DNA of 64,000 nt, taken from NCBI RefSeq assembly GCF_017254845.1, contig NZ_JAFKCU010000001.1:951048-1015047 (forward strand), written 5' to 3'. Position numbers and translations under genes: made by a program. Shown here one piece after another: positions 1 through 64,000 of this stretch. Numbering within the stretch: the stretch's first letter is position 1; each line of letters starts with the position of its first letter. The DNA is from Algoriphagus pacificus (GTDB taxonomy: Bacteria; Bacteroidota; Bacteroidia; Cytophagales; Cyclobacteriaceae). The notes beneath the pieces were generated by a model that was not told the origin of the DNA, searched no databases, and saw only the letters and a list, made by a program, of their open reading frames with translations.

Positions 1-553
1 CTAGAAGAAGTGTCCCCTTACTATTATTTTCTTTACCTCCTCCCTCCCAAACAAGATTTGACTTATCTATTACAGGAATGCTAAGGCTTTCTGCTAGTTT
101 TACATCAATATTAGTATCCGAAAACTTAGCACACTCTTCCTTAGAGGAGGTAAGTCCATAACAAGCCCAATCAAAATCTACTGTTGCTAGCTCCCCTTTT
201 TCATTTGTAAGAAATAGTGGACTAATATCTGTGGTTGCCCCAGGTGGATCTGCCTTAAGAAATCGCACTCTGGTTGTGTCTATTCCTTCCTGAATGAATC
301 TCGATTTTATGATCTCAATAATAGATTCATCTGGAATTAATATAAGAATCTTAGAATAAGGTATTACTTCCTTACAAAGCTCAATAATGAGTGGATCAGC
401 TGGGGGCATGCTCTTGTCAATCACACCTTCCATCCATGGAATCCAAACGTATTCAGTTGGCTCATATTCTGCAATTAGCCGATAACTATTAGGGTTTTTT
501 AGATCACCACATCCAACTATTAAGATCAATAGAAAGGCGACTAGACTTTTCAT
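1..553 (-). CDS. Agmatine deiminase / porphyromonas-type peptidyl-arginine deiminase family lipoprotein (C-terminus cut by window edge)
   Basis: The reading frame is open from the window edge to an ATG at 551-553, so only the N-terminal 184 or so residues are present. It begins with a lipoprotein signal, MKSLVAFLLILIVGC, with Cys15 as the likely lipidated residue. The mature part has hallmarks of the agmatine deiminase family (guanidine-group hydrolases of the pentein fold): EYEPTEYVWIPW near the start, DFDWACYGL in the middle, and the glycine-rich WEGGGKENNSKGTLL near the cut. Family members convert agmatine to N-carbamoylputrescine or citrullinate peptidyl arginine. The lipid anchor points to a cell-envelope role, closer to the PAD branch than to cytosolic polyamine enzymes. 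The catalytic Cys and His lie beyond the edge and cannot be checked. Family assignment is firm; substrate is unknown. Confidence 0.85.
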   Translation of the reverse strand, partial: MKSLVAFLLILIVGCGDLKNPNSYRLIAEYEPTEYVWIPWMEGVIDKSMPPADPLIIELCKEVIPYSKILILIPDESIIEIIKSRFIQEGIDTTRVRFLKADPPGATTDISPLFLTNEKGELATVDFDWACYGLTSSKEECAKFSDTNIDVKLAESLSIPVIDKSNLVWEGGGKENNSKGTLLL

Positions 554-962
554 TTTTTATGAATGGTTTAGGAAAATCTTCACTCAGATTTATGGTATTG
601 ATATTTTGACAAAATAATTCAAGAAATTATAATTCAATTTTACTTTTTTGCCCTAATGTTAACACCTGAGTAACCGAAGTCTATTAGCCTATTTTATCTC
701 TATTGACCTTATGATTAGGGGTTTATGAGGCGAAATAACCAAATTAAGAATTCTAGGGATGACTTCAATGGGGATTTTTAATTGCATAGAATTAATCTTT
801 CTATTTCAAAAAGTTTTCGATTGGAATTTCATACTCTTAAAAATAGAAAAGTGTAGATGTGCTTAACAGTAATCGTGGTCAACGCCTATCCTGGGGCTAA
901 GAATATTGATTTTTGCTTGACTTATAGACCCGGAAATTTTCTTAGAAAACTTCCTTTTTCCT
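554..962. other. Intergenic region with a degenerate copy of the local repeat family
   Basis: No convincing gene is present. Positions about 738-862 resemble the intergenic repeats at 17531, 19324 and 20473: an A/T-rich lead, GATGACTTCAATGGGGAT (compare GGACTTCCTTGGCGAT), and a right end AAAATAGAAAAGTGTAGATG followed by ATCGTGGTC (compare AAGAAAAGCCTAGATG and ATCGTGGTC at about 17665-17699). The copy lacks the terminator hairpin found in the better-preserved members. Confidence 0.4.
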
Positions 963-2513
963 TTATTTTCTTAACTGCTCTAAACGTTTTATGGCGTTTT
1001 CATTTTGAGGATAAAGCTGCAGAGACTTTTCAAAGCTTGCAACAGCATTTTCTTTTTCTCCTAAGTACAAATAGCCTTCTCCTAGACTATCGTACAAGTT
1101 CGCTGAATTAGGATAAAGTCTCACAGCAAACAGGAATACCCTGATTCCCTGAGATGGATTATTGGGGTTGAAAACCAGCTGAAGTCCAAGGGTATTTAGG
1201 TTGCCTTCAGGAATTTCAAAAGAAGGATGCTTTTTGAGCACTGAATCATAAAGTGTTTCCAGGTTTTCATAATCTTGTCTGGATGCTAAATCATTAAAGT
1301 CCTGAAAAGTGAATGATTCTTCTTCTGCTCTTTTGACTTCTTGGGATATCAATTCCTTTGCTGAAGCTGCATAGTTATTTTCAAGAAAATTGGCTCCTTG
1401 AGGATCATCTTTTAGGGTTGCGTTAAAAAAATTCAAGACATAATTCGACATTAGCTTATAGGATTCCATTATTTCATAATCGGTCTTGTCCTGTCTTGGA
1501 TCCCGATCAGCGAAGAGGACTCCCAAAGTGCTGAAATAACTATGTGTAAGCTTGTGAAATTTTAATTTATAGGCTGGGCTATGACTGAGGCTGTCGAAAA
1601 GCTGGAATTTCGTATTGAGGACAGCATCTATTTTATCTTCCTGCAAAACATTTTCCGGAATATCTTTTTGTGCCATGTGTATGTAGGGTACATCTAAGTT
1701 GCGAGGGTCAAAAAATGGGGATTGGCTCAATAAGTCATATTGATATCGCTCGGTTCCGTCCAAACTTACTAAAGCTTTTACTAGATCATTTCGATTCTGT
1801 GTGATTATCGCGCCTAAGCCCCCAAAGCTAAAGCCCATCAGGGCAATTTTGTCGGTTTCGGAAAGGGGAAACTGACCCGCTTCTTTCAGTAAAAACTCCA
1901 CATCTCTTGCCTGGGTTTCCATTTCCTTGGATAGCTTATTGCTAAACCAACGAGTTTCGGTTCCCCGACTGGGACTTGACAATACTACAAAACCATGGCT
2001 AGCTAGGAATTCGCAAAGTGCAAAATTCTCAATGGAGGATGCCTGAAAACTGGAAGCATAAACAATGACTGGGAATTTTTGATTTCCTAGTTCTGCATGG
2101 GCGTAGGCAGTTGTTTTTTCATTTAAGTGATTTTGGTTTGATGGGGTATTCGGATAGTAAAACCAATTCAAGATCTGCTCATCGGGTAAATGTTCCCATT
2201 CCTCTTCTTCCTTGAGGATTCTCATGTAATCCAAAACCTGCATTGGCTCCAAATCGGTTGACAACTGTTCTGTTGGATACCAAATGCTAATAGGTATTGG
2301 TCTAGGGGTTATTTTGTTACTGTAATCAAAAACCCGACTGTAAGTTCTACTGCTATCCCATTTGATTTCATGTCGAAATCCTACTCCAAAAGGGCCATTT
2401 TCTAGACCGATTTCTTGAAGGGAAGTTTGTGCAACTAATGAGGTGAATTGAAAAAGTAAAAAAATCAGTAAAAAGGTTTGTCGCATCTTATACCTGCTAA
2501 AGTTCTTTTTCAA
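963..2513 (-). CDS. Secreted alpha/beta hydrolase (dienelactone hydrolase / PAF-acetylhydrolase-like) with C-terminal TPR
   Basis: A 516-residue exported protein. The N-terminus carries a signal peptide ending LVAQ; an internal ATG at 2486 (residue 10) would give a shorter, equally good signal, so the start is uncertain by nine residues. Residues about 40-400 form an alpha/beta hydrolase domain with the nucleophile elbow GFSFGG (Ser229) and a candidate acid Asp252 in SLDG. The early strand PVIVYASSFQASS is where such enzymes place their oxyanion residues. The C-terminal segment, about 470-516 (ANLYDSLGEGYLYLGEKENA), is one canonical TPR. This architecture recurs in Bacteroidota esterases and peptidases of unknown substrate. 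It lies 264 bases downstream of the arylsulfatase, beyond that gene's terminator, so it is probably transcribed separately. Confidence 0.8.
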   Translation of the reverse strand: MKKNFSRYKMRQTFLLIFLLFQFTSLVAQTSLQEIGLENGPFGVGFRHEIKWDSSRTYSRVFDYSNKITPRPIPISIWYPTEQLSTDLEPMQVLDYMRILKEEEEWEHLPDEQILNWFYYPNTPSNQNHLNEKTTAYAHAELGNQKFPVIVYASSFQASSIENFALCEFLASHGFVVLSSPSRGTETRWFSNKLSKEMETQARDVEFLLKEAGQFPLSETDKIALMGFSFGGLGAIITQNRNDLVKALVSLDGTERYQYDLLSQSPFFDPRNLDVPYIHMAQKDIPENVLQEDKIDAVLNTKFQLFDSLSHSPAYKLKFHKLTHSYFSTLGVLFADRDPRQDKTDYEIMESYKLMSNYVLNFFNATLKDDPQGANFLENNYAASAKELISQEVKRAEEESFTFQDFNDLASRQDYENLETLYDSVLKKHPSFEIPEGNLNTLGLQLVFNPNNPSQGIRVFLFAVRLYPNSANLYDSLGEGYLYLGEKENAVASFEKSLQLYPQNENAIKRLEQLRK

Positions 2514-2722
2514 GATACAAAGATTGGTCTATTGTTATATTTTTTGGGGGAAAGCAGATGTATATGTTTCTTCAACCAGGAAGTTAAGATGCTTTTTCTT
2601 TGAAATGGTTTGCTCAGGGGAATTACATAATTAAGCCATGATTGGAAATGAGAAGCCAATAATCTTTTATCCAAACTTCCGAGGGTGTTGATTTGGTATT
2701 TTAGAATTGAGTCCAGCTAAAA

Positions 2723-2752
2723 GTATAAAAGGCGTTAATACGCCTTTTATAC
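2723..2752 (-). terminator. Rho-independent, possibly bidirectional terminator after the arylsulfatase gene
   Basis: A perfect 12-base inverted repeat, GTATAAAAGGCG and CGCCTTTTATAC, with a six-base TTAATA loop, starts 25 bases past the sulfatase stop codon. The stem itself supplies A and U tracts on both sides, so it could act in both directions. Confidence 0.75.
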
Positions 2753-2777
2753 AGAATTGAAGTATGTTTTTTAATTT

Positions 2778-4331
2778 CTACTGTTTTCCTGATTGTAGTT
2801 GTTTTACCAATTCGGAAAAGTCTAGTGTAGCTGCTTTTTGTACGGGAGGGAATTCTTGAAGTGATTTGATATGCTCCCCAAGTATTTCCTGAACAGGCTC
2901 ATTCAGAAATTGCTTTCGTTGTAAGATATCTGAGCGATCGGTTAGGTTATCAAAACTTTCATAAGGGTCAAAATGTATATTATAGAAGATCGGAAACTTC
3001 TGTTTTACATAGGGAGCATAATAATTTTCACTTGTTTGAAAATGAAGCTTCCATTGATTGACGCGAATGGCACGAATATCCGACTCATGATAGTAAATGA
3101 AATTAGTCCTATCACTTGTCTCCTTTTTGCCTAACCAATAATCCAGATTGTTTACACCATCAATATATTGATTGCGTTCTTTCATCATTTTCTCTGCTAC
3201 ATCAGGTACTCCTGCTGCTGCAGCCAATGTGGTGAAGATATCCATATGAGACTGAATCCCTCTAAGCACAGTTCCTTCTGGAATATGGTTTTTCCACATA
3301 ACCATCATAGGTACACGAACTCCACCTTCATAAGTGGTCATTTTTTCACCCCTAAAAGGAGTGGTTCCACCATGGGTTCGAGCACTATGCTCGGGGCCAT
3401 TATCGGTAGAATATACTACTATGGTATTTTCCAAAAGGCCCATCTCCTCTAATCGATCGAGTATATCCCCAACCATCATATCGTGTTCCATCATGCCACT
3501 TCCATAAAAGTCATGTTCTGTAGTGTATGGTAAAGCTAAATATCGGTTTTCCGGCTTGAGGTGGGTATACATGTGCATACGACTCGGATTAAACCAAGCA
3601 AAGAAAGGCTTGTCATCATCTTGGGATCTTTTGATAAAGTCAAACATGGCCTCTTCAAACTCTTCGTCTACGGTTTCCATTCGCTCTTTTGACAGTTGCC
3701 CCGTATCTTCTATTCGTTGTTTCCCTACTTTGCCGAATCTTGGGTCTACAGTTGGGTCATCTTTATCTGTGGCCCAAGTATGTAAAACTCCCCTGGTACC
3801 GTATTTTTTAAAGAATTCAGGATCTTGTGGATAGTCTTTTTGCTGGAATTCTTCTTGGGTATTTAGATGGTAAAGATTTCCAAAAAATTCATCAAAGCCA
3901 TGTACCGTCGGTAGATGAGAATTACGATCACCAAGGTGGTTTTTACCAAATTGACCAGTTGTATAGCCTTGTCCCTTCAAAACCTCAGCTAAGGTTGGTG
4001 ATTCTTTTTGCAGCCCCAATTCTCCTCCTGGGCGCCCTACAGTGGTCATACCACTACGAATAGGGTATTGCCCAGTAATCAAAGCTGCTCTCCCTGCTGT
4101 ACAAGAAGGTTGTGCATAATGCTCAGTAAACAAAACCCCTTCTTTTGCGATTCTGTCAATATTTGGCGTGGTATAACCCATTACACCATTACCATAAGCG
4201 CTTACATTGCTCCAACCTACATCATCAGGGAAAATGATTAAGATGTTTGGTTTATCCTGGGCTATTACATTGATATGCAAAAAAAAGCCTAAGGCAAAAA
4301 GCAGAGAAAAGTAGATTTCTGTTTTTTTCAT
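2778..4331 (-). CDS. Secreted arylsulfatase (type I, formylglycine-dependent)
   Basis: A 517-residue sulfatase with a signal peptide ([20 protein letters not shown], cleavage after VIAQ). It would hydrolyse sulfate esters in the periplasm or outside the cell, fitting use of sulfated algal or host polysaccharides. The maturation motif is C77-T-A-G-R81, which fits C-x-A/P-x-R, so Cys77 would be converted to formylglycine by a separate enzyme not in the window. Metal ligands are Asp36-Asp37 (FPDDVGW) and Asp310-Asn311 (STDNGPEH); Lys130 and His132 (GKNHLG) and Lys330 ([11 protein letters not shown]) match active-site positions of the family. Length and motif order are normal for a complete enzyme. 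No polysaccharide-utilisation genes (susC/susD, glycoside hydrolases) are adjacent, so the substrate cannot be inferred from context. Confidence 0.93.
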
Positions 4332-4762
4332 AACTAATTAATTAAAGTTTGTTACACCACTTGAATTTCATCCTGTCAAATAATCCATTTAAATATTTTT
4401 ACTTGACCTTGGATTATTTGTAGTAATGGTAACCAAATTAGGAATTTCCCAGCTTACTTCCTTGGGATTTTGATCAGATCCTGAGTTTTTTGTCTTTCAA
4501 TTTAATTTCTTAAAAAGTAAATTTTTGAGAATCAATCAGCTAGATGGGATATTTTTTTACTGTGAAATGACTTAGTGAAAGGATTTTCAAATTCAAAAAA
4601 ACAAATGCGAATAAGGAACCGATAGTAATCCTTGTTTCGACTTAAAGAGATGTCTTTCCGTCACTTCTGAATTTAAACCTCTTTCAACTCTTAGGTTCAT
4701 TCTAATTACTTTCTAAAAAATATAGGCACCAATATTCTGATTTGTTTTTTTTGCTCTAATGA
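4332..4762. other. Intergenic region with a weak repeat copy
   Basis: I see no gene. Positions about 4428-4475 (AATTAGGAATTTCCCAGC, then TTACTTCCTTGGGATTTTGAT) resemble the core of the intergenic repeats at 19376 and 20526, without the terminator part. The rest is A/T-rich sequence that presumably holds the sulfatase promoter. Confidence 0.3.
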
Positions 4763-5392
4763 TTACCTAATCAGGACGGGAATATAAAATCCCTTTATCT
4801 TGCTGTCGAAGGTTACCACTCCAGGTTGAAATTGAATAATCCCTTTAGGATTAAACTTACGCGAAATATGTGCTGGAAGTGTAATGGGACGAGGGATTTC
4901 CAAGGTTTGAATCATCTCCATTTCTGAACCATCATACGTCATTCGCATGAATGTTTTTCCGTTTTCATCTTCTACGAGGGTTTGTTTAAAAGTATAAGTT
5001 GAAACAGGTTTTCCTTTGGTATCCTTCATAAAATTGCCAAAATCTTTGTTTCCGTTTTTCGGGCGATTTTTATCTTCCAAGTATTTTTTCGGAGACATCC
5101 CTTTGTTAGAGTTGCTTTCAGTTTTAATATTATTGACTACCAATCCTGGTCTTCCAGTTTTCCAGGCATTGTTCATTTTGAAATCAACGTACATGCCTTT
5201 TCCCTCTACTTTGTCATTAAGAGATAACTCAAGACCAAAGTAATCCATCGTATTTATAGAAAAGTCGAAACTCACTTCATCACTTATCTCAGCACGGATG
5301 TTGGGTATAGGAGGAAGGGGTTCTCTAATAAATCCCATCCAACCTAAATTGGTTATAATGAAAGCGCTTAAAAGGATTACAATCTTTTTCAT
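4763..5392 (-). CDS. Secreted protein of unknown function
   Basis: A 209-residue protein with an N-terminal export signal (MKKIVILLSAFIITNLGWMG). The mature part is rich in alternating polar and hydrophobic residues, suggesting a beta fold. It includes a lysine- and asparagine-rich central stretch (about 90-120, KNRPKNGNKDFGNF) and a C-terminal half with GIIQFQPGVVTFDSKIKGFY. I do not recognise the family. It starts 15 bases after the condensation-type acyltransferase gene on the same strand, so the two are probably co-transcribed. A shared role in making or exporting an acylated product is possible but unsupported. Confidence 0.6.
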   Translation of the reverse strand: MKKIVILLSAFIITNLGWMGFIREPLPPIPNIRAEISDEVSFDFSINTMDYFGLELSLNDKVEGKGMYVDFKMNNAWKTGRPGLVVNNIKTESNSNKGMSPKKYLEDKNRPKNGNKDFGNFMKDTKGKPVSTYTFKQTLVEDENGKTFMRMTYDGSEMEMIQTLEIPRPITLPAHISRKFNPKGIIQFQPGVVTFDSKIKGFYIPVLIR

Positions 5393-5407
5393 CTCGTTTT
5401 AATTTAC

Positions 5408-6703
5408 CTATTTATAAGGAGCATTTGCAATCTCTTCAAGGTTTTCTTTGATTTCTCCCATAATTTTTTCGGCTTGGTAGGCTTCCATTTCCGAAGTCAA
5501 ATAGTTAAAATCCAGGCTGATAGATCCAAACAAGATTTTTCCAAAGGCGGAAAATTCGGGCCCCAATGGATTATTTGAGATAAATGCATTTACATTATGT
5601 AATTGAATCGAGCCATAATTTGATTCCAAATCCAACTTCCCGATAAAGCTGAGTGCTGCTACCCCAAGTCGCATATTTTTTAGATTCAACACCATCTTGA
5701 TAACATATTTGCTCATTTTCGACATTAAAAACACATCACCTTGACGACTTGCCTTATAAATGTTGTTGCGAATATTTGTGGCCAATGAAAGAACAGACTG
5801 TTGAGGTGTAATTGGTATACTGAGTCTAAGCATAGAAATATTACAACCCAATTCTTTTTCAGAAACGGGAGGAAGCATAGACGAACGTAGATCTGCAAAA
5901 CTAATCACTCTGGCCAGGCGATTTCCTTTGTCAAAATGTCTATGATGATATACTTTCTGGACTATTGCAGCCAAAAGCACACTGTTAAGGCTAAGTCCTT
6001 CTCGACCGATTCTTAGGCTTAATTTTCTGGATACTTCCGGTGACAATTTGAAGCTTAAGATGGCATTAGTAGAATTACTGGGAATCGGTGCTGTCACTCC
6101 TTTATTTTTATACCTCCATTCATCCTTCATTTGCCTACCCAAAAACCCCACCAGTCGTTTAGCCAAATTCCATTTTTGAAAAGAAGAAGGAAACTTTGAA
6201 ATCGCAGGAACCTCCGAGGACTCCGGAAGTGATAGTCCTGCCGCAAGGCTAAGCAATTCGTGCAGGAGCAATCGTGCTGAAATCCCATCGATGATGGCGT
6301 GATGAAAACAAACAATCAATTCACATTTAGCTTTTTCAGGGCTTGGTAGGTACCAGCATTTCATTAACGGCCCAGCTATGTCAAAAGTCGTGTTCAACGC
6401 ATCTTCAGTGACACTTCGCCATGTATCTTCATTAGTTCGATTAATCAAACTAAGTTCTACAGGTGAATTCGGGTTTAACAATTGAAAGTAGAAACCACCG
6501 TATTTCTTCACTATTCCAGACCGGAGTAATACGTGTCGAGCTTGCAGTTGCTGTAAGGCGACTTTTAGCGATTGGGAGTCTGGTCCTGATGTTAAATGAA
6601 GAGCGCATACGACAGACAAAGGAAATGATTCATTAGAGAAGGTGAATGCTTGTTCAATTTCGCTAAGGTGTCTGACGTAGGATTGCTTAAAATTCATATA
6701 CAA
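5408..6703 (-). CDS. Stand-alone condensation-domain / WES-type acyltransferase
   Basis: A 431-residue protein of the BAHD / NRPS condensation-domain superfamily. The catalytic HHxxxDG motif is intact as HHAIIDG (His134, His135, Asp139). The N-terminal part (LSEIEQAF, then VALQQLQARHVLLRSGI at about 48-64) matches the first half of condensation and wax-ester-synthase folds. Enzymes of this fold join an acyl donor to an amine or alcohol. There are no adenylation, carrier or thioesterase domains here or nearby, so it more likely acts as a free acyltransferase (alcohol, glycolipid or polyketide acylation) than in a peptide synthetase. It has no signal peptide or membrane segment. ATG codons at residues 1 and 3 are both possible starts. 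Probably co-transcribed with the 209-residue secreted protein downstream. Confidence 0.75.
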   Translation of the reverse strand: MYMNFKQSYVRHLSEIEQAFTFSNESFPLSVVCALHLTSGPDSQSLKVALQQLQARHVLLRSGIVKKYGGFYFQLLNPNSPVELSLINRTNEDTWRSVTEDALNTTFDIAGPLMKCWYLPSPEKAKCELIVCFHHAIIDGISARLLLHELLSLAAGLSLPESSEVPAISKFPSSFQKWNLAKRLVGFLGRQMKDEWRYKNKGVTAPIPSNSTNAILSFKLSPEVSRKLSLRIGREGLSLNSVLLAAIVQKVYHHRHFDKGNRLARVISFADLRSSMLPPVSEKELGCNISMLRLSIPITPQQSVLSLATNIRNNIYKASRQGDVFLMSKMSKYVIKMVLNLKNMRLGVAALSFIGKLDLESNYGSIQLHNVNAFISNNPLGPEFSAFGKILFGSISLDFNYLTSEMEAYQAEKIMGEIKENLEEIANAPYK

Positions 6704-6873
6704 TCAAAGATAGAAAAATCAGGATAAGCGAAATACATAAGATTCGTAGTGGTTGTAGGGAGTGTTTTTAATGAATTCTTGATAAAAAGAACAGTTCAAA
6801 CACTAATACTTATGTTTCCCAAGATCTTCTCCTTTCAAAAAGTAGGGCATCTCTACATTTATTGCTGTAGAAT

Positions 6874-7821
6874 TTAATATACAGTGAAAGGCTTTATCAT
6901 TCTCCTCTCAACCGCATTCGGGATTTCTGAGATTAACACATAATTACCTTTTTCAAGAGTTGCTTCAAAATAACCAGTTTCTCCTGTTGGTAAATCCTCA
7001 ACCCCTCCTAAAAACAAAAAGCCATCAGGTTCAGGCGAACGAAATGCTTGAAAATCAACTACGTTTAACCAATTATTCAAAACAGATATTAAGCTGTCAT
7101 TTTCAATTTTAACCAAATTAACATCATGTCCCATGAGGTGTTCGTATTGTTTTTGGTCTTCGAATTTTGCCTCAAATGTATAAGTTCCGGATTTTATTGA
7201 GTCATTAAATGTTATTCCCTGTTCACTTGATATCCCTATTTTGAAATCGGCTTTTGGGGGTTCATTCGCATTGGATTCCTTACTCACTTTTAGCTCTTTA
7301 ATCATGCCCATAAAAACATGTCCCAAACCGTTTGGCATCCTAACATAGCATTCCATAATGTATGTCCCGGGCTCAAGAAATATTGTCGATTTGGAAGTTG
7401 TGTTTTTTGAGGTTAATCCAATTCCTCCAGCCAATTCCACTTTAGAAAACCATTGAGGTATTTTTTCAAATTCCTTCATACCGGCTTCCATTTCTCCTTT
7501 TTCAAAATGCTCAAATGCTGAGATAAAAGGTGGGAATAAGTCTTTTTTGTAGGTGGTTAATCCCAAAGTGTCGGGCATTTTTTCTAAAATGAAAAAGTGT
7601 GTATCAAGCGATTTGTTTATGTATTTAAATGTGGTCCAACCAGATTTAATTTCATCCACGGTTTCGAAATCCATTCCATTTGATATTACTTCTACGTAAC
7701 TGTCTTTCTCTTCAACTATGGTCACTATTTCATTTGATTCCTTTTTCTCTTTGCATGAGGTAGAGGCCATTAATGTTATTACTGTAAAAATCAATATTGA
7801 GCTTTTCCTGTCGAATTTCAT
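6874..7821 (-). CDS. Lipoprotein with two cupredoxin-like domains
   Basis: A 315-residue lipoprotein (lipobox ASTSC, Cys23). Residues about 40-180 look like a cupredoxin (plastocyanin-like) fold ending with FLEPGTYIMECYV, then MPNGLGHVFMGMIKEL. Together with SLDTHFFILEKM this gives His75, Cys158, His168 and Met173, the residue types and order of a type 1 copper site, though the Cys-His spacing is longer than in plastocyanin or azurin. Residues about 190-315 look like a second, degenerate copy (LEKGNYVLISEIP) in which the Cys is replaced. The protein could hold copper for electron transfer or simply use the fold as a binding scaffold. Metal binding is inference. It is transcribed alone. Confidence 0.65.
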   Translation of the reverse strand: MKFDRKSSILIFTVITLMASTSCKEKKESNEIVTIVEEKDSYVEVISNGMDFETVDEIKSGWTTFKYINKSLDTHFFILEKMPDTLGLTTYKKDLFPPFISAFEHFEKGEMEAGMKEFEKIPQWFSKVELAGGIGLTSKNTTSKSTIFLEPGTYIMECYVRMPNGLGHVFMGMIKELKVSKESNANEPPKADFKIGISSEQGITFNDSIKSGTYTFEAKFEDQKQYEHLMGHDVNLVKIENDSLISVLNNWLNVVDFQAFRSPEPDGFLFLGGVEDLPTGETGYFEATLEKGNYVLISEIPNAVERRMIKPFTVY

Positions 7822-7992
7822 ATGGTTAGATTTTAATCAAATTATTGCCAACTGTAGTTTAAACCCATTCCGTCCAATCTTCTACTTTCATAATCGTCTT
7901 GATTTCAATGGAATGGAGAGTTGTGGAAATCAATTTAAGGATTTCACATTCCTAAAAATAGATAAGCTTGGATATTCAGCTTCGACTAGCTG

Positions 7993-8017
7993 AAAAAAAA
8001 GCCCCATTCTCGGGCTT
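7993..8017 (-). terminator. Rho-independent terminator of the lipocalin-like / Reg_prop operon
   Basis: On the minus strand AAGCCC, a seven-base loop and GGGCTT are followed by a run of eight T. It lies 21 bases past the stop codon of the 190-residue protein gene, the last gene of its two-gene unit. Confidence 0.8.
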
Positions 8018-8037
8018 GGGCACTTAGCGCATTAAAT

Positions 8038-8610
8038 CTAATTAACCTTATCGAATACGGTTGTCCAGGAACGCTCACTTATTTCAGAATTTTCTTTCGA
8101 TCTGGTCTGAACAGTAATAGACTTACCATCCTTGCTCAATTTCCAAACTTCTGTTACCGCAACAAGCATTTGTTCCCTTGGATTTTCTATATAAGGATTA
8201 TGGACCATCAGATGCACAATTGAGTTAACCGTCATAGTTTGACCATCAGCTGACCACTTTACGCTATATTTTTTCCCTCTTTCAGGACCATGATCAATTT
8301 TACTTTCTTTTCCATCGAAAGTTAGTGTCTCCTGGCCTGCAACTGGTTCTTTGCCAGGAAACGAGCTTGAAACTTCTATGTTTAGCGCATTTTCCTGCTG
8401 TGATATTTTCAAAAAATCAGCCAGCATTCGATCACCCTCGTCATAGATGCAAACAATATTTCCACCCATACTTATCGACTGGTTGGATTTCCATTCACCA
8501 GAAAAGTCAGCACGATGCCTGTCAGTTTTTTGTTGAGCCTGTAGGGTAAAATAAATTACTCCTGTTAACAGGATAGTCAGGCAGGTCAAAACGTTTCCTT
8601 TATTTTTCAT
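8038..8610 (-). CDS. Secreted lipocalin-like protein of unknown function
   Basis: A 190-residue protein with a signal peptide ending LQAQ. The mature chain begins DFSGEWKSNQS, a common opening of bacterial lipocalin-like beta-barrel domains, and continues with repeated beta strands (LNIEVSSS, ETLTFDGKE, YSVKWSADGQTMTVNS, VTEVWKLSKDGKSITVQTRS). The function is unknown; a small-molecule or surface-binding role is typical for this fold. It follows the Reg_prop lipoprotein gene by five bases and ends at a strong terminator, so the two genes form an operon. Confidence 0.7.
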   Translation of the reverse strand: MKNKGNVLTCLTILLTGVIYFTLQAQQKTDRHRADFSGEWKSNQSISMGGNIVCIYDEGDRMLADFLKISQQENALNIEVSSSFPGKEPVAGQETLTFDGKESKIDHGPERGKKYSVKWSADGQTMTVNSIVHLMVHNPYIENPREQMLVAVTEVWKLSKDGKSITVQTRSKENSEISERSWTTVFDKVN

Positions 8611-8615
8611 ATCTA

Positions 8616-9719
8616 TCAGAATTGATTTATTGAATCTGCTTTGAAGTGAGTGATAGTGTTTCCCCCGATAGAATCGGGGCGGGTATCATAACGAGACACT
8701 CCATTAGAGCCAAACCAAATATTTCCATCATTAGCTTCAAAAATTCCGAAAAGCATCCTTCCTTCATTTGGATTTATTTCAGTTACGATGGGATTTCTAT
8801 GGGACAATGATTTTTCATCATATTGGGAAAGCACCCATCCTTGAGGACCTTCTGAACTTGTCCAAATGTTACCCTTACTATCTTCGATTATATAACCAAC
8901 AAAATTCTGCGAGAAATTGGTAAATATGTTGCCGTCATACTGCCAAAGTCCATCATTGCCACCGAGCCAAATATTGCCTTTTGTATCTTCGATGATAGTC
9001 CGAACATTCTTGAAAGGCTTACCATTATAGGAAATAGCGGTAAATGTTTTTCCATCAAAAACGAAGGTGGAGCCTCTGGTGCCAAACCAAAACTTGCCTG
9101 TTTTGTCTTCAATAATAGAAGTGACTTCATTAGGGGGGCGTGTAAAATCTGGAACAGTTTTCCCGGTTTTATCTTCAAAGAGAGAATCTTCAATCAACAA
9201 ATAATTAAGAAACGATTTTCCATCTGTCCTGAGCGCAGCCGAAGGGTCGTAACGGCTTACTCCTCCATTTACCCCAAACCAAATATTGCCGGTTTTATCT
9301 TCGTAAATACTCGTAACCTCATTATTAACAAGTCCGTCCTTGGTTGTGAAATTTTTATATGATTTCCCATCGTAATAATAAACACCTGAGCCAATTGAGC
9401 CGAGCCAAATATTGCCTTCCCTATCTTCTAAAACAGAAAAGAAGCGAGCCGAACTCACTTCACTTGTCATATTTGTGAAAGATTTTCCATCGTATTGAAA
9501 AACCCCCTTGAAAGTTGCAATCCAAATATTGCCATTTCTATCTTGCTCGATAGTACGAGTGATAGAGTTAGGCGCGTTGGAAGTGATTACCTCTTTGATT
9601 TCGGGATTGATAGTTACTTGAGTAGGAGTTTCTTTTGGCACCTTCATCTGCTTTTGTCCACAGGAGCTGAGGGAAACTACAAGCAAGAATAAAGCGTAGA
9701 CGGAAATGTATTTTATCAT
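8616..9719 (-). CDS. Lipoprotein made of one seven-bladed Reg_prop beta-propeller
   Basis: A 367-residue lipoprotein (lipobox SLSSC, then GQKQ) whose mature part is seven two-component-regulator-propeller repeats. Each has the pattern D..GNIWfG....GV..YDGKSFtNf; the IW/FW cores are visible seven times, which closes one propeller. Reg_prop domains usually form the periplasmic sensor of hybrid kinases; here the propeller stands alone on a lipid anchor. Two blades carry extra residues just after SRYD: PSAALRTD in the third blade and TRPDSIG in the last. Both coincide with palindromic DNA (8661-8684 and 9223-9246). The gene is divergent from the membrane winged-helix regulator at 9830, with 110 bases between them, which may mean a shared control region and a sensor-regulator pairing (inference). 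Confidence 0.85.
   Translation of the reverse strand: MIKYISVYALFLLVVSLSSCGQKQMKVPKETPTQVTINPEIKEVITSNAPNSITRTIEQDRNGNIWIATFKGVFQYDGKSFTNMTSEVSSARFFSVLEDREGNIWLGSIGSGVYYYDGKSYKNFTTKDGLVNNEVTSIYEDKTGNIWFGVNGGVSRYDPSAALRTDGKSFLNYLLIEDSLFEDKTGKTVPDFTRPPNEVTSIIEDKTGKFWFGTRGSTFVFDGKTFTAISYNGKPFKNVRTIIEDTKGNIWLGGNDGLWQYDGNIFTNFSQNFVGYIIEDSKGNIWTSSEGPQGWVLSQYDEKSLSHRNPIVTEINPNEGRMLFGIFEANDGNIWFGSNGVSRYDTRPDSIGGNTITHFKADSINQF
8661..8684. repeat. In-frame intragenic palindrome (type A)
   Basis: Reading the minus strand, CCCCGAT TCT ATCGGGG is a perfect seven-base inverted repeat inside the last blade of the propeller lipoprotein. It encodes TRPDSIG between SRYD and GNTITHF, which would otherwise join as in the other blades (YDGKSF). 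Its length is a multiple of three, so the frame is kept. From memory, sequences of this CCCCGAT..ATCGGGG kind recur in Bacteroidota genomes; I could not check this. Confidence 0.65.
9223..9246. repeat. In-frame intragenic repeat (type B)
   Basis: The minus strand reads CCCTTCGGCTGCGCTCAGGA, then CAGA, inside the third propeller blade. It encodes PSAALRT between SRYD and GKSFLNY. TTCG(G/A)CTGCGCTCAGGAC is, from memory, a widespread dispersed repeat in Bacteroidota and other genomes (not verified). The insert is 24 bases, keeps the frame, and sits at the same blade position as the type A insert at 8661. Confidence 0.65.
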
Positions 9720-9748
9720 TTTTATTACCTTAGAATTATCTGATCTAG

Positions 9749-9756
9749 CAAATCTA
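9749..9756 (-). promoter_or_regulatory. Possible Bacteroidota-type -7 promoter element
   Basis: The minus strand reads TAGATTTG, an exact match to the TAnnTTTG -7 element described for Bacteroidota, 29 bases before the ATG of the Reg_prop lipoprotein. No clear -33 TTTG is seen, so support is weak. Confidence 0.3.
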
Positions 9757-9829
9757 GGTTGATATCTTCCTTCCGAAGAATGCTGATTGTAAATAGAAAT
9801 GTAAACTTTGTAAATAAACTTTTGACACG

Positions 9830-10720
9830 ATGCATCTCAGGCAAAATCCCTTTTCCAAAAAACCAAACTACCTGTATGCATCTGTCCTGCTAATTTTTAT
9901 CTCTTTGATCTGTGTGGGTTACAACATAGTGGGCAATGATGTCTTTGATCTTGCCAGGCAGGAAATTCTACTTCGCAGAATCGGACATGAACTTCTCCTA
10001 CAGTCGGGCGATAGTTCTTCACGGGTTCTTCCTATAGAAAAGATCGCCGAAAATGAATATCAGATCAGTTTTGAAAATGAGCTTACTTTTCAGCCCGACT
10101 CCCTCGTAAGTACCATTCAAGGTTTGCTAGCCAAGGGCTCTTTTGGGCGTGAATATGTAGTCAATGTTGTTAATACTGATGATGCCAGTGTAGTTTTTGG
10201 CTATGCTATTTCAAAAAATAAGAAGGATGACATTATTGCCTGTATGGGAAGAAGGCAACCCATAGGAAATTACGTGGTCCAAATTCAATTTAAACCAGCG
10301 CCTATATCCTTAGCAAAAAATGAGTACCTATTTGGTTCTTTAATAGCATTAGTGGTTGTTGGCTTTGTTTTTTTGAGAACTGTTAATCCGAGGAAGTCTT
10401 CACCTGAAGGCGAGAATAATAGTTTAATTACTCTGGGATCCATGTCATTTGATGCTGAGACCCGCATGCTCATAATAAATGGAAAGCACATTGATCTGAC
10501 AAGAACAGAAGCCCGTGTTTTGCACATGTTTGCTTTGTCTCCCAACGAGGTGATAGAAAGAAGTCAGCTTCAGAAAGAGATATGGGAAGACGAAGGTGTA
10601 ATTGTGGGCCGCAGTCTAGATGTCTTTATTTCAAAGCTCCGAAAAAAACTGGAACTGGATCCGAACATCAATATTTTAGCTATTCGAGGCAAAGGATATA
10701 AGCTTGAGATCAGGTCTTAA
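9830..10720 (+). CDS. Membrane-anchored transcriptional regulator with C-terminal OmpR/PhoB-type winged helix
   Basis: A 296-residue protein with two membrane helices (about 14-32 and 165-183) enclosing an about 130-residue region predicted to be periplasmic. A cytoplasmic OmpR/PhoB-type winged-helix domain follows (about 200-294; LTRTEARVLHMFA, FISKLRKKLELDP, IRGKGYKLEI). It therefore resembles ToxR/CadC one-component regulators but with the opposite order: sensor first, DNA-binding domain last. It has no receiver domain. Divergent transcription from the propeller lipoprotein operon suggests it controls that operon and possibly the outer-membrane gene downstream at 11206. A weak hairpin (AGAAGA, TCTTCT) follows the stop codon. 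The periplasmic part matches no family I know. Confidence 0.82.
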   Translation: MHLRQNPFSKKPNYLYASVLLIFISLICVGYNIVGNDVFDLARQEILLRRIGHELLLQSGDSSSRVLPIEKIAENEYQISFENELTFQPDSLVSTIQGLLAKGSFGREYVVNVVNTDDASVVFGYAISKNKKDDIIACMGRRQPIGNYVVQIQFKPAPISLAKNEYLFGSLIALVVVGFVFLRTVNPRKSSPEGENNSLITLGSMSFDAETRMLIINGKHIDLTRTEARVLHMFALSPNEVIERSQLQKEIWEDEGVIVGRSLDVFISKLRKKLELDPNINILAIRGKGYKLEIRS

Positions 10721-11205
10721 GAAGATCTCTCTTCTGTAAACTAGGGTAATTAGAAGTCTAATAAAATTTTAAAATTCTATTCCAATCCCAACTATACATT
10801 TGAGTAATTCACTGTCTTTTAAATAAGTATTTTTTTATTCTAGAATATTAGGCAAGGTTAGTTAGTAATACTACCGCTTGAATACCCAAAGAAACCACTG
10901 GAGCTTAAATTCATTGGTTGTAAAGTAGATTATATTTAGATTGATATAATTCCAAATACATAATCCGACCCAGAATATGTATGTGCTTCTATTCCTCTTT
11001 TAAATTGTTTTCATAAAAAGGGGAAGCTAAATGCCTGATTCGAGTACTAGGGAGGCAAAGAATATATTTTAATTTCCTTGAATTTTTTCCTGTGAAATGA
11101 ATTCTCATTTCCAACTATTAATTAGGAAAATAAGGTTTTTAGCTTGATAAATGGAATTCAATTTCGATCGAAATGAGTCGATTAACATCAATTAAACCCA
11201 ATTAA
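10721..11205. other. Intergenic region upstream of the outer-membrane protein gene
   Basis: No open frame of note. A weak 6-base-stem hairpin lies at about 10722-10737 after the regulator stop codon. The rest is A/T-rich and ends in a perfect 14-base palindrome (11161-11174) 31 bases before the next ATG. Confidence 0.5.
11161..11174. promoter_or_regulatory. Candidate operator palindrome
   Basis: ATTTCGATCGAAAT is a perfect 14-base palindrome located 31 bases upstream of the ATG at 11206, within the expected 5' control region. It could bind a dimeric regulator. The nearby winged-helix protein is an obvious candidate, although that family usually binds direct repeats. Confidence 0.35.
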
Positions 11206-12573
11206 ATGAGTAAAAAACTACTTGTATTGATTCTGAGCTTCTTTTCCTTGACTACGCATTCATTTAGTCAAACACTAGTTGATAATAATAACCTTCCCAA
11301 TAGACTCAGAGTGTTTATCGATGGCTGTGATCGTAGAGATGGAGGTTGTGATATGGATTATATCAGGACTGAAATTACAGCGGTTGACTTCTACCGTGAT
11401 AATCAATCAGCAGATATCTTTCTGCTGATTAACAATAATACCTCTGGCGGAGGTGGAAGACAATATCAACTTTTGTTTATTGGTCAACAAAACATCCATG
11501 CGGGAAGAAGCGACACGCTCTATGTAAATACCAAACAGACAGATACCGATTTTGAAGTGCGGGAAAAACTTACCCGGTTTATCAAATTAGGTTTAGCTCC
11601 CTACGTAGCAAAAACCAAAGCTGGAGAGGATATCGAAATCAATATGAAGACTGAATCAGGCAGTTCGGTGGATACTGTAGAGGAAAGCCTTGATCCTTGG
11701 AATTATTGGGTTTTTAACTTGGGTAGTGATGCCAACATTGAACTAGAGGAATTGAGCAAGCAAATCAATTACGGTGGAGAAATCAATATTGACCGGATCA
11801 CAGATAAATGGAAAATATCCCTTTCCGGGAGAATAGATGAAAGGCTGAGAAGGACAATTCAAAAAGAACCAAGAGTGGATGACAATGGTAATCCGGTACT
11901 TGATGAAAGCGGAAACCAGATCATCGATGATGTCGAGAATAAATTTGATGTATCAGAATTTGGATTTAGCCACCAGCTGGTGAAGTCTATTTCACCCAAA
12001 TGGTCTTATGGATATGATATTGCAGGGCGTCAGAATACCCGTTTTAATTATAAGTTTCAAACCAGTTTCAGACCAGCCGTGGAGTATAATTTCTTCCCGG
12101 AATCAGTGCAAAATTCCAGATTTCTAAGGGTAAACTATGGGGTTGAAGTAAGGAATAATAGGTATGTCGAAGAGACAATAAACGGTGTCCTTCAAGAAAC
12201 CAGGGTTCTCCATAGTTTGAGAGCCAGTCTGGGACTAAATCAACGTTGGGGAAACTTGGAAGTGGGATATCGCCTGAGAAATTATCTAGATGATTTTAGC
12301 TCTTGGTCTACAGGTTTGAATATCAGTGCAGAAGTCCGAGTTACTGGGAATTTTTCTTTCTTTATGAGGGTAGAGGGTAACTACGTAAAAGACCAGATTT
12401 ACCTGGCATCGGGAGATTTCACGGAACAGGATATTTTGAGCGGGAGGGTAACTCTACCTTCAGCATATAACATCGATTCCAGATTTGGATTTAATTACCG
12501 CTTTGGGTCTAACCTCAATAATTTCGTGAACCGGAGATTTTTTGGAAGGGCCAATTTTGTTGGGAATGATTAA
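11206..12573 (+). CDS. Probable outer-membrane beta-barrel protein of unknown function
   Basis: A 455-residue exported protein (signal peptide MSKKLLVLILSFFSLTTHSF, cleavage after SQ). The N-terminal domain (about 30-140) has the pattern VFIDGCDRRDGGCDMDYIR, then ITAVDFYRD, SADIFLLINN, and a glycine-rich GGGGRQYQLLFIGQQN. From memory this recurs in a family of uncharacterised bacterial envelope proteins; the two Cys (41 and 48) may pair. Residues about 165-455 consist of alternating amphipathic strands rich in aromatic and polar residues (YGYDIAGRQNTRFNYKFQT, GNLEVGYRLRNYL, DSRFGFNYRF), as in a C-terminal outer-membrane barrel. Family function is unknown. It follows the membrane regulator by 485 bases on the same strand and may be its target (inference). 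Confidence 0.65.
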   Translation: MSKKLLVLILSFFSLTTHSFSQTLVDNNNLPNRLRVFIDGCDRRDGGCDMDYIRTEITAVDFYRDNQSADIFLLINNNTSGGGGRQYQLLFIGQQNIHAGRSDTLYVNTKQTDTDFEVREKLTRFIKLGLAPYVAKTKAGEDIEINMKTESGSSVDTVEESLDPWNYWVFNLGSDANIELEELSKQINYGGEINIDRITDKWKISLSGRIDERLRRTIQKEPRVDDNGNPVLDESGNQIIDDVENKFDVSEFGFSHQLVKSISPKWSYGYDIAGRQNTRFNYKFQTSFRPAVEYNFFPESVQNSRFLRVNYGVEVRNNRYVEETINGVLQETRVLHSLRASLGLNQRWGNLEVGYRLRNYLDDFSSWSTGLNISAEVRVTGNFSFFMRVEGNYVKDQIYLASGDFTEQDILSGRVTLPSAYNIDSRFGFNYRFGSNLNNFVNRRFFGRANFVGND

Positions 12574-12777
12574 GGAATCTAGGGATTAAAGGAAATAACG
12601 AAGCTATGATTGTAAAGTAGGTATTTCGAATTGTAGCTAACGACCCAGCTATGATGAGTGGGATTAGAAAGCACTAACCTCTCATCTGACACAAAGCCAA
12701 GCTTTGATTTAAATTTAAAACGTGTGACAGCCTTTCTAAGCTCCAAAACACAATCCTGATCGATAAAATTCTATTCA

Positions 12778-14400
12778 TTACCAGTCATTTACTCGCCTGT
12801 CAACTCCCACATCGTATCCGGAAATCTGTCCTGTAGAATCATATAATAGCTTGATACCATGGGCATTTCCGATTCGTCGAGGCATTAGTTTATGTCCAAG
12901 TAAAGTAAGTGAGTCGCGCACTGATTTTTCATGCCATGGATCGCCAGAAATGATATCGGGTTCTACAAAGGCAATTTTTGGAGCTTCAATGGCTGTCTGC
13001 ATATCCATCTCAAAGTCTATGAGATTGAAAATGATTTGAGGTACATTTTGGGTAATGGTATGTCCACCAGGAGAGCCCAAGGCAGCCCAAGGCTTTCCAT
13101 CTTTCATGATGATGACTGGGCAATCGCCAGACAATTTATGTCTGCCTGGAAATGCATCCATAGGATTTCCTTTTGGTTCGAATGTAGAATACGCCATGGA
13201 ATTGTTCATCCATATACCGATACCCTCTACCATGATACCACTTCCAAATACATTTCCCAAAGTCTGGGTAGCGCTTACAATATTGCCCCAGCGATCTATC
13301 ACTACAAAATGAGTGGTGTTTTTACTTTCAGGTGAGTAAGGGGGAATAAATGTGCTGGCTGAATCGCTCAGGTTGGAAGCCAACTCATTTAAGATTTCCT
13401 TTGAAAGAAGGCTGTCTAAAGGAGCTTCTTTTATCTCGGGATCGAAGGAGTAGGCTAGCCGGGCTTTGTACGATTCCTTGGTCATTTCTGCAAGAAAGTG
13501 CAGATAGCGGGTAGAATTATGTTTCAATGATTTTGGATCCAATTCTCGCATAATACCCAGATTGACAAAGGCAGCGAAGGCATTGGAGGGTAAACCTGCA
13601 GTGTAAACTTCATAATTGCGATATTCCATTTTCAAAGGATCCCACCATTCGGCTTGGTTATTTTGAAGGTCTTCTAATGCCAGAAAACTGCCAACTTGCT
13701 GCATTTGCTCATCAATTTGTTTGGCGATTGCTCCTCGATAGAAGGAATTGACCCCTTCAGATTGAATGATACGAAATGTATTTGCCAGGTCCTTTTGGAT
13801 TAGTGTATCACCCTCCTTTAGAGGGGCATCATTAGAACCGTAGAAGGATCGTGTGTATGGAGAAAAATCTTCAAAAGACCTACTTATACCAAATGCCAAG
13901 GAAGAAGAAACGACAAATCCCTTTTCGGCATTCATGATGGCAGCTTCAAACAGGCTTCCCCATGGCAACCGACCATATTCGGAATGCATGGCTTTCCATG
14001 CGTTAAGATTGCCTGGTGTAGATATGGATTTAGGTCCAACCCGATTGGACATAAAGTTCGGAGTAGGTTCTCGCATTAAGTCAGAGTTTGTAGCGACTGG
14101 AAATCGACCACTAGAATTTAGATACCTAATTCTATTTTCATCTTTTGAATAAATGAGGATAGTGCCATATCCGCCTAGACCAGACATTCCAGGTTCGACC
14201 ACATTCAAAGTTGAGGCAACTGCAATCGCAGCATCAAAGGCATTGCCTCCTTGCTTAAGGATGGCTAGTCCGGCTTGGGTAGCCAGTGGATGTGCTGATG
14301 CTACTTCCCCAATGGCAGTTGGACTAATGTTGGTTTCTTGAGGTGGTTTATTAAAACCTAAAAGATGAATAAAAAGAAAGATGAAAAAAGTCTTTTTCAT
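12778..14400 (-). CDS. ggt: Gamma-glutamyltransferase (periplasmic, autoprocessed)
   Basis: A complete gamma-glutamyltranspeptidase of the N-terminal nucleophile hydrolase superfamily, which cleaves gamma-glutamyl bonds such as those of glutathione. The large subunit shows GEVASAHPLATQAGLAILK and EPGMSGLGGYG. The self-cleavage site is N-T-T-H-F-V-V-I-D, with the catalytic Thr at residue 370 counted from an upstream ATG at 14424. The small subunit has NNSMAYSTFEPKGNP and the oxyanion-region LGSPGGHTITQ. I prefer the start at 14400 because it gives a clean signal peptide (MKKTFFIFLFIHLLGF). The 14424 start adds eight residues and overlaps an inverted repeat. The enzyme could supply free amino acids or glutathione breakdown products to the symporter encoded upstream, but the two genes are 450 bases apart. 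Confidence 0.92.
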   Translation of the reverse strand: MKKTFFIFLFIHLLGFNKPPQETNISPTAIGEVASAHPLATQAGLAILKQGGNAFDAAIAVASTLNVVEPGMSGLGGYGTILIYSKDENRIRYLNSSGRFPVATNSDLMREPTPNFMSNRVGPKSISTPGNLNAWKAMHSEYGRLPWGSLFEAAIMNAEKGFVVSSSLAFGISRSFEDFSPYTRSFYGSNDAPLKEGDTLIQKDLANTFRIIQSEGVNSFYRGAIAKQIDEQMQQVGSFLALEDLQNNQAEWWDPLKMEYRNYEVYTAGLPSNAFAAFVNLGIMRELDPKSLKHNSTRYLHFLAEMTKESYKARLAYSFDPEIKEAPLDSLLSKEILNELASNLSDSASTFIPPYSPESKNTTHFVVIDRWGNIVSATQTLGNVFGSGIMVEGIGIWMNNSMAYSTFEPKGNPMDAFPGRHKLSGDCPVIIMKDGKPWAALGSPGGHTITQNVPQIIFNLIDFEMDMQTAIEAPKIAFVEPDIISGDPWHEKSVRDSLTLLGHKLMPRRIGNAHGIKLLYDSTGQISGYDVGVDRRVNDW

Positions 14401-14422
14401 GACATGAAAATTTATGTTTTTC

Positions 14423-14438
14423 ATTGTCGACAGACAAT
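14423..14438. promoter_or_regulatory. Short inverted repeat at the gamma-glutamyltransferase 5' end
   Basis: ATTGTC GACA GACAAT is a perfect six-base inverted repeat lying 22 bases upstream of the preferred ggt start (14400) and overlapping the alternative ATG. It could be an operator or a small leader hairpin. Confidence 0.25.
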
Positions 14439-14677
14439 CGACCTGTTTTAGAATTTGCCTATCTAATTTACCAATAAGTAAATAGAAAACCTGAATTCTT
14501 CAATTCCAGGGAACCTTGATGGTAAACATCTGCCTTGAATTACAGAAGATAAGGATTAAAAGGCGTTGATTTTACATTTAGCGCGGAGTTTAGCTATTCC
14601 TCTTAGATTTGGGCATAGTCGAAACTACGGTAATTGATGTTTTTCATTGCTGTGCCTTTCTGTTAGGCAAGCTTTCG

Positions 14678-14820
14678 TTATTTTTCTAATTCAGATATCA
14701 TCATCTTATTTAGATTTTTGAGGAACATTAATAACTCATTCTCTTCTTCCAAACCTTCTTCCCTAGCGGCTATCATGAATGTGTTCCTCGAGAACAGATT
14801 GGGGTTTCGAATTGGGAATT
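14678..14820 (-). pseudogene. C-terminal remnant of a DUF6090-type gene
   Basis: Read on the minus strand, this stretch encodes about 47 residues ending in TAA that align with the last 45 residues of the DUF6090-type protein at 17724: NTFMIAAREEGLEEENELLM here against NTFMIAVREEGLEEENELLF, then FLKNLNKMMISELEK against FLKNLNKMMKSEIEK. Upstream of EFPIRNPNLFSR the similarity stops, and no start codon, membrane helix or N-terminal motif is present. The 200 bases downstream of its stop show no related gene. It is therefore the tail of a deleted copy, lying in the gap between ggt and the symporter gene. Confidence 0.85.
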
Positions 14821-14873
14821 CCTTTTCATCGTTGGGCTTTTACTTACTCTTTGTAAGTCTATTTTCTTAAAGC

Positions 14874-16268
14874 CTAAGGTGCTAAATTCATCGCTTTCTT
14901 TGCCAGAAAAAAATCACTTACCAAATAGGAAAGTATACTAATTGAAAAAGCCATTAACAACTCTGGCATAATGGAACTGAAAAACTGTTTCCAAATAATG
15001 TAGGAAATAAGTCCTACCAACATAGATATAAGTGCTGATTGCCAATGCAACTTTTTCTTGAGGATTGAGAAAACAATTACGGGAATCATAACTGGAATAT
15101 AATATTCGGTTATGATCATAATTACTTCAAGAATTGAAGACAAATAGCTAGCCAATATTATACAAATCACTCCCATCGAAAGGGTAAAAAGTTTTGCGAT
15201 CTTAAGTTTTTGCTTTTCTGTCATCGGTTTCAATACGCCTATAATATCTTCGCTAAATAGGATACTTCCTGCATTTAGTACAGTATCCTGAGACGACATG
15301 ACTACACCTAGCATGGCAATGATGAAAATGCCATAGAGGATGCCAGGAAAGTGTTCTGAAGCAATATGAAGTAATATTTGATCATTATTGTCAAGTTCAG
15401 GATACAAGTAATACCCTGTACTTCCAATAAAAACCATTAAGACTAGCCAAATAGCCATAAATACACCTGCGGCAACAGTCGAATTTCGACCAACTTTATT
15501 GCTTTTTGAAGCAAGAAACCTCCCCAGTCCACCTGAATCAAGGCCTGTTGAACTAAGAAGCCATAACAATCCGAAACTGAAGATCATAATTATTGGGTGC
15601 GAATCGAATGCACTTGATGTCTTGGAAGAAGTTGTCTCCAAGTAATCTTTCCAAATAAACCGCTCCTCTGATAATATCAAAATAGCCAATATGGGTATCA
15701 GAATTATAAAATGAACAAATTGAATTGAATCAGTTTGAATGGTTGCCCTAATACCACCAAAATAAGAATAGACTATTACAATTGTAGTTACTATTACTAT
15801 AGACCATATTTTAGAAAAGCCAAAAACGTTATTTACCAATTCACCACCTGCATAACTCATCGCCACTGTGATAGATCCAAAAAAAAGAAGAGAGAAAACT
15901 CCAGTGACGATCCGAACTATTTTATGATTGTGACTTTTTATACCTCCAACTAAATCTCCAATTGAATAAATATCATTGAATTTATTTCTAATTCTGGGAA
16001 CCAAAAAGACACCTACAAATGCCAAACCCAATCCGCAAAACGGAAGCAGGTAAGCCATAAACATTCCTGAGGAAAAACCTTCCCTCACTAACCCCATAGA
16101 CCAACCTGGTCCTATAAAAGAAGCACAAAGCGAAGAAAAAATAAGAAAAAAGCCAAGGCCTCTTCCAGCTACTGAATACTCCTCAAAATTTCCTTTTTTT
16201 CGGGTAAAGAGGATGAAGCTAGAATACAATATTCCGAAAATAAGAATTACCAATTGGCTTGAGTTCAT
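14874..16268 (-). CDS. Sodium:solute symporter family transporter (SSS family)
   Basis: A 464-residue integral membrane protein with about 13 hydrophobic helices and the SSS hallmark region near the N-terminus (EEYSVAGRGLGFFLIFSSLC, then ASFIGPGWSMGLVREGF). A later FGGIRATIQTDSIQF and GVVMSSQDTVLNAGSILFSED match conserved helix 5 and helix 8-9 regions of the family. It would import a small organic solute driven by sodium. The substrate cannot be read from sequence. It starts seven bases after the serine hydrolase gene, so it is co-transcribed with it; the hydrolase may release the transported compound. Full length for the family, with no internal disruption. Confidence 0.88.
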   Translation of the reverse strand: MNSSQLVILIFGILYSSFILFTRKKGNFEEYSVAGRGLGFFLIFSSLCASFIGPGWSMGLVREGFSSGMFMAYLLPFCGLGLAFVGVFLVPRIRNKFNDIYSIGDLVGGIKSHNHKIVRIVTGVFSLLFFGSITVAMSYAGGELVNNVFGFSKIWSIVIVTTIVIVYSYFGGIRATIQTDSIQFVHFIILIPILAILILSEERFIWKDYLETTSSKTSSAFDSHPIIMIFSFGLLWLLSSTGLDSGGLGRFLASKSNKVGRNSTVAAGVFMAIWLVLMVFIGSTGYYLYPELDNNDQILLHIASEHFPGILYGIFIIAMLGVVMSSQDTVLNAGSILFSEDIIGVLKPMTEKQKLKIAKLFTLSMGVICIILASYLSSILEVIMIITEYYIPVMIPVIVFSILKKKLHWQSALISMLVGLISYIIWKQFFSSIMPELLMAFSISILSYLVSDFFLAKKAMNLAP

Positions 16269-16275
16269 ATGACCC

Positions 16276-17466
16276 TTATTGAGAGTTTGACTGAATCACA
16301 GCAGTTTTTGTTGCTTTCAAAATATCCTCTGTTTCTGCATCAAAAATATTCCAAGAATTGACTACTGCTATTGTTTTATATTCCGGAAAAACCAGAAGGT
16401 ATTGATTGCCAAAACCATGACAAGCCCAAATTTCTATACCATCTTGATCGTCTCTCCACCATTGATACCCATATCCTTTTTCTTTGTCGAAAGAGACCTG
16501 TTTTGTGACACTATTTTTTACCCACTCAGGAGAAATTATCTGCTGTCCTTCCCATAGACCCTGATTTAGCATTAGGAAGCCTATTTTGGCTAAATCTTGG
16601 GCTTCTAAATACAATCCACCCTCAGTATCGGGATATCCAGTGGGTGTTTTTTTCCAGCGGTAGTTTTCTATTCCCAGAGGTGTAAATAGATGTTTCTCTG
16701 CATATTCGTCAATGTATAACCCTGTTGCTTTTTTGATGATCCCTGACATTAGGTGACTCGCCCCACTATTATAAACCCATTTAGTTCCTGGAATAGTGTC
16801 CATGGGTTGATTCAATGTAAACTGAATCCAATCTTGACTTGCTTCAAGCTGTCCGGTAGTATTTGTTGAATCTATTGGCCTGTCTATTTCATGCCATTCC
16901 ATCCCCAGTTGCATAGTCAGCAAATCTTCTAAGGTTGCAGTTTTAAAAGATTCTTCGGCCATTGATAAATCGTAATCTTCAAAAAAATCAACTACTTTGA
17001 CGTCTGTACTGCTAATTTTCCCTTCTTTAATTGCAACGCCAATCATGATAGAAGCAATTGATTTGGTAACAGATTGTAGGGTGTGAATCTTTTGATTTTG
17101 ATAATAGGGATGCCAATTAGGATGATAGTAATTATAGTCTCCAAAAACTGTTGAATCCTCACAGGTTGCAAATCCGCATCCAAGAGCACCTGACTTTCCT
17201 TCACTTATTTTTTCATAGTCATTTGTAAATGATTGGTCAAAAACCAATTTCCCATTTTTTATTAAAAGCAGTTGGTCAACATTACCGTATACTCCATTTT
17301 CTATCCCACCTAGTAAATCATCAAAAGAAGCCCTATTTAAGCCTTCAGCTTCAAAAGTTGACTCTTTCCATGACTCTTTGGGAAACTGATTTTCTGTATT
17401 TTGATCATCACATGATAATAGAAAACAGAGAAGGATACTGGTAATAATTACATTCTTAAGATCCAT
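16276..17466 (-). CDS. Lipoprotein serine hydrolase of the class C beta-lactamase / penicillin-binding family
   Basis: A 396-residue lipoprotein from the ATG at 17466 (MDLKNVIITSILLCFLLSC, lipobox LLSC). An ATG at 17499 would add 11 residues that spoil the signal peptide, so I reject it. The active-site motif is SVTK (Ser132, Lys135), followed by a Tyr-containing VYNSGASHL and a third-motif candidate HGFG near the C-terminus. These are the serine beta-lactamase, DD-peptidase and esterase EstB superfamily motifs. Members include peptidases, amidases and esterases. The family name does not imply antibiotic resistance, and the KTG motif is replaced. It leads an operon with the SSS symporter, suggesting cleavage of an external substrate followed by uptake (inference). 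Confidence 0.85.
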   Translation of the reverse strand: MDLKNVIITSILLCFLLSCDDQNTENQFPKESWKESTFEAEGLNRASFDDLLGGIENGVYGNVDQLLLIKNGKLVFDQSFTNDYEKISEGKSGALGCGFATCEDSTVFGDYNYYHPNWHPYYQNQKIHTLQSVTKSIASIMIGVAIKEGKISSTDVKVVDFFEDYDLSMAEESFKTATLEDLLTMQLGMEWHEIDRPIDSTNTTGQLEASQDWIQFTLNQPMDTIPGTKWVYNSGASHLMSGIIKKATGLYIDEYAEKHLFTPLGIENYRWKKTPTGYPDTEGGLYLEAQDLAKIGFLMLNQGLWEGQQIISPEWVKNSVTKQVSFDKEKGYGYQWWRDDQDGIEIWACHGFGNQYLLVFPEYKTIAVVNSWNIFDAETEDILKATKTAVIQSNSQ

Positions 17467-17530
17467 TATTTTATTATTGATAATGCTTGAATAAATCAAA
17501 GTCCGGATAGTCTATTGGGTTTATTTTCAG

Positions 17531-17700
17531 GTGGTAAAGTATTTAATATAAGGGTTTCGGCCTTGACATCCTTGGCAATATGGAATAGTTTCGGTTTTAT
17601 TTTTCCCCTAAAACAAATAAATCCCCCAGATCGTGTTCTGAGGGATTTATACATTTCTAATAAAGAAAAGCCTAGATGCACCCGATTGATATCGTGGTCT
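17531..17700. repeat. Intergenic terminator-bearing repeat, copy R1
   Basis: About 170 bases related to R2 (19324) and R3 (20473). Shared blocks are AAGTATTTAATATAAGGGTT / TCGGCCTTGACATCCTTGGC, the hairpin with ATCCCCCAGA, and the right end AAGAAAAGCCTAGATGCA. R1 is more divergent than R2 and R3 are from each other. Confidence 0.7.
17612..17646 (-). terminator. Terminator after the DUF6090-type gene at 17724 (within repeat R1)
   Basis: On the minus strand ATCCCTCAGA pairs with TCTGGGGGAT (one G-U pair) across a short loop and runs into TTATTTGTTT. The position, about 80 bases past the stop codon, and the orientation suit transcription from 18449. Confidence 0.6.
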
Positions 17701-17723
17701 CCGTTTAGAGGGTCAGACTTTCG

Positions 17724-18449
17724 TTATTTTTCTATTTCAGATTTCATCATCTTATTTAGGTTCTTGAGGAAGAATAATAACTCATTCTCTTCTTCCAAAC
17801 CTTCTTCTCTAACGGCTATCATAAATGTGTTCCACCAAATAAATTCTGGGTTTCGAAAAGTTTCTTTCGATTTAAAATTAAGGCTTTCAAAGTCAGTTAC
17901 TTCTCTCTTTGAAGCTATAACCGGCCAGTAAAAATTATTTCTCATATCACCAATTTCTTCTGTGGATTCATTGGCGTCGACGATAGATTCTTGTACGGAA
18001 GATAACATGTACCTGATCTCTTTATTTTGAATTAAGTCCATTTTCCCCGAATTTATTATTGAATTTAGTATCCCTAATTTGGGGTCATAAGTCCAATTAT
18101 AGTTCATTGTATTTAGGACAGAAATCAAATATTCCTCTGTTTCTTTTTCTAGCCTTACCGGGTCTTGTATTAAATTTCTAATTTCTATGGCGGCATCTAG
18201 AGACTTTTGGTGTTCGGCTATAATTTTTTCTAAAGATGAAATATTGCCTTCAAGTTCCATGTTCAAATCTTGTAAAATGATTTGTTCAGAGTTTGCATTA
18301 ACTCTTTTTGTATTCCAATTATTAACCTGCAGCGCAATCAAAATTCCAATAACAACTAGTATTATTTCACCAATCGCATAAATCAAATATTTACTAAACT
18401 TGTTTTCAGTCAGCATTTTCTGCCTAATCTTTCTAAAGAATTTTATCAT
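17724..18449 (-). CDS. DUF6090-type membrane protein
   Basis: A 241-residue protein from the ATG at 18449, chosen because it yields the family N-terminus MIKFFRKIRQKMLTENK; the upstream ATG at 18479 adds ten unrelated residues. Layout: a basic amphipathic N-terminal helix (FFRKIRQ), a short linker, one membrane helix with the family signature GEIILVVIGILIALQVNNWN (about 28-47), then a long helical extracytoplasmic part with coiled-coil character (LEGNISSLEKIIAEHQKSLD). The function is unknown. Proteins with this signature are numerous in Bacteroidota and often occur in tandem. The remnant at 14678 is its closest relative here. It lies 96 bases after the small membrane protein gene and is followed by repeat R1 with a terminator. 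Confidence 0.8.
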   Translation of the reverse strand: MIKFFRKIRQKMLTENKFSKYLIYAIGEIILVVIGILIALQVNNWNTKRVNANSEQIILQDLNMELEGNISSLEKIIAEHQKSLDAAIEIRNLIQDPVRLEKETEEYLISVLNTMNYNWTYDPKLGILNSIINSGKMDLIQNKEIRYMLSSVQESIVDANESTEEIGDMRNNFYWPVIASKREVTDFESLNFKSKETFRNPEFIWWNTFMIAVREEGLEEENELLFFLKNLNKMMKSEIEK

Positions 18450-18545
18450 TGTTTTTTTGCATTTCCATATAAAGCACATTTCAGGTATAAACCCAAGTCC
18501 GACTTGTTTTTTGTTCCTTTCCGCATTACGAAGTAGGATAAGTAA

Positions 18546-19277
18546 TTAGGCAATAATAAATGCTTCTAAGAAAGTTTGGATACTTTTTGATCGCCCGATT
18601 GGTTCAAGAAAACAGTTGAACAAGTTCACAGCAATAGCTAAATAGGTGGTGGGATGCTTCATTTTTCCATACTTAAGAGCAGCGCCAACTATCATTAGAA
18701 GAATCAGCCCTTGTCCAAAATAAAATGGAATCATTATATCGACATTCGGCCAATTCTCTATGTTTATACCCACATAAATGCTTTGAAGTCCTCTAGCGAC
18801 AGCCGGTTCTATTATGATAAATACTGTTGAAATCAACCACCAAGCATGATTCTCTAAATTCTTTTGATGAATTATACTCATGATTACTGCATACCCAAAT
18901 GATATGATCATCACAATTTCTAAAACTGCAACTCCATAAAAAAACCAAGGTTCGAAAGGTCCAAATGCGTCACGCCTCTCCATGGACATAATAGCGCGAT
19001 CCATATCCCTTCCCATCATGCTCAACGCAGTCAAGCAAACACCACCTGCTAGAAACATTCCAATAATACCATTGGTGCGATGCTTTTCCAATTGCCCGTG
19101 TGTAGCAAAGTATGGCTGTATGATCAAATAGAAATACCAAATAGTACCTGTCCAATAATGAATATGCACAGACCATGCATTCTCTAAAAAGTCACCCCAA
19201 TAATCTTTAAATATGCCAAGTTGCATGACTACAAAGGGAATCAGCATCCACTTATGCAAAGATTTGTATTGATTCAT
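18546..19277 (-). CDS. Integral membrane protein, DUF2306-like
   Basis: A 243-residue protein with six or seven hydrophobic helices and no signal peptide beyond its first helix. Conserved-looking histidines lie near helix ends: HIHYWTG, FATHGQLEKHRTNG and NLENHAWW. The HRTNG segment followed by a helix recalls the DUF2306 family of small membrane proteins, and such histidines could coordinate haem or metal; this is inference. The function is unknown. It sits between repeat copies R2 and R1 and next to DUF6090-type genes on the same strand. Confidence 0.6.
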   Translation of the reverse strand: MNQYKSLHKWMLIPFVVMQLGIFKDYWGDFLENAWSVHIHYWTGTIWYFYLIIQPYFATHGQLEKHRTNGIIGMFLAGGVCLTALSMMGRDMDRAIMSMERRDAFGPFEPWFFYGVAVLEIVMIISFGYAVIMSIIHQKNLENHAWWLISTVFIIIEPAVARGLQSIYVGINIENWPNVDIMIPFYFGQGLILLMIVGAALKYGKMKHPTTYLAIAVNLFNCFLEPIGRSKSIQTFLEAFIIA

Positions 19278-19323
19278 AAAGGGTTAATTTTAATGGGTTA
19301 AAATGTTACATAATACCTTAAAA

Positions 19324-19520
19324 AACCCAAGATCGACTACTCAATTGCGAAGCTATCCGCCTTGTCTCCAGGGGTATAGAATGTAAAGTAAGGATTTCGG
19401 GTTGGACTTCCTTAGGTATTTTGGATGGTTCGGAATTTATTTTCCAGCTAAAGCAAAAAATCCCCCAGATCGCTCTGAGGGAATTTCAAATTTCTAGAAA
19501 TGGAAAAGCATAGATGCAAT
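19324..19520. repeat. Intergenic terminator-bearing repeat, copy R2
   Basis: Nearly identical to R3 over about 90 bases (ACTCAATTGCGAAGCTATCC, GGGGTATAGAATGTAAAGTA, AGGATTTCGGGTTGGACTTC), then similar through the hairpin to ATTTCTAGAAATGGAAAAGC. R2 and R3 are direct repeats flanking the DUF6090-type gene at 19666-20433. Confidence 0.8.
19456..19483 (-). terminator. Terminator-like hairpin within repeat R2
   Basis: On the minus strand TCCCTCAGA pairs with TCTGGGGGA (one G-U pair), followed by TTTTTT. It would end transcripts from the DUF6090-type gene at 19666, about 180 bases upstream. Confidence 0.55.
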
Positions 19521-19665
19521 AGATAGTTTTCATGATAAACGCATAGAGGAGCTTAACTTCGATTTCACCACAGATTTCATTCTTCCCACAAAGGAAATCA
19601 AGACCTTTGATGTGTCTTATTTATTGCATACTTGCACAATGAATTATAACCAATTTGTTCTCTCG

Positions 19666-20433
19666 TTATTTTAACTTCTTTATTTCATTTTCTATTTGAT
19701 CGGAAATTTGCTGATAGAAATCATTTGATTGATTGGTCACATTCTCAATAAACCAAAAATTCTGGTTTTTTAGTGTCTTTAAAAAATACCTAAACTCTGA
19801 ATCTTTTTTTAGCTGCTCATAGTCATTTGGGATCATTTCACTTTGTGGATTATCGATTCTACCCGACCACATTTGATCAAAATGTTTACTAAATATTGTT
19901 CTTGAAGCGTTATCTATATTATCCGCATATCGTTTAGTGAAATTGGTCGCCAAATTTTCGGCATATCGATAGTAGCTAATGATATCAGACCTTAATTCTT
20001 CATTTGATATTAGATTTAGATCTTTAGCTTTTAAAGCTTCATAAGTTGAAAAGTCATATGACAGCCCCCAATCAACAGCTATATTTGCAAAATGGTATTT
20101 TAAAGAATCTCTATAGGGGAGGTCGTTTTCCATGTATGCAATCAAGTAATCCATAGATTTTCTTGCCTTATCGTATACTTCCGTACTTCTAGAACGATAG
20201 ATAGAATCTGCATAAAGACTTTCTTTAAAATCTAATAATATTTTTAACTCTTGAGTTTTTAGTTTCCTGTTTTCATTCCAATTATTAATCTGTACCGCTA
20301 TTAAAATACCAATAACAACAAGAAATATTTCCCCAATAGCATATTTCAGATATTTGCCTATCGGCCAGGCAGGCTTTCCAGATTTGTTTTCCACAAGTAA
20401 GTTTTGTCTAATCTTTCTAAAGAATTTTATCAT
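19666..20433 (-). CDS. DUF6090-type membrane protein with in-frame repeat insert
   Basis: A 255-residue member of the same family: MIKFFRKIRQNLLVENK, then the membrane helix GEIFLVVIGILIAVQINNWN, then a helical domain rich in Lys, Asp and Tyr. Between ENK and KYLKYAIGE it carries extra residues SGKPAWPIG that are absent from the paralogues at 17724, 39886, 40650 and 62677. The matching DNA (20356-20374) is a G/C-rich imperfect palindrome. Its 5' leader (AGGAATAAACCCAAGTCCTA) matches that of the 17724 gene (AGGTATAAACCCAAGTCCGA), so the two are duplicates including upstream DNA. It is flanked by direct repeats R2 and R3. Function unknown. Confidence 0.8.
   Translation of the reverse strand: MIKFFRKIRQNLLVENKSGKPAWPIGKYLKYAIGEIFLVVIGILIAVQINNWNENRKLKTQELKILLDFKESLYADSIYRSRSTEVYDKARKSMDYLIAYMENDLPYRDSLKYHFANIAVDWGLSYDFSTYEALKAKDLNLISNEELRSDIISYYRYAENLATNFTKRYADNIDNASRTIFSKHFDQMWSGRIDNPQSEMIPNDYEQLKKDSEFRYFLKTLKNQNFWFIENVTNQSNDFYQQISDQIENEIKKLK
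20356..20374. repeat. In-frame intragenic palindrome-like insert (type C)
   Basis: GCCTATCGGCCAGGCAGGC contains GCCT and AGGC arms and encodes most of the extra residues KPAWPIG relative to paralogues. It resembles the CCTGCC/GGCAGG palindrome at 36626 and 41598 and keeps the reading frame. Confidence 0.5.
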
Positions 20434-20472
20434 TGATTATTTGGATTTCCTCTCGAGGCGCAAATCAGGAAT

Positions 20473-20650
20473 AAACCCAAGTCCTACTACTCAATTGCGA
20501 AGCTATCCGCCTTGTCTATAGGGGTATAGAATGTAAAGTAAGGATTTCGGGTTGGACTTCCTTGGCGATTTAGGATCGTTTTAGTTTTATTTCCTCCTAA
20601 AGCAAAAAAAATCCCCCAGATTGCTCTGAGGGATTTCTATTAGTTCTAGA
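20473..20650. repeat. Intergenic terminator-bearing repeat, copy R3
   Basis: Starts in the leader of the DUF6090-type gene (AACCCAAGTCCTACTACTCA) and runs to the end of the amidohydrolase gene. It shares with R2 the blocks TCAATTGCGAAGCTATCCGC, AGAATGTAAAGTAAGGATTT and the ATCCCCCAGA hairpin. Confidence 0.8.
20604..20634 (-). terminator. Terminator after the amidohydrolase gene (within repeat R3)
   Basis: On the minus strand ATCCCTCAGA pairs with TCTGGGGGAT, followed by eight T. It starts 21 bases past the amidohydrolase stop codon. Confidence 0.75.
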
Positions 20651-20655
20651 GTTTC

Positions 20656-23600
20656 TTACTTCAAACTGGTATTCGGAACCGGAGCCACTTTAGTCCAAGG
20701 ACTTACATCCATCTTTCTAGGAGTTGGATAAACTTCATCCAAGGTATTGCCATCGTAGATTCTTCCGTTCTTCACCACATGGGAAATGCTATTGGTGTTT
20801 CGGATATTCTCCAATGGATTGCTATCCATAATCACCAAATCGGCAAGTTTGCCCACTTCGATACTTCCCAGTTCTTTGTCCAATCCCAAAGCTTCAGCTC
20901 CTGAGATCGTTGCTACTTTCAGCGCATCGTGTGCTTCCATGCCTCCGCTGGCAACAGACCAAAGTTCCCAGTGATAGCCTAATCCTTGTAACTGACCATG
21001 GGAACCTACACCTGCTAAACCACCTTGCTCGAAGATGGATTTGATGCCTTCTGCATGCTTCATAAATACATGGTCTTCCGGAGCAAACCAGCCACCTAAT
21101 CCACCGGCTCTTCTTCTTGCCTTGGCATTCAGTTCCTCATAGGGAGTGAAGCGATTCAGCTTCGGATCATGAAGCGGGCTTTCGGTAGTGTAATAATAGT
21201 TCTCAGCCCAAGGTCCACCATAAGCTACCAATAGGGTAGGAGTAACCGCCATTTTGCTTTCTGCAATGGTTTTGGTCACATCCTGATACAATGGATGAAT
21301 AGGAATAGAATGCTCATGTCCTGGATAGCCATCGATCAGTTGGGTCATGTTTAGTTTGAAATCCAAACCGCCCTCAGTCGTAGGCATGAGTTCCTGCTCT
21401 TTGGCAGCCATAATCACCCACTGTCTATGCTGACGGTTCCCTACCAGATACATTTTGATGTATTGGGTATTGTAATACTTGCTGTATTGCTTCAGTACAT
21501 TTTTGGTCTGATCAAGTGACTTCAGATTATACATCCAATAGCCCACACCCGGGCCAGTGCTATAAACTCTTGGTCCCGGTACCATCCCAGCTTCCACCAT
21601 ATCTCCATAAGTCAACACGTCGGTAGTAGCTGTCTGCGGATCACGGGTAGTGGTCACTCCATAAGCTAGATTGGCTGCATAAATCCAAACCGAGTTTTTA
21701 TGCAATCCCCAAGTTGGCCACATGTGCGCATGGGTATCAATAAAGCCAGGGGTAATAGTCTTGCCGGACATGTCCATGACTTTTGCATTTCCGGCATTCA
21801 AAGTACCTGCAGCACCCACAGCTTTGATTCGGTTATTTTCGATCAGGATATCTCCACGTTCGATGATTTCATCCCCTTTCATGGTGACGATTCGGGCATT
21901 GCTTAGCAAGACGGTTCCTTTCGGAATGTCTTTGGTATAGTAAACCGAAACCTGTTTTTCTACCGGTTTGTAGCTTTCTTTTTCTTTTAGCTCGGCTTTG
22001 TAAATGCTATCTGCTTTTGCTTTTTCTTTGTCATTTTTCAGCAATTCTGCCAATGCTTCTTTTTTGGCTTTGGCTACAGAATCGGCAGCTTTCACCGCTT
22101 CAGGTCCCAAAGCTTTCAAGGCAGCAACAGAATCCGCATCTGCCATCATTTTTGCTTTCTTGGCAGTCTTCACAGAATCCTCAATAAATACTGCTCTGTC
22201 TACATCATAGACCCAGTGACCATTGCCCAAAGACCAGTGAACTTTCTTGCCATCGGCTTCCCAAGCTGGCCATTCTCCTCCGATTTCGGTGAGTTGGCGG
22301 GAAGGGAAATTACTTGATTCTGGATTGCCCACGTTGATGCTTGGAGTCTTCCCAACTTTTGGGATTTGCACCACATAGATGTTGTTATTCACCTGAGCTA
22401 CTGCCAAATCTCCTTCCGGAGCCATCAAAATGGTGCTGGCACTACTTGGTCTCATCTGTGGTTCCTGTGCGCTCGCGCCTTCAGGAAGCATGCAATAATT
22501 GACCGCGTCTGCATTGGATCTAGGCATGCCCATGACATAGCGAACATCCGTAGCTTCTGCTGGATTGGTGGTATGGCCGTGATCATCATGTGATTCTGCT
22601 ACAGATCCAAAAGGAGTAATTCCTGTTATTTTTGCATATTCTTTTTCATCCGTCCCATCCCATCTTACACTTAGCAGTGTTCCGCCCGGACCATTCAAGA
22701 AAACACGGGAAGTGTCTTTGGTAAAATGAACGTTACCATGATTTCCTGCTTCCATGATTTTTCTGAATTCCCCGCCTGCCGCTGGTATCCATACCAATTC
22801 AGCTTCTGAACCATTGATTCCTGGTCCTTCTGCATCTTTCATCACTTGGTTGGAAGCTTTGAAGACTGCAATTCTATTATTTGGTCCCCAAGCAGGTTGC
22901 ATGTATAGAGCGCTCTCATTGGTCAATTGGGTGACAGATCCTCTATTTCCCAGATTGGCCTTATAGAGTTTGCCTCCTTCGGTTTCATCCCAGCCTACAA
23001 AGGCCAGCTGGGTTCCATCTGGACTCCAGGTTGGCATTGCCTCGGTGAAATCGTTGTTGGTGATTCTTTTAGGTTCTCCATCCGGATAATCCATCACATA
23101 CAATCTATTCAAAGCTGTAAAAGCCAGTTTTTTTCCATCTGGAGAAGGGACTGCATCACGGATTTGAGTTACTCTGGCAGCGGTGGTGTCTTTGATTTCA
23201 TAGTTGAAATACAGGCGTGGACCCATGGCAAGATTGACATCTACTTCGAAAGGAATCTCAGTCGGAGCTCCTCCATCGATTGCGATTTTCCAGATTTTTC
23301 CTCCATAGGAAGCAATTACATTTTTACTATCTGGAGTGAATGCCATTGCTGGCAAAACCCCCTGAGGCGCGATAGATTCTTGCTCATCCCGTTGTACAGG
23401 GTAGGCTAGCCATTTTTCCTCCCCAGACTCGAGGTTTCTAAGAACCAAACCGGTTTTCTCTTCCCATCGGGAGCCATAAACCATCCATTTTCCATCATTA
23501 CTCAAAGTTGGCGTAAAAGCCGAACCATAACGGGAGGTGATGCTGTTTAGCTCTCCTTTTTCAAAATCGTATGTTCCGATTTGATACTGAGGGAGCAAAG

Positions 23601-24285
23601 CATTGTAATTCCAAGCTCCACTTCTTTGGGAGAAGTATACCTTTTTGCCATCAGGGCTGACAAAAGGATCGATGGTTTTGATGCTGCTTGGGTTTTCATT
23701 TAGTTGAATACCGCCGCCGCCGTCTTTGTGGTACATCCAAAGTTTGGCGATTCTTCGACCTTTGCTGACCACAATGTATTCGGAATCTGGTGTCCAGTCT
23801 GCTCCTGGCACATCTCCGTTTTTATCCTTGGTGATCTGTACTGTGTCTTTTTTGACCATGTCGATATACCAAAGATTGTCGCTTCCTGCTCTGTCTGAAG
23901 TAAAGAGGATTTTCTCTCCATCAGGCGAATAACGAGGATGCGTTTCATAGGCCATTCCGGTTGTGATAGGAGTTGCTTTTCCACCTTCGATCGGAATGGT
24001 GTAAATATCTCCCAAAAGGTCAAAGGCCAGGGTTTTTCCATCAGGGCTTACATCCACGCTCATCCAAGTACCTTGTTTGGTATTGAATTTAATTTCGCGT
24101 TCAGCTTTAAGAGGAAGGTCTTTGAATTTTGGAGTAACGATGGAGTCTTTTTTGGTACTATCCACTTGGGAAAGAACTTGCCTCTCCATTGGCAAAAGTT
24201 CTTTGGGTCGATCGGGAACCAGTGCTGCAAAACTGACAGTAGCTCCCAAGGCAACCAAAAGTGCTGGTTGGGTAATTTTTTTCAT
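20656..24285 (-). CDS. Secreted TolB-like propeller plus amidohydrolase fusion
   Basis: A 1209-residue exported protein (signal peptide MKKITQPALLVALGATVSFA). Residues about 60-690 hold many PD40/WD40-like repeats (SPDGKTLAF, SPDGEKILFTSDR, TPDSEYIVVS, SPDGKKVYFS), forming one or two beta-propellers as in TolB. Residues about 700-765 form a charged, alanine-rich helix (KKAKMMADADSVAALKALG and AKKEALAELLKNDKEKAKAD). From about 785 a metal-dependent amidohydrolase domain follows, with TITPGFIDTHAHMWP (HxH metal ligands near residue 850) and the C-terminal LGSIEVGKLADLVIMDSNPL of imidazolonepropionase-like enzymes. This architecture is known in Bacteroidota as a probable periplasmic peptidase or amidase; the substrate is unknown. 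It is transcribed alone and ends at a strong terminator. Confidence 0.88.
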   Translation of the reverse strand: MKKITQPALLVALGATVSFAALVPDRPKELLPMERQVLSQVDSTKKDSIVTPKFKDLPLKAEREIKFNTKQGTWMSVDVSPDGKTLAFDLLGDIYTIPIEGGKATPITTGMAYETHPRYSPDGEKILFTSDRAGSDNLWYIDMVKKDTVQITKDKNGDVPGADWTPDSEYIVVSKGRRIAKLWMYHKDGGGGIQLNENPSSIKTIDPFVSPDGKKVYFSQRSGAWNYNALLPQYQIGTYDFEKGELNSITSRYGSAFTPTLSNDGKWMVYGSRWEEKTGLVLRNLESGEEKWLAYPVQRDEQESIAPQGVLPAMAFTPDSKNVIASYGGKIWKIAIDGGAPTEIPFEVDVNLAMGPRLYFNYEIKDTTAARVTQIRDAVPSPDGKKLAFTALNRLYVMDYPDGEPKRITNNDFTEAMPTWSPDGTQLAFVGWDETEGGKLYKANLGNRGSVTQLTNESALYMQPAWGPNNRIAVFKASNQVMKDAEGPGINGSEAELVWIPAAGGEFRKIMEAGNHGNVHFTKDTSRVFLNGPGGTLLSVRWDGTDEKEYAKITGITPFGSVAESHDDHGHTTNPAEATDVRYVMGMPRSNADAVNYCMLPEGASAQEPQMRPSSASTILMAPEGDLAVAQVNNNIYVVQIPKVGKTPSINVGNPESSNFPSRQLTEIGGEWPAWEADGKKVHWSLGNGHWVYDVDRAVFIEDSVKTAKKAKMMADADSVAALKALGPEAVKAADSVAKAKKEALAELLKNDKEKAKADSIYKAELKEKESYKPVEKQVSVYYTKDIPKGTVLLSNARIVTMKGDEIIERGDILIENNRIKAVGAAGTLNAGNAKVMDMSGKTITPGFIDTHAHMWPTWGLHKNSVWIYAANLAYGVTTTRDPQTATTDVLTYGDMVEAGMVPGPRVYSTGPGVGYWMYNLKSLDQTKNVLKQYSKYYNTQYIKMYLVGNRQHRQWVIMAAKEQELMPTTEGGLDFKLNMTQLIDGYPGHEHSIPIHPLYQDVTKTIAESKMAVTPTLLVAYGGPWAENYYYTTESPLHDPKLNRFTPYEELNAKARRRAGGLGGWFAPEDHVFMKHAEGIKSIFEQGGLAGVGSHGQLQGLGYHWELWSVASGGMEAHDALKVATISGAEALGLDKELGSIEVGKLADLVIMDSNPLENIRNTNSISHVVKNGRIYDGNTLDEVYPTPRKMDVSPWTKVAPVPNTSLK

Positions 24286-24372
24286 AAAGTTTTTATTTGG
24301 ATGAATAAGCTACAGTATTTTCTTCGAAAATATCTTAAAAAATTGCTCCTAGGGTTAAAATAGCACGTTTAC

Positions 24373-24393
24373 GAACAATTTTTTCAATTGTTC
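24373..24393 (-). terminator. Hairpin after the receiver-cyclase gene
   Basis: GAACAATT, five bases and AATTGTTC form a perfect eight-base stem starting 34 bases past the cyclase stop codon. There is no long T run on the minus strand, so it may instead be an operator upstream of the amidohydrolase gene. Confidence 0.4.
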
Positions 24394-24427
24394 TTCTTGG
24401 GAAGGGTGGAGGTTTTTCTTTGACTTT

Positions 24428-25468
24428 TTAGGAAATCACTTCGTAAACGGTGACCGGCTTGGCTTTATTTTTCAAAATCATCTCACCGATTTTCACATGC
24501 TCAAAATCATTGGCTACGTTCTCCTGATACTTTTCCAAGATTAAGATTTGTCCTGGATTGGCTTTGGATTGAAGCCTTGAAGCCACGTTGACCGTGTCAC
24601 CGATGACTGTATAGTCCAGTCTTTTCAATGAAATGGAGCCGATATTTCCAGATACCATTTCTCCTGCATTGATTCCGATAGAAACTTTGGGCTGGAAGCC
24701 AGACTTTTCTGAAAAGACAGGCATTGCATTCATTTTATCTCGGATGGCAATACTCGCTCTCAAAGCTCTTTGTTGGTAATTTTCACCTTTGAATACAGCC
24801 ATGACCGCATCCCCGATGAATTTGTCAATTATACCTTGCTCAGCGATGATTTCTCTGACCATCATATCGAAATAGGCATTTAATTGACCAACAACCACAT
24901 TGGGTTCTTCGGTTTCGGAAATTGCCGTGAATCCACATAAATCAATAAATGCCACGGCTGCTTCCATGGTTTCATTTTCAATCATGCCACTCTCTATTTC
25001 CCTTCCACCCATAAAGTTCAAAACAGTTTCATCCACATACATTTTGAGGATGTTGTTTTCCTTCATGGTCTTCAGAGTCTCCTTAATCTGATTGATATAG
25101 GTGATTGTTTTCTCAATAGTAATCTCCAGATCCTGAAAATCCACAGGTTTGGTGATGAAATCAAATGCGCCCAGATTCATAGCTGTACGGATATTTTCCA
25201 TGTCTCCGTAGGCAGAAATGATCACAGTCTTCATCAAGGAGTTTTGTTCTTTTACCTTGGATAAAAGTGTCAAACCATCCATTTCAGGCATGTTGATATC
25301 ACTAAGAATCATATCGATGTTCTTAGATTCTTCCATCACCTCCAATGCTTTTTTTCCATTGAGGGCAAAGTGGAATTCGTATTCTTCTGCTCGAATCTTC
25401 TTTCTAAACTTTTGTCTGATAAGAACCTCTAGATCAGCCTCATCATCTACAACCAATATTCTGATCAT
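24428..25468 (-). CDS. Response regulator with class III adenylate/guanylate cyclase output
   Basis: A 346-residue cytosolic protein. Residues 1-125 are a receiver domain with acidic pocket Asp8-Asp9, phospho-acceptor Asp57 (LSDINMPEMDG) and Lys107 (TKPVD). Residues about 170-346 are a class III nucleotide cyclase: metal Asp176 (FIDLCGFT) and Asp220 (FIGDAVMAVF), Lys216 and Asp285/Thr287 (LDYTVIGDTVN) where adenine-specifying residues sit, and transition-state Asn294 and Arg298 (NVASRLQ). It therefore probably makes cAMP in response to phosphorylation. It overlaps the upstream single-domain receiver by four bases and belongs to the operon led by the propeller kinase at 25935-29663. It is one of only two receiver proteins near eight kinases. 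Confidence 0.93.
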   Translation of the reverse strand: MIRILVVDDEADLEVLIRQKFRKKIRAEEYEFHFALNGKKALEVMEESKNIDMILSDINMPEMDGLTLLSKVKEQNSLMKTVIISAYGDMENIRTAMNLGAFDFITKPVDFQDLEITIEKTITYINQIKETLKTMKENNILKMYVDETVLNFMGGREIESGMIENETMEAAVAFIDLCGFTAISETEEPNVVVGQLNAYFDMMVREIIAEQGIIDKFIGDAVMAVFKGENYQQRALRASIAIRDKMNAMPVFSEKSGFQPKVSIGINAGEMVSGNIGSISLKRLDYTVIGDTVNVASRLQSKANPGQILILEKYQENVANDFEHVKIGEMILKNKAKPVTVYEVIS

Positions 25469-25860
25469 GGCTTATTCGATTTATGTTTATTCATCAACGC
25501 AGCAATTTCATTTTTCAGGTACTCAAAATCGATGGGTTTGGTGAAAAACTCTTTCGCTCCTGAATCTATCGCTTTTTCGTAATTTTCGCTATCACCATAG
25601 GCGGAAATCATACTTACATTTATCTGAGGGAACCTTTCTTTGATTCTTTTGAGAAGTTCCAAACCCGTCATTCCGGGCATATTGATATCAGAAAATACAT
25701 AGACAACCTGTGGAGGATTGTCCTGTCCCAAAAAATCAAGTGCTTCCTGACCCGAAAAAGCAAAATTTAAGGTCATAGCCCCGCTTCTGATTTCTTTTCT
25801 GAATTTTTGACGAAAAAGTATTTCTACATCCGTTTCATCATCTACAATTAAAATATTCAT
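25465..25860 (-). CDS. Single-domain response regulator (receiver only)
   Basis: A 131-residue CheY-like receiver with acidic residues Asp7-Asp8, phospho-acceptor Asp58 (FSDINMPGMTG), the Ser/Thr switch region MISAYGD and Lys108 (TKPIDF). There is no output domain. It is close in sequence to the receiver half of the downstream cyclase (shared RQKFRK, ISAYGD and K-P-[IV]-D-F), so the two arose by duplication. It starts 74 bases after the propeller kinase stop and overlaps the cyclase gene by four bases. It may act as a phosphate sink or relay, or by protein binding, between the kinases and the cyclase. Confidence 0.92.
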   Translation of the reverse strand: MNILIVDDETDVEILFRQKFRKEIRSGAMTLNFAFSGQEALDFLGQDNPPQVVYVFSDINMPGMTGLELLKRIKERFPQINVSMISAYGDSENYEKAIDSGAKEFFTKPIDFEYLKNEIAALMNKHKSNKP

Positions 25861-25934
25861 TTCTATTTAATTAAGTTAAAATAATGATGATTGAGGTACT
25901 TTAATAATTTATTCTCTGGTATTTATCAATCTAT

Positions 25935-28900
25935 TCAATTTTCATCTTTGCTTGATTCCTCAAAAGGGATGTAAATCGTGAAAGCTGTTCCATGATTTTC
26001 CCCTGTTTCACTTTTTACCCGTAAATCACCTCCATGAGATTTGACAATGTCATAGCTCAAAGAAAGTCCGAGTCCAGTGCCTTTTCCAGTCGGTTTAGTG
26101 GTAAAGAATGGTTGATAAATCTTATGTATGATTTCCTTCGGAATTCCCGCCCCGTTGTCTTCGACGGTGATTTCAAAACCACCCAAAACTTTCTTGGTAG
26201 AGATTTTAACAGTCGGCATATAGCTCTCATCGTTAAGCTCTTTTGCTTTCTCATTGACTGAATAGAATCCGTTATTGACCATATTTAGAAGCACTCTTCC
26301 AATATCCTGTTGAATCACCTCAACTGTGCCAATACTAGTGTCAAAGTCAGTTTTAAAATCTGAATTGAAAGTTTTGTCTTTTGCCTTGATACCATGGTAG
26401 CTCAGGCGAAGGCATTCATCTGCCAAAGCATTGATGTCTGTTGGTTCTTTTTTACCCGTACCAACTCTACTGTGCTGAAGCATGGCTTTAACAATCGCAT
26501 CTGCGCGTTTTCCATGCAGATTGATCCTTCCAAGATTGTCTTTGATATCTTCAGCAATGGCTTTAGTTTCTTCCAGATCTCCATTTTCCAATTCTTCCAA
26601 CATTTCCTCCATCAACTCATTGCTGACATCAGAGAAATTGTTTACAAAATTCAAAGGATTCTGGATTTCATGTGCAATACCAGCTGTCAGCTCACCAAGG
26701 GAAGCCATTTTTTCTGCCTGGATCAACTGAGACTGTGTTTCTTTTAAATGCTCATGAGAAGCTTCCAACTTAGCATAGGCTTTTTCGATTTCCCGGGCAT
26801 GGGCAAGTTCGCGTTCTTCTGCTTTTTTCTTTTCAGCTTTGAGGACCTGATTTTTTTGGTATTTGGAAATCGGGTAAATCAACGATAAGAACACCATTCC
26901 ATAAATGACATATGCCCACCAGCTTCGGTACCAAGGGGGCAATACGGTAAACTTATAGCTCAACGGCTCAGTCCAGGCACCGGCACCTTCCAAAGCTGGC
27001 CCTGTATACCTTGCCATCACTAGGAATGTGTAAGTTCCCTCTTGAATATTACCAAAGGTGGCACTGGATTTTTTGAGGATTGGGCTCCATTCCTGATCGT
27101 AGCCTTCCAACATGTAGCGGTATTCAATCAAATAAGGTTTGGATACCTCATTTGTTGCAAAATCGATGTTTAGATGGTTGTTTTTATAGGGTAATACCAA
27201 ATCGATTGGAATCGGATGAAAAGAGGAAATGCTATCAAATCTGATTTCATCAAATCTCAAGCGCATGGCTTCTCTTTCTTTTTGGCTCAAAGTTCTGCCA
27301 AAGGTGCTTACTTCCTCCGTAATCTGAGGTGCAGTAATTGCCTCGCTTTCCGGATTTGCAGCTGCCTGGGCTAATAAATTCCAGGATAGTGCTTCTTCAT
27401 TGATCCGCACCTGCTTTATTTCAACTGCTGGAAGCTCTTCATTTTTAAGAAGGGAAGAGTAATTAAAGCGCGTCAAAGCAGTTTTATTACTACCTGTCCC
27501 TGCCCAAAGGATTCCCTTGCTGTCCAAAAACATTCCGTTTTGTCCATCAGTAAGATCCTTTACCGGGTAGCCTGTCTGGGAATTGAACAACTCTAGATTT
27601 TTGAGTTCGAGAAATGCTTCTCCTTCTTTAGGGCCATCAAAAAGAGCGATTCCCAAATTTGTTCCTACAGCAATCTTACCCTGTGGCATGGGTACAATTT
27701 GGAGGATCACATCGTTGGGTAAGCCTTCGGCCGAAGTGAATGTTTGGAATAGATTTTCTGAAAAATCAAAAGCAGGATCAAAGAGTTTGGACACACGATC
27801 AGCACTTAGGAAATTCAATCCATGCTCTGTTCCAATCCAGATATTTCCTTGCTTATCCTGTACCAATCGGATGACGCTGTTATCTACCAAGCCTTGGTTA
27901 ACTGTGATATTGGTAAGAGAATTTCCGTCTAAAACGGAGATCCCACCATCTGCAGCTCCAAACCAAATTCTTCCGGCTTGATCCTCCAGCATACTGAGGA
28001 CAACATAACCAGCTAGACCTTGATCTGAAGTAAAATTGGTAAAGGAAGTTCCATCAAATTTGCTGACTCCACCTCCATCAGTTCCCGCCCAGAGGTTGCC
28101 TTTGGAATCTTCCAAAATACTGTAAACTTCTATCGCGGTAAGTCCTTGGTCAGTGGAATAATTAGTAAAACTATTACCGTCGAAAAGACTTAATCCTCCA
28201 TCTCCACCGATCCAGATTTGACCGGATTTGTTCTCCAAAATACTATAGACAATGTCAGAGGCTAAACCTTGGGTGGCGGAATAATTGGTGAAGCTTTTAC
28301 CATCAAACTTACTGATACCACCACTGGCTGTTCCAAACCAAAGATTTCTATTTTGATCTTCTGTGATACTCAAGACTATATTTGCGGCCAGTCCCTGAGT
28401 AGTAGTATAAGTGGTAAATCCCTTGCCGTCGTAGCGACTGATTCCTCCTCCGTCTGTTCCAAACCAAAGTTTCCCTGCCCGATCTTCCGTAATGCTAATC
28501 ACATTGTTTCCAGCCAATCCCTGTCTGTTAGTGTAGCTAGTAAATGTACTTCCATCGAATCGGCTGATTCCCCCTCCGGTAGTTGCAAACCACATGTTCC
28601 CCTCTTTGTCTTCAGCAATGTTTCGTACCAAATTGCTAGCTAGTCCATCTTCAATGGTGTAATTGGTAAATGTCCTGCCGTTAAAGCTACTTACACCATC
28701 CCCAACAGTACCAAACCAAAGCAAATCTTTGCTGTCTTTGTAAATGATTCTTACTCGGTCACCAGGAAGACCATCTTCTGTATTGAGGGTGGTGAATTTG
28801 CTTCCGTCGTATCGGCTGACACCATTTCCATAAGTGCCAAACCAAAGATTACCTTCTTTGTCTTCTTCGATACTGATAATTAAATCTCCTGCCAGACCAT

Positions 28901-29663
28901 CGGCTGAGGTATAGGTTGTAAAAGTTTTTCCATCATACTTACTGACACCTGCTCCATTGGTTCCAAACCAGATATTGCCTTGGGAATCCTCTTTAATGAT
29001 AAAAATGATGTCATCAGGAAGGCCATTGCTCGTGTTGTAATTTGTAAAGCTTTTTCCATCAAATTTACTTGCCCCACCACCTACGGTACCAAACCAGAGG
29101 TTGCCATTTCTATCCTCAATAATGGATCGGAGGTTATTTGCTGCCAAACCCTGAGCCGTGGAGTAATTGGTAAATCCGGTACCATCATAGTGACTCACGC
29201 CACCCCCTGAAGTACCAAACCATAAATGCCCTCTGCTATCCATAAAAGAGCAGCTGATAGCGTCAATTGCGAGCCCATTATCAGAAGTATAAGTTGTGAA
29301 TTGGGCAATCCCGCCTTCACCTAGGATAAATGAGTTTTGATTTTCTCCTTCAACGATATTCCCTTCTTCATCTCTAAGGACCAAAAGCGGAGAGTATACC
29401 GGAGGCTCCAATGGAATTCTTTCAGCTGCACTATAATAGCTCGAGGAATTTTCTCTTTGGGATGGGAAACTAACACGTTGTGGAGGAACAACTTCAGCTA
29501 AGTTGATCATTTCTGGAGCAAGAGAATCGGGGAGCTGAGAAAGGTTGGTTATTTCCGGCTTTGATATAGCAATCTGGATCTCAGAAGCAGGTTTAATGGT
29601 GCTTTCTGAGCAAGAAGCCAGTGTAATTATTAAAAATATAAAAGCGAAAAAATTTACTTTCAT
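25935..29663 (-). CDS. Propeller sensor histidine kinase (two Reg_prop propellers, Y_Y_Y, HisKA/HATPase)
   Basis: A 1242-residue kinase from the ATG at 29663, which opens a lipoprotein-like signal (MKVNFFAFIFLIITLASC); an ATG at 29696 adds 11 residues before it and is less likely. A large periplasmic part contains 14 Reg_prop blades, about 43 residues each (NLWFGT.GGG.SkfDGksFTnY), equal to two seven-bladed propellers. A Y_Y_Y domain (YRYMLEGYDQEWSP) and a membrane helix (WWAYVIYGMVFLSLIYPISK) follow, then a coiled coil and the kinase. The kinase has the phospho-acceptor His in [21 protein letters not shown] box VLLNMVNNGFYSV, G1 VEDNGAGIP and G2 [12 protein letters not shown]. No receiver is fused, unlike SusR-type hybrid regulators. 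It leads an operon with the receiver at 25465 and the receiver-cyclase at 24428, so it is the best candidate to drive cAMP synthesis. Confidence 0.93.
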   Translation of the reverse strand: MKVNFFAFIFLIITLASCSESTIKPASEIQIAISKPEITNLSQLPDSLAPEMINLAEVVPPQRVSFPSQRENSSSYYSAAERIPLEPPVYSPLLVLRDEEGNIVEGENQNSFILGEGGIAQFTTYTSDNGLAIDAISCSFMDSRGHLWFGTSGGGVSHYDGTGFTNYSTAQGLAANNLRSIIEDRNGNLWFGTVGGGASKFDGKSFTNYNTSNGLPDDIIFIIKEDSQGNIWFGTNGAGVSKYDGKTFTTYTSADGLAGDLIISIEEDKEGNLWFGTYGNGVSRYDGSKFTTLNTEDGLPGDRVRIIYKDSKDLLWFGTVGDGVSSFNGRTFTNYTIEDGLASNLVRNIAEDKEGNMWFATTGGGISRFDGSTFTSYTNRQGLAGNNVISITEDRAGKLWFGTDGGGISRYDGKGFTTYTTTQGLAANIVLSITEDQNRNLWFGTASGGISKFDGKSFTNYSATQGLASDIVYSILENKSGQIWIGGDGGLSLFDGNSFTNYSTDQGLTAIEVYSILEDSKGNLWAGTDGGGVSKFDGTSFTNFTSDQGLAGYVVLSMLEDQAGRIWFGAADGGISVLDGNSLTNITVNQGLVDNSVIRLVQDKQGNIWIGTEHGLNFLSADRVSKLFDPAFDFSENLFQTFTSAEGLPNDVILQIVPMPQGKIAVGTNLGIALFDGPKEGEAFLELKNLELFNSQTGYPVKDLTDGQNGMFLDSKGILWAGTGSNKTALTRFNYSSLLKNEELPAVEIKQVRINEEALSWNLLAQAAANPESEAITAPQITEEVSTFGRTLSQKEREAMRLRFDEIRFDSISSFHPIPIDLVLPYKNNHLNIDFATNEVSKPYLIEYRYMLEGYDQEWSPILKKSSATFGNIQEGTYTFLVMARYTGPALEGAGAWTEPLSYKFTVLPPWYRSWWAYVIYGMVFLSLIYPISKYQKNQVLKAEKKKAEERELAHAREIEKAYAKLEASHEHLKETQSQLIQAEKMASLGELTAGIAHEIQNPLNFVNNFSDVSNELMEEMLEELENGDLEETKAIAEDIKDNLGRINLHGKRADAIVKAMLQHSRVGTGKKEPTDINALADECLRLSYHGIKAKDKTFNSDFKTDFDTSIGTVEVIQQDIGRVLLNMVNNGFYSVNEKAKELNDESYMPTVKISTKKVLGGFEITVEDNGAGIPKEIIHKIYQPFFTTKPTGKGTGLGLSLSYDIVKSHGGDLRVKSETGENHGTAFTIYIPFEESSKDEN
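27800..29303. repeat. Tandem 129-base coding repeats (Reg_prop blades)
   Basis: About 12 consecutive units of about 43 codons inside the propeller kinase, each encoding the WFGT...G.S.FDG..FTNY...GL pattern. Two more degenerate blades follow. The spacing is very regular. Confidence 0.8.
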
Positions 29664-29696
29664 CTTGATATTTAAATGGGCTAGGCAAAGCTTCAA

Positions 29697-30115
29697 TCAC
29701 TTTGGTACTAGCTAATTTTTTTATGTTTCATCCAAAAGGAATGTCTGCAAAACTCCTAAGAATACTCAGGAAGTAGTGATGGTCAGGTTAATGCCAGAGC
29801 TTTGAACAATTTTTTCTCGATTTAAAAATTTGGATTATTCTAAGCTTTTAGAGTTCGTTTTGGGCTTTCTGGAGGAATTAATGTTAGTTCATTCACTCCT
29901 TTTAGATATTCTTTTTATTAAATAATCACTTATTCCTGTTTGGTTTTTTAATCTACATCATATTACGCGATTTTCCATGGCTGAGATTGAATAGAATTTT
30001 AACTAAAGTATTCAAAATCAAGAGATATGAACAAAGTAAAAATAGGTTCAAGGCTCTAAAAATGAATTTCAAACAAAAAATTCCTTTTAAGCATCAAACA
30101 AAATGTCTCTTTAAA
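29697..30115. other. Intergenic region upstream of the propeller kinase operon
   Basis: About 420 bases of A/T-rich DNA between the kinase at 30116 and the propeller kinase start. I see no gene, strong hairpin or repeat copy. It presumably holds the promoter of the propeller kinase, receiver and cyclase operon. Confidence 0.5.
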
Positions 30116-31498
30116 TCATTCCTGAATAGGGAGGAAAATCGAGAAACTGGAACCTTCTCCTGGCTCTGATTCTATCTTAAGTTCACCACCATGCGCATTG
30201 ACAATATCATAGCTCAGACTAAGTCCTAATCCAGTACCAGCTCCAGTTGGTTTGGTCGTAAAGAAGGGTTGGAAAATTTTATCTTTGATATGATCTGGAA
30301 TCCCATGACCATTGTCCTGCACCACAATCAGTGCTTCACTCAATCCTGATTTATTCTGGCTGACCGAGGTAGTAACCGTTACTACAGGCTGAAATGCTTC
30401 TTGCGCTTCTTTAGCTTTTTCTTTGGCCTTTTCATTGACTGCATAAAACGCATTATTGATCAGATTTAATAAGACTCTTCCTATATCCTGCGGAATGACA
30501 GGGATTTTGGGAAGCTCAGGATCCAGATTCAATTTAAAATCCGCATTGAATGATTTGTCTTTGGCTCTCAAACCATGGTAGGAAAGCCTGATATATTCAT
30601 CAGCCAAAGCATTAATGTCTGTCAACACTTTCTCCCCGGAATTGCTTCTACTGTGCTCCAGCATACCTTTTACGATGGCATCAGCACGCTTTCCATGATG
30701 GTTGATTTTCAACAAATTATCCTTTAGGTCTGCAAGAATTTCAGAGACCAGTTTTTCATCTCTTTCATCTCCGGTTTTTGCTCTTTCTTCCTCCACCTCG
30801 TCAATTAATTCCGAACTTACTTCAGAGAAATTATTTACAAAATTCAGAGGGTTTTGGATCTCGTGTGCGATTCCCGCTGTCAATTCTCCAAGCGAGGCCA
30901 TTTTCTCTGCATGAATCAATTGGGATTGAGTAGATTTTAATTCGTTCAGGGTTTTGAGCAATTCCTCTTTTTGGGCAGTAATTTCTGCAGTCCTTTCCGC
31001 TACTTGAATTTCCAGAGCGTCTTTAAGTTTCTCAGATTGTTTGAATTGTAATTCCTGTTGGGCGGCTTTTATCCGCTCCATTTCCAGTGCTTTCCTTTGT
31101 TTTCTATTGATAAAATACTGGGCAAAAAGCCAGATCCAGGCAAATAAAGCTGCTGTATCGAACCAAGTTTCATAAGAATTATAAAATTCGGTGCTGATCA
31201 GCTTGGTGACATCCTGTACAAAATACACCACGACAATAGGCAAGAAGGCATTGACATATACCTTGATTGGGCTAAACTCCTGTCTGTTAAAAGCTGCATA
31301 GACAATTGCGAAATTGACTACATGTGCAAACCAACGCAAGAAAACATCAGGTGCATCTAAGGTTAGCTCTATGATAAAAAGGATCAATGCCGCAATGAAA
31401 CCTTTGAAAAAAAGGTCTACCCATTGAGGGTAAAGATTTTTTGTTTGCTCATGTTTTTGAAGGTACCGAAAAGCAAATACCAGAAGTAGAAAATCCAT
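30116..31498 (-). CDS. Membrane sensor histidine kinase with multi-spanning N-terminus
   Basis: A 460-residue kinase. Residues 1-140 hold about four hydrophobic helices (FFKGFIAALILFIIELTL, FAHVVNFAIVYAAF, FLPIVVVYFVQDV, ALFAWIWLFAQYFI) with almost no extracytoplasmic domain, so it may sense within the membrane or the cytoplasm. A long coiled coil (about 140-215) leads to the kinase core: [38 protein letters not shown] box VLLNLINNAFYAV, G1 VQDNGHGIP and G2 [12 protein letters not shown]. All catalytic boxes are intact and no receiver is fused. It lies 161 bases from the giant kinase upstream and 420 bases from the propeller kinase downstream, all on one strand. The partner regulator is not obvious. 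Confidence 0.9.
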   Translation of the reverse strand: MDFLLLVFAFRYLQKHEQTKNLYPQWVDLFFKGFIAALILFIIELTLDAPDVFLRWFAHVVNFAIVYAAFNRQEFSPIKVYVNAFLPIVVVYFVQDVTKLISTEFYNSYETWFDTAALFAWIWLFAQYFINRKQRKALEMERIKAAQQELQFKQSEKLKDALEIQVAERTAEITAQKEELLKTLNELKSTQSQLIHAEKMASLGELTAGIAHEIQNPLNFVNNFSEVSSELIDEVEEERAKTGDERDEKLVSEILADLKDNLLKINHHGKRADAIVKGMLEHSRSNSGEKVLTDINALADEYIRLSYHGLRAKDKSFNADFKLNLDPELPKIPVIPQDIGRVLLNLINNAFYAVNEKAKEKAKEAQEAFQPVVTVTTSVSQNKSGLSEALIVVQDNGHGIPDHIKDKIFQPFFTTKPTGAGTGLGLSLSYDIVNAHGGELKIESEPGEGSSFSIFLPIQE

Positions 31499-31659
31499 TG
31501 TCGAATAGACCTAATGTTAAAAGTGATGAGATCCTAATAGGCAAAATAACAATAATTTCTGTTCTCTCTGTCACAGGATGGTTTTCATTTCCTATAATCA
31601 AATTTCCCAAATTCAATTTTGAAATGAAGAGATCTGGTTTTAGTCAAGAAAGTCATCAC

Positions 31660-34600
31660 TTATTTTGGGTCTAGTGGTAAAGTGATGATCATCTCAGTCC
31701 CAGTACCCACAGAGCTATTTACTTTCAATTCTCCCCCATGGGCTTTGATGATGTCATGGGTAATAGAGAGCCCTAAACCAGTGCCTTCGGTTCCTTTTTT
31801 GGTGGTGAAAAATGGCTGCAGGATCTTTCCGAGAATTTCTTCAGGTATCCCTGGTCCATTATCTTCAATACTTAAAGCTACTTTGTCTTTTAGCTTGGAA
31901 GTTTTCACGGTAAGTTTTGGAGTGTATCTACCCGATTCTGAGGACTTTAATTTTTCCCGCATCGCATCAAAAGCATTGTTGGATAGATTTAAAATCACTC
32001 TGGAAAAATCCTCGCTGATTAATGAGATTTCACCAACTTCGGGACCCAATTGAAATTCTATTTCCACATTTATTGGAGATTTTCCTGCCCGCATGCCATG
32101 GAAGGAAAGGTTCACAAATTCCTTCACTAGTGGATTGAAGGCCTTTTCTTCTCGATTATTACCAGATGCCCTGCTGTGTTGTAGCATGGATTTTACGATG
32201 CCGTCAGCTCGGGTTCCATGCTCGTGAACTTTTGCCAGATTGCTTTTTACATCTTCTAGGATAGCAATGATCTCTTCTTTGGTATCGGAGGATTCCAGAT
32301 TTTCTAATTCTTCAAAAACCTCTTCGATTAGTTCTCTGCTGAGGTCGGAGAAGTTATTGACAAAGTTCAGTGGGTTTTTGATCTCATGAGCGATCCCGGC
32401 AGTCAGTTGCCCAAGGCTTGCTAATTTCTCTTGCTGTACAAGTTGCTCCTGAGCGGCTTTCAATTCTGTAAGCGCTTTTTCAGCACGGGCTTTCGCTTTT
32501 TTAAGTCGCTTTAAATCTTCTTTTGCTTGCGAGAGATCTTTAAATCTTGAATAGGCTAAAGAAAAAACCAATGCTGCCCGATGTAAAAGATCCCAACTTT
32601 CGCTGGAAATTTCTCCTGGTGTAGCTGCTCCAATTGCTCCATTCGAAAATTTAGTCAAATGATACGTGCGTTCCGGGATTTTAGTACCGTAATAGCCATC
32701 AAGTTTCGGAGATTGGTTTGCACAGTAATTGATCCATTCAACTCGGTTTTCTCCCTTCATTAGAATGGAAGTTTTGGTCTGATCACTAGTATAAAAATCC
32801 AGCATTTGTCTCCCCACCCAAGTTTCATTGTAATTGAGGTTAAAATGATCAGCCAAATAGGTTTTTTTGCCATCTCGAATGTCTTTGATCGAATACCAGC
32901 ATTCTGCTTCTCCGGCGGATTTGTTGATATAGATGGAGCTGGTTTCCAACTCTTCTACACCCAATAAACCCATTTCCTCTCGCATTACCTGAGCTACTTC
33001 TATGAGCTCTTCCGGTTCCTGCATGGCCATAGCTCGAGCCCTGACCCGTTCAAGTGCAAGTTCAATTTTTGCTTTTCTAGTCTGCTTTTCAGAGGTAAGT
33101 AAATCTTCAAAACGTCTATATGCCAAGTCAAACACACTGGCAAATCGGACCAAAGTAGCCAAAGATTCTTCAGGGGGATTTGGAACCTGACCTGGCAAAC
33201 TGAATCCAATTTCACCATGAGTAGTTCGTGCTATCACAAAGGTCAGACCCCCAATTGACAAAATATCTTCTTCCGAAGGAGCGTGGGGATCCGCCAAATG
33301 ATACTTGCCATAGGTGTTCATTTTATCGATATAATCCCAGGCCTCAGGCCCATTCAAATCCAAAGCAATGATGGGAGAGTCACTCTTTTCCCAGGCAGCT
33401 AGTCGGGGGATTTCATCATGTACAAACTTGGGTACCGAGATGATCATCCCCACTCTATCACCCTCTTCTGAAGTCATTGACATTTCATAGCTTTCAGGGG
33501 TCCATTTCATATGCCAAAAATAGTCTGCTTCATGTCCAAGAAGAACGAATTCCTTTCGCATGGATACTACTATATCAAAGAGTTCATCCGAATGGCTCAT
33601 GGCAGTCACCTGTGCCCGAATGCGTTGGAGAGATAATTCCAATTTAGCTTCCTTGGCCTGAGCTTCAGCTTTGCTTAGGTCAAGGAATCGTGTGTAGGTC
33701 AGGTCAAAAACCTGGGCAAAGCGCTTAAAAATTTCCTCTTCCTCGCAAGGGACTTCCTTGATTATCACCAGGTACCCAGTCTTGAAATATGCCGCATGTA
33801 GGCGTTGCCATTTTGGACGTGGAATGCCTGATGCTTCCATTTCCTCAAATATTTGTGCTGCAATTGGGATTTTCATGAGCCAATCATAGTGCTCCTGAAG
33901 CTTCTTGTTTTCTAGGGTGACAGTTCTATAAGCTTCCCCCTTTTCCCAACCTTCATAGAGATTTTCATGGGCAAAGTCTCCCACATTCGGTAGAGAAAAT
34001 GGTTGAATCAATCCATTATCTAAACTCAACCACCACTCATCTTCTTGCCTGTTTTTTTCACATAGTACAAATCCGCAAGTCCAAAGATTATCGACCAGTG
34101 CGTTCAGCTCTCTAAATAAAACTGTAGCTACTTCACCCAACTCTTCGGCTTTTTGCATTCCCATGGTTCGCGAACGTACTCGCTCTAAAGCTGCTTCGAT
34201 GCGAGCTTCCTTCGCCTGTTCTTCTGCTTTTAGAAGGTCTATAAAGCGGGTGTAGGTCTGATCGAAAACTTTTGCGAAGCGCATAAATATATCATGAGCT
34301 TGGACATAGGGTTCAAGCGTAATGAAAAGTAGATTACCATGAGAAAAATTAAATACATGGTGAATTTGTCTTTCTGGCATTGGGTTTCCGGCAGCAATTG
34401 ATATTTCAAAGGCCTTGTCTAAGAGAGGAAAGGATCTTAAATAATTGAAATAGGATTGCATCTCCTCACCCTTGAAATCTTTTAGAACAAAGCTTTTTTT
34501 ATTTTTCCAATGCTTGTATTGTTCCTGATGCCATTCATTTTCTGAAATAGGCATTCTAAAAGGAGGGTTCATAGAGCCATCTGCATTGCACATCCACGAA

Positions 34601-36402
34601 ATCAACTCATCCTTCTCCTCATCCCAAATAGTGAATCTACTGCTGTAGGTGTTCACTCCTAAATCATGCAATTGCTGAAAAAGTAAAGAAGATGCTTCCG
34701 CCAGTTCTTTGCTCTCTTGCATCGCCATAGTACGTGCCCTTACTCGCTCCAAAGCAAGTTGGATTTCTGATTCCCTAGCTTGTGCTTCTGCTTTTTGGAG
34801 ATCGAGGAAGCGGCGATAAACTAAGCCAAAAACCTTTGCAAATCGAAGTCCTATACTCAATTCACTTTGCAAAAGCTTTCTCCTAGAAATGACATTAACG
34901 GAACCTTCGGCAAAAAAGAAACCATAATAAAATTCTCGTTCAGGAAATTCTTCTGGGGTGGGTACATTTAAACTAGTGGAGGCAATTTTGTAATATTCTA
35001 TTAGCTCTTTGCCAACCATTTCAGCAAAAAAGTAGTCTTCGCCATTTCTGGCTGCCGCTATATAATTTCTGTAAAAATAATGTTGTCCTCCCTTTGCCGA
35101 TCCCAAGATTTTGGTTTCAGATTTCCCATCTTTTTCAGCCACTAGCCAAAGTTCTGCTTCATCCTTTTCAGTATCTATTAAGGCAAGTCCTCCGCGCACA
35201 GAATCAATGCCCAATTTATTTAGCTCCTGAAATACAACTAGTGCAGTGTCCCCGATTTCTGAGCTGGAATGCATGCTCATAGATCTGGATCTTACTCTCT
35301 CCAAAGCAAGTTGGATTTCTGATTCCCTAGTTTGTGCCTCAGCTTTTTGGAGATCTAGAAAACGGGTATAAGCCTGCTCGAAAACCTTACCGAAGCGCTC
35401 AAGAATATCTAAATCCTGCTCGGAAATGTAATTTTCACTGACTGTTTGAAGGCCACTATATTTAAAAAATGTAAAGCCGGCTACATAGCGTTCAAGAGCT
35501 TTATTGGCATCTTGGACATGCTTTGGAAAACGGCTGAATTCTGTCTTTGAGTAGAGGTATTCATCATAGATTTTTTTCTCTTCTCCTTCTATGGTGTAAA
35601 CAAATCGCTTTTTCTGAGCCTTCCAAGCATCCCACATCGCATCATGAAATGGATAATCTTCAAACTTCATGTAATAGGACTCCGGGTCTTTTCCCGTTTC
35701 CGGATTGGCCGCCCAGACCGTGTTACTCATATCTTCCTCATCAATCAGATTGATGATACAAAAGGTAAGTGTGAATTCCAGATTAGTAAACTCTTGAAGA
35801 AGCGTGTCCACAACAGATGATAATTCTGAGGAATGATGCATAGCCAGGCTTTGGGCTCTCACCCGTTCCAGCGCACTTTCGATTTCCAGCTCTCTATTTT
35901 TATTCAGTAGGTCTGCTGTTTTTTCTGATACTAGTTTTTCCAGTTCCTCGGCCTTCTTTTTATAATTTTCAATCCCCCAGGTATCCTTATCACTTTCAAC
36001 TGGTTCGGGTTTGGAGCCATGCCAATGAATGACCTTCCATTGATTATTGCTATAGTTCAATACGGAAGAAAATCGAAAATACATTTCAATTGATTCTTCT
36101 TCATTTTGGATTGTTAAATATAAATCCTCAGCAAAAACCACTGTGTTTTCATCCGCTGAGGTGTATTGACCCATCGGCACAGTCCGCCAGGAAACTTGAA
36201 GTCCAGTACTTTGATTTTTTTGATTTTCCAGAAGTTTCTTAAACTCCTTCAAGCTTTGAACCTTTTCATCTATGGCAGTTCCAAACCCAACAATATTTTC
36301 ATCAACTATTTTTTCTAATAGGCTGGGGTTTTCACCACTTATGCCCACATTCATAAATTCCTGATACGTATCGATGAGCAACTTATTTTTATCTCTTTCC
36401 AT
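31660..36402 (-). CDS. Giant soluble histidine kinase: NTF2-like domain plus six repeated sensor modules
   Basis: A 1580-residue protein without signal peptide or membrane helices. Residues 1-130 look like a SnoaL/NTF2-like fold (YFRFSSVLNYSNNQWKVIHW, then HGSKP). A coiled coil (about 145-185) follows, then six modules of about 190 residues. Each begins with a helix of the type ALERVRSRSMAMHSSSELG, continues as a mixed alpha/beta domain with WK and Y/W motifs, and ends RFAKVF..TYTRFLDL.KAEAQA. The fold may be GAF-like but I cannot assign it. The kinase core (about 1310-1580) has [63 protein letters not shown] and GTGLGLSITHDI. It lies five bases after the kinase at 36408, so the two are co-transcribed. 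Closest relative: the kinase at 56610. Confidence 0.88.
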   Translation of the reverse strand: MERDKNKLLIDTYQEFMNVGISGENPSLLEKIVDENIVGFGTAIDEKVQSLKEFKKLLENQKNQSTGLQVSWRTVPMGQYTSADENTVVFAEDLYLTIQNEEESIEMYFRFSSVLNYSNNQWKVIHWHGSKPEPVESDKDTWGIENYKKKAEELEKLVSEKTADLLNKNRELEIESALERVRAQSLAMHHSSELSSVVDTLLQEFTNLEFTLTFCIINLIDEEDMSNTVWAANPETGKDPESYYMKFEDYPFHDAMWDAWKAQKKRFVYTIEGEEKKIYDEYLYSKTEFSRFPKHVQDANKALERYVAGFTFFKYSGLQTVSENYISEQDLDILERFGKVFEQAYTRFLDLQKAEAQTRESEIQLALERVRSRSMSMHSSSEIGDTALVVFQELNKLGIDSVRGGLALIDTEKDEAELWLVAEKDGKSETKILGSAKGGQHYFYRNYIAAARNGEDYFFAEMVGKELIEYYKIASTSLNVPTPEEFPEREFYYGFFFAEGSVNVISRRKLLQSELSIGLRFAKVFGLVYRRFLDLQKAEAQARESEIQLALERVRARTMAMQESKELAEASSLLFQQLHDLGVNTYSSRFTIWDEEKDELISWMCNADGSMNPPFRMPISENEWHQEQYKHWKNKKSFVLKDFKGEEMQSYFNYLRSFPLLDKAFEISIAAGNPMPERQIHHVFNFSHGNLLFITLEPYVQAHDIFMRFAKVFDQTYTRFIDLLKAEEQAKEARIEAALERVRSRTMGMQKAEELGEVATVLFRELNALVDNLWTCGFVLCEKNRQEDEWWLSLDNGLIQPFSLPNVGDFAHENLYEGWEKGEAYRTVTLENKKLQEHYDWLMKIPIAAQIFEEMEASGIPRPKWQRLHAAYFKTGYLVIIKEVPCEEEEIFKRFAQVFDLTYTRFLDLSKAEAQAKEAKLELSLQRIRAQVTAMSHSDELFDIVVSMRKEFVLLGHEADYFWHMKWTPESYEMSMTSEEGDRVGMIISVPKFVHDEIPRLAAWEKSDSPIIALDLNGPEAWDYIDKMNTYGKYHLADPHAPSEEDILSIGGLTFVIARTTHGEIGFSLPGQVPNPPEESLATLVRFASVFDLAYRRFEDLLTSEKQTRKAKIELALERVRARAMAMQEPEELIEVAQVMREEMGLLGVEELETSSIYINKSAGEAECWYSIKDIRDGKKTYLADHFNLNYNETWVGRQMLDFYTSDQTKTSILMKGENRVEWINYCANQSPKLDGYYGTKIPERTYHLTKFSNGAIGAATPGEISSESWDLLHRAALVFSLAYSRFKDLSQAKEDLKRLKKAKARAEKALTELKAAQEQLVQQEKLASLGQLTAGIAHEIKNPLNFVNNFSDLSRELIEEVFEELENLESSDTKEEIIAILEDVKSNLAKVHEHGTRADGIVKSMLQHSRASGNNREEKAFNPLVKEFVNLSFHGMRAGKSPINVEIEFQLGPEVGEISLISEDFSRVILNLSNNAFDAMREKLKSSESGRYTPKLTVKTSKLKDKVALSIEDNGPGIPEEILGKILQPFFTTKKGTEGTGLGLSITHDIIKAHGGELKVNSSVGTGTEMIITLPLDPK

Positions 36403-36407
36403 TTAAA

Positions 36408-39400
36408 TCATTTGGGTAGATTGATGATGAATGTGGTGCCGCTACCGACGCTTGTGTTCACGGATAACTCCCCTCCATGTGCTTTGATGATATCATAGCT
36501 TAAAGACAATCCTAGTCCAGTTCCTGATCCAGTTGGCTTGGTAGTAAAAAAAGGCTGGAAGATCTTTTCTTTGATGGAGTCGGGGATGCCGGGGCCGTTG
36601 TCATGGACAGAAATTTCTACCCCTACCTGCCCGTCCGGCAGGCGGGAATCCCCTAAAGGGGACTTGGTCATCGTTGTTTTGACAGTTACTTCGGGTTTGT
36701 AGTCTTTGGGGGCAGAATTTGCCTTTTCGTTAACTGCATAAAAAGCGTTATTTATCAGGTTGAGCAATACCTTTCCGATGTCTTGGGGAATCACCGAAAC
36801 CTTGGGAAGATCAGGAGCCAAATCTGTTTTCAACTCACATTTGAATTCGGGTTCCTTTGCCAAAAAGGATTGATAACTCAAGCGGAGAAATTCTTCTGCT
36901 ATGGCATTTAGATTTGTTGATTCCTTTTGACCAGATCCTCTTTTGCTATGTTCTAGCATACCTTTGACGATGGCATCGGCGCGCTTTCCGTGGAGGGTGA
37001 TTTTATCTGAATTATCTCCTAGATCTTTTAGAATAAACTTTGTTTCTTCGATATCTCCCTTTTCTAATTCTTCTACCGCCTCTTTTATCAATTCGCTATT
37101 CAACTCTGAAAAATTATTGACAAAGTTTAAAGGGTTCTGAATCTCATGTGCAATACCTGCTGTCAGCTCACCCAGTGAGGCCATCTTTTCGGATTGGATC
37201 AACTGGGCTTGGGTAGATTTCAGTTGGGAATAAGCTTTTTCTATTTCTTTTGCTTGGGCTAGTTCCCGATCCTTGGCCAATTCCCTTTCCTTTCGGATAG
37301 CTCTTTTCCGTAGCTCATTAATAATTACATAAACCAAAAGCACAAAAAAGACTAGATATAAAAAATACGCCCACCATGTTTGATACCAAGGGGGTAGTAC
37401 CTTAATGGTTAATTGAAGTGGTTCTTCATTCCAGATACCATCTAAATTTGCAGCTTTTAATTCAAGAATATAATTGCCGGCAGGTAGGTTGGTAAAAACA
37501 GCGTTTCCATTTCCACTTGCATCTTGCCAATTATCATCAAAATTGACTAAGCGGTACTGTGTGATATTTTTCCCACTTCCCCCAAAGTGGATGGATGCAA
37601 AATTTATATTTACGGTTGTGATTCCCGGAGGAATAAGCAGCGAAGAAATTGTATGGTTTGGCTTCTTTTCTGTGGAATCTAAAAAGCTTTGGTAGCTTTT
37701 TCCGTCAAGTGTAATTCCTCGAATGATGATTTTAGGCGGAAAAGGATTCGTTTTAATTTCCTTCGGATCAAAAACATTCATTCCACCATTTCCTCTAAAG
37801 TAGATTTTTCCAGAAGGGCCTCGATTATTAGGTTTTGTTTCAAAAGAATTGGATTGCAGTCCCCTTTCAATCCCAAATCTTACCGTTTTCCCAGTTTCTG
37901 GGTTGTATTGAAAAATACCATTAGAAGTTCCAAAATAAAGGTAGCCATCCTCATCATAGCTGAATGACCTAATTTCGAGATCTGGATAACCAAATTCTTC
38001 AAAGCTCTTCCAGAATTTTAATCCATCGTATTCTTCATCAGTGTAACCAAATCCATTGACTGTAGCAATCCAGATTCTTCCTTTTGAATCCAGAATCGGT
38101 CGAGAGGTAGAATAACCTAAATCTTGGCCAAAGAAATTACCTTGTTTGATAATAGCTTTGGTTTTGGTGTCTATTAACATCCAAGAGCTACTAGATCCAC
38201 TTCTTTGAACCAAAAGATTTTCTTTGGAATCTAACAACAGTCCTCGGAATCCAGAACCAGAAGTGTCTTTGACCACATGTGTGAATTCCTCTGTTTCAGG
38301 ATCAAAAAAATCTAATCCCTTAATATTAATGATCCAGAGTTTTTCACGAGGATCTTTTTGTATTATCCTGACCCAGTTTTGGCCTAAGGAAGCGGAATCC
38401 TCTGGGTCATATCGATATCTGGTAATCAATCCTGTTTTTGGGTCTATTCGGTTTAGTCCTCCATTTTGATCACCCGGGGAGCCGGTTCCTACCCAAAGCG
38501 TAGAATCAGAGGTTTCCGCAATGGCCCAAGGATAGGGATGGGATAATTCTGATCCAAAAGTTTTGCCAGCAGGTAGATCGGACTGCGCAGCTCCAATTCT
38601 GTGGAGTATGGACTTTCCATCTGCAGCAAAATGGATGAGTCCATTTTCCATAGAAATCCGCTGACCTATCCAAAAAGATCCATCATTCAGTTCATAAGAA
38701 GAAAGGATATCAGGGATGATTTTTCCTTGTTCATCCCGTAAAAGGCCAAAATCAGATTGATAGGTATTTAAAAGACTGATTCCATTGGCGAATCTAGCAA
38801 TCCAAATAACCCCTTGGCTATCCAAGTATAATTTGCATCCGTTATCACTGGACATTGGAAGTAGGTCTTTGCGGGTATTCGTACCAGAATGGATGGTTAA
38901 GGATTCCCCTGTTTCCACATTGATTTTGGTGATTGCATCGCGCTGGTTGAGCCAGATGAATTGATCATGAAAAACGTAAGATGCATCACTTCCAAGGCCT
39001 CTTTCCTTCAATTGTTCAGGTTCACTGAATTTTTTAAATGTCCAAGATTCAGCATCGGATTCCCGGGTAGCCAATCCATTCGGGTTTAAAAGAACTGTGC
39101 TTGAATTCCCGTAAGGAAGAATGATAGTTTGGCGGTATGTGGCAAAGGATGTTTTATTTATAGTGTTTTCATCTAATGGAAATTGTTCATAGCTAAATTT
39201 CCCGTCGGGATATCTCTTTCCTATTTTTGCACCTTTTCCACTTTCGAGAACTAAAATAAAATTCATTCTTCCGTCATCCCCAATTTGAAGATTAAAGACT
39301 TCACCTGATTCCTGCCCAGGCTCTAAAATAAATTTTTGAGTTTCTGAGTCAAGCTTCATGATTCCTTTTGTGGTGGAGGCAAATACTTCACCTTGCTTTC

Positions 39401-39794
39401 CCAAAAGGACTTGGAGATAACGCCTTTGAGGGTCAACGTCTGAGTAATATGTGAGACTGTCTTTATTTGAATCATAATAAAGTAAATTCCCAACTACAGC
39501 TTCTATCCAAACCCCTCCTTTTTCATCTGCTGTTACATACCTCCCTTCATGATAAATCTTCTTGTAGTTATTCCCATCAAACTGGAAAACCCCTTCCCAA
39601 GTACCCAGGTAAATAAATCCAAAACTGTCCTGAGTGACATCGGTAACTGAAGTGCTCGGTAATCCCTCATCTGATGTGATGTTGTTGAAAACTACATTTT
39701 GAGATATGTTTTGAGCATTCAGAGCCAAAGAAATCATGACTAAACAGCAGAGCTGAAACATCATAAAAAATGGTGCTTGGAATAGCTTTTTCAT
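36408..39794 (-). CDS. Reg_prop/Y_Y_Y sensor histidine kinase carrying an in-frame repeat insert
   Basis: A 1128-residue kinase with a signal peptide ending LNAQ. The periplasmic part has diverged Reg_prop blades (VFNNITSDEGLPSTSVTDVT, GFIYLGTWEGVFQFDGNNYK, RIWIATVNGFGYTDEE, YLYFGTSNGIFQYNPET), a Y_Y_Y domain (YRLVNFDDNWQDASG) and one membrane helix (WWAYFLYLVFFVLLVYVII). The cytoplasmic kinase has [59 protein letters not shown] and [12 protein letters not shown]. Just before G1 it contains SPLGDSRLPDGQVG, matching the palindromic DNA at 36626-36662 and lacking in most sister kinases. Its kinase half is nearly the same as that of the kinase at 41377. It is followed after five bases by the giant kinase at 31660. 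Confidence 0.92.
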   Translation of the reverse strand: MKKLFQAPFFMMFQLCCLVMISLALNAQNISQNVVFNNITSDEGLPSTSVTDVTQDSFGFIYLGTWEGVFQFDGNNYKKIYHEGRYVTADEKGGVWIEAVVGNLLYYDSNKDSLTYYSDVDPQRRYLQVLLGKQGEVFASTTKGIMKLDSETQKFILEPGQESGEVFNLQIGDDGRMNFILVLESGKGAKIGKRYPDGKFSYEQFPLDENTINKTSFATYRQTIILPYGNSSTVLLNPNGLATRESDAESWTFKKFSEPEQLKERGLGSDASYVFHDQFIWLNQRDAITKINVETGESLTIHSGTNTRKDLLPMSSDNGCKLYLDSQGVIWIARFANGISLLNTYQSDFGLLRDEQGKIIPDILSSYELNDGSFWIGQRISMENGLIHFAADGKSILHRIGAAQSDLPAGKTFGSELSHPYPWAIAETSDSTLWVGTGSPGDQNGGLNRIDPKTGLITRYRYDPEDSASLGQNWVRIIQKDPREKLWIINIKGLDFFDPETEEFTHVVKDTSGSGFRGLLLDSKENLLVQRSGSSSSWMLIDTKTKAIIKQGNFFGQDLGYSTSRPILDSKGRIWIATVNGFGYTDEEYDGLKFWKSFEEFGYPDLEIRSFSYDEDGYLYFGTSNGIFQYNPETGKTVRFGIERGLQSNSFETKPNNRGPSGKIYFRGNGGMNVFDPKEIKTNPFPPKIIIRGITLDGKSYQSFLDSTEKKPNHTISSLLIPPGITTVNINFASIHFGGSGKNITQYRLVNFDDNWQDASGNGNAVFTNLPAGNYILELKAANLDGIWNEEPLQLTIKVLPPWYQTWWAYFLYLVFFVLLVYVIINELRKRAIRKERELAKDRELAQAKEIEKAYSQLKSTQAQLIQSEKMASLGELTAGIAHEIQNPLNFVNNFSELNSELIKEAVEELEKGDIEETKFILKDLGDNSDKITLHGKRADAIVKGMLEHSKRGSGQKESTNLNAIAEEFLRLSYQSFLAKEPEFKCELKTDLAPDLPKVSVIPQDIGKVLLNLINNAFYAVNEKANSAPKDYKPEVTVKTTMTKSPLGDSRLPDGQVGVEISVHDNGPGIPDSIKEKIFQPFFTTKPTGSGTGLGLSLSYDIIKAHGGELSVNTSVGSGTTFIINLPK
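36626..36662. repeat. In-frame double palindrome in kinase gene (copy 1)
   Basis: CCTGCC CGTCC GGCAGG (6-base arms) is followed after six bases by TCCCCT AA AGGGGA (6-base arms). The block encodes PLGDSRLPDGQ between beta strand and G1 box. The identical block occurs at 41598-41634 in a paralogous kinase; kinases at 25935, 30116, 43791 and 52881 lack it. Confidence 0.75.
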
Positions 39795-39885
39795 TAAAAA
39801 AACTGTCTAAATAAAATGTGTCAGAATGCCACAGGAGAGATCAACTAATGAATGAAGAGAGGCGAAAAACAAGAATTCAAGTTTG

Positions 39886-40650
39886 TTATTTCGCTGTTTG
39901 GTTTAGTTCTCCTTCAATCAAATCTATAATTCTAGTTAATCTCGGTGTGAAGATTCGCTCCTTGTAGCCGGCTTCAAGAACACTCTTTTGGATAATAATT
40001 TTCAGAAGATACTGAATTTCAGAGTCATTTGACATGGCTTCGAGATCAAATTTTACAGAAGCATAATTTCTTGACTCATTATCTGTGATGTTCACATCAC
40101 CAAAATCCGGATCCATGTATTTCAAGATACGCTCTGAAAATTGTTGAATGGGGCCTTTGTTCCCATCTTCTATTCTGAAGCTGTATTCGAGAAAAGTTTG
40201 GTAATCAGCCATCCGCCTTTTCAGATCTTTATTATCGATAAGGCTTAAAGTCCCAGAGGATTTCATTTCCTCGTAGGTAGGAAGGGTTGGATTAAAATAA
40301 TGGACAAAGCCAGTTCTTTCCAAAGCGAAGACTGTCTCTATACTGTCCACTTGAGAGGGGAGTTGCTCAAGTATAGCTAAAAGAGTTCTTGCATAAGCTT
40401 CTCTTTGATTAATAAAGCTTAGCAAAATATCCAGTCTATTTTGGTTTTCTTCAAATTCAGTTTTTAGACTTTCAAGGAGGATGACTTTTTGTTTTTTCAG
40501 TTTGTTTTCCTCATTCCAGTTATTGACTTGAAGAGCTATTAAAATCCCAATCACCACAAGAAATATCTCGCCTATGGCATAAACCAAGTATCGAGTGACT
40601 CGATTCTGATTAAGTAGTTTCTGGCGGATATGTTTGAATATTGGCACCAT
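39886..40650 (-). CDS. DUF6090-type membrane protein
   Basis: A 254-residue member: MVPIFKHIRQKLLNQNRVTR, membrane helix GEIFLVVIGILIALQVNNWN (about 28-47), then a charged helical domain with coiled-coil segments (FEENQNRLDILLSFINQREA). The N-terminal motif is slightly changed (IFKHIRQ instead of FFRKIRQ). Its ATG shares one base with the TAA of the preceding DUF6090-type gene (TAATG), so the pair is translationally coupled and lies at the end of the TPR-kinase/PDZ-kinase operon. Function unknown; tight coupling suggests both subunits work together. Confidence 0.85.
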   Translation of the reverse strand: MVPIFKHIRQKLLNQNRVTRYLVYAIGEIFLVVIGILIALQVNNWNEENKLKKQKVILLESLKTEFEENQNRLDILLSFINQREAYARTLLAILEQLPSQVDSIETVFALERTGFVHYFNPTLPTYEEMKSSGTLSLIDNKDLKRRMADYQTFLEYSFRIEDGNKGPIQQFSERILKYMDPDFGDVNITDNESRNYASVKFDLEAMSNDSEIQYLLKIIIQKSVLEAGYKERIFTPRLTRIIDLIEGELNQTAK

Positions 40651-41372
40651 TACAAACCTTGTTCAATTAATTGAAGTGTTTCATCAATATGGGATAAAAG
40701 CTCTTCAAGACTTCTGGTTAATTGAGCATTCGACAAAGCAGTCAAGGCTACTACATTTTTGAATTCTTCATTATAAAGAAGAGAAATGACCTCATCTTTA
40801 TTATAATCTTGGCCTCTTAGGAATGCATTGTATAACACTAAGTGTTGATTTTTGAAATAGAACCCGATAACATTTTCATTCCAAAGAGATCTAGATATAT
40901 CACGAATTGAGCTAGCTTCATCATAACCATGTTTAATGGATCGTAGTTTATTGGTGAGATCGGGTTTATCTCTTATTAATTGGTCTGAACTTAATTCTTG
41001 ATTTAAAACCGGCATTCCCACCCTTAACGAGGCATAACTGGTCATAAGAAGAATACGTTTGGGTTCAGCTTTTAGTGAATCCAAGTCAGAAGGGGATTGC
41101 AGGTAGCTATCAGCCCAGTAAAGAATCATTTCATTTGCCTCAATAGATTCTTCAATCTCTGATTTTACTTCTGATAATTCTAAACGCAATTTCTGAATAG
41201 TTCCGGCCGATACATTATTCGATTTCCGTTCCTCATTCCAGTTATTCACTTGAAGGGCAATTAAAATCCCAATAACGACCAAGAATATTTCTCCTATTGC
41301 ATAAGCTATGTAGCGAGTAACCTTCTTCTGCTGGAGGAGTTTTTGGCGGATTTTTCTGAAAAATGAAATCAA
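40650..41372 (-). CDS. DUF6090-type membrane protein, TTG start
   Basis: About 240 residues from a TTG at 41370-41372. I chose this start because it gives the exact family N-terminus (M)ISFFRKIRQKLLQQKKVTR and leaves a four-base gap after the TAG of the kinase gene (41377). The ATG at 41426 would add 18 residues that resemble no family member and would overlap the kinase gene by 50 bases. The membrane helix is GEIFLVVIGILIALQVNNWN; a helical domain follows. It is placed between the PDZ kinase and a second DUF6090-type gene in one operon, pointing to a role linked to kinase signalling, for example as a membrane partner (inference). Confidence 0.82.
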   Translation of the reverse strand: MISFFRKIRQKLLQQKKVTRYIAYAIGEIFLVVIGILIALQVNNWNEERKSNNVSAGTIQKLRLELSEVKSEIEESIEANEMILYWADSYLQSPSDLDSLKAEPKRILLMTSYASLRVGMPVLNQELSSDQLIRDKPDLTNKLRSIKHGYDEASSIRDISRSLWNENVIGFYFKNQHLVLYNAFLRGQDYNKDEVISLLYNEEFKNVVALTALSNAQLTRSLEELLSHIDETLQLIEQGL

Positions 41373-41376
41373 TGGT

Positions 41377-43794
41377 CTATAAATTAGTGAATTGAATAAT
41401 AAATATTGTTCCCTTTCTCTCTTCACTTTCCACTTTTAATTCTCCTCCATGCGCTTTGATGATATCATAGCTTAAAGACAATCCTAATCCAGTTCCCGAG
41501 CCAGTAGGCTTGGTAGTGAAGAAGGGCTGGAAGATCTTTTCTTTGATAGAGTCGGGGATGCCTGAGCCGTTGTCCTGGACAGAGATTTCTACCCCTACCT
41601 GCCCGTCCGGCAGGCGGGAATCCCCTAAAGGGGACTTGGTCTTCGTTGTTTTGACAGTTACTTCTGGTTTGTAGTCTTTAGGGGTAGAATTTGCCTTTTC
41701 GTTAACTGCATAAAAAGCGTTATTGATCAGGTTGAGTAATACCTTTCCGATGTCTTGGGGAATTACCGAAACCTGTGGCAGATCAGAAGCCAAATCTGTT
41801 TTCAACTCGCATTTGAATTCGGGTTCCTTTGCCAAAAAGGATTGGTAGCTCAAGCGGAGAAACTCTTCTGCCAAAGCATTGAGATTGGTAAGTTCCTTTT
41901 GACCTGAGCCTCTTTTGCTATGTTCCAGCATGCCTTTAACGATGGCATCAGCACGCTTTCCGTGGAGGTTGATTTTCTCCTCGTTGGCTTCAATGTCAGT
42001 TGCGATTAACTTGACTTCTTCCAAATCGCCTTTTTCAATTTCTTCTTTAAGCTCTGAAATCAATTCTCTATTTACTTCAGAGAAGTTATTCACAAAATTC
42101 AGCGGATTCTGTATCTCATGGGCAATCCCTGCGGTCAGTTCGCCGAGAGAGGCCATCTTTTCGGATTGGATCAGTTGGGCCTGGGTGGATTTGAGTTCAT
42201 TTAAAGAGATTTCTAGTGCTTCTGTTCTACTTTCTACCATATCTTCCAAACTAGTATACATTTTACCCATTTTATAGGCTATTAAGAATGTCATACTTAA
42301 TGGAAGGATAGTTAAAAAAGAGATATCCCAAAAAATTGGTGGTGTAAAATCATATATATTAATATCGATTATACTCTCAAAAACTAAAGGAATAATCAAA
42401 AACAAAACCATTCCTATAAATCCAAAAGTGATAAACCCCACCCCTTTTATTTTTCTTTTCCGAGCAATAAGCAGGAGTATTAAATTTAGAATTAAGATAG
42501 CTGGTGAGACAATCGGCCAGACATTATCGATATTAAGGACTTGGAATAGAAGGAATATTAGAGGAGCAAAAAAGGGTAGGAACTTTAATTTCTCAAATTT
42601 CTCAAGCTTGAAAAATATAACTAAAGTGTAGGGGAGTAAGAAAAAAACAGCAATCCTTACAACCACTATTATTTTAAAGACAAAGAAGGTAATTAATCTA
42701 TCAAACTGGGTAAACTCAAAATAAAATTGAACATAGTCATTAATCAAAAGCAGTAATAAAAGGACTGCTACTAAAAGATTTTCTTTTTGCTCCCTAAATA
42801 AATAATAGAGGTAGCCATGTAAAATAAAAACGACAAAATAGATCCCAAACAATAAGTAGAACTTTAGCTTACTTTCACTTATTTGATTGTTTCTAATGTC
42901 GTCTAATTCCTGTGAAATAAATGATAGTCGAAATCCCAATAAAAATGATTCATCATCCATTATCTCATAATATCTTTTCGCAGGATGGTAAGAAAAACGA
43001 ACTGCAATTAGATGGGTGTCTTTAGGAGATAACCAAATAGGGGTATATTCTTTCAAGAGAGGATTATATCGCACTTCCTTATTTGGGTCCGTTGAGAAAG
43101 TGCCAAAGCGATTAATCAACTTACCATCAATATAGACCTCGGCAGCACCCCAGCTATATAACTGTAAATACCAAGGATTGAAATAGAATGTCGAATCTGC
43201 TTTAAAATAGGCACGGAACCAACCATGGCCCTGATTCCACAATGAATCAGGTAATGGTTCTGTGATATCGGAAGGATTAATTTTAATCCATTGGGTATGG
43301 TCAAAATTCAAATCAGCCCACTTGATATCATCCCCAGGACTAAAGTGCCAAACATTATCGTAATCTAAATAAATTCTTCGCTGGACTTTTTCCCTTTCAA
43401 ATTCAATGATAAGTGGTTGCTCAGGAGGCTTTTTACCGATAGGTAATATTGATAGGCGAAATTTTGTTCCAACCTCACCCCAAAATAAGTTTGAAATTTC
43501 TTGTTCAGACTTTCCAATAAGATCAATCATTTCTCCTGATTCTCCCTCTCCAATTCCGACAATCAGGTCACCTTCGTTTAATTGTCCGCTTTTATCAAAA
43601 GAAGAATTTGGTGTGATAAAGGATATACGAGTTGAATCATTTTCAACTCTAAAAAATAAATCTTTAATACCACCTTGATTTCCAGAGAAAACAAATAAGC
43701 TATCTGTTGATGCTTGCAACTCAGCGGTAGCAAGTAATAAAAAAATACTTAATAGCATTTTCGCCTTAAAAAGATCTATGAGTTTGTTTCTCAC
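41377..43794 (-). CDS. Sensor histidine kinase with PDZ, jelly-roll and multi-spanning membrane domains
   Basis: An 805-residue kinase. After a signal segment (MLLSIFLLLATAELQAS), residues about 45-120 look like a PDZ domain (GQLNEGDLIVGIGEGESGE, then GTKFRLSILPIG). Next is a beta-rich domain with WFRAYF and AAEVYIDGKLINRFG, similar to jelly-roll sensor domains of 7TMR-DISM proteins, and then about seven membrane helices (about 310-510). The kinase has [59 protein letters not shown] and [12 protein letters not shown], with the same SPLGDSRLPDGQVG insert as the kinase at 36408. It overlaps the upstream TPR kinase by four bases and is followed by two DUF6090-type genes. PDZ in the sensor half suggests recognition of protein C-termini or misfolded envelope proteins. 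Confidence 0.9.
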   Translation of the reverse strand: MRNKLIDLFKAKMLLSIFLLLATAELQASTDSLFVFSGNQGGIKDLFFRVENDSTRISFITPNSSFDKSGQLNEGDLIVGIGEGESGEMIDLIGKSEQEISNLFWGEVGTKFRLSILPIGKKPPEQPLIIEFEREKVQRRIYLDYDNVWHFSPGDDIKWADLNFDHTQWIKINPSDITEPLPDSLWNQGHGWFRAYFKADSTFYFNPWYLQLYSWGAAEVYIDGKLINRFGTFSTDPNKEVRYNPLLKEYTPIWLSPKDTHLIAVRFSYHPAKRYYEIMDDESFLLGFRLSFISQELDDIRNNQISESKLKFYLLFGIYFVVFILHGYLYYLFREQKENLLVAVLLLLLLINDYVQFYFEFTQFDRLITFFVFKIIVVVRIAVFFLLPYTLVIFFKLEKFEKLKFLPFFAPLIFLLFQVLNIDNVWPIVSPAILILNLILLLIARKRKIKGVGFITFGFIGMVLFLIIPLVFESIIDINIYDFTPPIFWDISFLTILPLSMTFLIAYKMGKMYTSLEDMVESRTEALEISLNELKSTQAQLIQSEKMASLGELTAGIAHEIQNPLNFVNNFSEVNRELISELKEEIEKGDLEEVKLIATDIEANEEKINLHGKRADAIVKGMLEHSKRGSGQKELTNLNALAEEFLRLSYQSFLAKEPEFKCELKTDLASDLPQVSVIPQDIGKVLLNLINNAFYAVNEKANSTPKDYKPEVTVKTTKTKSPLGDSRLPDGQVGVEISVQDNGSGIPDSIKEKIFQPFFTTKPTGSGTGLGLSLSYDIIKAHGGELKVESEERKGTIFIIQFTNL
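41598..41634. repeat. In-frame double palindrome in kinase gene (copy 2)
   Basis: Same sequence and same protein position as 36626-36662: CCTGCC CGTCC GGCAGG followed by TCCCCT AA AGGGGA, encoding PLGDSRLPDGQ before the G1 box. Confidence 0.75.
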
Positions 43795-45938
43795 GACAGG
43801 GGTAGCTGGATTATAAATTTTGTTCCTATTCCCTCTTCACTCTCCAATTTTAACTCTCCTCCATGCGCCTTTACTATATCATAACTAAGGCTCAGACCCA
43901 ATCCAGTCCCTGAGCCAGCTGGTTTGGTTGTAAAGAAGGGTTGGAAGATCTTTTCTTTGATGGAGTCTGGGATTCCGGCCCCGTTGTCTTGGACAGAAAT
44001 TTCAATTCCATTTTCAGACTTCTTTGAATTTATTACAACTTCTGGTTTGTAGTCTTTAGGAAAAGCTTTGGTTTTTTCGTCTACTGCATAAAATGCATTA
44101 TTCACAAGATTCAAAATTACCCTGCCGATATCTGAAGAGACCACATTTACTTTTGGCAAATTAGGGTCAAGTTCCAGCTTAAAATCAGCATTAAAACTCT
44201 TTTCCTTTGCCCGAAGGCCATGAAAGGAAAGCCTGACGAATTCATCAATCAAAGAGTTTAAATCGGTAGGTGCTTTAACGCCTTTATTAACCCTGCTATG
44301 TTCCAACATGCCTTTGACAATTGAATCAGCTCGCTTTCCATGAGAGTTGATCTTAAAAAGGTTTGTTTTTAAGTCATTGCCAATAGCTTTAGCTTCATCT
44401 ATTTTTCCTTTCTCCAACTCTTCATTCATTTCATCGACTAACTCTGCGCTTAATTCTGAAAAGTTATTCACAAAATTCAGCGGATTCTGAATCTCATGAG
44501 CGATACCCGCTGTAAGCTCACCAAGTGAAGCCATTTTTTCAGATTGGATCAGTTGAGCCTGGGTGGAAATTAATTTGTCATAAGCAGATTCTGCAATTTC
44601 CCTTTGAGATCGAATCTCTTCTTTTTGGAATTGAAGCAATCGATTTGCCTTTTGTTTATGTAGGTTGTTTCTGTAGAGATAGATACTGATAATGACAAAC
44701 AGAATTAAAGCAACCAGTGAGGCAATTATTATAATCCTTTGATTAAATACAGCAGCATTTTTTAGCTCTGTATCCTTCTGCAGAATCTCAATTTCAGCTT
44801 CTTTTTTGTCCAATTGAAATTCGAACTGAAGTTGCTGAATCATCTTTTCTGTGCTGGTTTTTGCAATTATTTCCTTTACAGATTTGACATTTACTTCATT
44901 CTCATAAGCAGCCCTATAATCTCCAATTTGGGCATGAGATTCTGCCAAGTTTTGGTAAATTTCTACTAACTCAGTCTTGGCATCAATTTCTATTGCAAGG
45001 TTTTTTGCCCTCTCTAAACTTCTGATGGCTCCTTCAAAATTCTGTTGTAACTTCTGGGTTTTGGCTAGGCCAATTAGACTTTGCGCCATTTCAAATTTTG
45101 CCTCCGACTTTTCTGAAATTTTGATCGCTCTATTATGAAATTCATAGGCTTTTGTGAAATTTCCCAGATTTGAATTGATCTCGCCAAGTTGAGTCAGCGG
45201 AAAAGTGGCATCAATTGTTCCATCACAAAGCGTAAGAGCTACTTCATGATAATAGGTAGCCGAATCAAAGTTTGATTCTAAAAAGTAAACTTCACCAATA
45301 TTCATGGCTGTAATAGCCATACCAGATTCCAAATTGATCTCTTCAAAGACCGCTAGTGATTTTTTGAAGTTTGTCAAAGCCTCATTGATAGTATTTGGGC
45401 TACTACTATAAACAGTCCCTATATTATTTAGAGCAGTCCCAATTCTTAATTTATTGTCTAGCTGTTCTGAAATTTTAAGTGATTCAAAATGGAGTTCCAG
45501 TGCCTTGGTATTATTTCCAAGCATGTAATAAATAGAACCAAGATTGCTGAGAATATTGGCTTCCCCGGTTGGGTCCTGAATCTCTCTGAAATAATTCAAT
45601 GATTCCTGAAAACTTAAGATAGCGTCCTGTAGGTTTCCGAGTTGTGAATAGGCTCTACCTTTGGCATTATAGCCATCAGCCAATCCCTTTTTATAATTGA
45701 TTTCAGTTGAAAGTTGGATCCCCTTTTCAAAATAATCAATGGCTTTAATTGTTTCTGTTCCTAAGAGATCTAAACCCAATTCTAAATAGAGGTTCACTTT
45801 TGTGCTGTCAGCTTTTGAATCATTGATAGCATTTAGTAAACTATCTGACTGGGAAGTCTGGGCTTCAGTTTCATTTAAAAGTGAAAAAGAAAACAGTATT
45901 AAAAATAAGTACTTATTGATAGTCAAAAATCGATTCAT
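43791..45938 (-). CDS. TPR-containing membrane sensor histidine kinase
   Basis: A 715-residue kinase with a signal peptide ([20 protein letters not shown], cleavage after EAQ). The periplasmic part (about 30-370) is a TPR array ([54 protein letters not shown]), followed by a membrane helix ([20 protein letters not shown]). A coiled coil leads to the kinase: [59 protein letters not shown] and [15 protein letters not shown] kinases of this type are common in Bacteroidota. It is first in an operon with the PDZ kinase (four-base overlap) and two DUF6090-type genes. Its catalytic half is most like that of the soluble kinase at 52881 (shared [11 protein letters not shown] and FHGLRAK). Confidence 0.93.
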
Positions 45939-46087
45939 ATCACCTTTGTAAATGTGAATTCATAGGCCTTGCTCAGATTGGTAATATTTCATTTTACCCC
46001 TTCGTTAAAAGGCTTCATTTTTATTTTATTTATGCAAAACTCTCATGATCAACTTATGAGTTTTTATTCAATTTTAATTTAAGAAAA

Positions 46088-46118
46088 GAAACGTATGAAA
46101 TACTATTCCATACGTTTC
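46088..46118 (-). terminator. Terminator after the giant secreted protease-like gene
   Basis: On the minus strand GAAACGTATG, an 11-base loop and CATACGTTTC form a perfect ten-base stem followed by TTTTCTT. It begins 22 bases past the stop codon of the gene at 46141. Confidence 0.7.
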
Positions 46119-46140
46119 TAGAAAGGTATTTTTCAAATAG

Positions 46141-49100
46141 TTAAGGCTCTTTTATCACATTGACCGATTTTATCCCTTTTACGGTGTTGATGTGAATTAC
46201 ATACAATCCAATATGCATCTGAGAGAAGTCTAATTGTAGTCGACTTTCATTTCCATTCCAGATTTTTGGCATATGCTGGATTCTTCCCATAGCATCCAAA
46301 ACAACCAATGAATATTCTGTTGGCTCTTCTGTAACCAGACCTTTTAAGTTAATATTTAGTATGTCCTTAACAGGATTAGGATATGCTATAAAGTCAGTTG
46401 ATATCTCTTCTTCTTCCTGTAGGTTGGTCATTCCCTCAGATAAGAGGATTTCCGTATTCGATTCATTCAGTATTGGAGCCTTTCTTACATTTTCGAAAGT
46501 TGTGGCTTTTGGTCGGATAGCAATCGCCTGAGATACCCAATGCTCACTTTCTGAAGCTGTAGCAATCAAATCCCCTGTTTCACCTGCTTCATTTTGGATA
46601 AAGTAAGCCATCATATTAGATGTTAAGCCTTGTTGATCATTAGGATCATCATAAACTTCAATAGTACCTGCTGGTGCCGTCCATGTTGCGTTTTTCTTAT
46701 TTGAGTAGAATAACATCACCATGGTGTTGCAATCAGTGGTTGTGAGAGATGGTGCAGTTCCAATTAATCCTTGAGATCCAGATGCTCCGCTAAATGCTAC
46801 AATTGGCCCATCAGGATGATCTACATCTGCTCCAGTGATTCTTGAAATTCCCATAGTCCATTTTGGAGCTTGGTTAATTCTGAACTCATAAGTCTCCGGC
46901 TCATTGTTATCTTTCACCACTTTGTAGTAAGTAACCATTGCCACTTGGTTCTCTTGGTTCACTCGCTGGATGCGAACCCAATTTTTATCAACTGGATTAA
47001 CTTGAGGGGCCTCTCCTTTTTCAAACATCAATCCGACAATCAACAAATCTCCGACTTGTGTATTCGCAGGCTTCTTGATAACAGCAGGGTTACTTGTATT
47101 ACCTGCCCCCATCGCAGTTTCAAAATCTCCCATCACGGGTGCCTCATTAATACATCCGACAATCAGTAAAGCATCCGGATTTGAACTGGCTGAATTATAA
47201 TTTTCATTTCCAATAAAGGTTGCTATAACTTGATAGGTGCCAGGGAGAGTAGGAGCAAAAGAAGTAGGTCCATAGCTTATATCTCCAACTCCCATATATT
47301 CTAAGGTGATCAGATTAGGGTCTAGAACTTCTTCTTCCCCTCCAATTCCGAAGGCAGAAGCAGTTACCTCAATTGGTCCAGAGTTATATTCAAATATTCC
47401 TCCAATTACTGAAACCGTAGGTGTTGCTTTATCCACGGTAAGGAGACCTTTGGTAATGCTTGCTATGCTGTAGTTTGAAGGATCTACGAAACTAATTGTT
47501 GGATCAACCTCATAAATTCCAGCACCTATCAATCCATCATTAATTACATATGGATTACTATCCTTAAGAAGTGAATAGGATATCGAGCTAATTACCGATT
47601 CTTCATTCTCTTCCAGGGTTACTTCTATTCCTTCCGGATCAAGGAAAGTGGTGCTGATTTTAAAACCATCAAATTCAGTATTGTATGCTGGAGCGGGATC
47701 CCCATAGTTAATTAAATCTGGATCTGCAGAAGTAGTAGCAGTTAAAGGTGCCGGGGTAATAGTAAGATCGGCCGGCAGGTAAGATGAAATAAAGTTTCTG
47801 GATTCATATGTTCCCGGAATAATGAAATGATTACCAACATCTGTTCCTGTGACCATATTCACTGAGAAGAATTCCAGGTTGAAATCATCATCATTTTCAC
47901 CTATTTCTTCACCAAAATCATAGTACTTACCTATTTCTGCATTTTCACCTTCTTCAGCCAATTCCAGATCAGATTCACCAAATATTACAAGGTTATTGTT
48001 CTCAACTTCTTCACCTTCTCCTCCAGTGCTATTGATAATCGTCCTTGAATTAATGATGGTTCTACCATTGATCATTGTGCGGGCATTGATGATGACGCGG
48101 CCATTGATAATAACTCTTCCATTGATCATTGTTCTAGCATTGATCATAGTTCTAGCATTGATTATTGGCCTTCCATTTATAGTTACAGATTTGAGATCCT
48201 GACTCAGTGGATCTTCCAGATAATCAAGGAAAGAAGAACCTGGAACATCGAATGCAGAATTAATGATCGGTCTGCCATTGAGGATAGTTCTCGCATTGAT
48301 GATTGATCTCGCATTTATGATAGTTCGACTACTTACCATGAAGCTTTTATTGATAAAGCTATTTTTATTGATAATCACCCTACCGTTAAAAATACCTAGA
48401 GGTAGGCTATTATCTCCTTCTCTTTTGGCAAGTTCTAGATCCTGCATGTACTCATTGAGAATGCTGTTTTTCAGACCTTCGACATCATTTATTTTCACTA
48501 TTCCTTCAGATTCAATTAGCTCTTCAGGAATGATGACTTCAAATTGTATTGCATCACTGATTGACTCACCGTACTCCAATGCCAATTCGCCAACCAGGTC
48601 AACAGGCTTGATGGTAATTGGCAGTGATTCCACAGTAATAATTCCTGGGCCATAATTCCCGAAGTCATCATTTGTTCCGTCATAAAAAAGAGTCCCATCT
48701 TCCTGCAAAACACCTACATAATTGTAGAAATCTGAGAAAAGAACGCTCGTTGGAGCGTGAGAGGCGGTAATTATATATGTTCCAACATCAGCCAAATCTC
48801 CATCGATTGTACTTGATAGAGTAACCAGCTGTAAATCTGGGTTTAGATTTTCTGGATCAAGCGTAAGACCTACATCGGCTAAAGTAAGATCACTTAATAC
48901 CCAATTGTTGTCTATCCTTTCATAGACACTCGCAGAAAATGGCTCTACAACTTGAGCATACTTTTTAGTCACATCGTCTGCTCTGATAGCGATAGTCTTT
49001 TTGACAATATCAAAGAAGTATTCCGGACCGGCAGTACCTCCATCCAGTTCACTGTCAGAAATGGCATTATTTACCACTGTGACACCAGGATTTCCTTCAA

Positions 49101-52100
49101 AAGGAGGGACTGTTACTTCCAAGTACCCAGTTCCGAATTCATCAACTCCATAGATAGCCTCAAGCTGCTCTTCCCTTAAATAAACATTCGAGCCCTCATA
49201 GAGATTAGTCCCTGTTATGATCAATTGAAATTCAACCTCTCCAGGATTAATACCATCCTCATACACCAATTCTATATTGTCAGGATTAGGAGCGGCTAGC
49301 GTGAGCAATGCTTTATCTGCCCTAATAAGACCGGATCCAGATTTAAAATCATCTCCGGTTTCATGCATGTCTTGTGCGGTAGTTTTAAGCACTCTTCGAA
49401 TGTCTTCTGGTAAACTCGCACCTACATCACCCACCCAATCTGTTGGTTTGGATTCAGGATAATATTTTACTCGTGCCTGCTTCACCAAAGCAGCAATGGC
49501 AGCAGCATGGGGAGCTGCGGCTGAAGTACCATAGAAGTTTGGAAAATCATCTCCTTCCAGATTTGGAGCGCCAAAGTTTACGGTGGTATTCACGCCATTT
49601 GGAGCGGTAAAATCCGGCTTACTTCTAATCGCATTATTGGTTGTCGTACCTCCTCTAGAAGAGAATGACGCAACTGTAAATGGCTCAGTGCCACTTGGAA
49701 CCAATGCTGGATCAAATCCAAAAACAGAAGTGTTGGCATAAAGCACGGCTCCAACCGTCATAGCACCTTCTGCATTTGCGTGTCCAACTATTGTGGAAGC
49801 ATTTATTCCATTTTGATCATTCGGGTCAAGCTCACCTCTGTAAACAATGTACTTAAACTTAATTCCCAAATTCGAATCCATATCAAGACAGCTTTCGCAC
49901 TCCCTCGCAATCAAAAGTTCAATGGTGGTTGGTTGTGAAATGGTAAATGAAAGAATTTCTATAGGGTCACCATTTGCATTGTTTCTATTGAAACCAAACA
50001 ATGGAACTCCGAAGTCTTTTAGGTAAATGTCAAGGTCATACAAGCTACCAACCTGGTCTATTGAATAGAGTGGATCCTCCCATTGAAGGGCAATCATGTA
50101 AACAGCAGGTCCATTTTGTCCTGGGAAAACATTAATTGATTGGGTTGTGCTTCCATCGCTGAATTGGTGAACTCGGCCACCATCCCAGGTACCGCTATTC
50201 AGTGGCAATTGAATAGTTGGGTCGGTTGTAGGGGTAAATAATCCTTCAAAACTTTTGCTGCCGAAATTTCCTGCAGAAGTGAAATAGGATACCCCACTTG
50301 CTGTGACTTCATTTACTGCTTTGGCCACTTTACCATCGCTAAAGACAGGCTCAGTCATATAGGATATATCGTCCACTAAAATATCACTTCCTGCAGCAGC
50401 CAAATCCCTAATTCCTTGGGCAAAATCACTTGCAGTGAGAACTCCAGTTCTAAATCCAAGTTCTGCGCCTGGGGCGACGTCATGAATAATCTGCATCATT
50501 GCACGACCTTCGTCAGTACCAGTTCCAAATCGACTCGGCATGTCTCTTAAAAAATAAGTGCTTGCAGGTAAATCTCCATTGGAAATATCGTTTTCTAATG
50601 TATTTACCCCTGCATCAGTTCGGGTATTATAACTGTCTGAAAATACGCCGATTTTTATGCCTGTTCCGTCAATTGGTTGATCCCCTTCAAAGTGAGAATA
50701 TCCCGCTCTAACTAAATTGGAACGCATTACCCGGTCACCCTGAGTAGTTGTAGCTCCTTTATTGGCAACAGGCGGAATAGCTGGGCGAACGTGATTTAGG
50801 ACTTCAGGATATTGATTTAATTCCAATAACTTTTCTATTGGGAAAAAGCCTGCAATAATCAATGAATTAGGATCTTGCTTTAATTCATCTTCTGTAGGAG
50901 TGACGAATCCTAAACTTTCAAGAATCACCTTAGCTTCGTCAAACTTATCTTTCATGTAAATTACCTCAATAAGGACTTCGTTTCCATCGATATAAAAGAC
51001 TTCGTTTGATTCTACTATTTGGCCTTGATTGAATATTTCATGGAGAGCACTTAATTCCGAGCCTATGAGCTCATATACTTTTCCTTGAGTACAAATCCCG
51101 AATATTTGACGATCATTCACCGTCACTTGGAATGTTTCTGTGCTTCCACAATTTTCATTAACTGAAACTTCAATTACATCTCCATCAGTCACTAAAATAG
51201 ATTCAGGAGTTTCAATAGTTTGTCCATTTCGAGTAAATATCAATTCCCCAAAATCCACAGATACAAAGGTGTTCAGATTTGCAATTGCTGTATTTCCGCC
51301 ATTTTCTGTGCTACAAAGCACTGCATCAGTAACAGATATGACTGGTGGTGTAATCAAGCTTACATCAAGGGTACATTCAGTAGGTGCACAAGCTCCAATG
51401 TTATCGATTTTAACGGATACACTGCCTGATCCAGTCCATGTCACATTAATGCTGTTGGTTCCTTCTCCAGAGGTGATTTCTCCGTCCCCAGTCAGGGACC
51501 AGATGTATGAAAGAGAACCAGCAGGAACGGTATAGGTAGCAGAAGATCCTGCGCAAATTTCAGATTCTCCCTGAATAGTACATTCTGTATCAAAGTCAAT
51601 TACTTCAGATGCTGCTTGAACAGAGGCACTTTGGCTACCAACAGATTTTCCATTTAATGAAACAACGCGGGTATGATAAGGTGAGCCATTTATACTCGAA
51701 GCTGAATTTCCATCGCCCCAATCCTGAGCTTTGGCAATGTGGCCTCCCCAAGCAATAACAACTGAATTATTTGCCCCGTTTTCACCACTTACCGAAAAGG
51801 TTATACTTAATCTTGTGATGGTGCTCGTGGAGGAATTTGTCTCCTGAAGCACATATCGGATATCATTAAATGTCCCGCCATAAATAGCCATTCTCCTTTC
51901 CTCTTGGGTAAGTTCATTGAAACTTGTAAAAGGTTGCGGAGTTCCGTTAGGAGTTGGGATGGAAATATATTCAGGATTTCCTGAGGTCGGGATGACATCT
52001 TCACAAATTCTATCGAAGCTAGTGATGTAGTCGATTGCGTATTTACTGTCCTTACTTGTGTCCCATTCAATTTCTACCGTATGACTGCCGGCTCTTAATT

Positions 52101-52320
52101 TTGAAATGGTAAGACGGTAAGGAATGGATTGTCCCTCGTAGAAATGGCTATTTCCGGAATTTGAATTTCCAGAAGACCAACTGACCGGGCTGATTGGGTC
52201 TTTATCAAATCCGCCGTTTTGACCCTGTTCCAATTTTACATCTTGGGCAAATGTGAAATTTGATAGGAACAATAAAATAAAAACAAGCCCCTTAGTAGTA
52301 GAAAGTAACTTTTGCATCAT
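46141..52320 (-). CDS. Giant secreted subtilase-like protein with PKD-like, MBG and T9SS sorting domains
   Basis: A 2059-residue exported protein (signal peptide ending TFAQ). Residues about 250-320 form a PKD/Ig-like domain. Residues about 550-1000 form a subtilase-type domain with Asp562 (VFSDSY), oxyanion Asn685 (SAGN) and Ser933 (GTSAAAPHAA). At the usual His position the sequence is GTDEGRAMMQIIHDVAPGAE, placing Glu604 there as in sedolisin-like (S53) enzymes. MBG/Ig-like domains follow (about 1105-1760). One is interrupted by a hexapeptide repeat block (about 1311-1431; NGRPIIN, NARTMIN). After a further beta domain the chain ends in a T9SS type A sorting domain (FIAYPNPVKDILNINLKG). 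It would be exported through the outer membrane by type IX secretion and kept at the surface or released. It sits between kinase operons; a link to them is unproven. Confidence 0.88.
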   Translation of the reverse strand: MMQKLLSTTKGLVFILLFLSNFTFAQDVKLEQGQNGGFDKDPISPVSWSSGNSNSGNSHFYEGQSIPYRLTISKLRAGSHTVEIEWDTSKDSKYAIDYITSFDRICEDVIPTSGNPEYISIPTPNGTPQPFTSFNELTQEERRMAIYGGTFNDIRYVLQETNSSTSTITRLSITFSVSGENGANNSVVIAWGGHIAKAQDWGDGNSASSINGSPYHTRVVSLNGKSVGSQSASVQAASEVIDFDTECTIQGESEICAGSSATYTVPAGSLSYIWSLTGDGEITSGEGTNSINVTWTGSGSVSVKIDNIGACAPTECTLDVSLITPPVISVTDAVLCSTENGGNTAIANLNTFVSVDFGELIFTRNGQTIETPESILVTDGDVIEVSVNENCGSTETFQVTVNDRQIFGICTQGKVYELIGSELSALHEIFNQGQIVESNEVFYIDGNEVLIEVIYMKDKFDEAKVILESLGFVTPTEDELKQDPNSLIIAGFFPIEKLLELNQYPEVLNHVRPAIPPVANKGATTTQGDRVMRSNLVRAGYSHFEGDQPIDGTGIKIGVFSDSYNTRTDAGVNTLENDISNGDLPASTYFLRDMPSRFGTGTDEGRAMMQIIHDVAPGAELGFRTGVLTASDFAQGIRDLAAAGSDILVDDISYMTEPVFSDGKVAKAVNEVTASGVSYFTSAGNFGSKSFEGLFTPTTDPTIQLPLNSGTWDGGRVHQFSDGSTTQSINVFPGQNGPAVYMIALQWEDPLYSIDQVGSLYDLDIYLKDFGVPLFGFNRNNANGDPIEILSFTISQPTTIELLIARECESCLDMDSNLGIKFKYIVYRGELDPNDQNGINASTIVGHANAEGAMTVGAVLYANTSVFGFDPALVPSGTEPFTVASFSSRGGTTTNNAIRSKPDFTAPNGVNTTVNFGAPNLEGDDFPNFYGTSAAAPHAAAIAALVKQARVKYYPESKPTDWVGDVGASLPEDIRRVLKTTAQDMHETGDDFKSGSGLIRADKALLTLAAPNPDNIELVYEDGINPGEVEFQLIITGTNLYEGSNVYLREEQLEAIYGVDEFGTGYLEVTVPPFEGNPGVTVVNNAISDSELDGGTAGPEYFFDIVKKTIAIRADDVTKKYAQVVEPFSASVYERIDNNWVLSDLTLADVGLTLDPENLNPDLQLVTLSSTIDGDLADVGTYIITASHAPTSVLFSDFYNYVGVLQEDGTLFYDGTNDDFGNYGPGIITVESLPITIKPVDLVGELALEYGESISDAIQFEVIIPEELIESEGIVKINDVEGLKNSILNEYMQDLELAKREGDNSLPLGIFNGRVIINKNSFINKSFMVSSRTIINARSIINARTILNGRPIINSAFDVPGSSFLDYLEDPLSQDLKSVTINGRPIINARTMINARTMINGRVIINGRVIINARTMINGRTIINSRTIINSTGGEGEEVENNNLVIFGESDLELAEEGENAEIGKYYDFGEEIGENDDDFNLEFFSVNMVTGTDVGNHFIIPGTYESRNFISSYLPADLTITPAPLTATTSADPDLINYGDPAPAYNTEFDGFKISTTFLDPEGIEVTLEENEESVISSISYSLLKDSNPYVINDGLIGAGIYEVDPTISFVDPSNYSIASITKGLLTVDKATPTVSVIGGIFEYNSGPIEVTASAFGIGGEEEVLDPNLITLEYMGVGDISYGPTSFAPTLPGTYQVIATFIGNENYNSASSNPDALLIVGCINEAPVMGDFETAMGAGNTSNPAVIKKPANTQVGDLLIVGLMFEKGEAPQVNPVDKNWVRIQRVNQENQVAMVTYYKVVKDNNEPETYEFRINQAPKWTMGISRITGADVDHPDGPIVAFSGASGSQGLIGTAPSLTTTDCNTMVMLFYSNKKNATWTAPAGTIEVYDDPNDQQGLTSNMMAYFIQNEAGETGDLIATASESEHWVSQAIAIRPKATTFENVRKAPILNESNTEILLSEGMTNLQEEEEISTDFIAYPNPVKDILNINLKGLVTEEPTEYSLVVLDAMGRIQHMPKIWNGNESRLQLDFSQMHIGLYVIHINTVKGIKSVNVIKEP
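48028..48390. repeat. 18-base coding repeats encoding Asn-x-Arg-x-Ile-Ile hexapeptides
   Basis: Two blocks (about 48259-48390 and 48028-48180) encode strings of the hexapeptide I-N-[AGS]-R-[TVP]-[IM], for example INGRPIINARTMINARTMIN. They are separated by about 26 ordinary residues. About 18 units are recognisable. They interrupt an MBG-type domain that resumes after an acidic linker (GGEGEEVENNN). Confidence 0.85.
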
Positions 52321-52880
52321 GGCATTAAAAGTTTAAAGAATTAAATATTAATCAGAAATGATATGGTTTTTGATAGAGCCTTAAATCAAAAAAAAGTATC
52401 AAAAACTATATTTTTCTGGTGGGATAAACAGAAATCTTACTAACAAAATGTATTTCTAAAATAGTCAAAAATTGATTGCCAAAATATTAAATATCAAATA
52501 TTTACAAATGTTAAAAGAGAATTAAAAAACCGTTGCTAAAAATAAAGAATTGATTGTTCTCTACTAACTTTAACTATTTAGCACAATATCAAAATGTATA
52601 TGAATATATTGTTATTGAAATTTAAAATTCTAAGAATAAACTAGATGATAAGAATTTTATTCTTTTTTTCAATTTTTGAATAAAAACTCCAATTATTATC
52701 TAATTAGTAGGTGATTTGAGATTTTTCTAGGAAGTTTCGATTAACTAAATGCCAGTAATTTGTTTTCGATTCTTTGAGAAGTATACTGGATCAAGGCTAT
52801 AAATTCAGCGAAAAACAGCTACTGGTTTATCACCCAAATGAGTTTTGAAGTATGCTTGAACTTTCAAAACCAAAAACTTG
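52321..52880. other. Long A/T-rich intergenic region
   Basis: About 560 bases upstream of the giant secreted protein gene, very rich in A and T, with no convincing gene or repeat copy. It must contain that gene's promoter; I cannot point to a specific TAnnTTTG element. The part next to 52881 lacks a clear terminator for the kinase. Confidence 0.5.
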
Positions 52881-55800
52881 CTAAGCTGGCAAATGGATCA
52901 AAAATGTAGTTCCTTCTTCTTCTTTTGATTCCACCCTAAATTCTCCTCCATGGGCCTTTACGATATCATAACTTAGGCTCAATCCCAATCCCGTTCCCGA
53001 ACCAGTAGGCTTGGTGGTAAAGAAAGGCTGAAAGATCTTTTCTTTCAAGGAATCAGGGATACCTGAGCCGTTGTCTTGGACAGAAATTTCAATTCCATTT
53101 TCAGTCTTATTTGAGCTTATTACAACCTCAGGTTTGTAGCCTTCAATTCCTGTTTTAGCTTTTTCGTCAACAGCATAGAATGCATTATTCACAAGATTCA
53201 AAATTACCCTGCCGATATCCGAAGCGACCACATTTACCTTGGGTAAATTAGGGTCAAGTTCTAGTTTGAAGTCAGCATTAAAACTCTTGTCTTTGGCCCG
53301 AAGGCCATGAAATGAAAGTCTGACGAATTCATCAGTCAAAGAGTTTAAATCGGTAGGAGCCTTAACTCCTTTATTTATTCGGCTATGTTCCAACATGCCT
53401 TTGACGATTGAATCGGCACGCTTTCCATGAAGGTTGATTTTACTTAGGTTATCTTTTAGGTCTTTCCCTATTGCTATAGCCTCTTCAATGTCTCCATTTT
53501 CCAATTCCTCATTCATTTCATCGACTAATTCCTCACTTACTTCGGAGAAATTATTTACAAAATTCAAGGGGTTTTGTATTTCATGAGCGATGCCTGCAGT
53601 AAGCTCACCAAGAGAAGCCATTTTTTCAGATTGGATCAGTTGAGCCTGGGCGGATTTTAGTTCGCTAAGGGTATGTTCGATTTTTGATTTTGCATCTTCC
53701 AACTGCTTGAAATCTTCGTATCTGGCATAGGCAACTGAAAAAGTATCTGCAAGATTCTGAACTAACTCGATTTGCTCCGGAGATAAGTCTTCTGCACTTC
53801 CTACATATAACATTCCCTGAGGAAATGGAATAAACTGAAGGGTCAAGGATTCAGGAGGCTCCTCGCCTCCTTGATAGGTGGTAGGGTTCTCTATTTGTTG
53901 TTGTTTCAGCAATATTTTTGTGAAAGCAAGGAATTGCTCCTTGTTCCAATGGTCAATGTAAATCTGTTGCTTTTTCCAGTGTTTAACACCGTTAGAACTG
54001 ATGTCATTACTGTCATAATTTAAATTGAGAGCAGCTAAAGGTTTTCCATCTGGAGTTGATAAATAAAAGCGGACTTTTTGTACTTTTTCATCGACGAACA
54101 TTAATCCACATCGGAAGAAGGGAACCCCCAGTCGCAGCAATTCTTTCCAGATTAAGGGAGTAATACGCTGCAAATCCTCCGTGTTTCTCATCGAGGCAAT
54201 TTCTGCTCTTACACGGTCGAGGGAAGATTGTTTGATGGCTTCTTTTTCGCGGGCTTCTGCTTGTTTGATATCCTTGAAACGTGTGTATGATTGGTCGAAT
54301 ACCTTTCCAAAGCGTTCCAGGACAGAAAATTTGTCATCAGATAAAGGTTCGATACAGGCAAGAAATAAGACTCCAAAATCATTAAATGTATTGTATAAAT
54401 AGACTTTTTCAGGAGCTCTCATTGCTTCTTGGACTTCCTTGGGTAGTCTTCCCAATTCCATTTCATTGAAAAGTACATCACACCAGCTTACCATGTTTTC
54501 ACCTTCCAAAATGTAAAGTTGCTTGGTCCTTTTTTCTTCCCAATATTTCCAATATTCCAGATAAACTGGATGATCCTGATTGGTAATTAAAAAGCTGTCT
54601 GTTCCGCTTTCCGCTTCTGGATTGGCTGCCCACCATCGGACAGAGCGGCTTTCCGGATAATAAATCCAAATGACAGCGCGCTCCATCTGTAATTCCAGAT
54701 TGGTCAATTCCTCAAATACTTTTGCAAGTATTAAATTCAATTCACCAGAATGCTGCATAGCCATGGAGCGGCTTCTTACTCGCTCTAAAGCCGCTTCAAT
54801 TTGTGATTCTCTGGCTTGTGCCTCTGCTTTTTTAAGGTCTAGGAAACGGGTATAGGATTGTTCGAAGACTTTGGCGAAGCGATCAATTAATGAATTCTCT
54901 TCTTTTGTGAATTGATGATTAGTAAAATTGAAAACCCAAAGGCCCGTGTTTTTCTGAATTCCCCAGGAAGTTTTAAATCCGTATTCTATGGATTGAATTC
55001 TTTTCCATCTTTCTTGTGTCACAGATATGCCAAGATTTGTTTTATCGTACAAGTGGTTATAAAAATCCAGAGTTTCTTGCCTCGTTAAATCAAAGCTTAG
55101 GAAAGTGTCTCCTCGATCTCGAGCTTCCCAAAATTTTGAAAATATTGGATGGTCAAAATAGGGGATATTCAAGCGAATAGGATAAATCATGTCTGGCGTT
55201 GCTGACCAAAAATGAAAGTCCTTTGATTGATCTTCAAAGGTGACTAATTGACAACCATCTATGGGAAGAGCTAAGCTTTGAAGTTGACGGAATGTTACCT
55301 CTACCACCTTCTCAAGCTCTTCACTACGATGCATTGCCATTGAGCGGCTTCTCACTCGCTCCAAAGCAGCTTCAATCTTTGACTCCTTTGCCAGGGCTTC
55401 TGCTTTTTGAAGGTCCAGGAAGCGGGTGTAGGTAAATTCGAATGCTTTGGCAAATCGGGAAAGGATTTCAATGGCTTCCTTTTTCAAAGGTTCAAAACTC
55501 ATAATGCCTAGAAATCCTTGCAAAAAACCGGCATCGGTCATCACAATTTGATCAGGTGGATATTTAAATAGTTTTTGATAATCCTCATCCTTAGCAACAT
55601 GGGGTAGGGTTGCAAGGAATGACATATAGTTTGCTAAATCCTCTTCCTGATAGATACGAGTATTAATTATTCCTCTGTCTTGCTTCCATTTCGTATAAAA
55701 TGCTTTTAATTGTTCTGATTGAATCAATGGAGTAATATGGCTTCCAGCCATGACCCGTCCATCAGCATGAGTCATCCAGACTTTGACTGTATCTGTAAGC

Positions 55801-56606
55801 GTATTAACATGACTGAAATAGGTTCTTGCTTCTTTTGGTAGTAACCCTAAAAAATCAAATTGCTGAAAAAAGACTGAAACTGTTTCATTCAGTTCAGCAC
55901 TATCTTTCATCAAAAGTGTTCGGTTACGTATTTTTCCAAGAGCTACTTCGATCTGTGCTTCTCTTGACTGGGCTTCTGCTTTCTGAAGGTCTTGGTATCG
56001 CGTATAGGTTAATGAAAAGACATCTGCAAATCGGGATAAAACTAGAAAGAGATCCTTTGAAAGTTCTTTTTCTGTCATAACCCAAAGAGAACCCTCAGGA
56101 ATAATGACATTATTCAAATAAAGCTCTTTTGGGAAATTAGAAAGGTAGATAGGCGCTTCAAAAGTTTGCTGCGCATAAATACTTTTAAAAAATGCTTCTA
56201 CCTCCGGTCCTTGAAGATGTGTGACATGGGTATTTTTCTTTTGTTGCCAATCTTGAAAAAGCTTCTTGGTACCTGGATGATGGTTCATATCTATAATACC
56301 ACCTGCAATAAAGATCCCTTCATTTCCAATTGCAGCAGACCAAGATTCCATGGTGCAATTTGCTTGGATAATGTTGAGTCCATTGACGAAGCTTTCAAAT
56401 CCAAGGTTTTCTAGTTCTTGAAATAGTTTATTTACTGCTTCGCCTACCATTTCACTGGAGTGCATGGCCATTGCCTTTGCTCTTACTCTTTCCAACCCAG
56501 CCTCAATCTCCAGCTCTCGATTTTTTGATTCCAACTCCTGAGCTTGTGCCTCGACTTTCAGTTGGAGCCTTTCAATTTCAGCTTCTATTTGGGCCTCGCT
56601 TTTCAT
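52881..56606 (-). CDS. Giant soluble histidine kinase with five repeated sensor modules
   Basis: A 1241-residue cytosolic kinase with no signal peptide, membrane helix or NTF2-like domain. It opens with a coiled coil (IEAEIERLQLKVEAQAQELE) that runs straight into module 1 (GLERVRAKAMAMHSSEMVG). Modules 2-5 begin with ALGKIRNRTLLM, ALERVRSRSMAMHRSEEL, ALERVRSRSMAMQHSGEL and SLDRVRAEIASMRNTEDL; each is about 185 residues and most end in a YTRF(L/K)D helix. The kinase core (about 960-1241) has [59 protein letters not shown] and [12 protein letters not shown]. The start lies three bases after the stop codon of the larger kinase at 56610, so they form one operon. Its catalytic core matches the TPR kinase at 43791, not its operon neighbour. 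Confidence 0.88.
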   Translation of the reverse strand: MKSEAQIEAEIERLQLKVEAQAQELESKNRELEIEAGLERVRAKAMAMHSSEMVGEAVNKLFQELENLGFESFVNGLNIIQANCTMESWSAAIGNEGIFIAGGIIDMNHHPGTKKLFQDWQQKKNTHVTHLQGPEVEAFFKSIYAQQTFEAPIYLSNFPKELYLNNVIIPEGSLWVMTEKELSKDLFLVLSRFADVFSLTYTRYQDLQKAEAQSREAQIEVALGKIRNRTLLMKDSAELNETVSVFFQQFDFLGLLPKEARTYFSHVNTLTDTVKVWMTHADGRVMAGSHITPLIQSEQLKAFYTKWKQDRGIINTRIYQEEDLANYMSFLATLPHVAKDEDYQKLFKYPPDQIVMTDAGFLQGFLGIMSFEPLKKEAIEILSRFAKAFEFTYTRFLDLQKAEALAKESKIEAALERVRSRSMAMHRSEELEKVVEVTFRQLQSLALPIDGCQLVTFEDQSKDFHFWSATPDMIYPIRLNIPYFDHPIFSKFWEARDRGDTFLSFDLTRQETLDFYNHLYDKTNLGISVTQERWKRIQSIEYGFKTSWGIQKNTGLWVFNFTNHQFTKEENSLIDRFAKVFEQSYTRFLDLKKAEAQARESQIEAALERVRSRSMAMQHSGELNLILAKVFEELTNLELQMERAVIWIYYPESRSVRWWAANPEAESGTDSFLITNQDHPVYLEYWKYWEEKRTKQLYILEGENMVSWCDVLFNEMELGRLPKEVQEAMRAPEKVYLYNTFNDFGVLFLACIEPLSDDKFSVLERFGKVFDQSYTRFKDIKQAEAREKEAIKQSSLDRVRAEIASMRNTEDLQRITPLIWKELLRLGVPFFRCGLMFVDEKVQKVRFYLSTPDGKPLAALNLNYDSNDISSNGVKHWKKQQIYIDHWNKEQFLAFTKILLKQQQIENPTTYQGGEEPPESLTLQFIPFPQGMLYVGSAEDLSPEQIELVQNLADTFSVAYARYEDFKQLEDAKSKIEHTLSELKSAQAQLIQSEKMASLGELTAGIAHEIQNPLNFVNNFSEVSEELVDEMNEELENGDIEEAIAIGKDLKDNLSKINLHGKRADSIVKGMLEHSRINKGVKAPTDLNSLTDEFVRLSFHGLRAKDKSFNADFKLELDPNLPKVNVVASDIGRVILNLVNNAFYAVDEKAKTGIEGYKPEVVISSNKTENGIEISVQDNGSGIPDSLKEKIFQPFFTTKPTGSGTGLGLSLSYDIVKAHGGEFRVESKEEEGTTFLIHLPA

Positions 56607-56609
56607 GGC

Positions 56610-59600
56610 TTATCTTGGGTCTAAGGGTAATAAAATCGTCATTTTAGTTCCATCATTTACTTTACTTGAGACCAATAAACTCCCCCCATGCGCTTTGATG
56701 ATGTCATGGGTTATTGATAGTCCAAGTCCAGTGCCTTCAGTTCCTTTCTTGGTGGTGAAAAATGGCTGCAGGATCTTTCCGAGAATTTCCTCTGGTATCC
56801 CTGGTCCATTGTCTATGAAATCCAGCATCACCTTGCCATTGGAACGATAAGTATTCACAGTCAATTTGGCTTCGTAATTTTCGCTTCCCAGCGCATTTAT
56901 TTTATCCCGCATCGCGTCAAAGGCATTGTTGCAGAGATTCAGAATCACTCTGGAGAAATCCTCAGAAATGATTTTCAACTCGCCTACTTCCTCTTTCAAT
57001 TGCAGGTCAATAGTTACATTGATGGGATTTTTGGCAGCTCTCATACCATGAAAAGCCAGGTTGACAAATTCTTTGATAATTGGATTGATGGCTTTGGATT
57101 CCATTTTGTTATTGGAAGCCCGACTGTGCTGCAGCATAGACTTGACGATCCCGTCAGCTCGGGTTCCATGTTCGTGAACTTTCGCCAGATTGCTCTTTAC
57201 ATCTTCCAGGATGGCGATGATTTCTTCTTTGGTATCAGAGGATTCCAAATTTTCCAATTCTTCAAAAACCTCCTCGATCAATTCCGAACTGAGCTCTGAA
57301 AAGTTGTTGACGAAATTCAGAGGGTTTTTAATCTCATGGGCAATCCCTGCGGTCAATTGTCCTAAGCTGGCTAGCTTCTCTTGTTGAATCAATTGCTCCT
57401 GAGCGGCTTTTAATTCCAATAGCGCATCTTCTGCTTTTTTCTTGGCGTCTTTGATCGCGATCAAATCTTTTTCGGCTTTTAGTGCATTTGCTTCGGCGAT
57501 TTTTAGGTCATTGAAACGGGTGAAAGTCAGATTGAAAACAGAAGCAAAGCGCACCAAAAGTGATAGAGTACTTGCTGGAGGTAAAGTATGAGTGGTTAGC
57601 ATCAACATCCCTTTGGAGAAGAAGGCGGCAGATTGCACGCGTTGATCCTGGAGTAGCTTTTTATCAAAAGGAATCCCAATTTCATTTTCACAATAGCTAA
57701 CCCAACTCTGAAGTTCTTGCCCTTTTAATTGGACTGTCAAAGTTTCTTTTTCTTCTTTCCAAGCCCGATAAAGTTTATTGATAACAGTTGCCTCATGAAT
57801 GCTGGCTTCAAATCGGGTTTTGATCAGATTTCCCCCCTGTTCGGTAGACCAAAATTCAACATTTTGATTTTCTTCAGAGACGATGGCAATGTTGATCCGC
57901 TCATGATCTACTCCAAGTGCAATCAACTGAGCAAAGAGTACAGCAGCTGTTTCTGCCAGCTCTTCTGAACTCTGCATAGCTAAAGTTCTTGATCTTACTT
58001 TTTCCAAAGAAGATTCAATCTGGGCTTCCCGAAGCTGCTCTTCCGATTTTTTCAAATCCTCAAAACGTTTGTATGCAAGATCAAATGCGGCTCCCATTTT
58101 AGTTAAAATCAATTCTATTTCCTCTGATGGGGGGTCCAATAAATCCAAGCACATTCTACCGCTTTCGAGCGTTACTGTCGGATGAAAAAGGTTTTTCATT
58201 CCGGTGGATTTGACAAATTGATCCGCCTCATCTGCTTCCTTGGATTTGCCATGATCTCTCAGCCATTGAAAAGTGACCTGCAAATCCTGTAAATCCTGGA
58301 CTACCAAAAAGTACTTTTCTTTTTTTTCAAAAATGCGGTGTGCGTAAAAATTGGGATCTGTGTTTTCTAATTTGAAACTTATATCAAAAGGCAGGTGAAG
58401 TTTTTCATTTGTCAATTCCAAGGAAGAAAGATCCCACATGCGATGATTTCCTTTGGGTTCTTTGATGAAAATGGTTGAGGCGGCTACCCCGGGTATGTCC
58501 AATCCCATAACCTCTTGCTTGAGTTTGAAAACCACATCAAGAATTTCCTCGGATTGAAACATTGCCAGAGCTCTTGCTCTCACTCGTTCTACTGCCAAAT
58601 TGATCTGAGCTTCTCGGGCTTGTTTTTCTGCTTTTTGTAGATCTAAGAAGCGGGTGTAAGTCTGTGAAAATACCCGGGCAAACCTGACCATAATTTGCTT
58701 TTGCTCCTCCTCAAGTTCTTCATCTGCCACAATATGTAAGTACCCATCTCGAAAATTAGCACAATAGAAATGGGGATTATTAGGCATCTCCTTAGTTGCA
58801 ATTGCCTTGGCTACTTCCGAATCTAACTGGTCAAAAACCAATTGAAGGTGATGTTTAAATTGGTCGGTTGTTGCTTTTTGATGAAAAAAGGGTTCTTGAT
58901 TTTTCCAGGCTTCATATCTGTCATTTAGAATAGTCTCTCCAGTTTTAGGTAGAGTAAACTCCTCTCTAGAGGTGCCGTCCGGCTTAGTAAGCCATAAAAC
59001 CTGATTATTTTCTTCTTCATTATAGATGGCATAGCCACATTGATTGATATTCTGGATACCTAATCGGTTTAGTTCAGTATTTAGAACCTCGGCAGCTTCT
59101 TGAAGTTCCTCAGTTCGATGCATTGCCATACTTCTTGATCTAACCCTTTCGAGTCCCGCCTCAATCTGAGCTTCCCTGGCTTGTGCTTCTGCTCTTTTTA
59201 AATCCAGAAAACGCGTGTAAGTCTGTTGGAATACTTTCCCAAATCGCATGAGAATCGCATTTTCCTGGGGGGTATAGGGTTTACTTTCGAAATTTTCAAT
59301 GTAGAGCCCGATGTTATCCAGCAAGACAGTAGAAATTGCCAGACCAGGGTAGGATAAATAGATTTCCCGAAGACCTTCAGCAGCATCTGGGATCAATTTA
59401 AAGAGGTCTTCATAAAATCTGTTTTTCTCTTCGAAAGTATGCAGGTTAGCGAAGAAGTTGCCTCCATTTTTCTTGGCCTCTAGAAAGCTATTCCAGTGAG
59501 GACAATCAAAGTAAGGAAGTGTGATTTGAGAAGGAACGCCGTTTTTATCAGCCAGCCAGATGAACATGTCTTCTCGGTCTTTGTAGTCCAGAATAAATCC

Positions 59601-61934
59601 GGTATGCTCCACTAGGATGTTTAAAGAGATAAATTGATCATAAACAACCTGAATCACCTCTTTTAATTCCTCACTTTTCTGCATTGCCATGCTGCGGCTT
59701 CGAACCCGCTCGAGCGCCAGTTCGATTTGAGTTTCACGGGTTTGATGCTCTGCTTTTTTCAGGTCCTCAAATCGCTTATAAGCCAGATCAAAGACTTTCG
59801 CGAAGCGAACCAAGGTATCCATAGCTTCTTTTGGAGGATTTGGAACTGAACCCGGCAGACTATATCCTATTTCCCCATGTGATGTTCTTGCCATCACAAA
59901 AGTCAAACCCCCAATATGGCGGATATCATCTAGCGTAGGTGCTTGAGGATCTACTTTTTCAAAATCCCCCCAAGTGATCATTTTATGCACATAATCCACA
60001 GCCGTTTCCGTCTCCATTGCTAAAACCAAGATGGGGTCTGTGCCTTTTTCCCAATCAGCTACCAATTGGATGTCTCCATGAATCCGTCTAGGTAAGCTCA
60101 TGACCATACCAATCTGAGTCCCATCCCCAGAAGTCATAGCTTTTTCGTAGGATTCAGGTAGCCATTGCATATGCCAGAAATAATTGGCCTCGTGTCCCAA
60201 AGCAACAAATTCCTTCCGCATGGAAACCATGATTTCAAGTAGCTCTGTAGACTCTCTCATAGAGGCTACCTGACCTCGGATCCTTTCCAGTGCAGCTTCA
60301 ATCTGTGCTTCGCGTGCTTGTTTTTCCGCTTTTTCTAAGTCTAAGAACCTTGTATAAGCTTGATTGAAAACCTTTGCAAATCGGATAAAAATATCATGTG
60401 CTTCTGGTACAGGTTTGTAGGTAATAAACAACAAATGGCCATGGTTGAAAAATGCGACATGGTCAATTTGTTTTTCGGGAAGGGGTACTCCAGAATTATG
60501 TAAATCTGTTAAAGCTTCTCCTAAGACAGGTAAAGTTTTGAGGTAATCATAATGCTCCTTGATGACTTCGGGGCCAAACTCCTGAATGTAAAGAGGGTTT
60601 CCTTTTTTACTTTCCTCATAGTACCTGAGGAAAATATTTTCGCGGGGAGTCTTATAGAAAGGGAGGATTCCAGCCATGGACGTAAACCATTCCAAATCCC
60701 AAGGCTTTCCACTGGTTGTTTCCTCATCGTAGATATGAAAAGCACATCCCCAATTCTCAATTCCTAACTTCCGGACCTCTTCTTCCAATAAAATGGAGGC
60801 ATCAGCTAATTCCTCACTTTTTTGCATGGACAAGCTTCTGGCTCTCAATCTTTCCAATGCCGCCTCGATTTGCGATTCTCTCGCTTGGGCCAAAGCATTT
60901 TGGATGTCTAAATAGCGCTTATAGGTTAATTCAAAAGTGTTTTTGAATGACTTGAGAATTTCTAATTTATCAGAACTGATAGGCTCATAAGTGGAGATGC
61001 CTATGGAGCCAGCTGCGAAGGAAAAGAAATAATAGCTGAGGATGGATATGTTTTCCAGTGCGGGATCGTCATTTTCACCCATTCCTTTTCTATAATCTCT
61101 CCATTCCTGAAGCTTTTTCCCTTTTACCTGAAACTCAGAGAATATGTCTTTCGAACTTCGGGTTTCTTTAATTAAGTTTTCTGTTAAAGGGTGACTTTTG
61201 TATTGGATAGTGGTAAGTGTTTTACCAGAATTAGGAGAAAAATCATAATTGAGTAAGGAATCCAGCTGATCTTGATAAATATTGATCATGGTGTTTCGGA
61301 GTGATTCGAAACCATGTTTTTTCAGTTCAGTAAAAATACTTTCAGCGATTTCGAGCAGATCTTCGGGCTTGCTCATTCCCATGGCAATCCCTCTTATTCG
61401 CTCTAATGAGTTCTGTATTTCAAGGTCCCTGGTTTTGTTTTCAAGTTCCACGGTTCGCCGATTAATAGCTTCCCGTAGCTCCTTATTTTCGGCACTGATC
61501 TGGTCATACCCTATTGTTTCACCTTCTTCAGCATTGCCATCAGGCGTAGAGAAATGCTGGTATATAAAGAGCCAACCTCGCTCTGTATAATGCATGGCTG
61601 ATGAAAACCGGAATCGATCGTAATAAGTCCATTCTGTCTCGTTCAGAAAGTATGCATCAAAAAAATGTGTTATTAAGACGATGGAACCCTGTTTCTCAAA
61701 AGTTTTCTTGTTGTTTCTAAGTTCTGTTTTACCTGCCAGTTGATCCGCAGTTTTTCTTAAAAAATCAGTCGTTTCCTTACGTGATAAATATTCCTCATTG
61801 TTAGTGGAGCCTATAAAATGATAAGCCTCATCGAAGTAGGAATCGTAAGTTTCTACGTCACCGGATATATAACTGCTGAGCCAGGTGTCATAAGCTTTTG
61901 ATATGGCAGCAGTTTCTTTTTTACTCAAATTCAT
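56610..61934 (-). CDS. Giant soluble histidine kinase: NTF2-like domain plus seven repeated sensor modules
   Basis: A 1774-residue kinase from the ATG at 61934 (MNLSKKETAAISKAYDTWLS); the ATG at 61955 adds seven hydrophobic residues of no clear purpose. Residues about 1-140 look like a DUF4440/NTF2-like domain (YDRFRFSSAMHYTERGWLFI). Seven modules of about 190 residues follow, marked by SLERIRGIAMGM, ALERLRARSLSM, ALERIRGQVASM, ALERVRSRSMAM, GLERVRSRSMAM, AVERVRARALAM and SLEKVRSRTLAM. The kinase core (from about 1490) has [63 protein letters not shown] and GTGLGLSITHDI. The core and several modules match the kinase at 31660. There are no membrane helices, so it should sense internal signals. 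It is first in a two-kinase operon with 52881. Confidence 0.88.
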   Translation of the reverse strand: MNLSKKETAAISKAYDTWLSSYISGDVETYDSYFDEAYHFIGSTNNEEYLSRKETTDFLRKTADQLAGKTELRNNKKTFEKQGSIVLITHFFDAYFLNETEWTYYDRFRFSSAMHYTERGWLFIYQHFSTPDGNAEEGETIGYDQISAENKELREAINRRTVELENKTRDLEIQNSLERIRGIAMGMSKPEDLLEIAESIFTELKKHGFESLRNTMINIYQDQLDSLLNYDFSPNSGKTLTTIQYKSHPLTENLIKETRSSKDIFSEFQVKGKKLQEWRDYRKGMGENDDPALENISILSYYFFSFAAGSIGISTYEPISSDKLEILKSFKNTFELTYKRYLDIQNALAQARESQIEAALERLRARSLSMQKSEELADASILLEEEVRKLGIENWGCAFHIYDEETTSGKPWDLEWFTSMAGILPFYKTPRENIFLRYYEESKKGNPLYIQEFGPEVIKEHYDYLKTLPVLGEALTDLHNSGVPLPEKQIDHVAFFNHGHLLFITYKPVPEAHDIFIRFAKVFNQAYTRFLDLEKAEKQAREAQIEAALERIRGQVASMRESTELLEIMVSMRKEFVALGHEANYFWHMQWLPESYEKAMTSGDGTQIGMVMSLPRRIHGDIQLVADWEKGTDPILVLAMETETAVDYVHKMITWGDFEKVDPQAPTLDDIRHIGGLTFVMARTSHGEIGYSLPGSVPNPPKEAMDTLVRFAKVFDLAYKRFEDLKKAEHQTRETQIELALERVRSRSMAMQKSEELKEVIQVVYDQFISLNILVEHTGFILDYKDREDMFIWLADKNGVPSQITLPYFDCPHWNSFLEAKKNGGNFFANLHTFEEKNRFYEDLFKLIPDAAEGLREIYLSYPGLAISTVLLDNIGLYIENFESKPYTPQENAILMRFGKVFQQTYTRFLDLKRAEAQAREAQIEAGLERVRSRSMAMHRTEELQEAAEVLNTELNRLGIQNINQCGYAIYNEEENNQVLWLTKPDGTSREEFTLPKTGETILNDRYEAWKNQEPFFHQKATTDQFKHHLQLVFDQLDSEVAKAIATKEMPNNPHFYCANFRDGYLHIVADEELEEEQKQIMVRFARVFSQTYTRFLDLQKAEKQAREAQINLAVERVRARALAMFQSEEILDVVFKLKQEVMGLDIPGVAASTIFIKEPKGNHRMWDLSSLELTNEKLHLPFDISFKLENTDPNFYAHRIFEKKEKYFLVVQDLQDLQVTFQWLRDHGKSKEADEADQFVKSTGMKNLFHPTVTLESGRMCLDLLDPPSEEIELILTKMGAAFDLAYKRFEDLKKSEEQLREAQIESSLEKVRSRTLAMQSSEELAETAAVLFAQLIALGVDHERINIAIVSEENQNVEFWSTEQGGNLIKTRFEASIHEATVINKLYRAWKEEKETLTVQLKGQELQSWVSYCENEIGIPFDKKLLQDQRVQSAAFFSKGMLMLTTHTLPPASTLSLLVRFASVFNLTFTRFNDLKIAEANALKAEKDLIAIKDAKKKAEDALLELKAAQEQLIQQEKLASLGQLTAGIAHEIKNPLNFVNNFSELSSELIEEVFEELENLESSDTKEEIIAILEDVKSNLAKVHEHGTRADGIVKSMLQHSRASNNKMESKAINPIIKEFVNLAFHGMRAAKNPINVTIDLQLKEEVGELKIISEDFSRVILNLCNNAFDAMRDKINALGSENYEAKLTVNTYRSNGKVMLDFIDNGPGIPEEILGKILQPFFTTKKGTEGTGLGLSITHDIIKAHGGSLLVSSKVNDGTKMTILLPLDPR

Positions 61935-62245
61935 AGGCTCAAAAATTAAAATCAAGTTGATAGAAACTTGGATCTTAGCTCAGGGAAAATTATTCGCTTG
62001 CAAAGAGTCAGCGCCTAAACTCAAATAACTATAGTAGTCTCTTGCAAGGCTTTCTAAAAGAGTGAATTTGCCTTATTTCAAGAGAATAGTTGGAAATATT
62101 TTGTTTGGTATAAACAAAATACAAAATCCATTTCTTATCCCCATTAAGAACTTGCTCATTTTTAAAGAATTAAAAAAAATAGTGTGGAATTGACCTCCTG
62201 AAAAAGGCTGGTAAAAAGATAAAAAATGAAGTTGAAATAAGACTA
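61935..62245. other. Intergenic region upstream of the two-kinase operon
   Basis: About 310 bases without a gene or clear repeat. It contains A/T-rich stretches and presumably the promoter of the operon that starts at 61934. Confidence 0.45.
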
Positions 62246-62437
62246 TTACCCTATCTCACCATCGCCATCGATGTCTGTACCTGATCTTTCTTCCAGGATT
62301 TTCAGTGTTTTGATAAGGAGTTCTCTCGTTTTTTGTAACTCAGCTTCCAGTTGTTCTACTCTGGCTTCCAGAGATTCAGCTTTGCCTTTTTGTTCTTCTA
62401 TTTCACTTTGTTGGATTAAATCCCAAAACATTCCCAT
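62246..62437 (-). CDS. Small coiled-coil protein with EF-hand-like C-terminus
   Basis: A 63-residue protein. Residues about 10-52 form a clear heptad coiled coil (KAESLEARVEQLEAELQKTR). The last residues are DIDGDGEIG, the first nine positions of an EF-hand calcium loop (D-x-D-x-D-G-x-I), after which the chain ends without the exit helix. A second ATG at residue 3 (MFWDLIQQ) is an alternative start. The coiled coil and Asp-rich tail are too well formed for a chance frame. It may oligomerise and bind calcium or another divalent ion; both are inference. It lies between the DUF6090-type array and the kinase operon on the same strand. Confidence 0.65.
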   Translation of the reverse strand: MGMFWDLIQQSEIEEQKGKAESLEARVEQLEAELQKTRELLIKTLKILEERSGTDIDGDGEIG

Positions 62438-62576
62438 GATCTAAATATTTGATTGTAAGTGTAATGTACCTGAATTTATGTAGAATAAAGCCATTTATGA
62501 GCTTTCTTTCCCAGGCTAAGTACCTTTTCAATTCTAGGATTAGTGGGTTTTAAACTTATTCCAAAGTCCGGTTAAA

Positions 62577-62684
62577 TCAGCAAAAATTTTGAGCAAACTG
62601 ATTTCTTAAATAGCTTAAAAGGAACCAAATATTTGGATTTTGTTTGAGCAGTTTTTGTCTGATTTTTCGGAAAATGCTAATCAT
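62577..62684 (-). pseudogene. N-terminal remnant of a DUF6090-type gene
   Basis: An ATG overlapping the stop codon of the preceding DUF6090-type gene by eight bases opens a 35-codon frame, MISIFRKIRQKLLKQNPNIW..., ending in TGA. The first 16 residues match the family start (MISFFRKIRQKLLQQN), but the membrane helix and everything after it are missing. The ATG position repeats the coupled start-stop arrangement of the array, so this looks like a third array member that was deleted apart from its first 16 codons. A short functional peptide cannot be excluded. Confidence 0.75.
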
Positions 62685-63405
62685 GGTCTTCTTGCTTGAT
62701 TAATGCCAATGCCTCTTCCAAATCCTTATCGAGGTTTTCCAGTAAAACGAGAAATCGAAGATTAAATGAATTTGATGCTGCCACAAGATTGAGAAACTTC
62801 TCCTCATTCAGTATTTTTTCAATATCCTCAAAGGAGATAGGCCGTTCTTTCAAAAACCGATTATACACTACCGACATTTCTTCTTCAAGAAAGAAAGGGC
62901 CGACTTCATTGTTCCAAAAATTTTTGATGATTAACTCAAAGTCTACCGTTCGCAAGTAATCCTGAAGTGATATCCTTAATTTTTCATGAAGTTTTTCCCC
63001 ACCAAGAATAGTTCTTTCAGAACTCAGCTCTTGCTCTGTAATAGTGAAGTTTAAAGTGGCGAATGCATAAGTTGTCAATCCGAAAATTTTGCCGGGATCC
63101 TTTTCCAAAGAATCCTTAGTCATGATCCCGTCTAGAAATAGGTCAGAATCATTTAAAATCCTTTTGTTGACCGAAATGATATTAGCTAGAGTTGAACGAG
63201 CTTCCTTGATTTCTTCTTCGAGACTTTGAAGGCTTTGGTCAGAGATTCTTTCCAATTTTCTACCCTCATTCCAATTGTTTACTTGTAAGGCGATCAAGAT
63301 GCCTATTACGACAAGCATTATCTCCCCTAAAGCATAAACCAGGTATCTGGTGACGCGATTTTGCTGGAGAAGTTTCTGTCTGATTTTCCTAAAAAATGAG
63401 ATCAT
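62677..63405 (-). CDS. DUF6090-type membrane protein
   Basis: A 242-residue member with MISFFRKIRQKLLQQNRVTR, membrane helix GEIMLVVIGILIALQVNNWN (about 28-47) and a charged helical domain (LQSLEEEIKEARSTLANIIS). Its ATG overlaps the TGA of the preceding DUF6090-type gene (ATGA), so the two are translationally coupled as at 40650. It is most similar to the proteins at 40650 and 39886 (shared RKIRQKLLQQ, VTRYLVYA). Function unknown. The remnant at 62577 overlaps its end. Confidence 0.85.
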   Translation of the reverse strand: MISFFRKIRQKLLQQNRVTRYLVYALGEIMLVVIGILIALQVNNWNEGRKLERISDQSLQSLEEEIKEARSTLANIISVNKRILNDSDLFLDGIMTKDSLEKDPGKIFGLTTYAFATLNFTITEQELSSERTILGGEKLHEKLRISLQDYLRTVDFELIIKNFWNNEVGPFFLEEEMSVVYNRFLKERPISFEDIEKILNEEKFLNLVAASNSFNLRFLVLLENLDKDLEEALALIKQEDHD

Positions 63406-64000
63406 TCTAGTTGTGATTTAATTTGAGCCTTCAAAGATGATATTTCGGCTAAGGCAACTCTCATTCTATAAATAGCTCCCTCGCGATTATCCTGAAACAT
63501 CTTGAAAAGCACTATATGTTGTGGGTTTTCAATAAAAGCTTGTAAGTCATTGGGCTCCATACGATCATCGTAGTCAAAGTCACTAAATTCCTTTTTTACC
63601 AAGGGTATCCAATCTTCATTGAAAGAGCCTTCCACATCCGAATTAGCCTGATAAACCTTAAAGAGGATTTCATCATAATAATTGATCAAATCAATCTTTA
63701 GTTTTTGAACAGAAAGAAGGTCTATTCCTTTGGATTTCAACACTTCGAATCCACTTGATTGGGATTTAAAGCGTTCAAATCGAATTACCTTCCCCATCCA
63801 TAGGTTGAGTGTTTCATCAAAAATTCCTTGATTCACTCGATTCAGAATGGAATCTGTTATTTGATTGGCCAATACTGCTTTTTGGTATTCTTCAGTGAGT
63901 AGAATCGAATCCTTGCTTAGGTTTTCATTGATGAGGGATAGAATTTCTTTTTCAAAAATCCTGTTCTTGTTTTGCTCGTTCCAGTTATTCAGTGCAAAAG
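63402..64000 (-). CDS. DUF6090-type membrane protein (N-terminus cut by window edge)
   Basis: The frame is open to the window edge and reads FALNNWNEQNKNRIFEKEIL at its left end, that is, the end of the DUF6090 membrane-helix signature (usually ALQVNNWNE) followed by the helical domain; an internal ATG at 63872 is therefore not the start. About 199 residues are visible, so roughly the first 45 residues lie outside. The visible domain has the usual charged helices (LINYYDEILFKVYQANSDVE) and ends four bases into the next gene. It is the first visible member of the array. Confidence 0.82.
   Translation of the reverse strand, partial: FALNNWNEQNKNRIFEKEILSLINENLSKDSILLTEEYQKAVLANQITDSILNRVNQGIFDETLNLWMGKVIRFERFKSQSSGFEVLKSKGIDLLSVQKLKIDLINYYDEILFKVYQANSDVEGSFNEDWIPLVKKEFSDFDYDDRMEPNDLQAFIENPQHIVLFKMFQDNREGAIYRMRVALAEISSLKAQIKSQLE

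Follow-up and report, generated by a model that had tools for sequence, protein, structure and literature searches.

Arrays of predicted GAF-fold sensor units in three soluble histidine kinases of Algoriphagus pacificus and their probable exchange as cassettes

The tandem GAF regions of the phosphodiesterases PDE2, PDE5 and PDE6 and of a cyanobacterial adenylyl cyclase (1ykd) consist of two domains. The passage of signals through chains of sensor domains is a long-standing question, which has usually been studied with one or two domains. In the portion of one earlier account that deals with the helices between such domains, the coiled coils joining GAF domains are described as poorly conserved and, in prokaryotes, as anti-parallel (PMC1592074). 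The same portion describes the S-helix, a conserved helical element that lies between sensor domains or ahead of a kinase (PMC1592074). According to the section of PMC12570481 concerned with them, NosP-type FIST proteins of other bacteria are heme-binding and exert control over a neighboring kinase that has no recognized sensor domain. Among the papers listed in searches of open-access PubMed Central, the titles and abstract openings contained no earlier account of arrays such as those described here.

The window analyzed, a stretch of 64,000 nucleotides from Algoriphagus pacificus (contig NZ_JAFKCU010000001.1, positions 951,048 to 1,015,047), encodes three large kinases, K1, K2 and K3, on the minus strand. 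K3 (31660-36402, 1580 aa) and K1 (56610-61955, 1781 aa, with an in-frame ATG alternative at 61934) each begin with a SnoaL_3 domain (36007-36318, Pfam E 3.3e-9, and 61542-61904, Pfam E 1.9e-16, respectively), followed by six units in K3 and seven in K1, and end in a HisKA-HATPase transmitter. K2 (52881-56606, 1241 aa) consists of a 28-residue N-terminal stretch, five units and a transmitter of the same kind. Their identity as histidine kinases is supported by Pfam, in which HATPase_c is far over the cut-off in all three. HisKA is over the cut-off in K2 and K3 and, at 25.6 bits, just below the cut-off of 26.9 in K1; the combined region spans 31663-32415 in K3, 52884-53612 in K2 and 56613-57365 in K1. 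Besides this kinase core and the two SnoaL_3 domains, no Pfam match above cut-off was obtained in the three proteins.

All of the units lie on the minus strand. In K3 they occupy 35332-35898 (unit 1), 34780-35331 (unit 2), 34216-34779 (unit 3), 33658-34215 (unit 4), 33082-33657 (unit 5) and 32512-33081 (unit 6). Those of K2 lie at 55968-56522, 55392-55967, 54816-55391, 54249-54815 and 53709-54248 (units 1 to 5), and those of K1 at 60885-61433, 60318-60884, 59742-60317, 59181-59741, 58608-59180, 58035-58607 and 57495-58034 (units 1 to 7). The original prediction described 18 repeats of about 187 residues in these three kinases, each with a characteristic helical start and a conserved end. Both motifs were right and the count of six, five and seven was borne out, with unit lengths of 180-192 aa; a simple pattern for the start motif caught 17 of the 18 units and missed the sixth of frame 56610 (K1), which begins AVERVRARALAM. 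Pairwise identity among the 18 averages 27% and ranges from 16 to 59%, the latter value being that between K1 unit 3 and K3 unit 5. When a profile of the 18 units was run against the whole genome, it returned exactly these 18 places at E ≤ 0.001 (best E 2.9e-68) and none outside the K1-K3 locus. The units are not a chance resemblance, because the profile finds exactly 18 places in this genome and many more in other genomes. Among 972 distinct near-full units, the columns R14, M20, R182, D185 and Q192 are kept in at least 99%. K1-K3 are soluble: as had been claimed from the first reading, they possess no membrane helices, with maxima of mean hydropathy in 19-residue windows of 1.13, 1.14 and 1.39, versus values above 1.6 in each of the five further window kinases examined in this way.

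Sequence comparison did not place the units in a described family. None of the 18 gave a convincing match in Pfam (best E 0.019) or NCBIfam (best E 0.0068), and there was no clear match to the Pfam families GAF and GAF_2, the former being hit by none of the units and the latter by one, at E 0.11. When 126 relatives were compared with Pfam, no GAF family was among the best 25 of the 45 weakly matching families. An hhalign comparison of the units with 21 GAF_2 domains was colinear over query residues 25-173 and not significant (probability 1.8%, E 0.028), and profile searches of the PDB with the units gave best E values of 0.15 and 0.37. By profile, no unit falls in a known GAF or PAS family, so the outcome that would have spoken against the original prediction did not arise. 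No ligand or pocket was identified for the units, and this counts against the explanation preferred below. A bilin chromophore site common to all units is unlikely, since no cysteine position is shared by all of the 16 largest unit types. At least one body cysteine is conserved in eight of these 16 types (C47 in three types and C30 in two), and a bilin is conceivable in single types only.

An AlphaFold model of a single unit, K3 unit 3, has a GAF fold (pLDDT 93.5), and both the model and its structural matches contain the GAF topology of a central sheet with N- and C-terminal helices. The earlier guess that the fold was GAF-like is thereby supported at the level of prediction. The structural matches to a model of three consecutive units (K3 units 3-5, predicted as a monomer) cover the second unit as well and barely reach the third. 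For the other unit types, the GAF fold may be assumed from K3 unit 3 and from the covered second unit. The units resemble the GAF families in predicted fold and topology; they differ in lacking a convincing sequence match and in the high conservation of their terminal helices. Taken together, they probably form a previously undescribed sequence family of cassettes with a GAF fold, which would act as ligand-binding sensors.

The three-unit model also provides evidence for the suggested helix between units. It contains three helices of 45-51 residues, two of which join neighboring units while the third enters the next unit, and, as in tandem GAF proteins, at least two GAF domains are set on a long helix. 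The spacing across the junction between units is exactly 24 residues in 746 of 746 junctions, and an independent pattern gave 24 residues in 707 of 707. It remains constant despite differences of up to 22 residues in the length of the unit body. Coiled coils between GAF domains are described as poorly conserved in the portion of PMC1592074 noted above, whereas conservation here is highest in the helix that links the units. The arrays further differ from the tandem GAF phosphodiesterases and the 1ykd cyclase in their number of units, 5-22 instead of two, and in their histidine kinase output. Like the S-helix as portrayed in that portion of PMC1592074, the junction is a conserved helical element found between sensor domains or before a kinase. 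In contrast to the S-helix, however, the junction helix is part of the repeated unit and its 24-residue spacing is invariant.

The units also occur in other genomes, and each of the following counts includes the own genome. The 18-unit profile matched 19 of 58 genomes of near relatives, all 19 from the same genus. At the level of the family, matches came from 40 of 245 genomes, representing 18 of 84 genera; in a sample drawn from the phylum, they came from 35 of 395 genomes, representing 25 of 170 genera. A scan of the genome collection retained at least 78 unit loci, the titles of which indicate Bacteroidota or near groups (Balneolaceae, Ignavibacteria) except for two MAGs. Loci L091 and L150 belong to these MAGs, which carry the labels Proteobacteria and Bacillota and whose array contigs are perhaps mis-binned Bacteroidota; the array of L150 is split over several frames. 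The longest array, from A. lacus, has 22 units in a single frame of 4,607 residues. Frames of 1,979 to 3,082 residues also occur in two single-contig genomes (G141 and G411), which argues against long arrays being assembly artefacts. An H-box is present in 67 of the 67 readable frames that have at least 200 residues past the last unit (107 frames in total, the window included). Measured from the preceding stop, the stretch ahead of the first unit falls into length classes of 15-122, 161-206 and 411-484 residues, the longest of which includes TPR and membrane-sensor types as judged by eye from the translation. The observation is real, and this surrounding evidence makes the arrays more unusual than first stated.

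The units form conserved types, which turn up at differing positions in different species. For the 972 distinct near-full units, the median identity to the best match is 79% in another locus and 37% in the same protein. Clustering of 966 units at about 45% identity yielded 113 types, 29 with at least 10 members and 46 with one; in these statistics some loci are the same genome twice, and a few near-duplicates remain after removal of exact duplicates. One type, represented by K2 unit 5, is the last unit found in the frame in 42 of its 42 members, and three types are mainly first (21 of 22, 18 of 21, the type of K1 unit 1, and 16 of 16), with incomplete frames counted as they are. Among the types listed, most others float in position. 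In each of the 16 largest types, a characteristic set of polar and aromatic body residues is conserved. After removal of six near-identical units, none of the 89 arrays with at least three near-full units, some of which end at contig ends, repeated the type order of another. Growth of the arrays by tandem duplication was rejected because only 3 of 831 adjacent pairs exceed 70% identity.

Comparison between related loci shows that whole units turn over. Genome G018 carries the same three kinases in synteny. All six units of K3 have counterparts there in the same order, while the five units of K2 match units 1, 2, 4, 7 and 8 of eight. In K1, units 1-4 match, the DNA similarity is lost within the first few residues of unit 5, and the kinase cores differ as well (52%). 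K1 unit 7 shares 92% identity with the unit that closes the array of an Algoriphagus aquimarinus kinase. Even within K3 the divergence from G018 is uneven, with 28% identity in the N-terminal domain and 98% in unit 1. Beyond this pair, two Cognataquiflexum species have 6 of 18 units in common at 60% identity or more, and two Ferruginibacter arrays of eight units each have five in common at 94-98%. Half-units are clearly rare. Ends of DNA matches (at least 450 bases at 80% identity) fall in mid-unit in 10 of 507 cases, versus about 279 if uniform, and in the outer parts in the other 497, although such ends do not represent independent events and alignments tend to stop at junctions because of the conserved linker. 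With shorter matches, the mid-unit ends number 17 of 519 (from 300 bases) and 37 of 571 (from 230 bases). Exchange driven by identical linker DNA is not supported: junction DNA is not homogenized, with an identity of 0.651 within and 0.641 between frames and a median longest exact run of 12 nt.

The three kinases belong to a larger cluster on the minus strand. A kinase with a regulator propeller (25935-29696, Reg_prop E 2.4e-66) and a further kinase (30116-31498) have related transmitters, as do kinases 36408 (propeller), 41377 (membrane) and 43791 (TPR), which lie with two DUF6090-like genes at 36408-45938. At least eight kinases of the window share one strand, and their dimerization regions are 61-96% identical (96% between K1 and K3, 88% between K2 and the TPR kinase). 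This likeness suggests that they act on shared or overlapping targets. At the end of the cluster are two candidate outputs on the same strand, a stand-alone receiver of 131 aa (25465-25860, Response_reg E 9.7e-23) and a receiver fused to a class III nucleotide cyclase (24428-25468). Relatives of the receiver-cyclase were found near units in 6 of the 78 listed loci, two of them incomplete, where the flanks extended over no more than 9 kb, and five further cyclase matches are present in the genome; both counts weigh against the receiver-cyclase as output. Other frames with the H-box pattern occur in 51 of the 78 listed loci. When 52300-62700 was scanned for promoters and terminators, the hits did not clearly outnumber those in shuffled sequence (17 versus 22.0, sd 5.0, and 12 versus 9.9, sd 3.2, respectively).

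Several other features of this neighborhood were observed. The kinase transmitters at 30116-61955 are unusually alike, as if homogenized by gene conversion, and the kinase at 25935-29696 contains a long run of near-identical regulator-propeller repeats. Between the kinases lies a secreted subtilase of 2,059 residues (46141-52320, minus strand) with Peptidase_S8, PKD_6 and Por_Secre_tail domains; its later half contains a series of short near-repeats, INARTMINGR among them. In G018, the place before K3 is taken by three FIST genes and a small kinase (L157:4696-9335); the window has other kinases and the protease at that place. DUF6090-like small genes are found beside kinases at 39886-41426, 62677-63405 and 17724-18479 (minus strand); three of the four are above the Pfam cut-off and that at 40650 is just below it. 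At C1:1074713-1077219 (L192, L194), elsewhere in the genome, the best-scoring of its cyclase matches lies about 1.4 kb from a FIST match, again FIST with cyclase.

The explanation preferred here, with moderate confidence, is that the units are phase-locked, interchangeable sensor cassettes that feed one kinase, with the receiver and the receiver-cyclase as its probable output. The last helix of each GAF body would continue unbroken as the first helix of the following unit, and the fixed 24-residue register would let any unit follow any other with the spine undisturbed. In a kinase dimer, the joined helices would make up a spine along which the states of many different units reach a single HisKA-HATPase transmitter. 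Every type of unit would probably bind its own small molecule or partner, so that one kinase could integrate 5-7 inputs in this window and as many as 22 in other genomes, the phase-locked helix conveying the sum of these cues. New inputs would arise when whole units are acquired or swapped from a pool common to kinases, and at least in some cases to species, rather than by local duplication. Finally, the adjacent receiver and receiver-cyclase would probably be the common target of the eight or more kinases of the window with related transmitters, giving a cyclic-nucleotide output.

The main rival is that the units are protein docking sites, for example for FIST-type auxiliary sensors or other kinases, and that an array is a platform by which many auxiliary sensors are brought together on one transmitter. 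FIST-like genes are present in 26 of the 78 listed loci, on the same strand in all 26 and within 200 bases of the unit frame in 14, and Pfam confirms four FIST proteins, of which three belong to G018 and one to L126. This resembles the control of neighboring kinases by NosP, as set out in the section of PMC12570481 mentioned above, and the residues specific to each type would suit docking equally. In contrast, the other 52 listed loci have no FIST in the flanks examined, and there are at most five FIST frames per locus for up to 22 units. Moreover, unlike NosP-FIST operons, this window has no FIST match, the two in the genome being elsewhere (C1:1074713 and on C47). Docking is considered unlikely on this evidence. 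Another proposal, that the units mainly lengthen or stiffen the kinase dimer and that their diversity is drift, would account for the strict junction register and for profile searches that gave no ligand family. However, individual types keep fixed polar and aromatic body residues, and dN/dS is 0.02-0.15 in all 13 calculable unit pairs (of 15). Types also recur within an array less than expected by chance (111 observed versus 141, sd 7), a diversity that spacers do not need, and a purely structural role seems very improbable.

The differences between arrays might instead reflect piecemeal loss from long ancestral arrays under vertical descent, with no exchange between lineages. When 68 frames with all units near-full were compared, 66 array pairs had at least three common units at 70% identity and none was identical in content; 41 of these pairs keep the order of the common units, as loss would predict, but 25 break it. 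Similarly, most cross-family unit pairs are near synonymous saturation. The best 60 of 71 such pairs have a median synonymous difference of 0.66, with 8 below 0.5, and because of this median most of the likeness of units across orders may be old conservation. Against loss alone, synonymous divergence between K3 and its G018 ortholog extends from 0.16 to saturation inside one gene (0.22 and 0.16 in units 1 and 2, 0.96 in unit 3, 2.17 in unit 5, saturated in units 4 and 6). In addition, one of the eight pairs below 0.5, formed by units of Maribacter and A. aquimarinus that stand at different array positions, shares 88% DNA identity (pS 0.35). Descent by loss without exchange is improbable in light of these comparisons.

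Overall, interchangeable cassettes remain the favored explanation, and these proteins would then be multi-GAF kinases with arrays of up to 22 sensor units, the types of which are shuffled between kinases. A broader view can be put forward tentatively as quite possible. Bacteroidota may share a pool of about 100 or more interchangeable GAF cassettes with common helical connectors, exchanged as whole units partly across families and orders, and rod-like kinases may read up to 22 signals on one spine. The types found first or last would then be caps and the interior types inserts, and each strain would have its own combination. The library of types represents a set of natural sensor parts from a family without a name in Pfam or NCBIfam. 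Nature has run hundreds of domain swaps at one connector length, so that the rules by which GAF domains are coupled to kinases become readable and testable.
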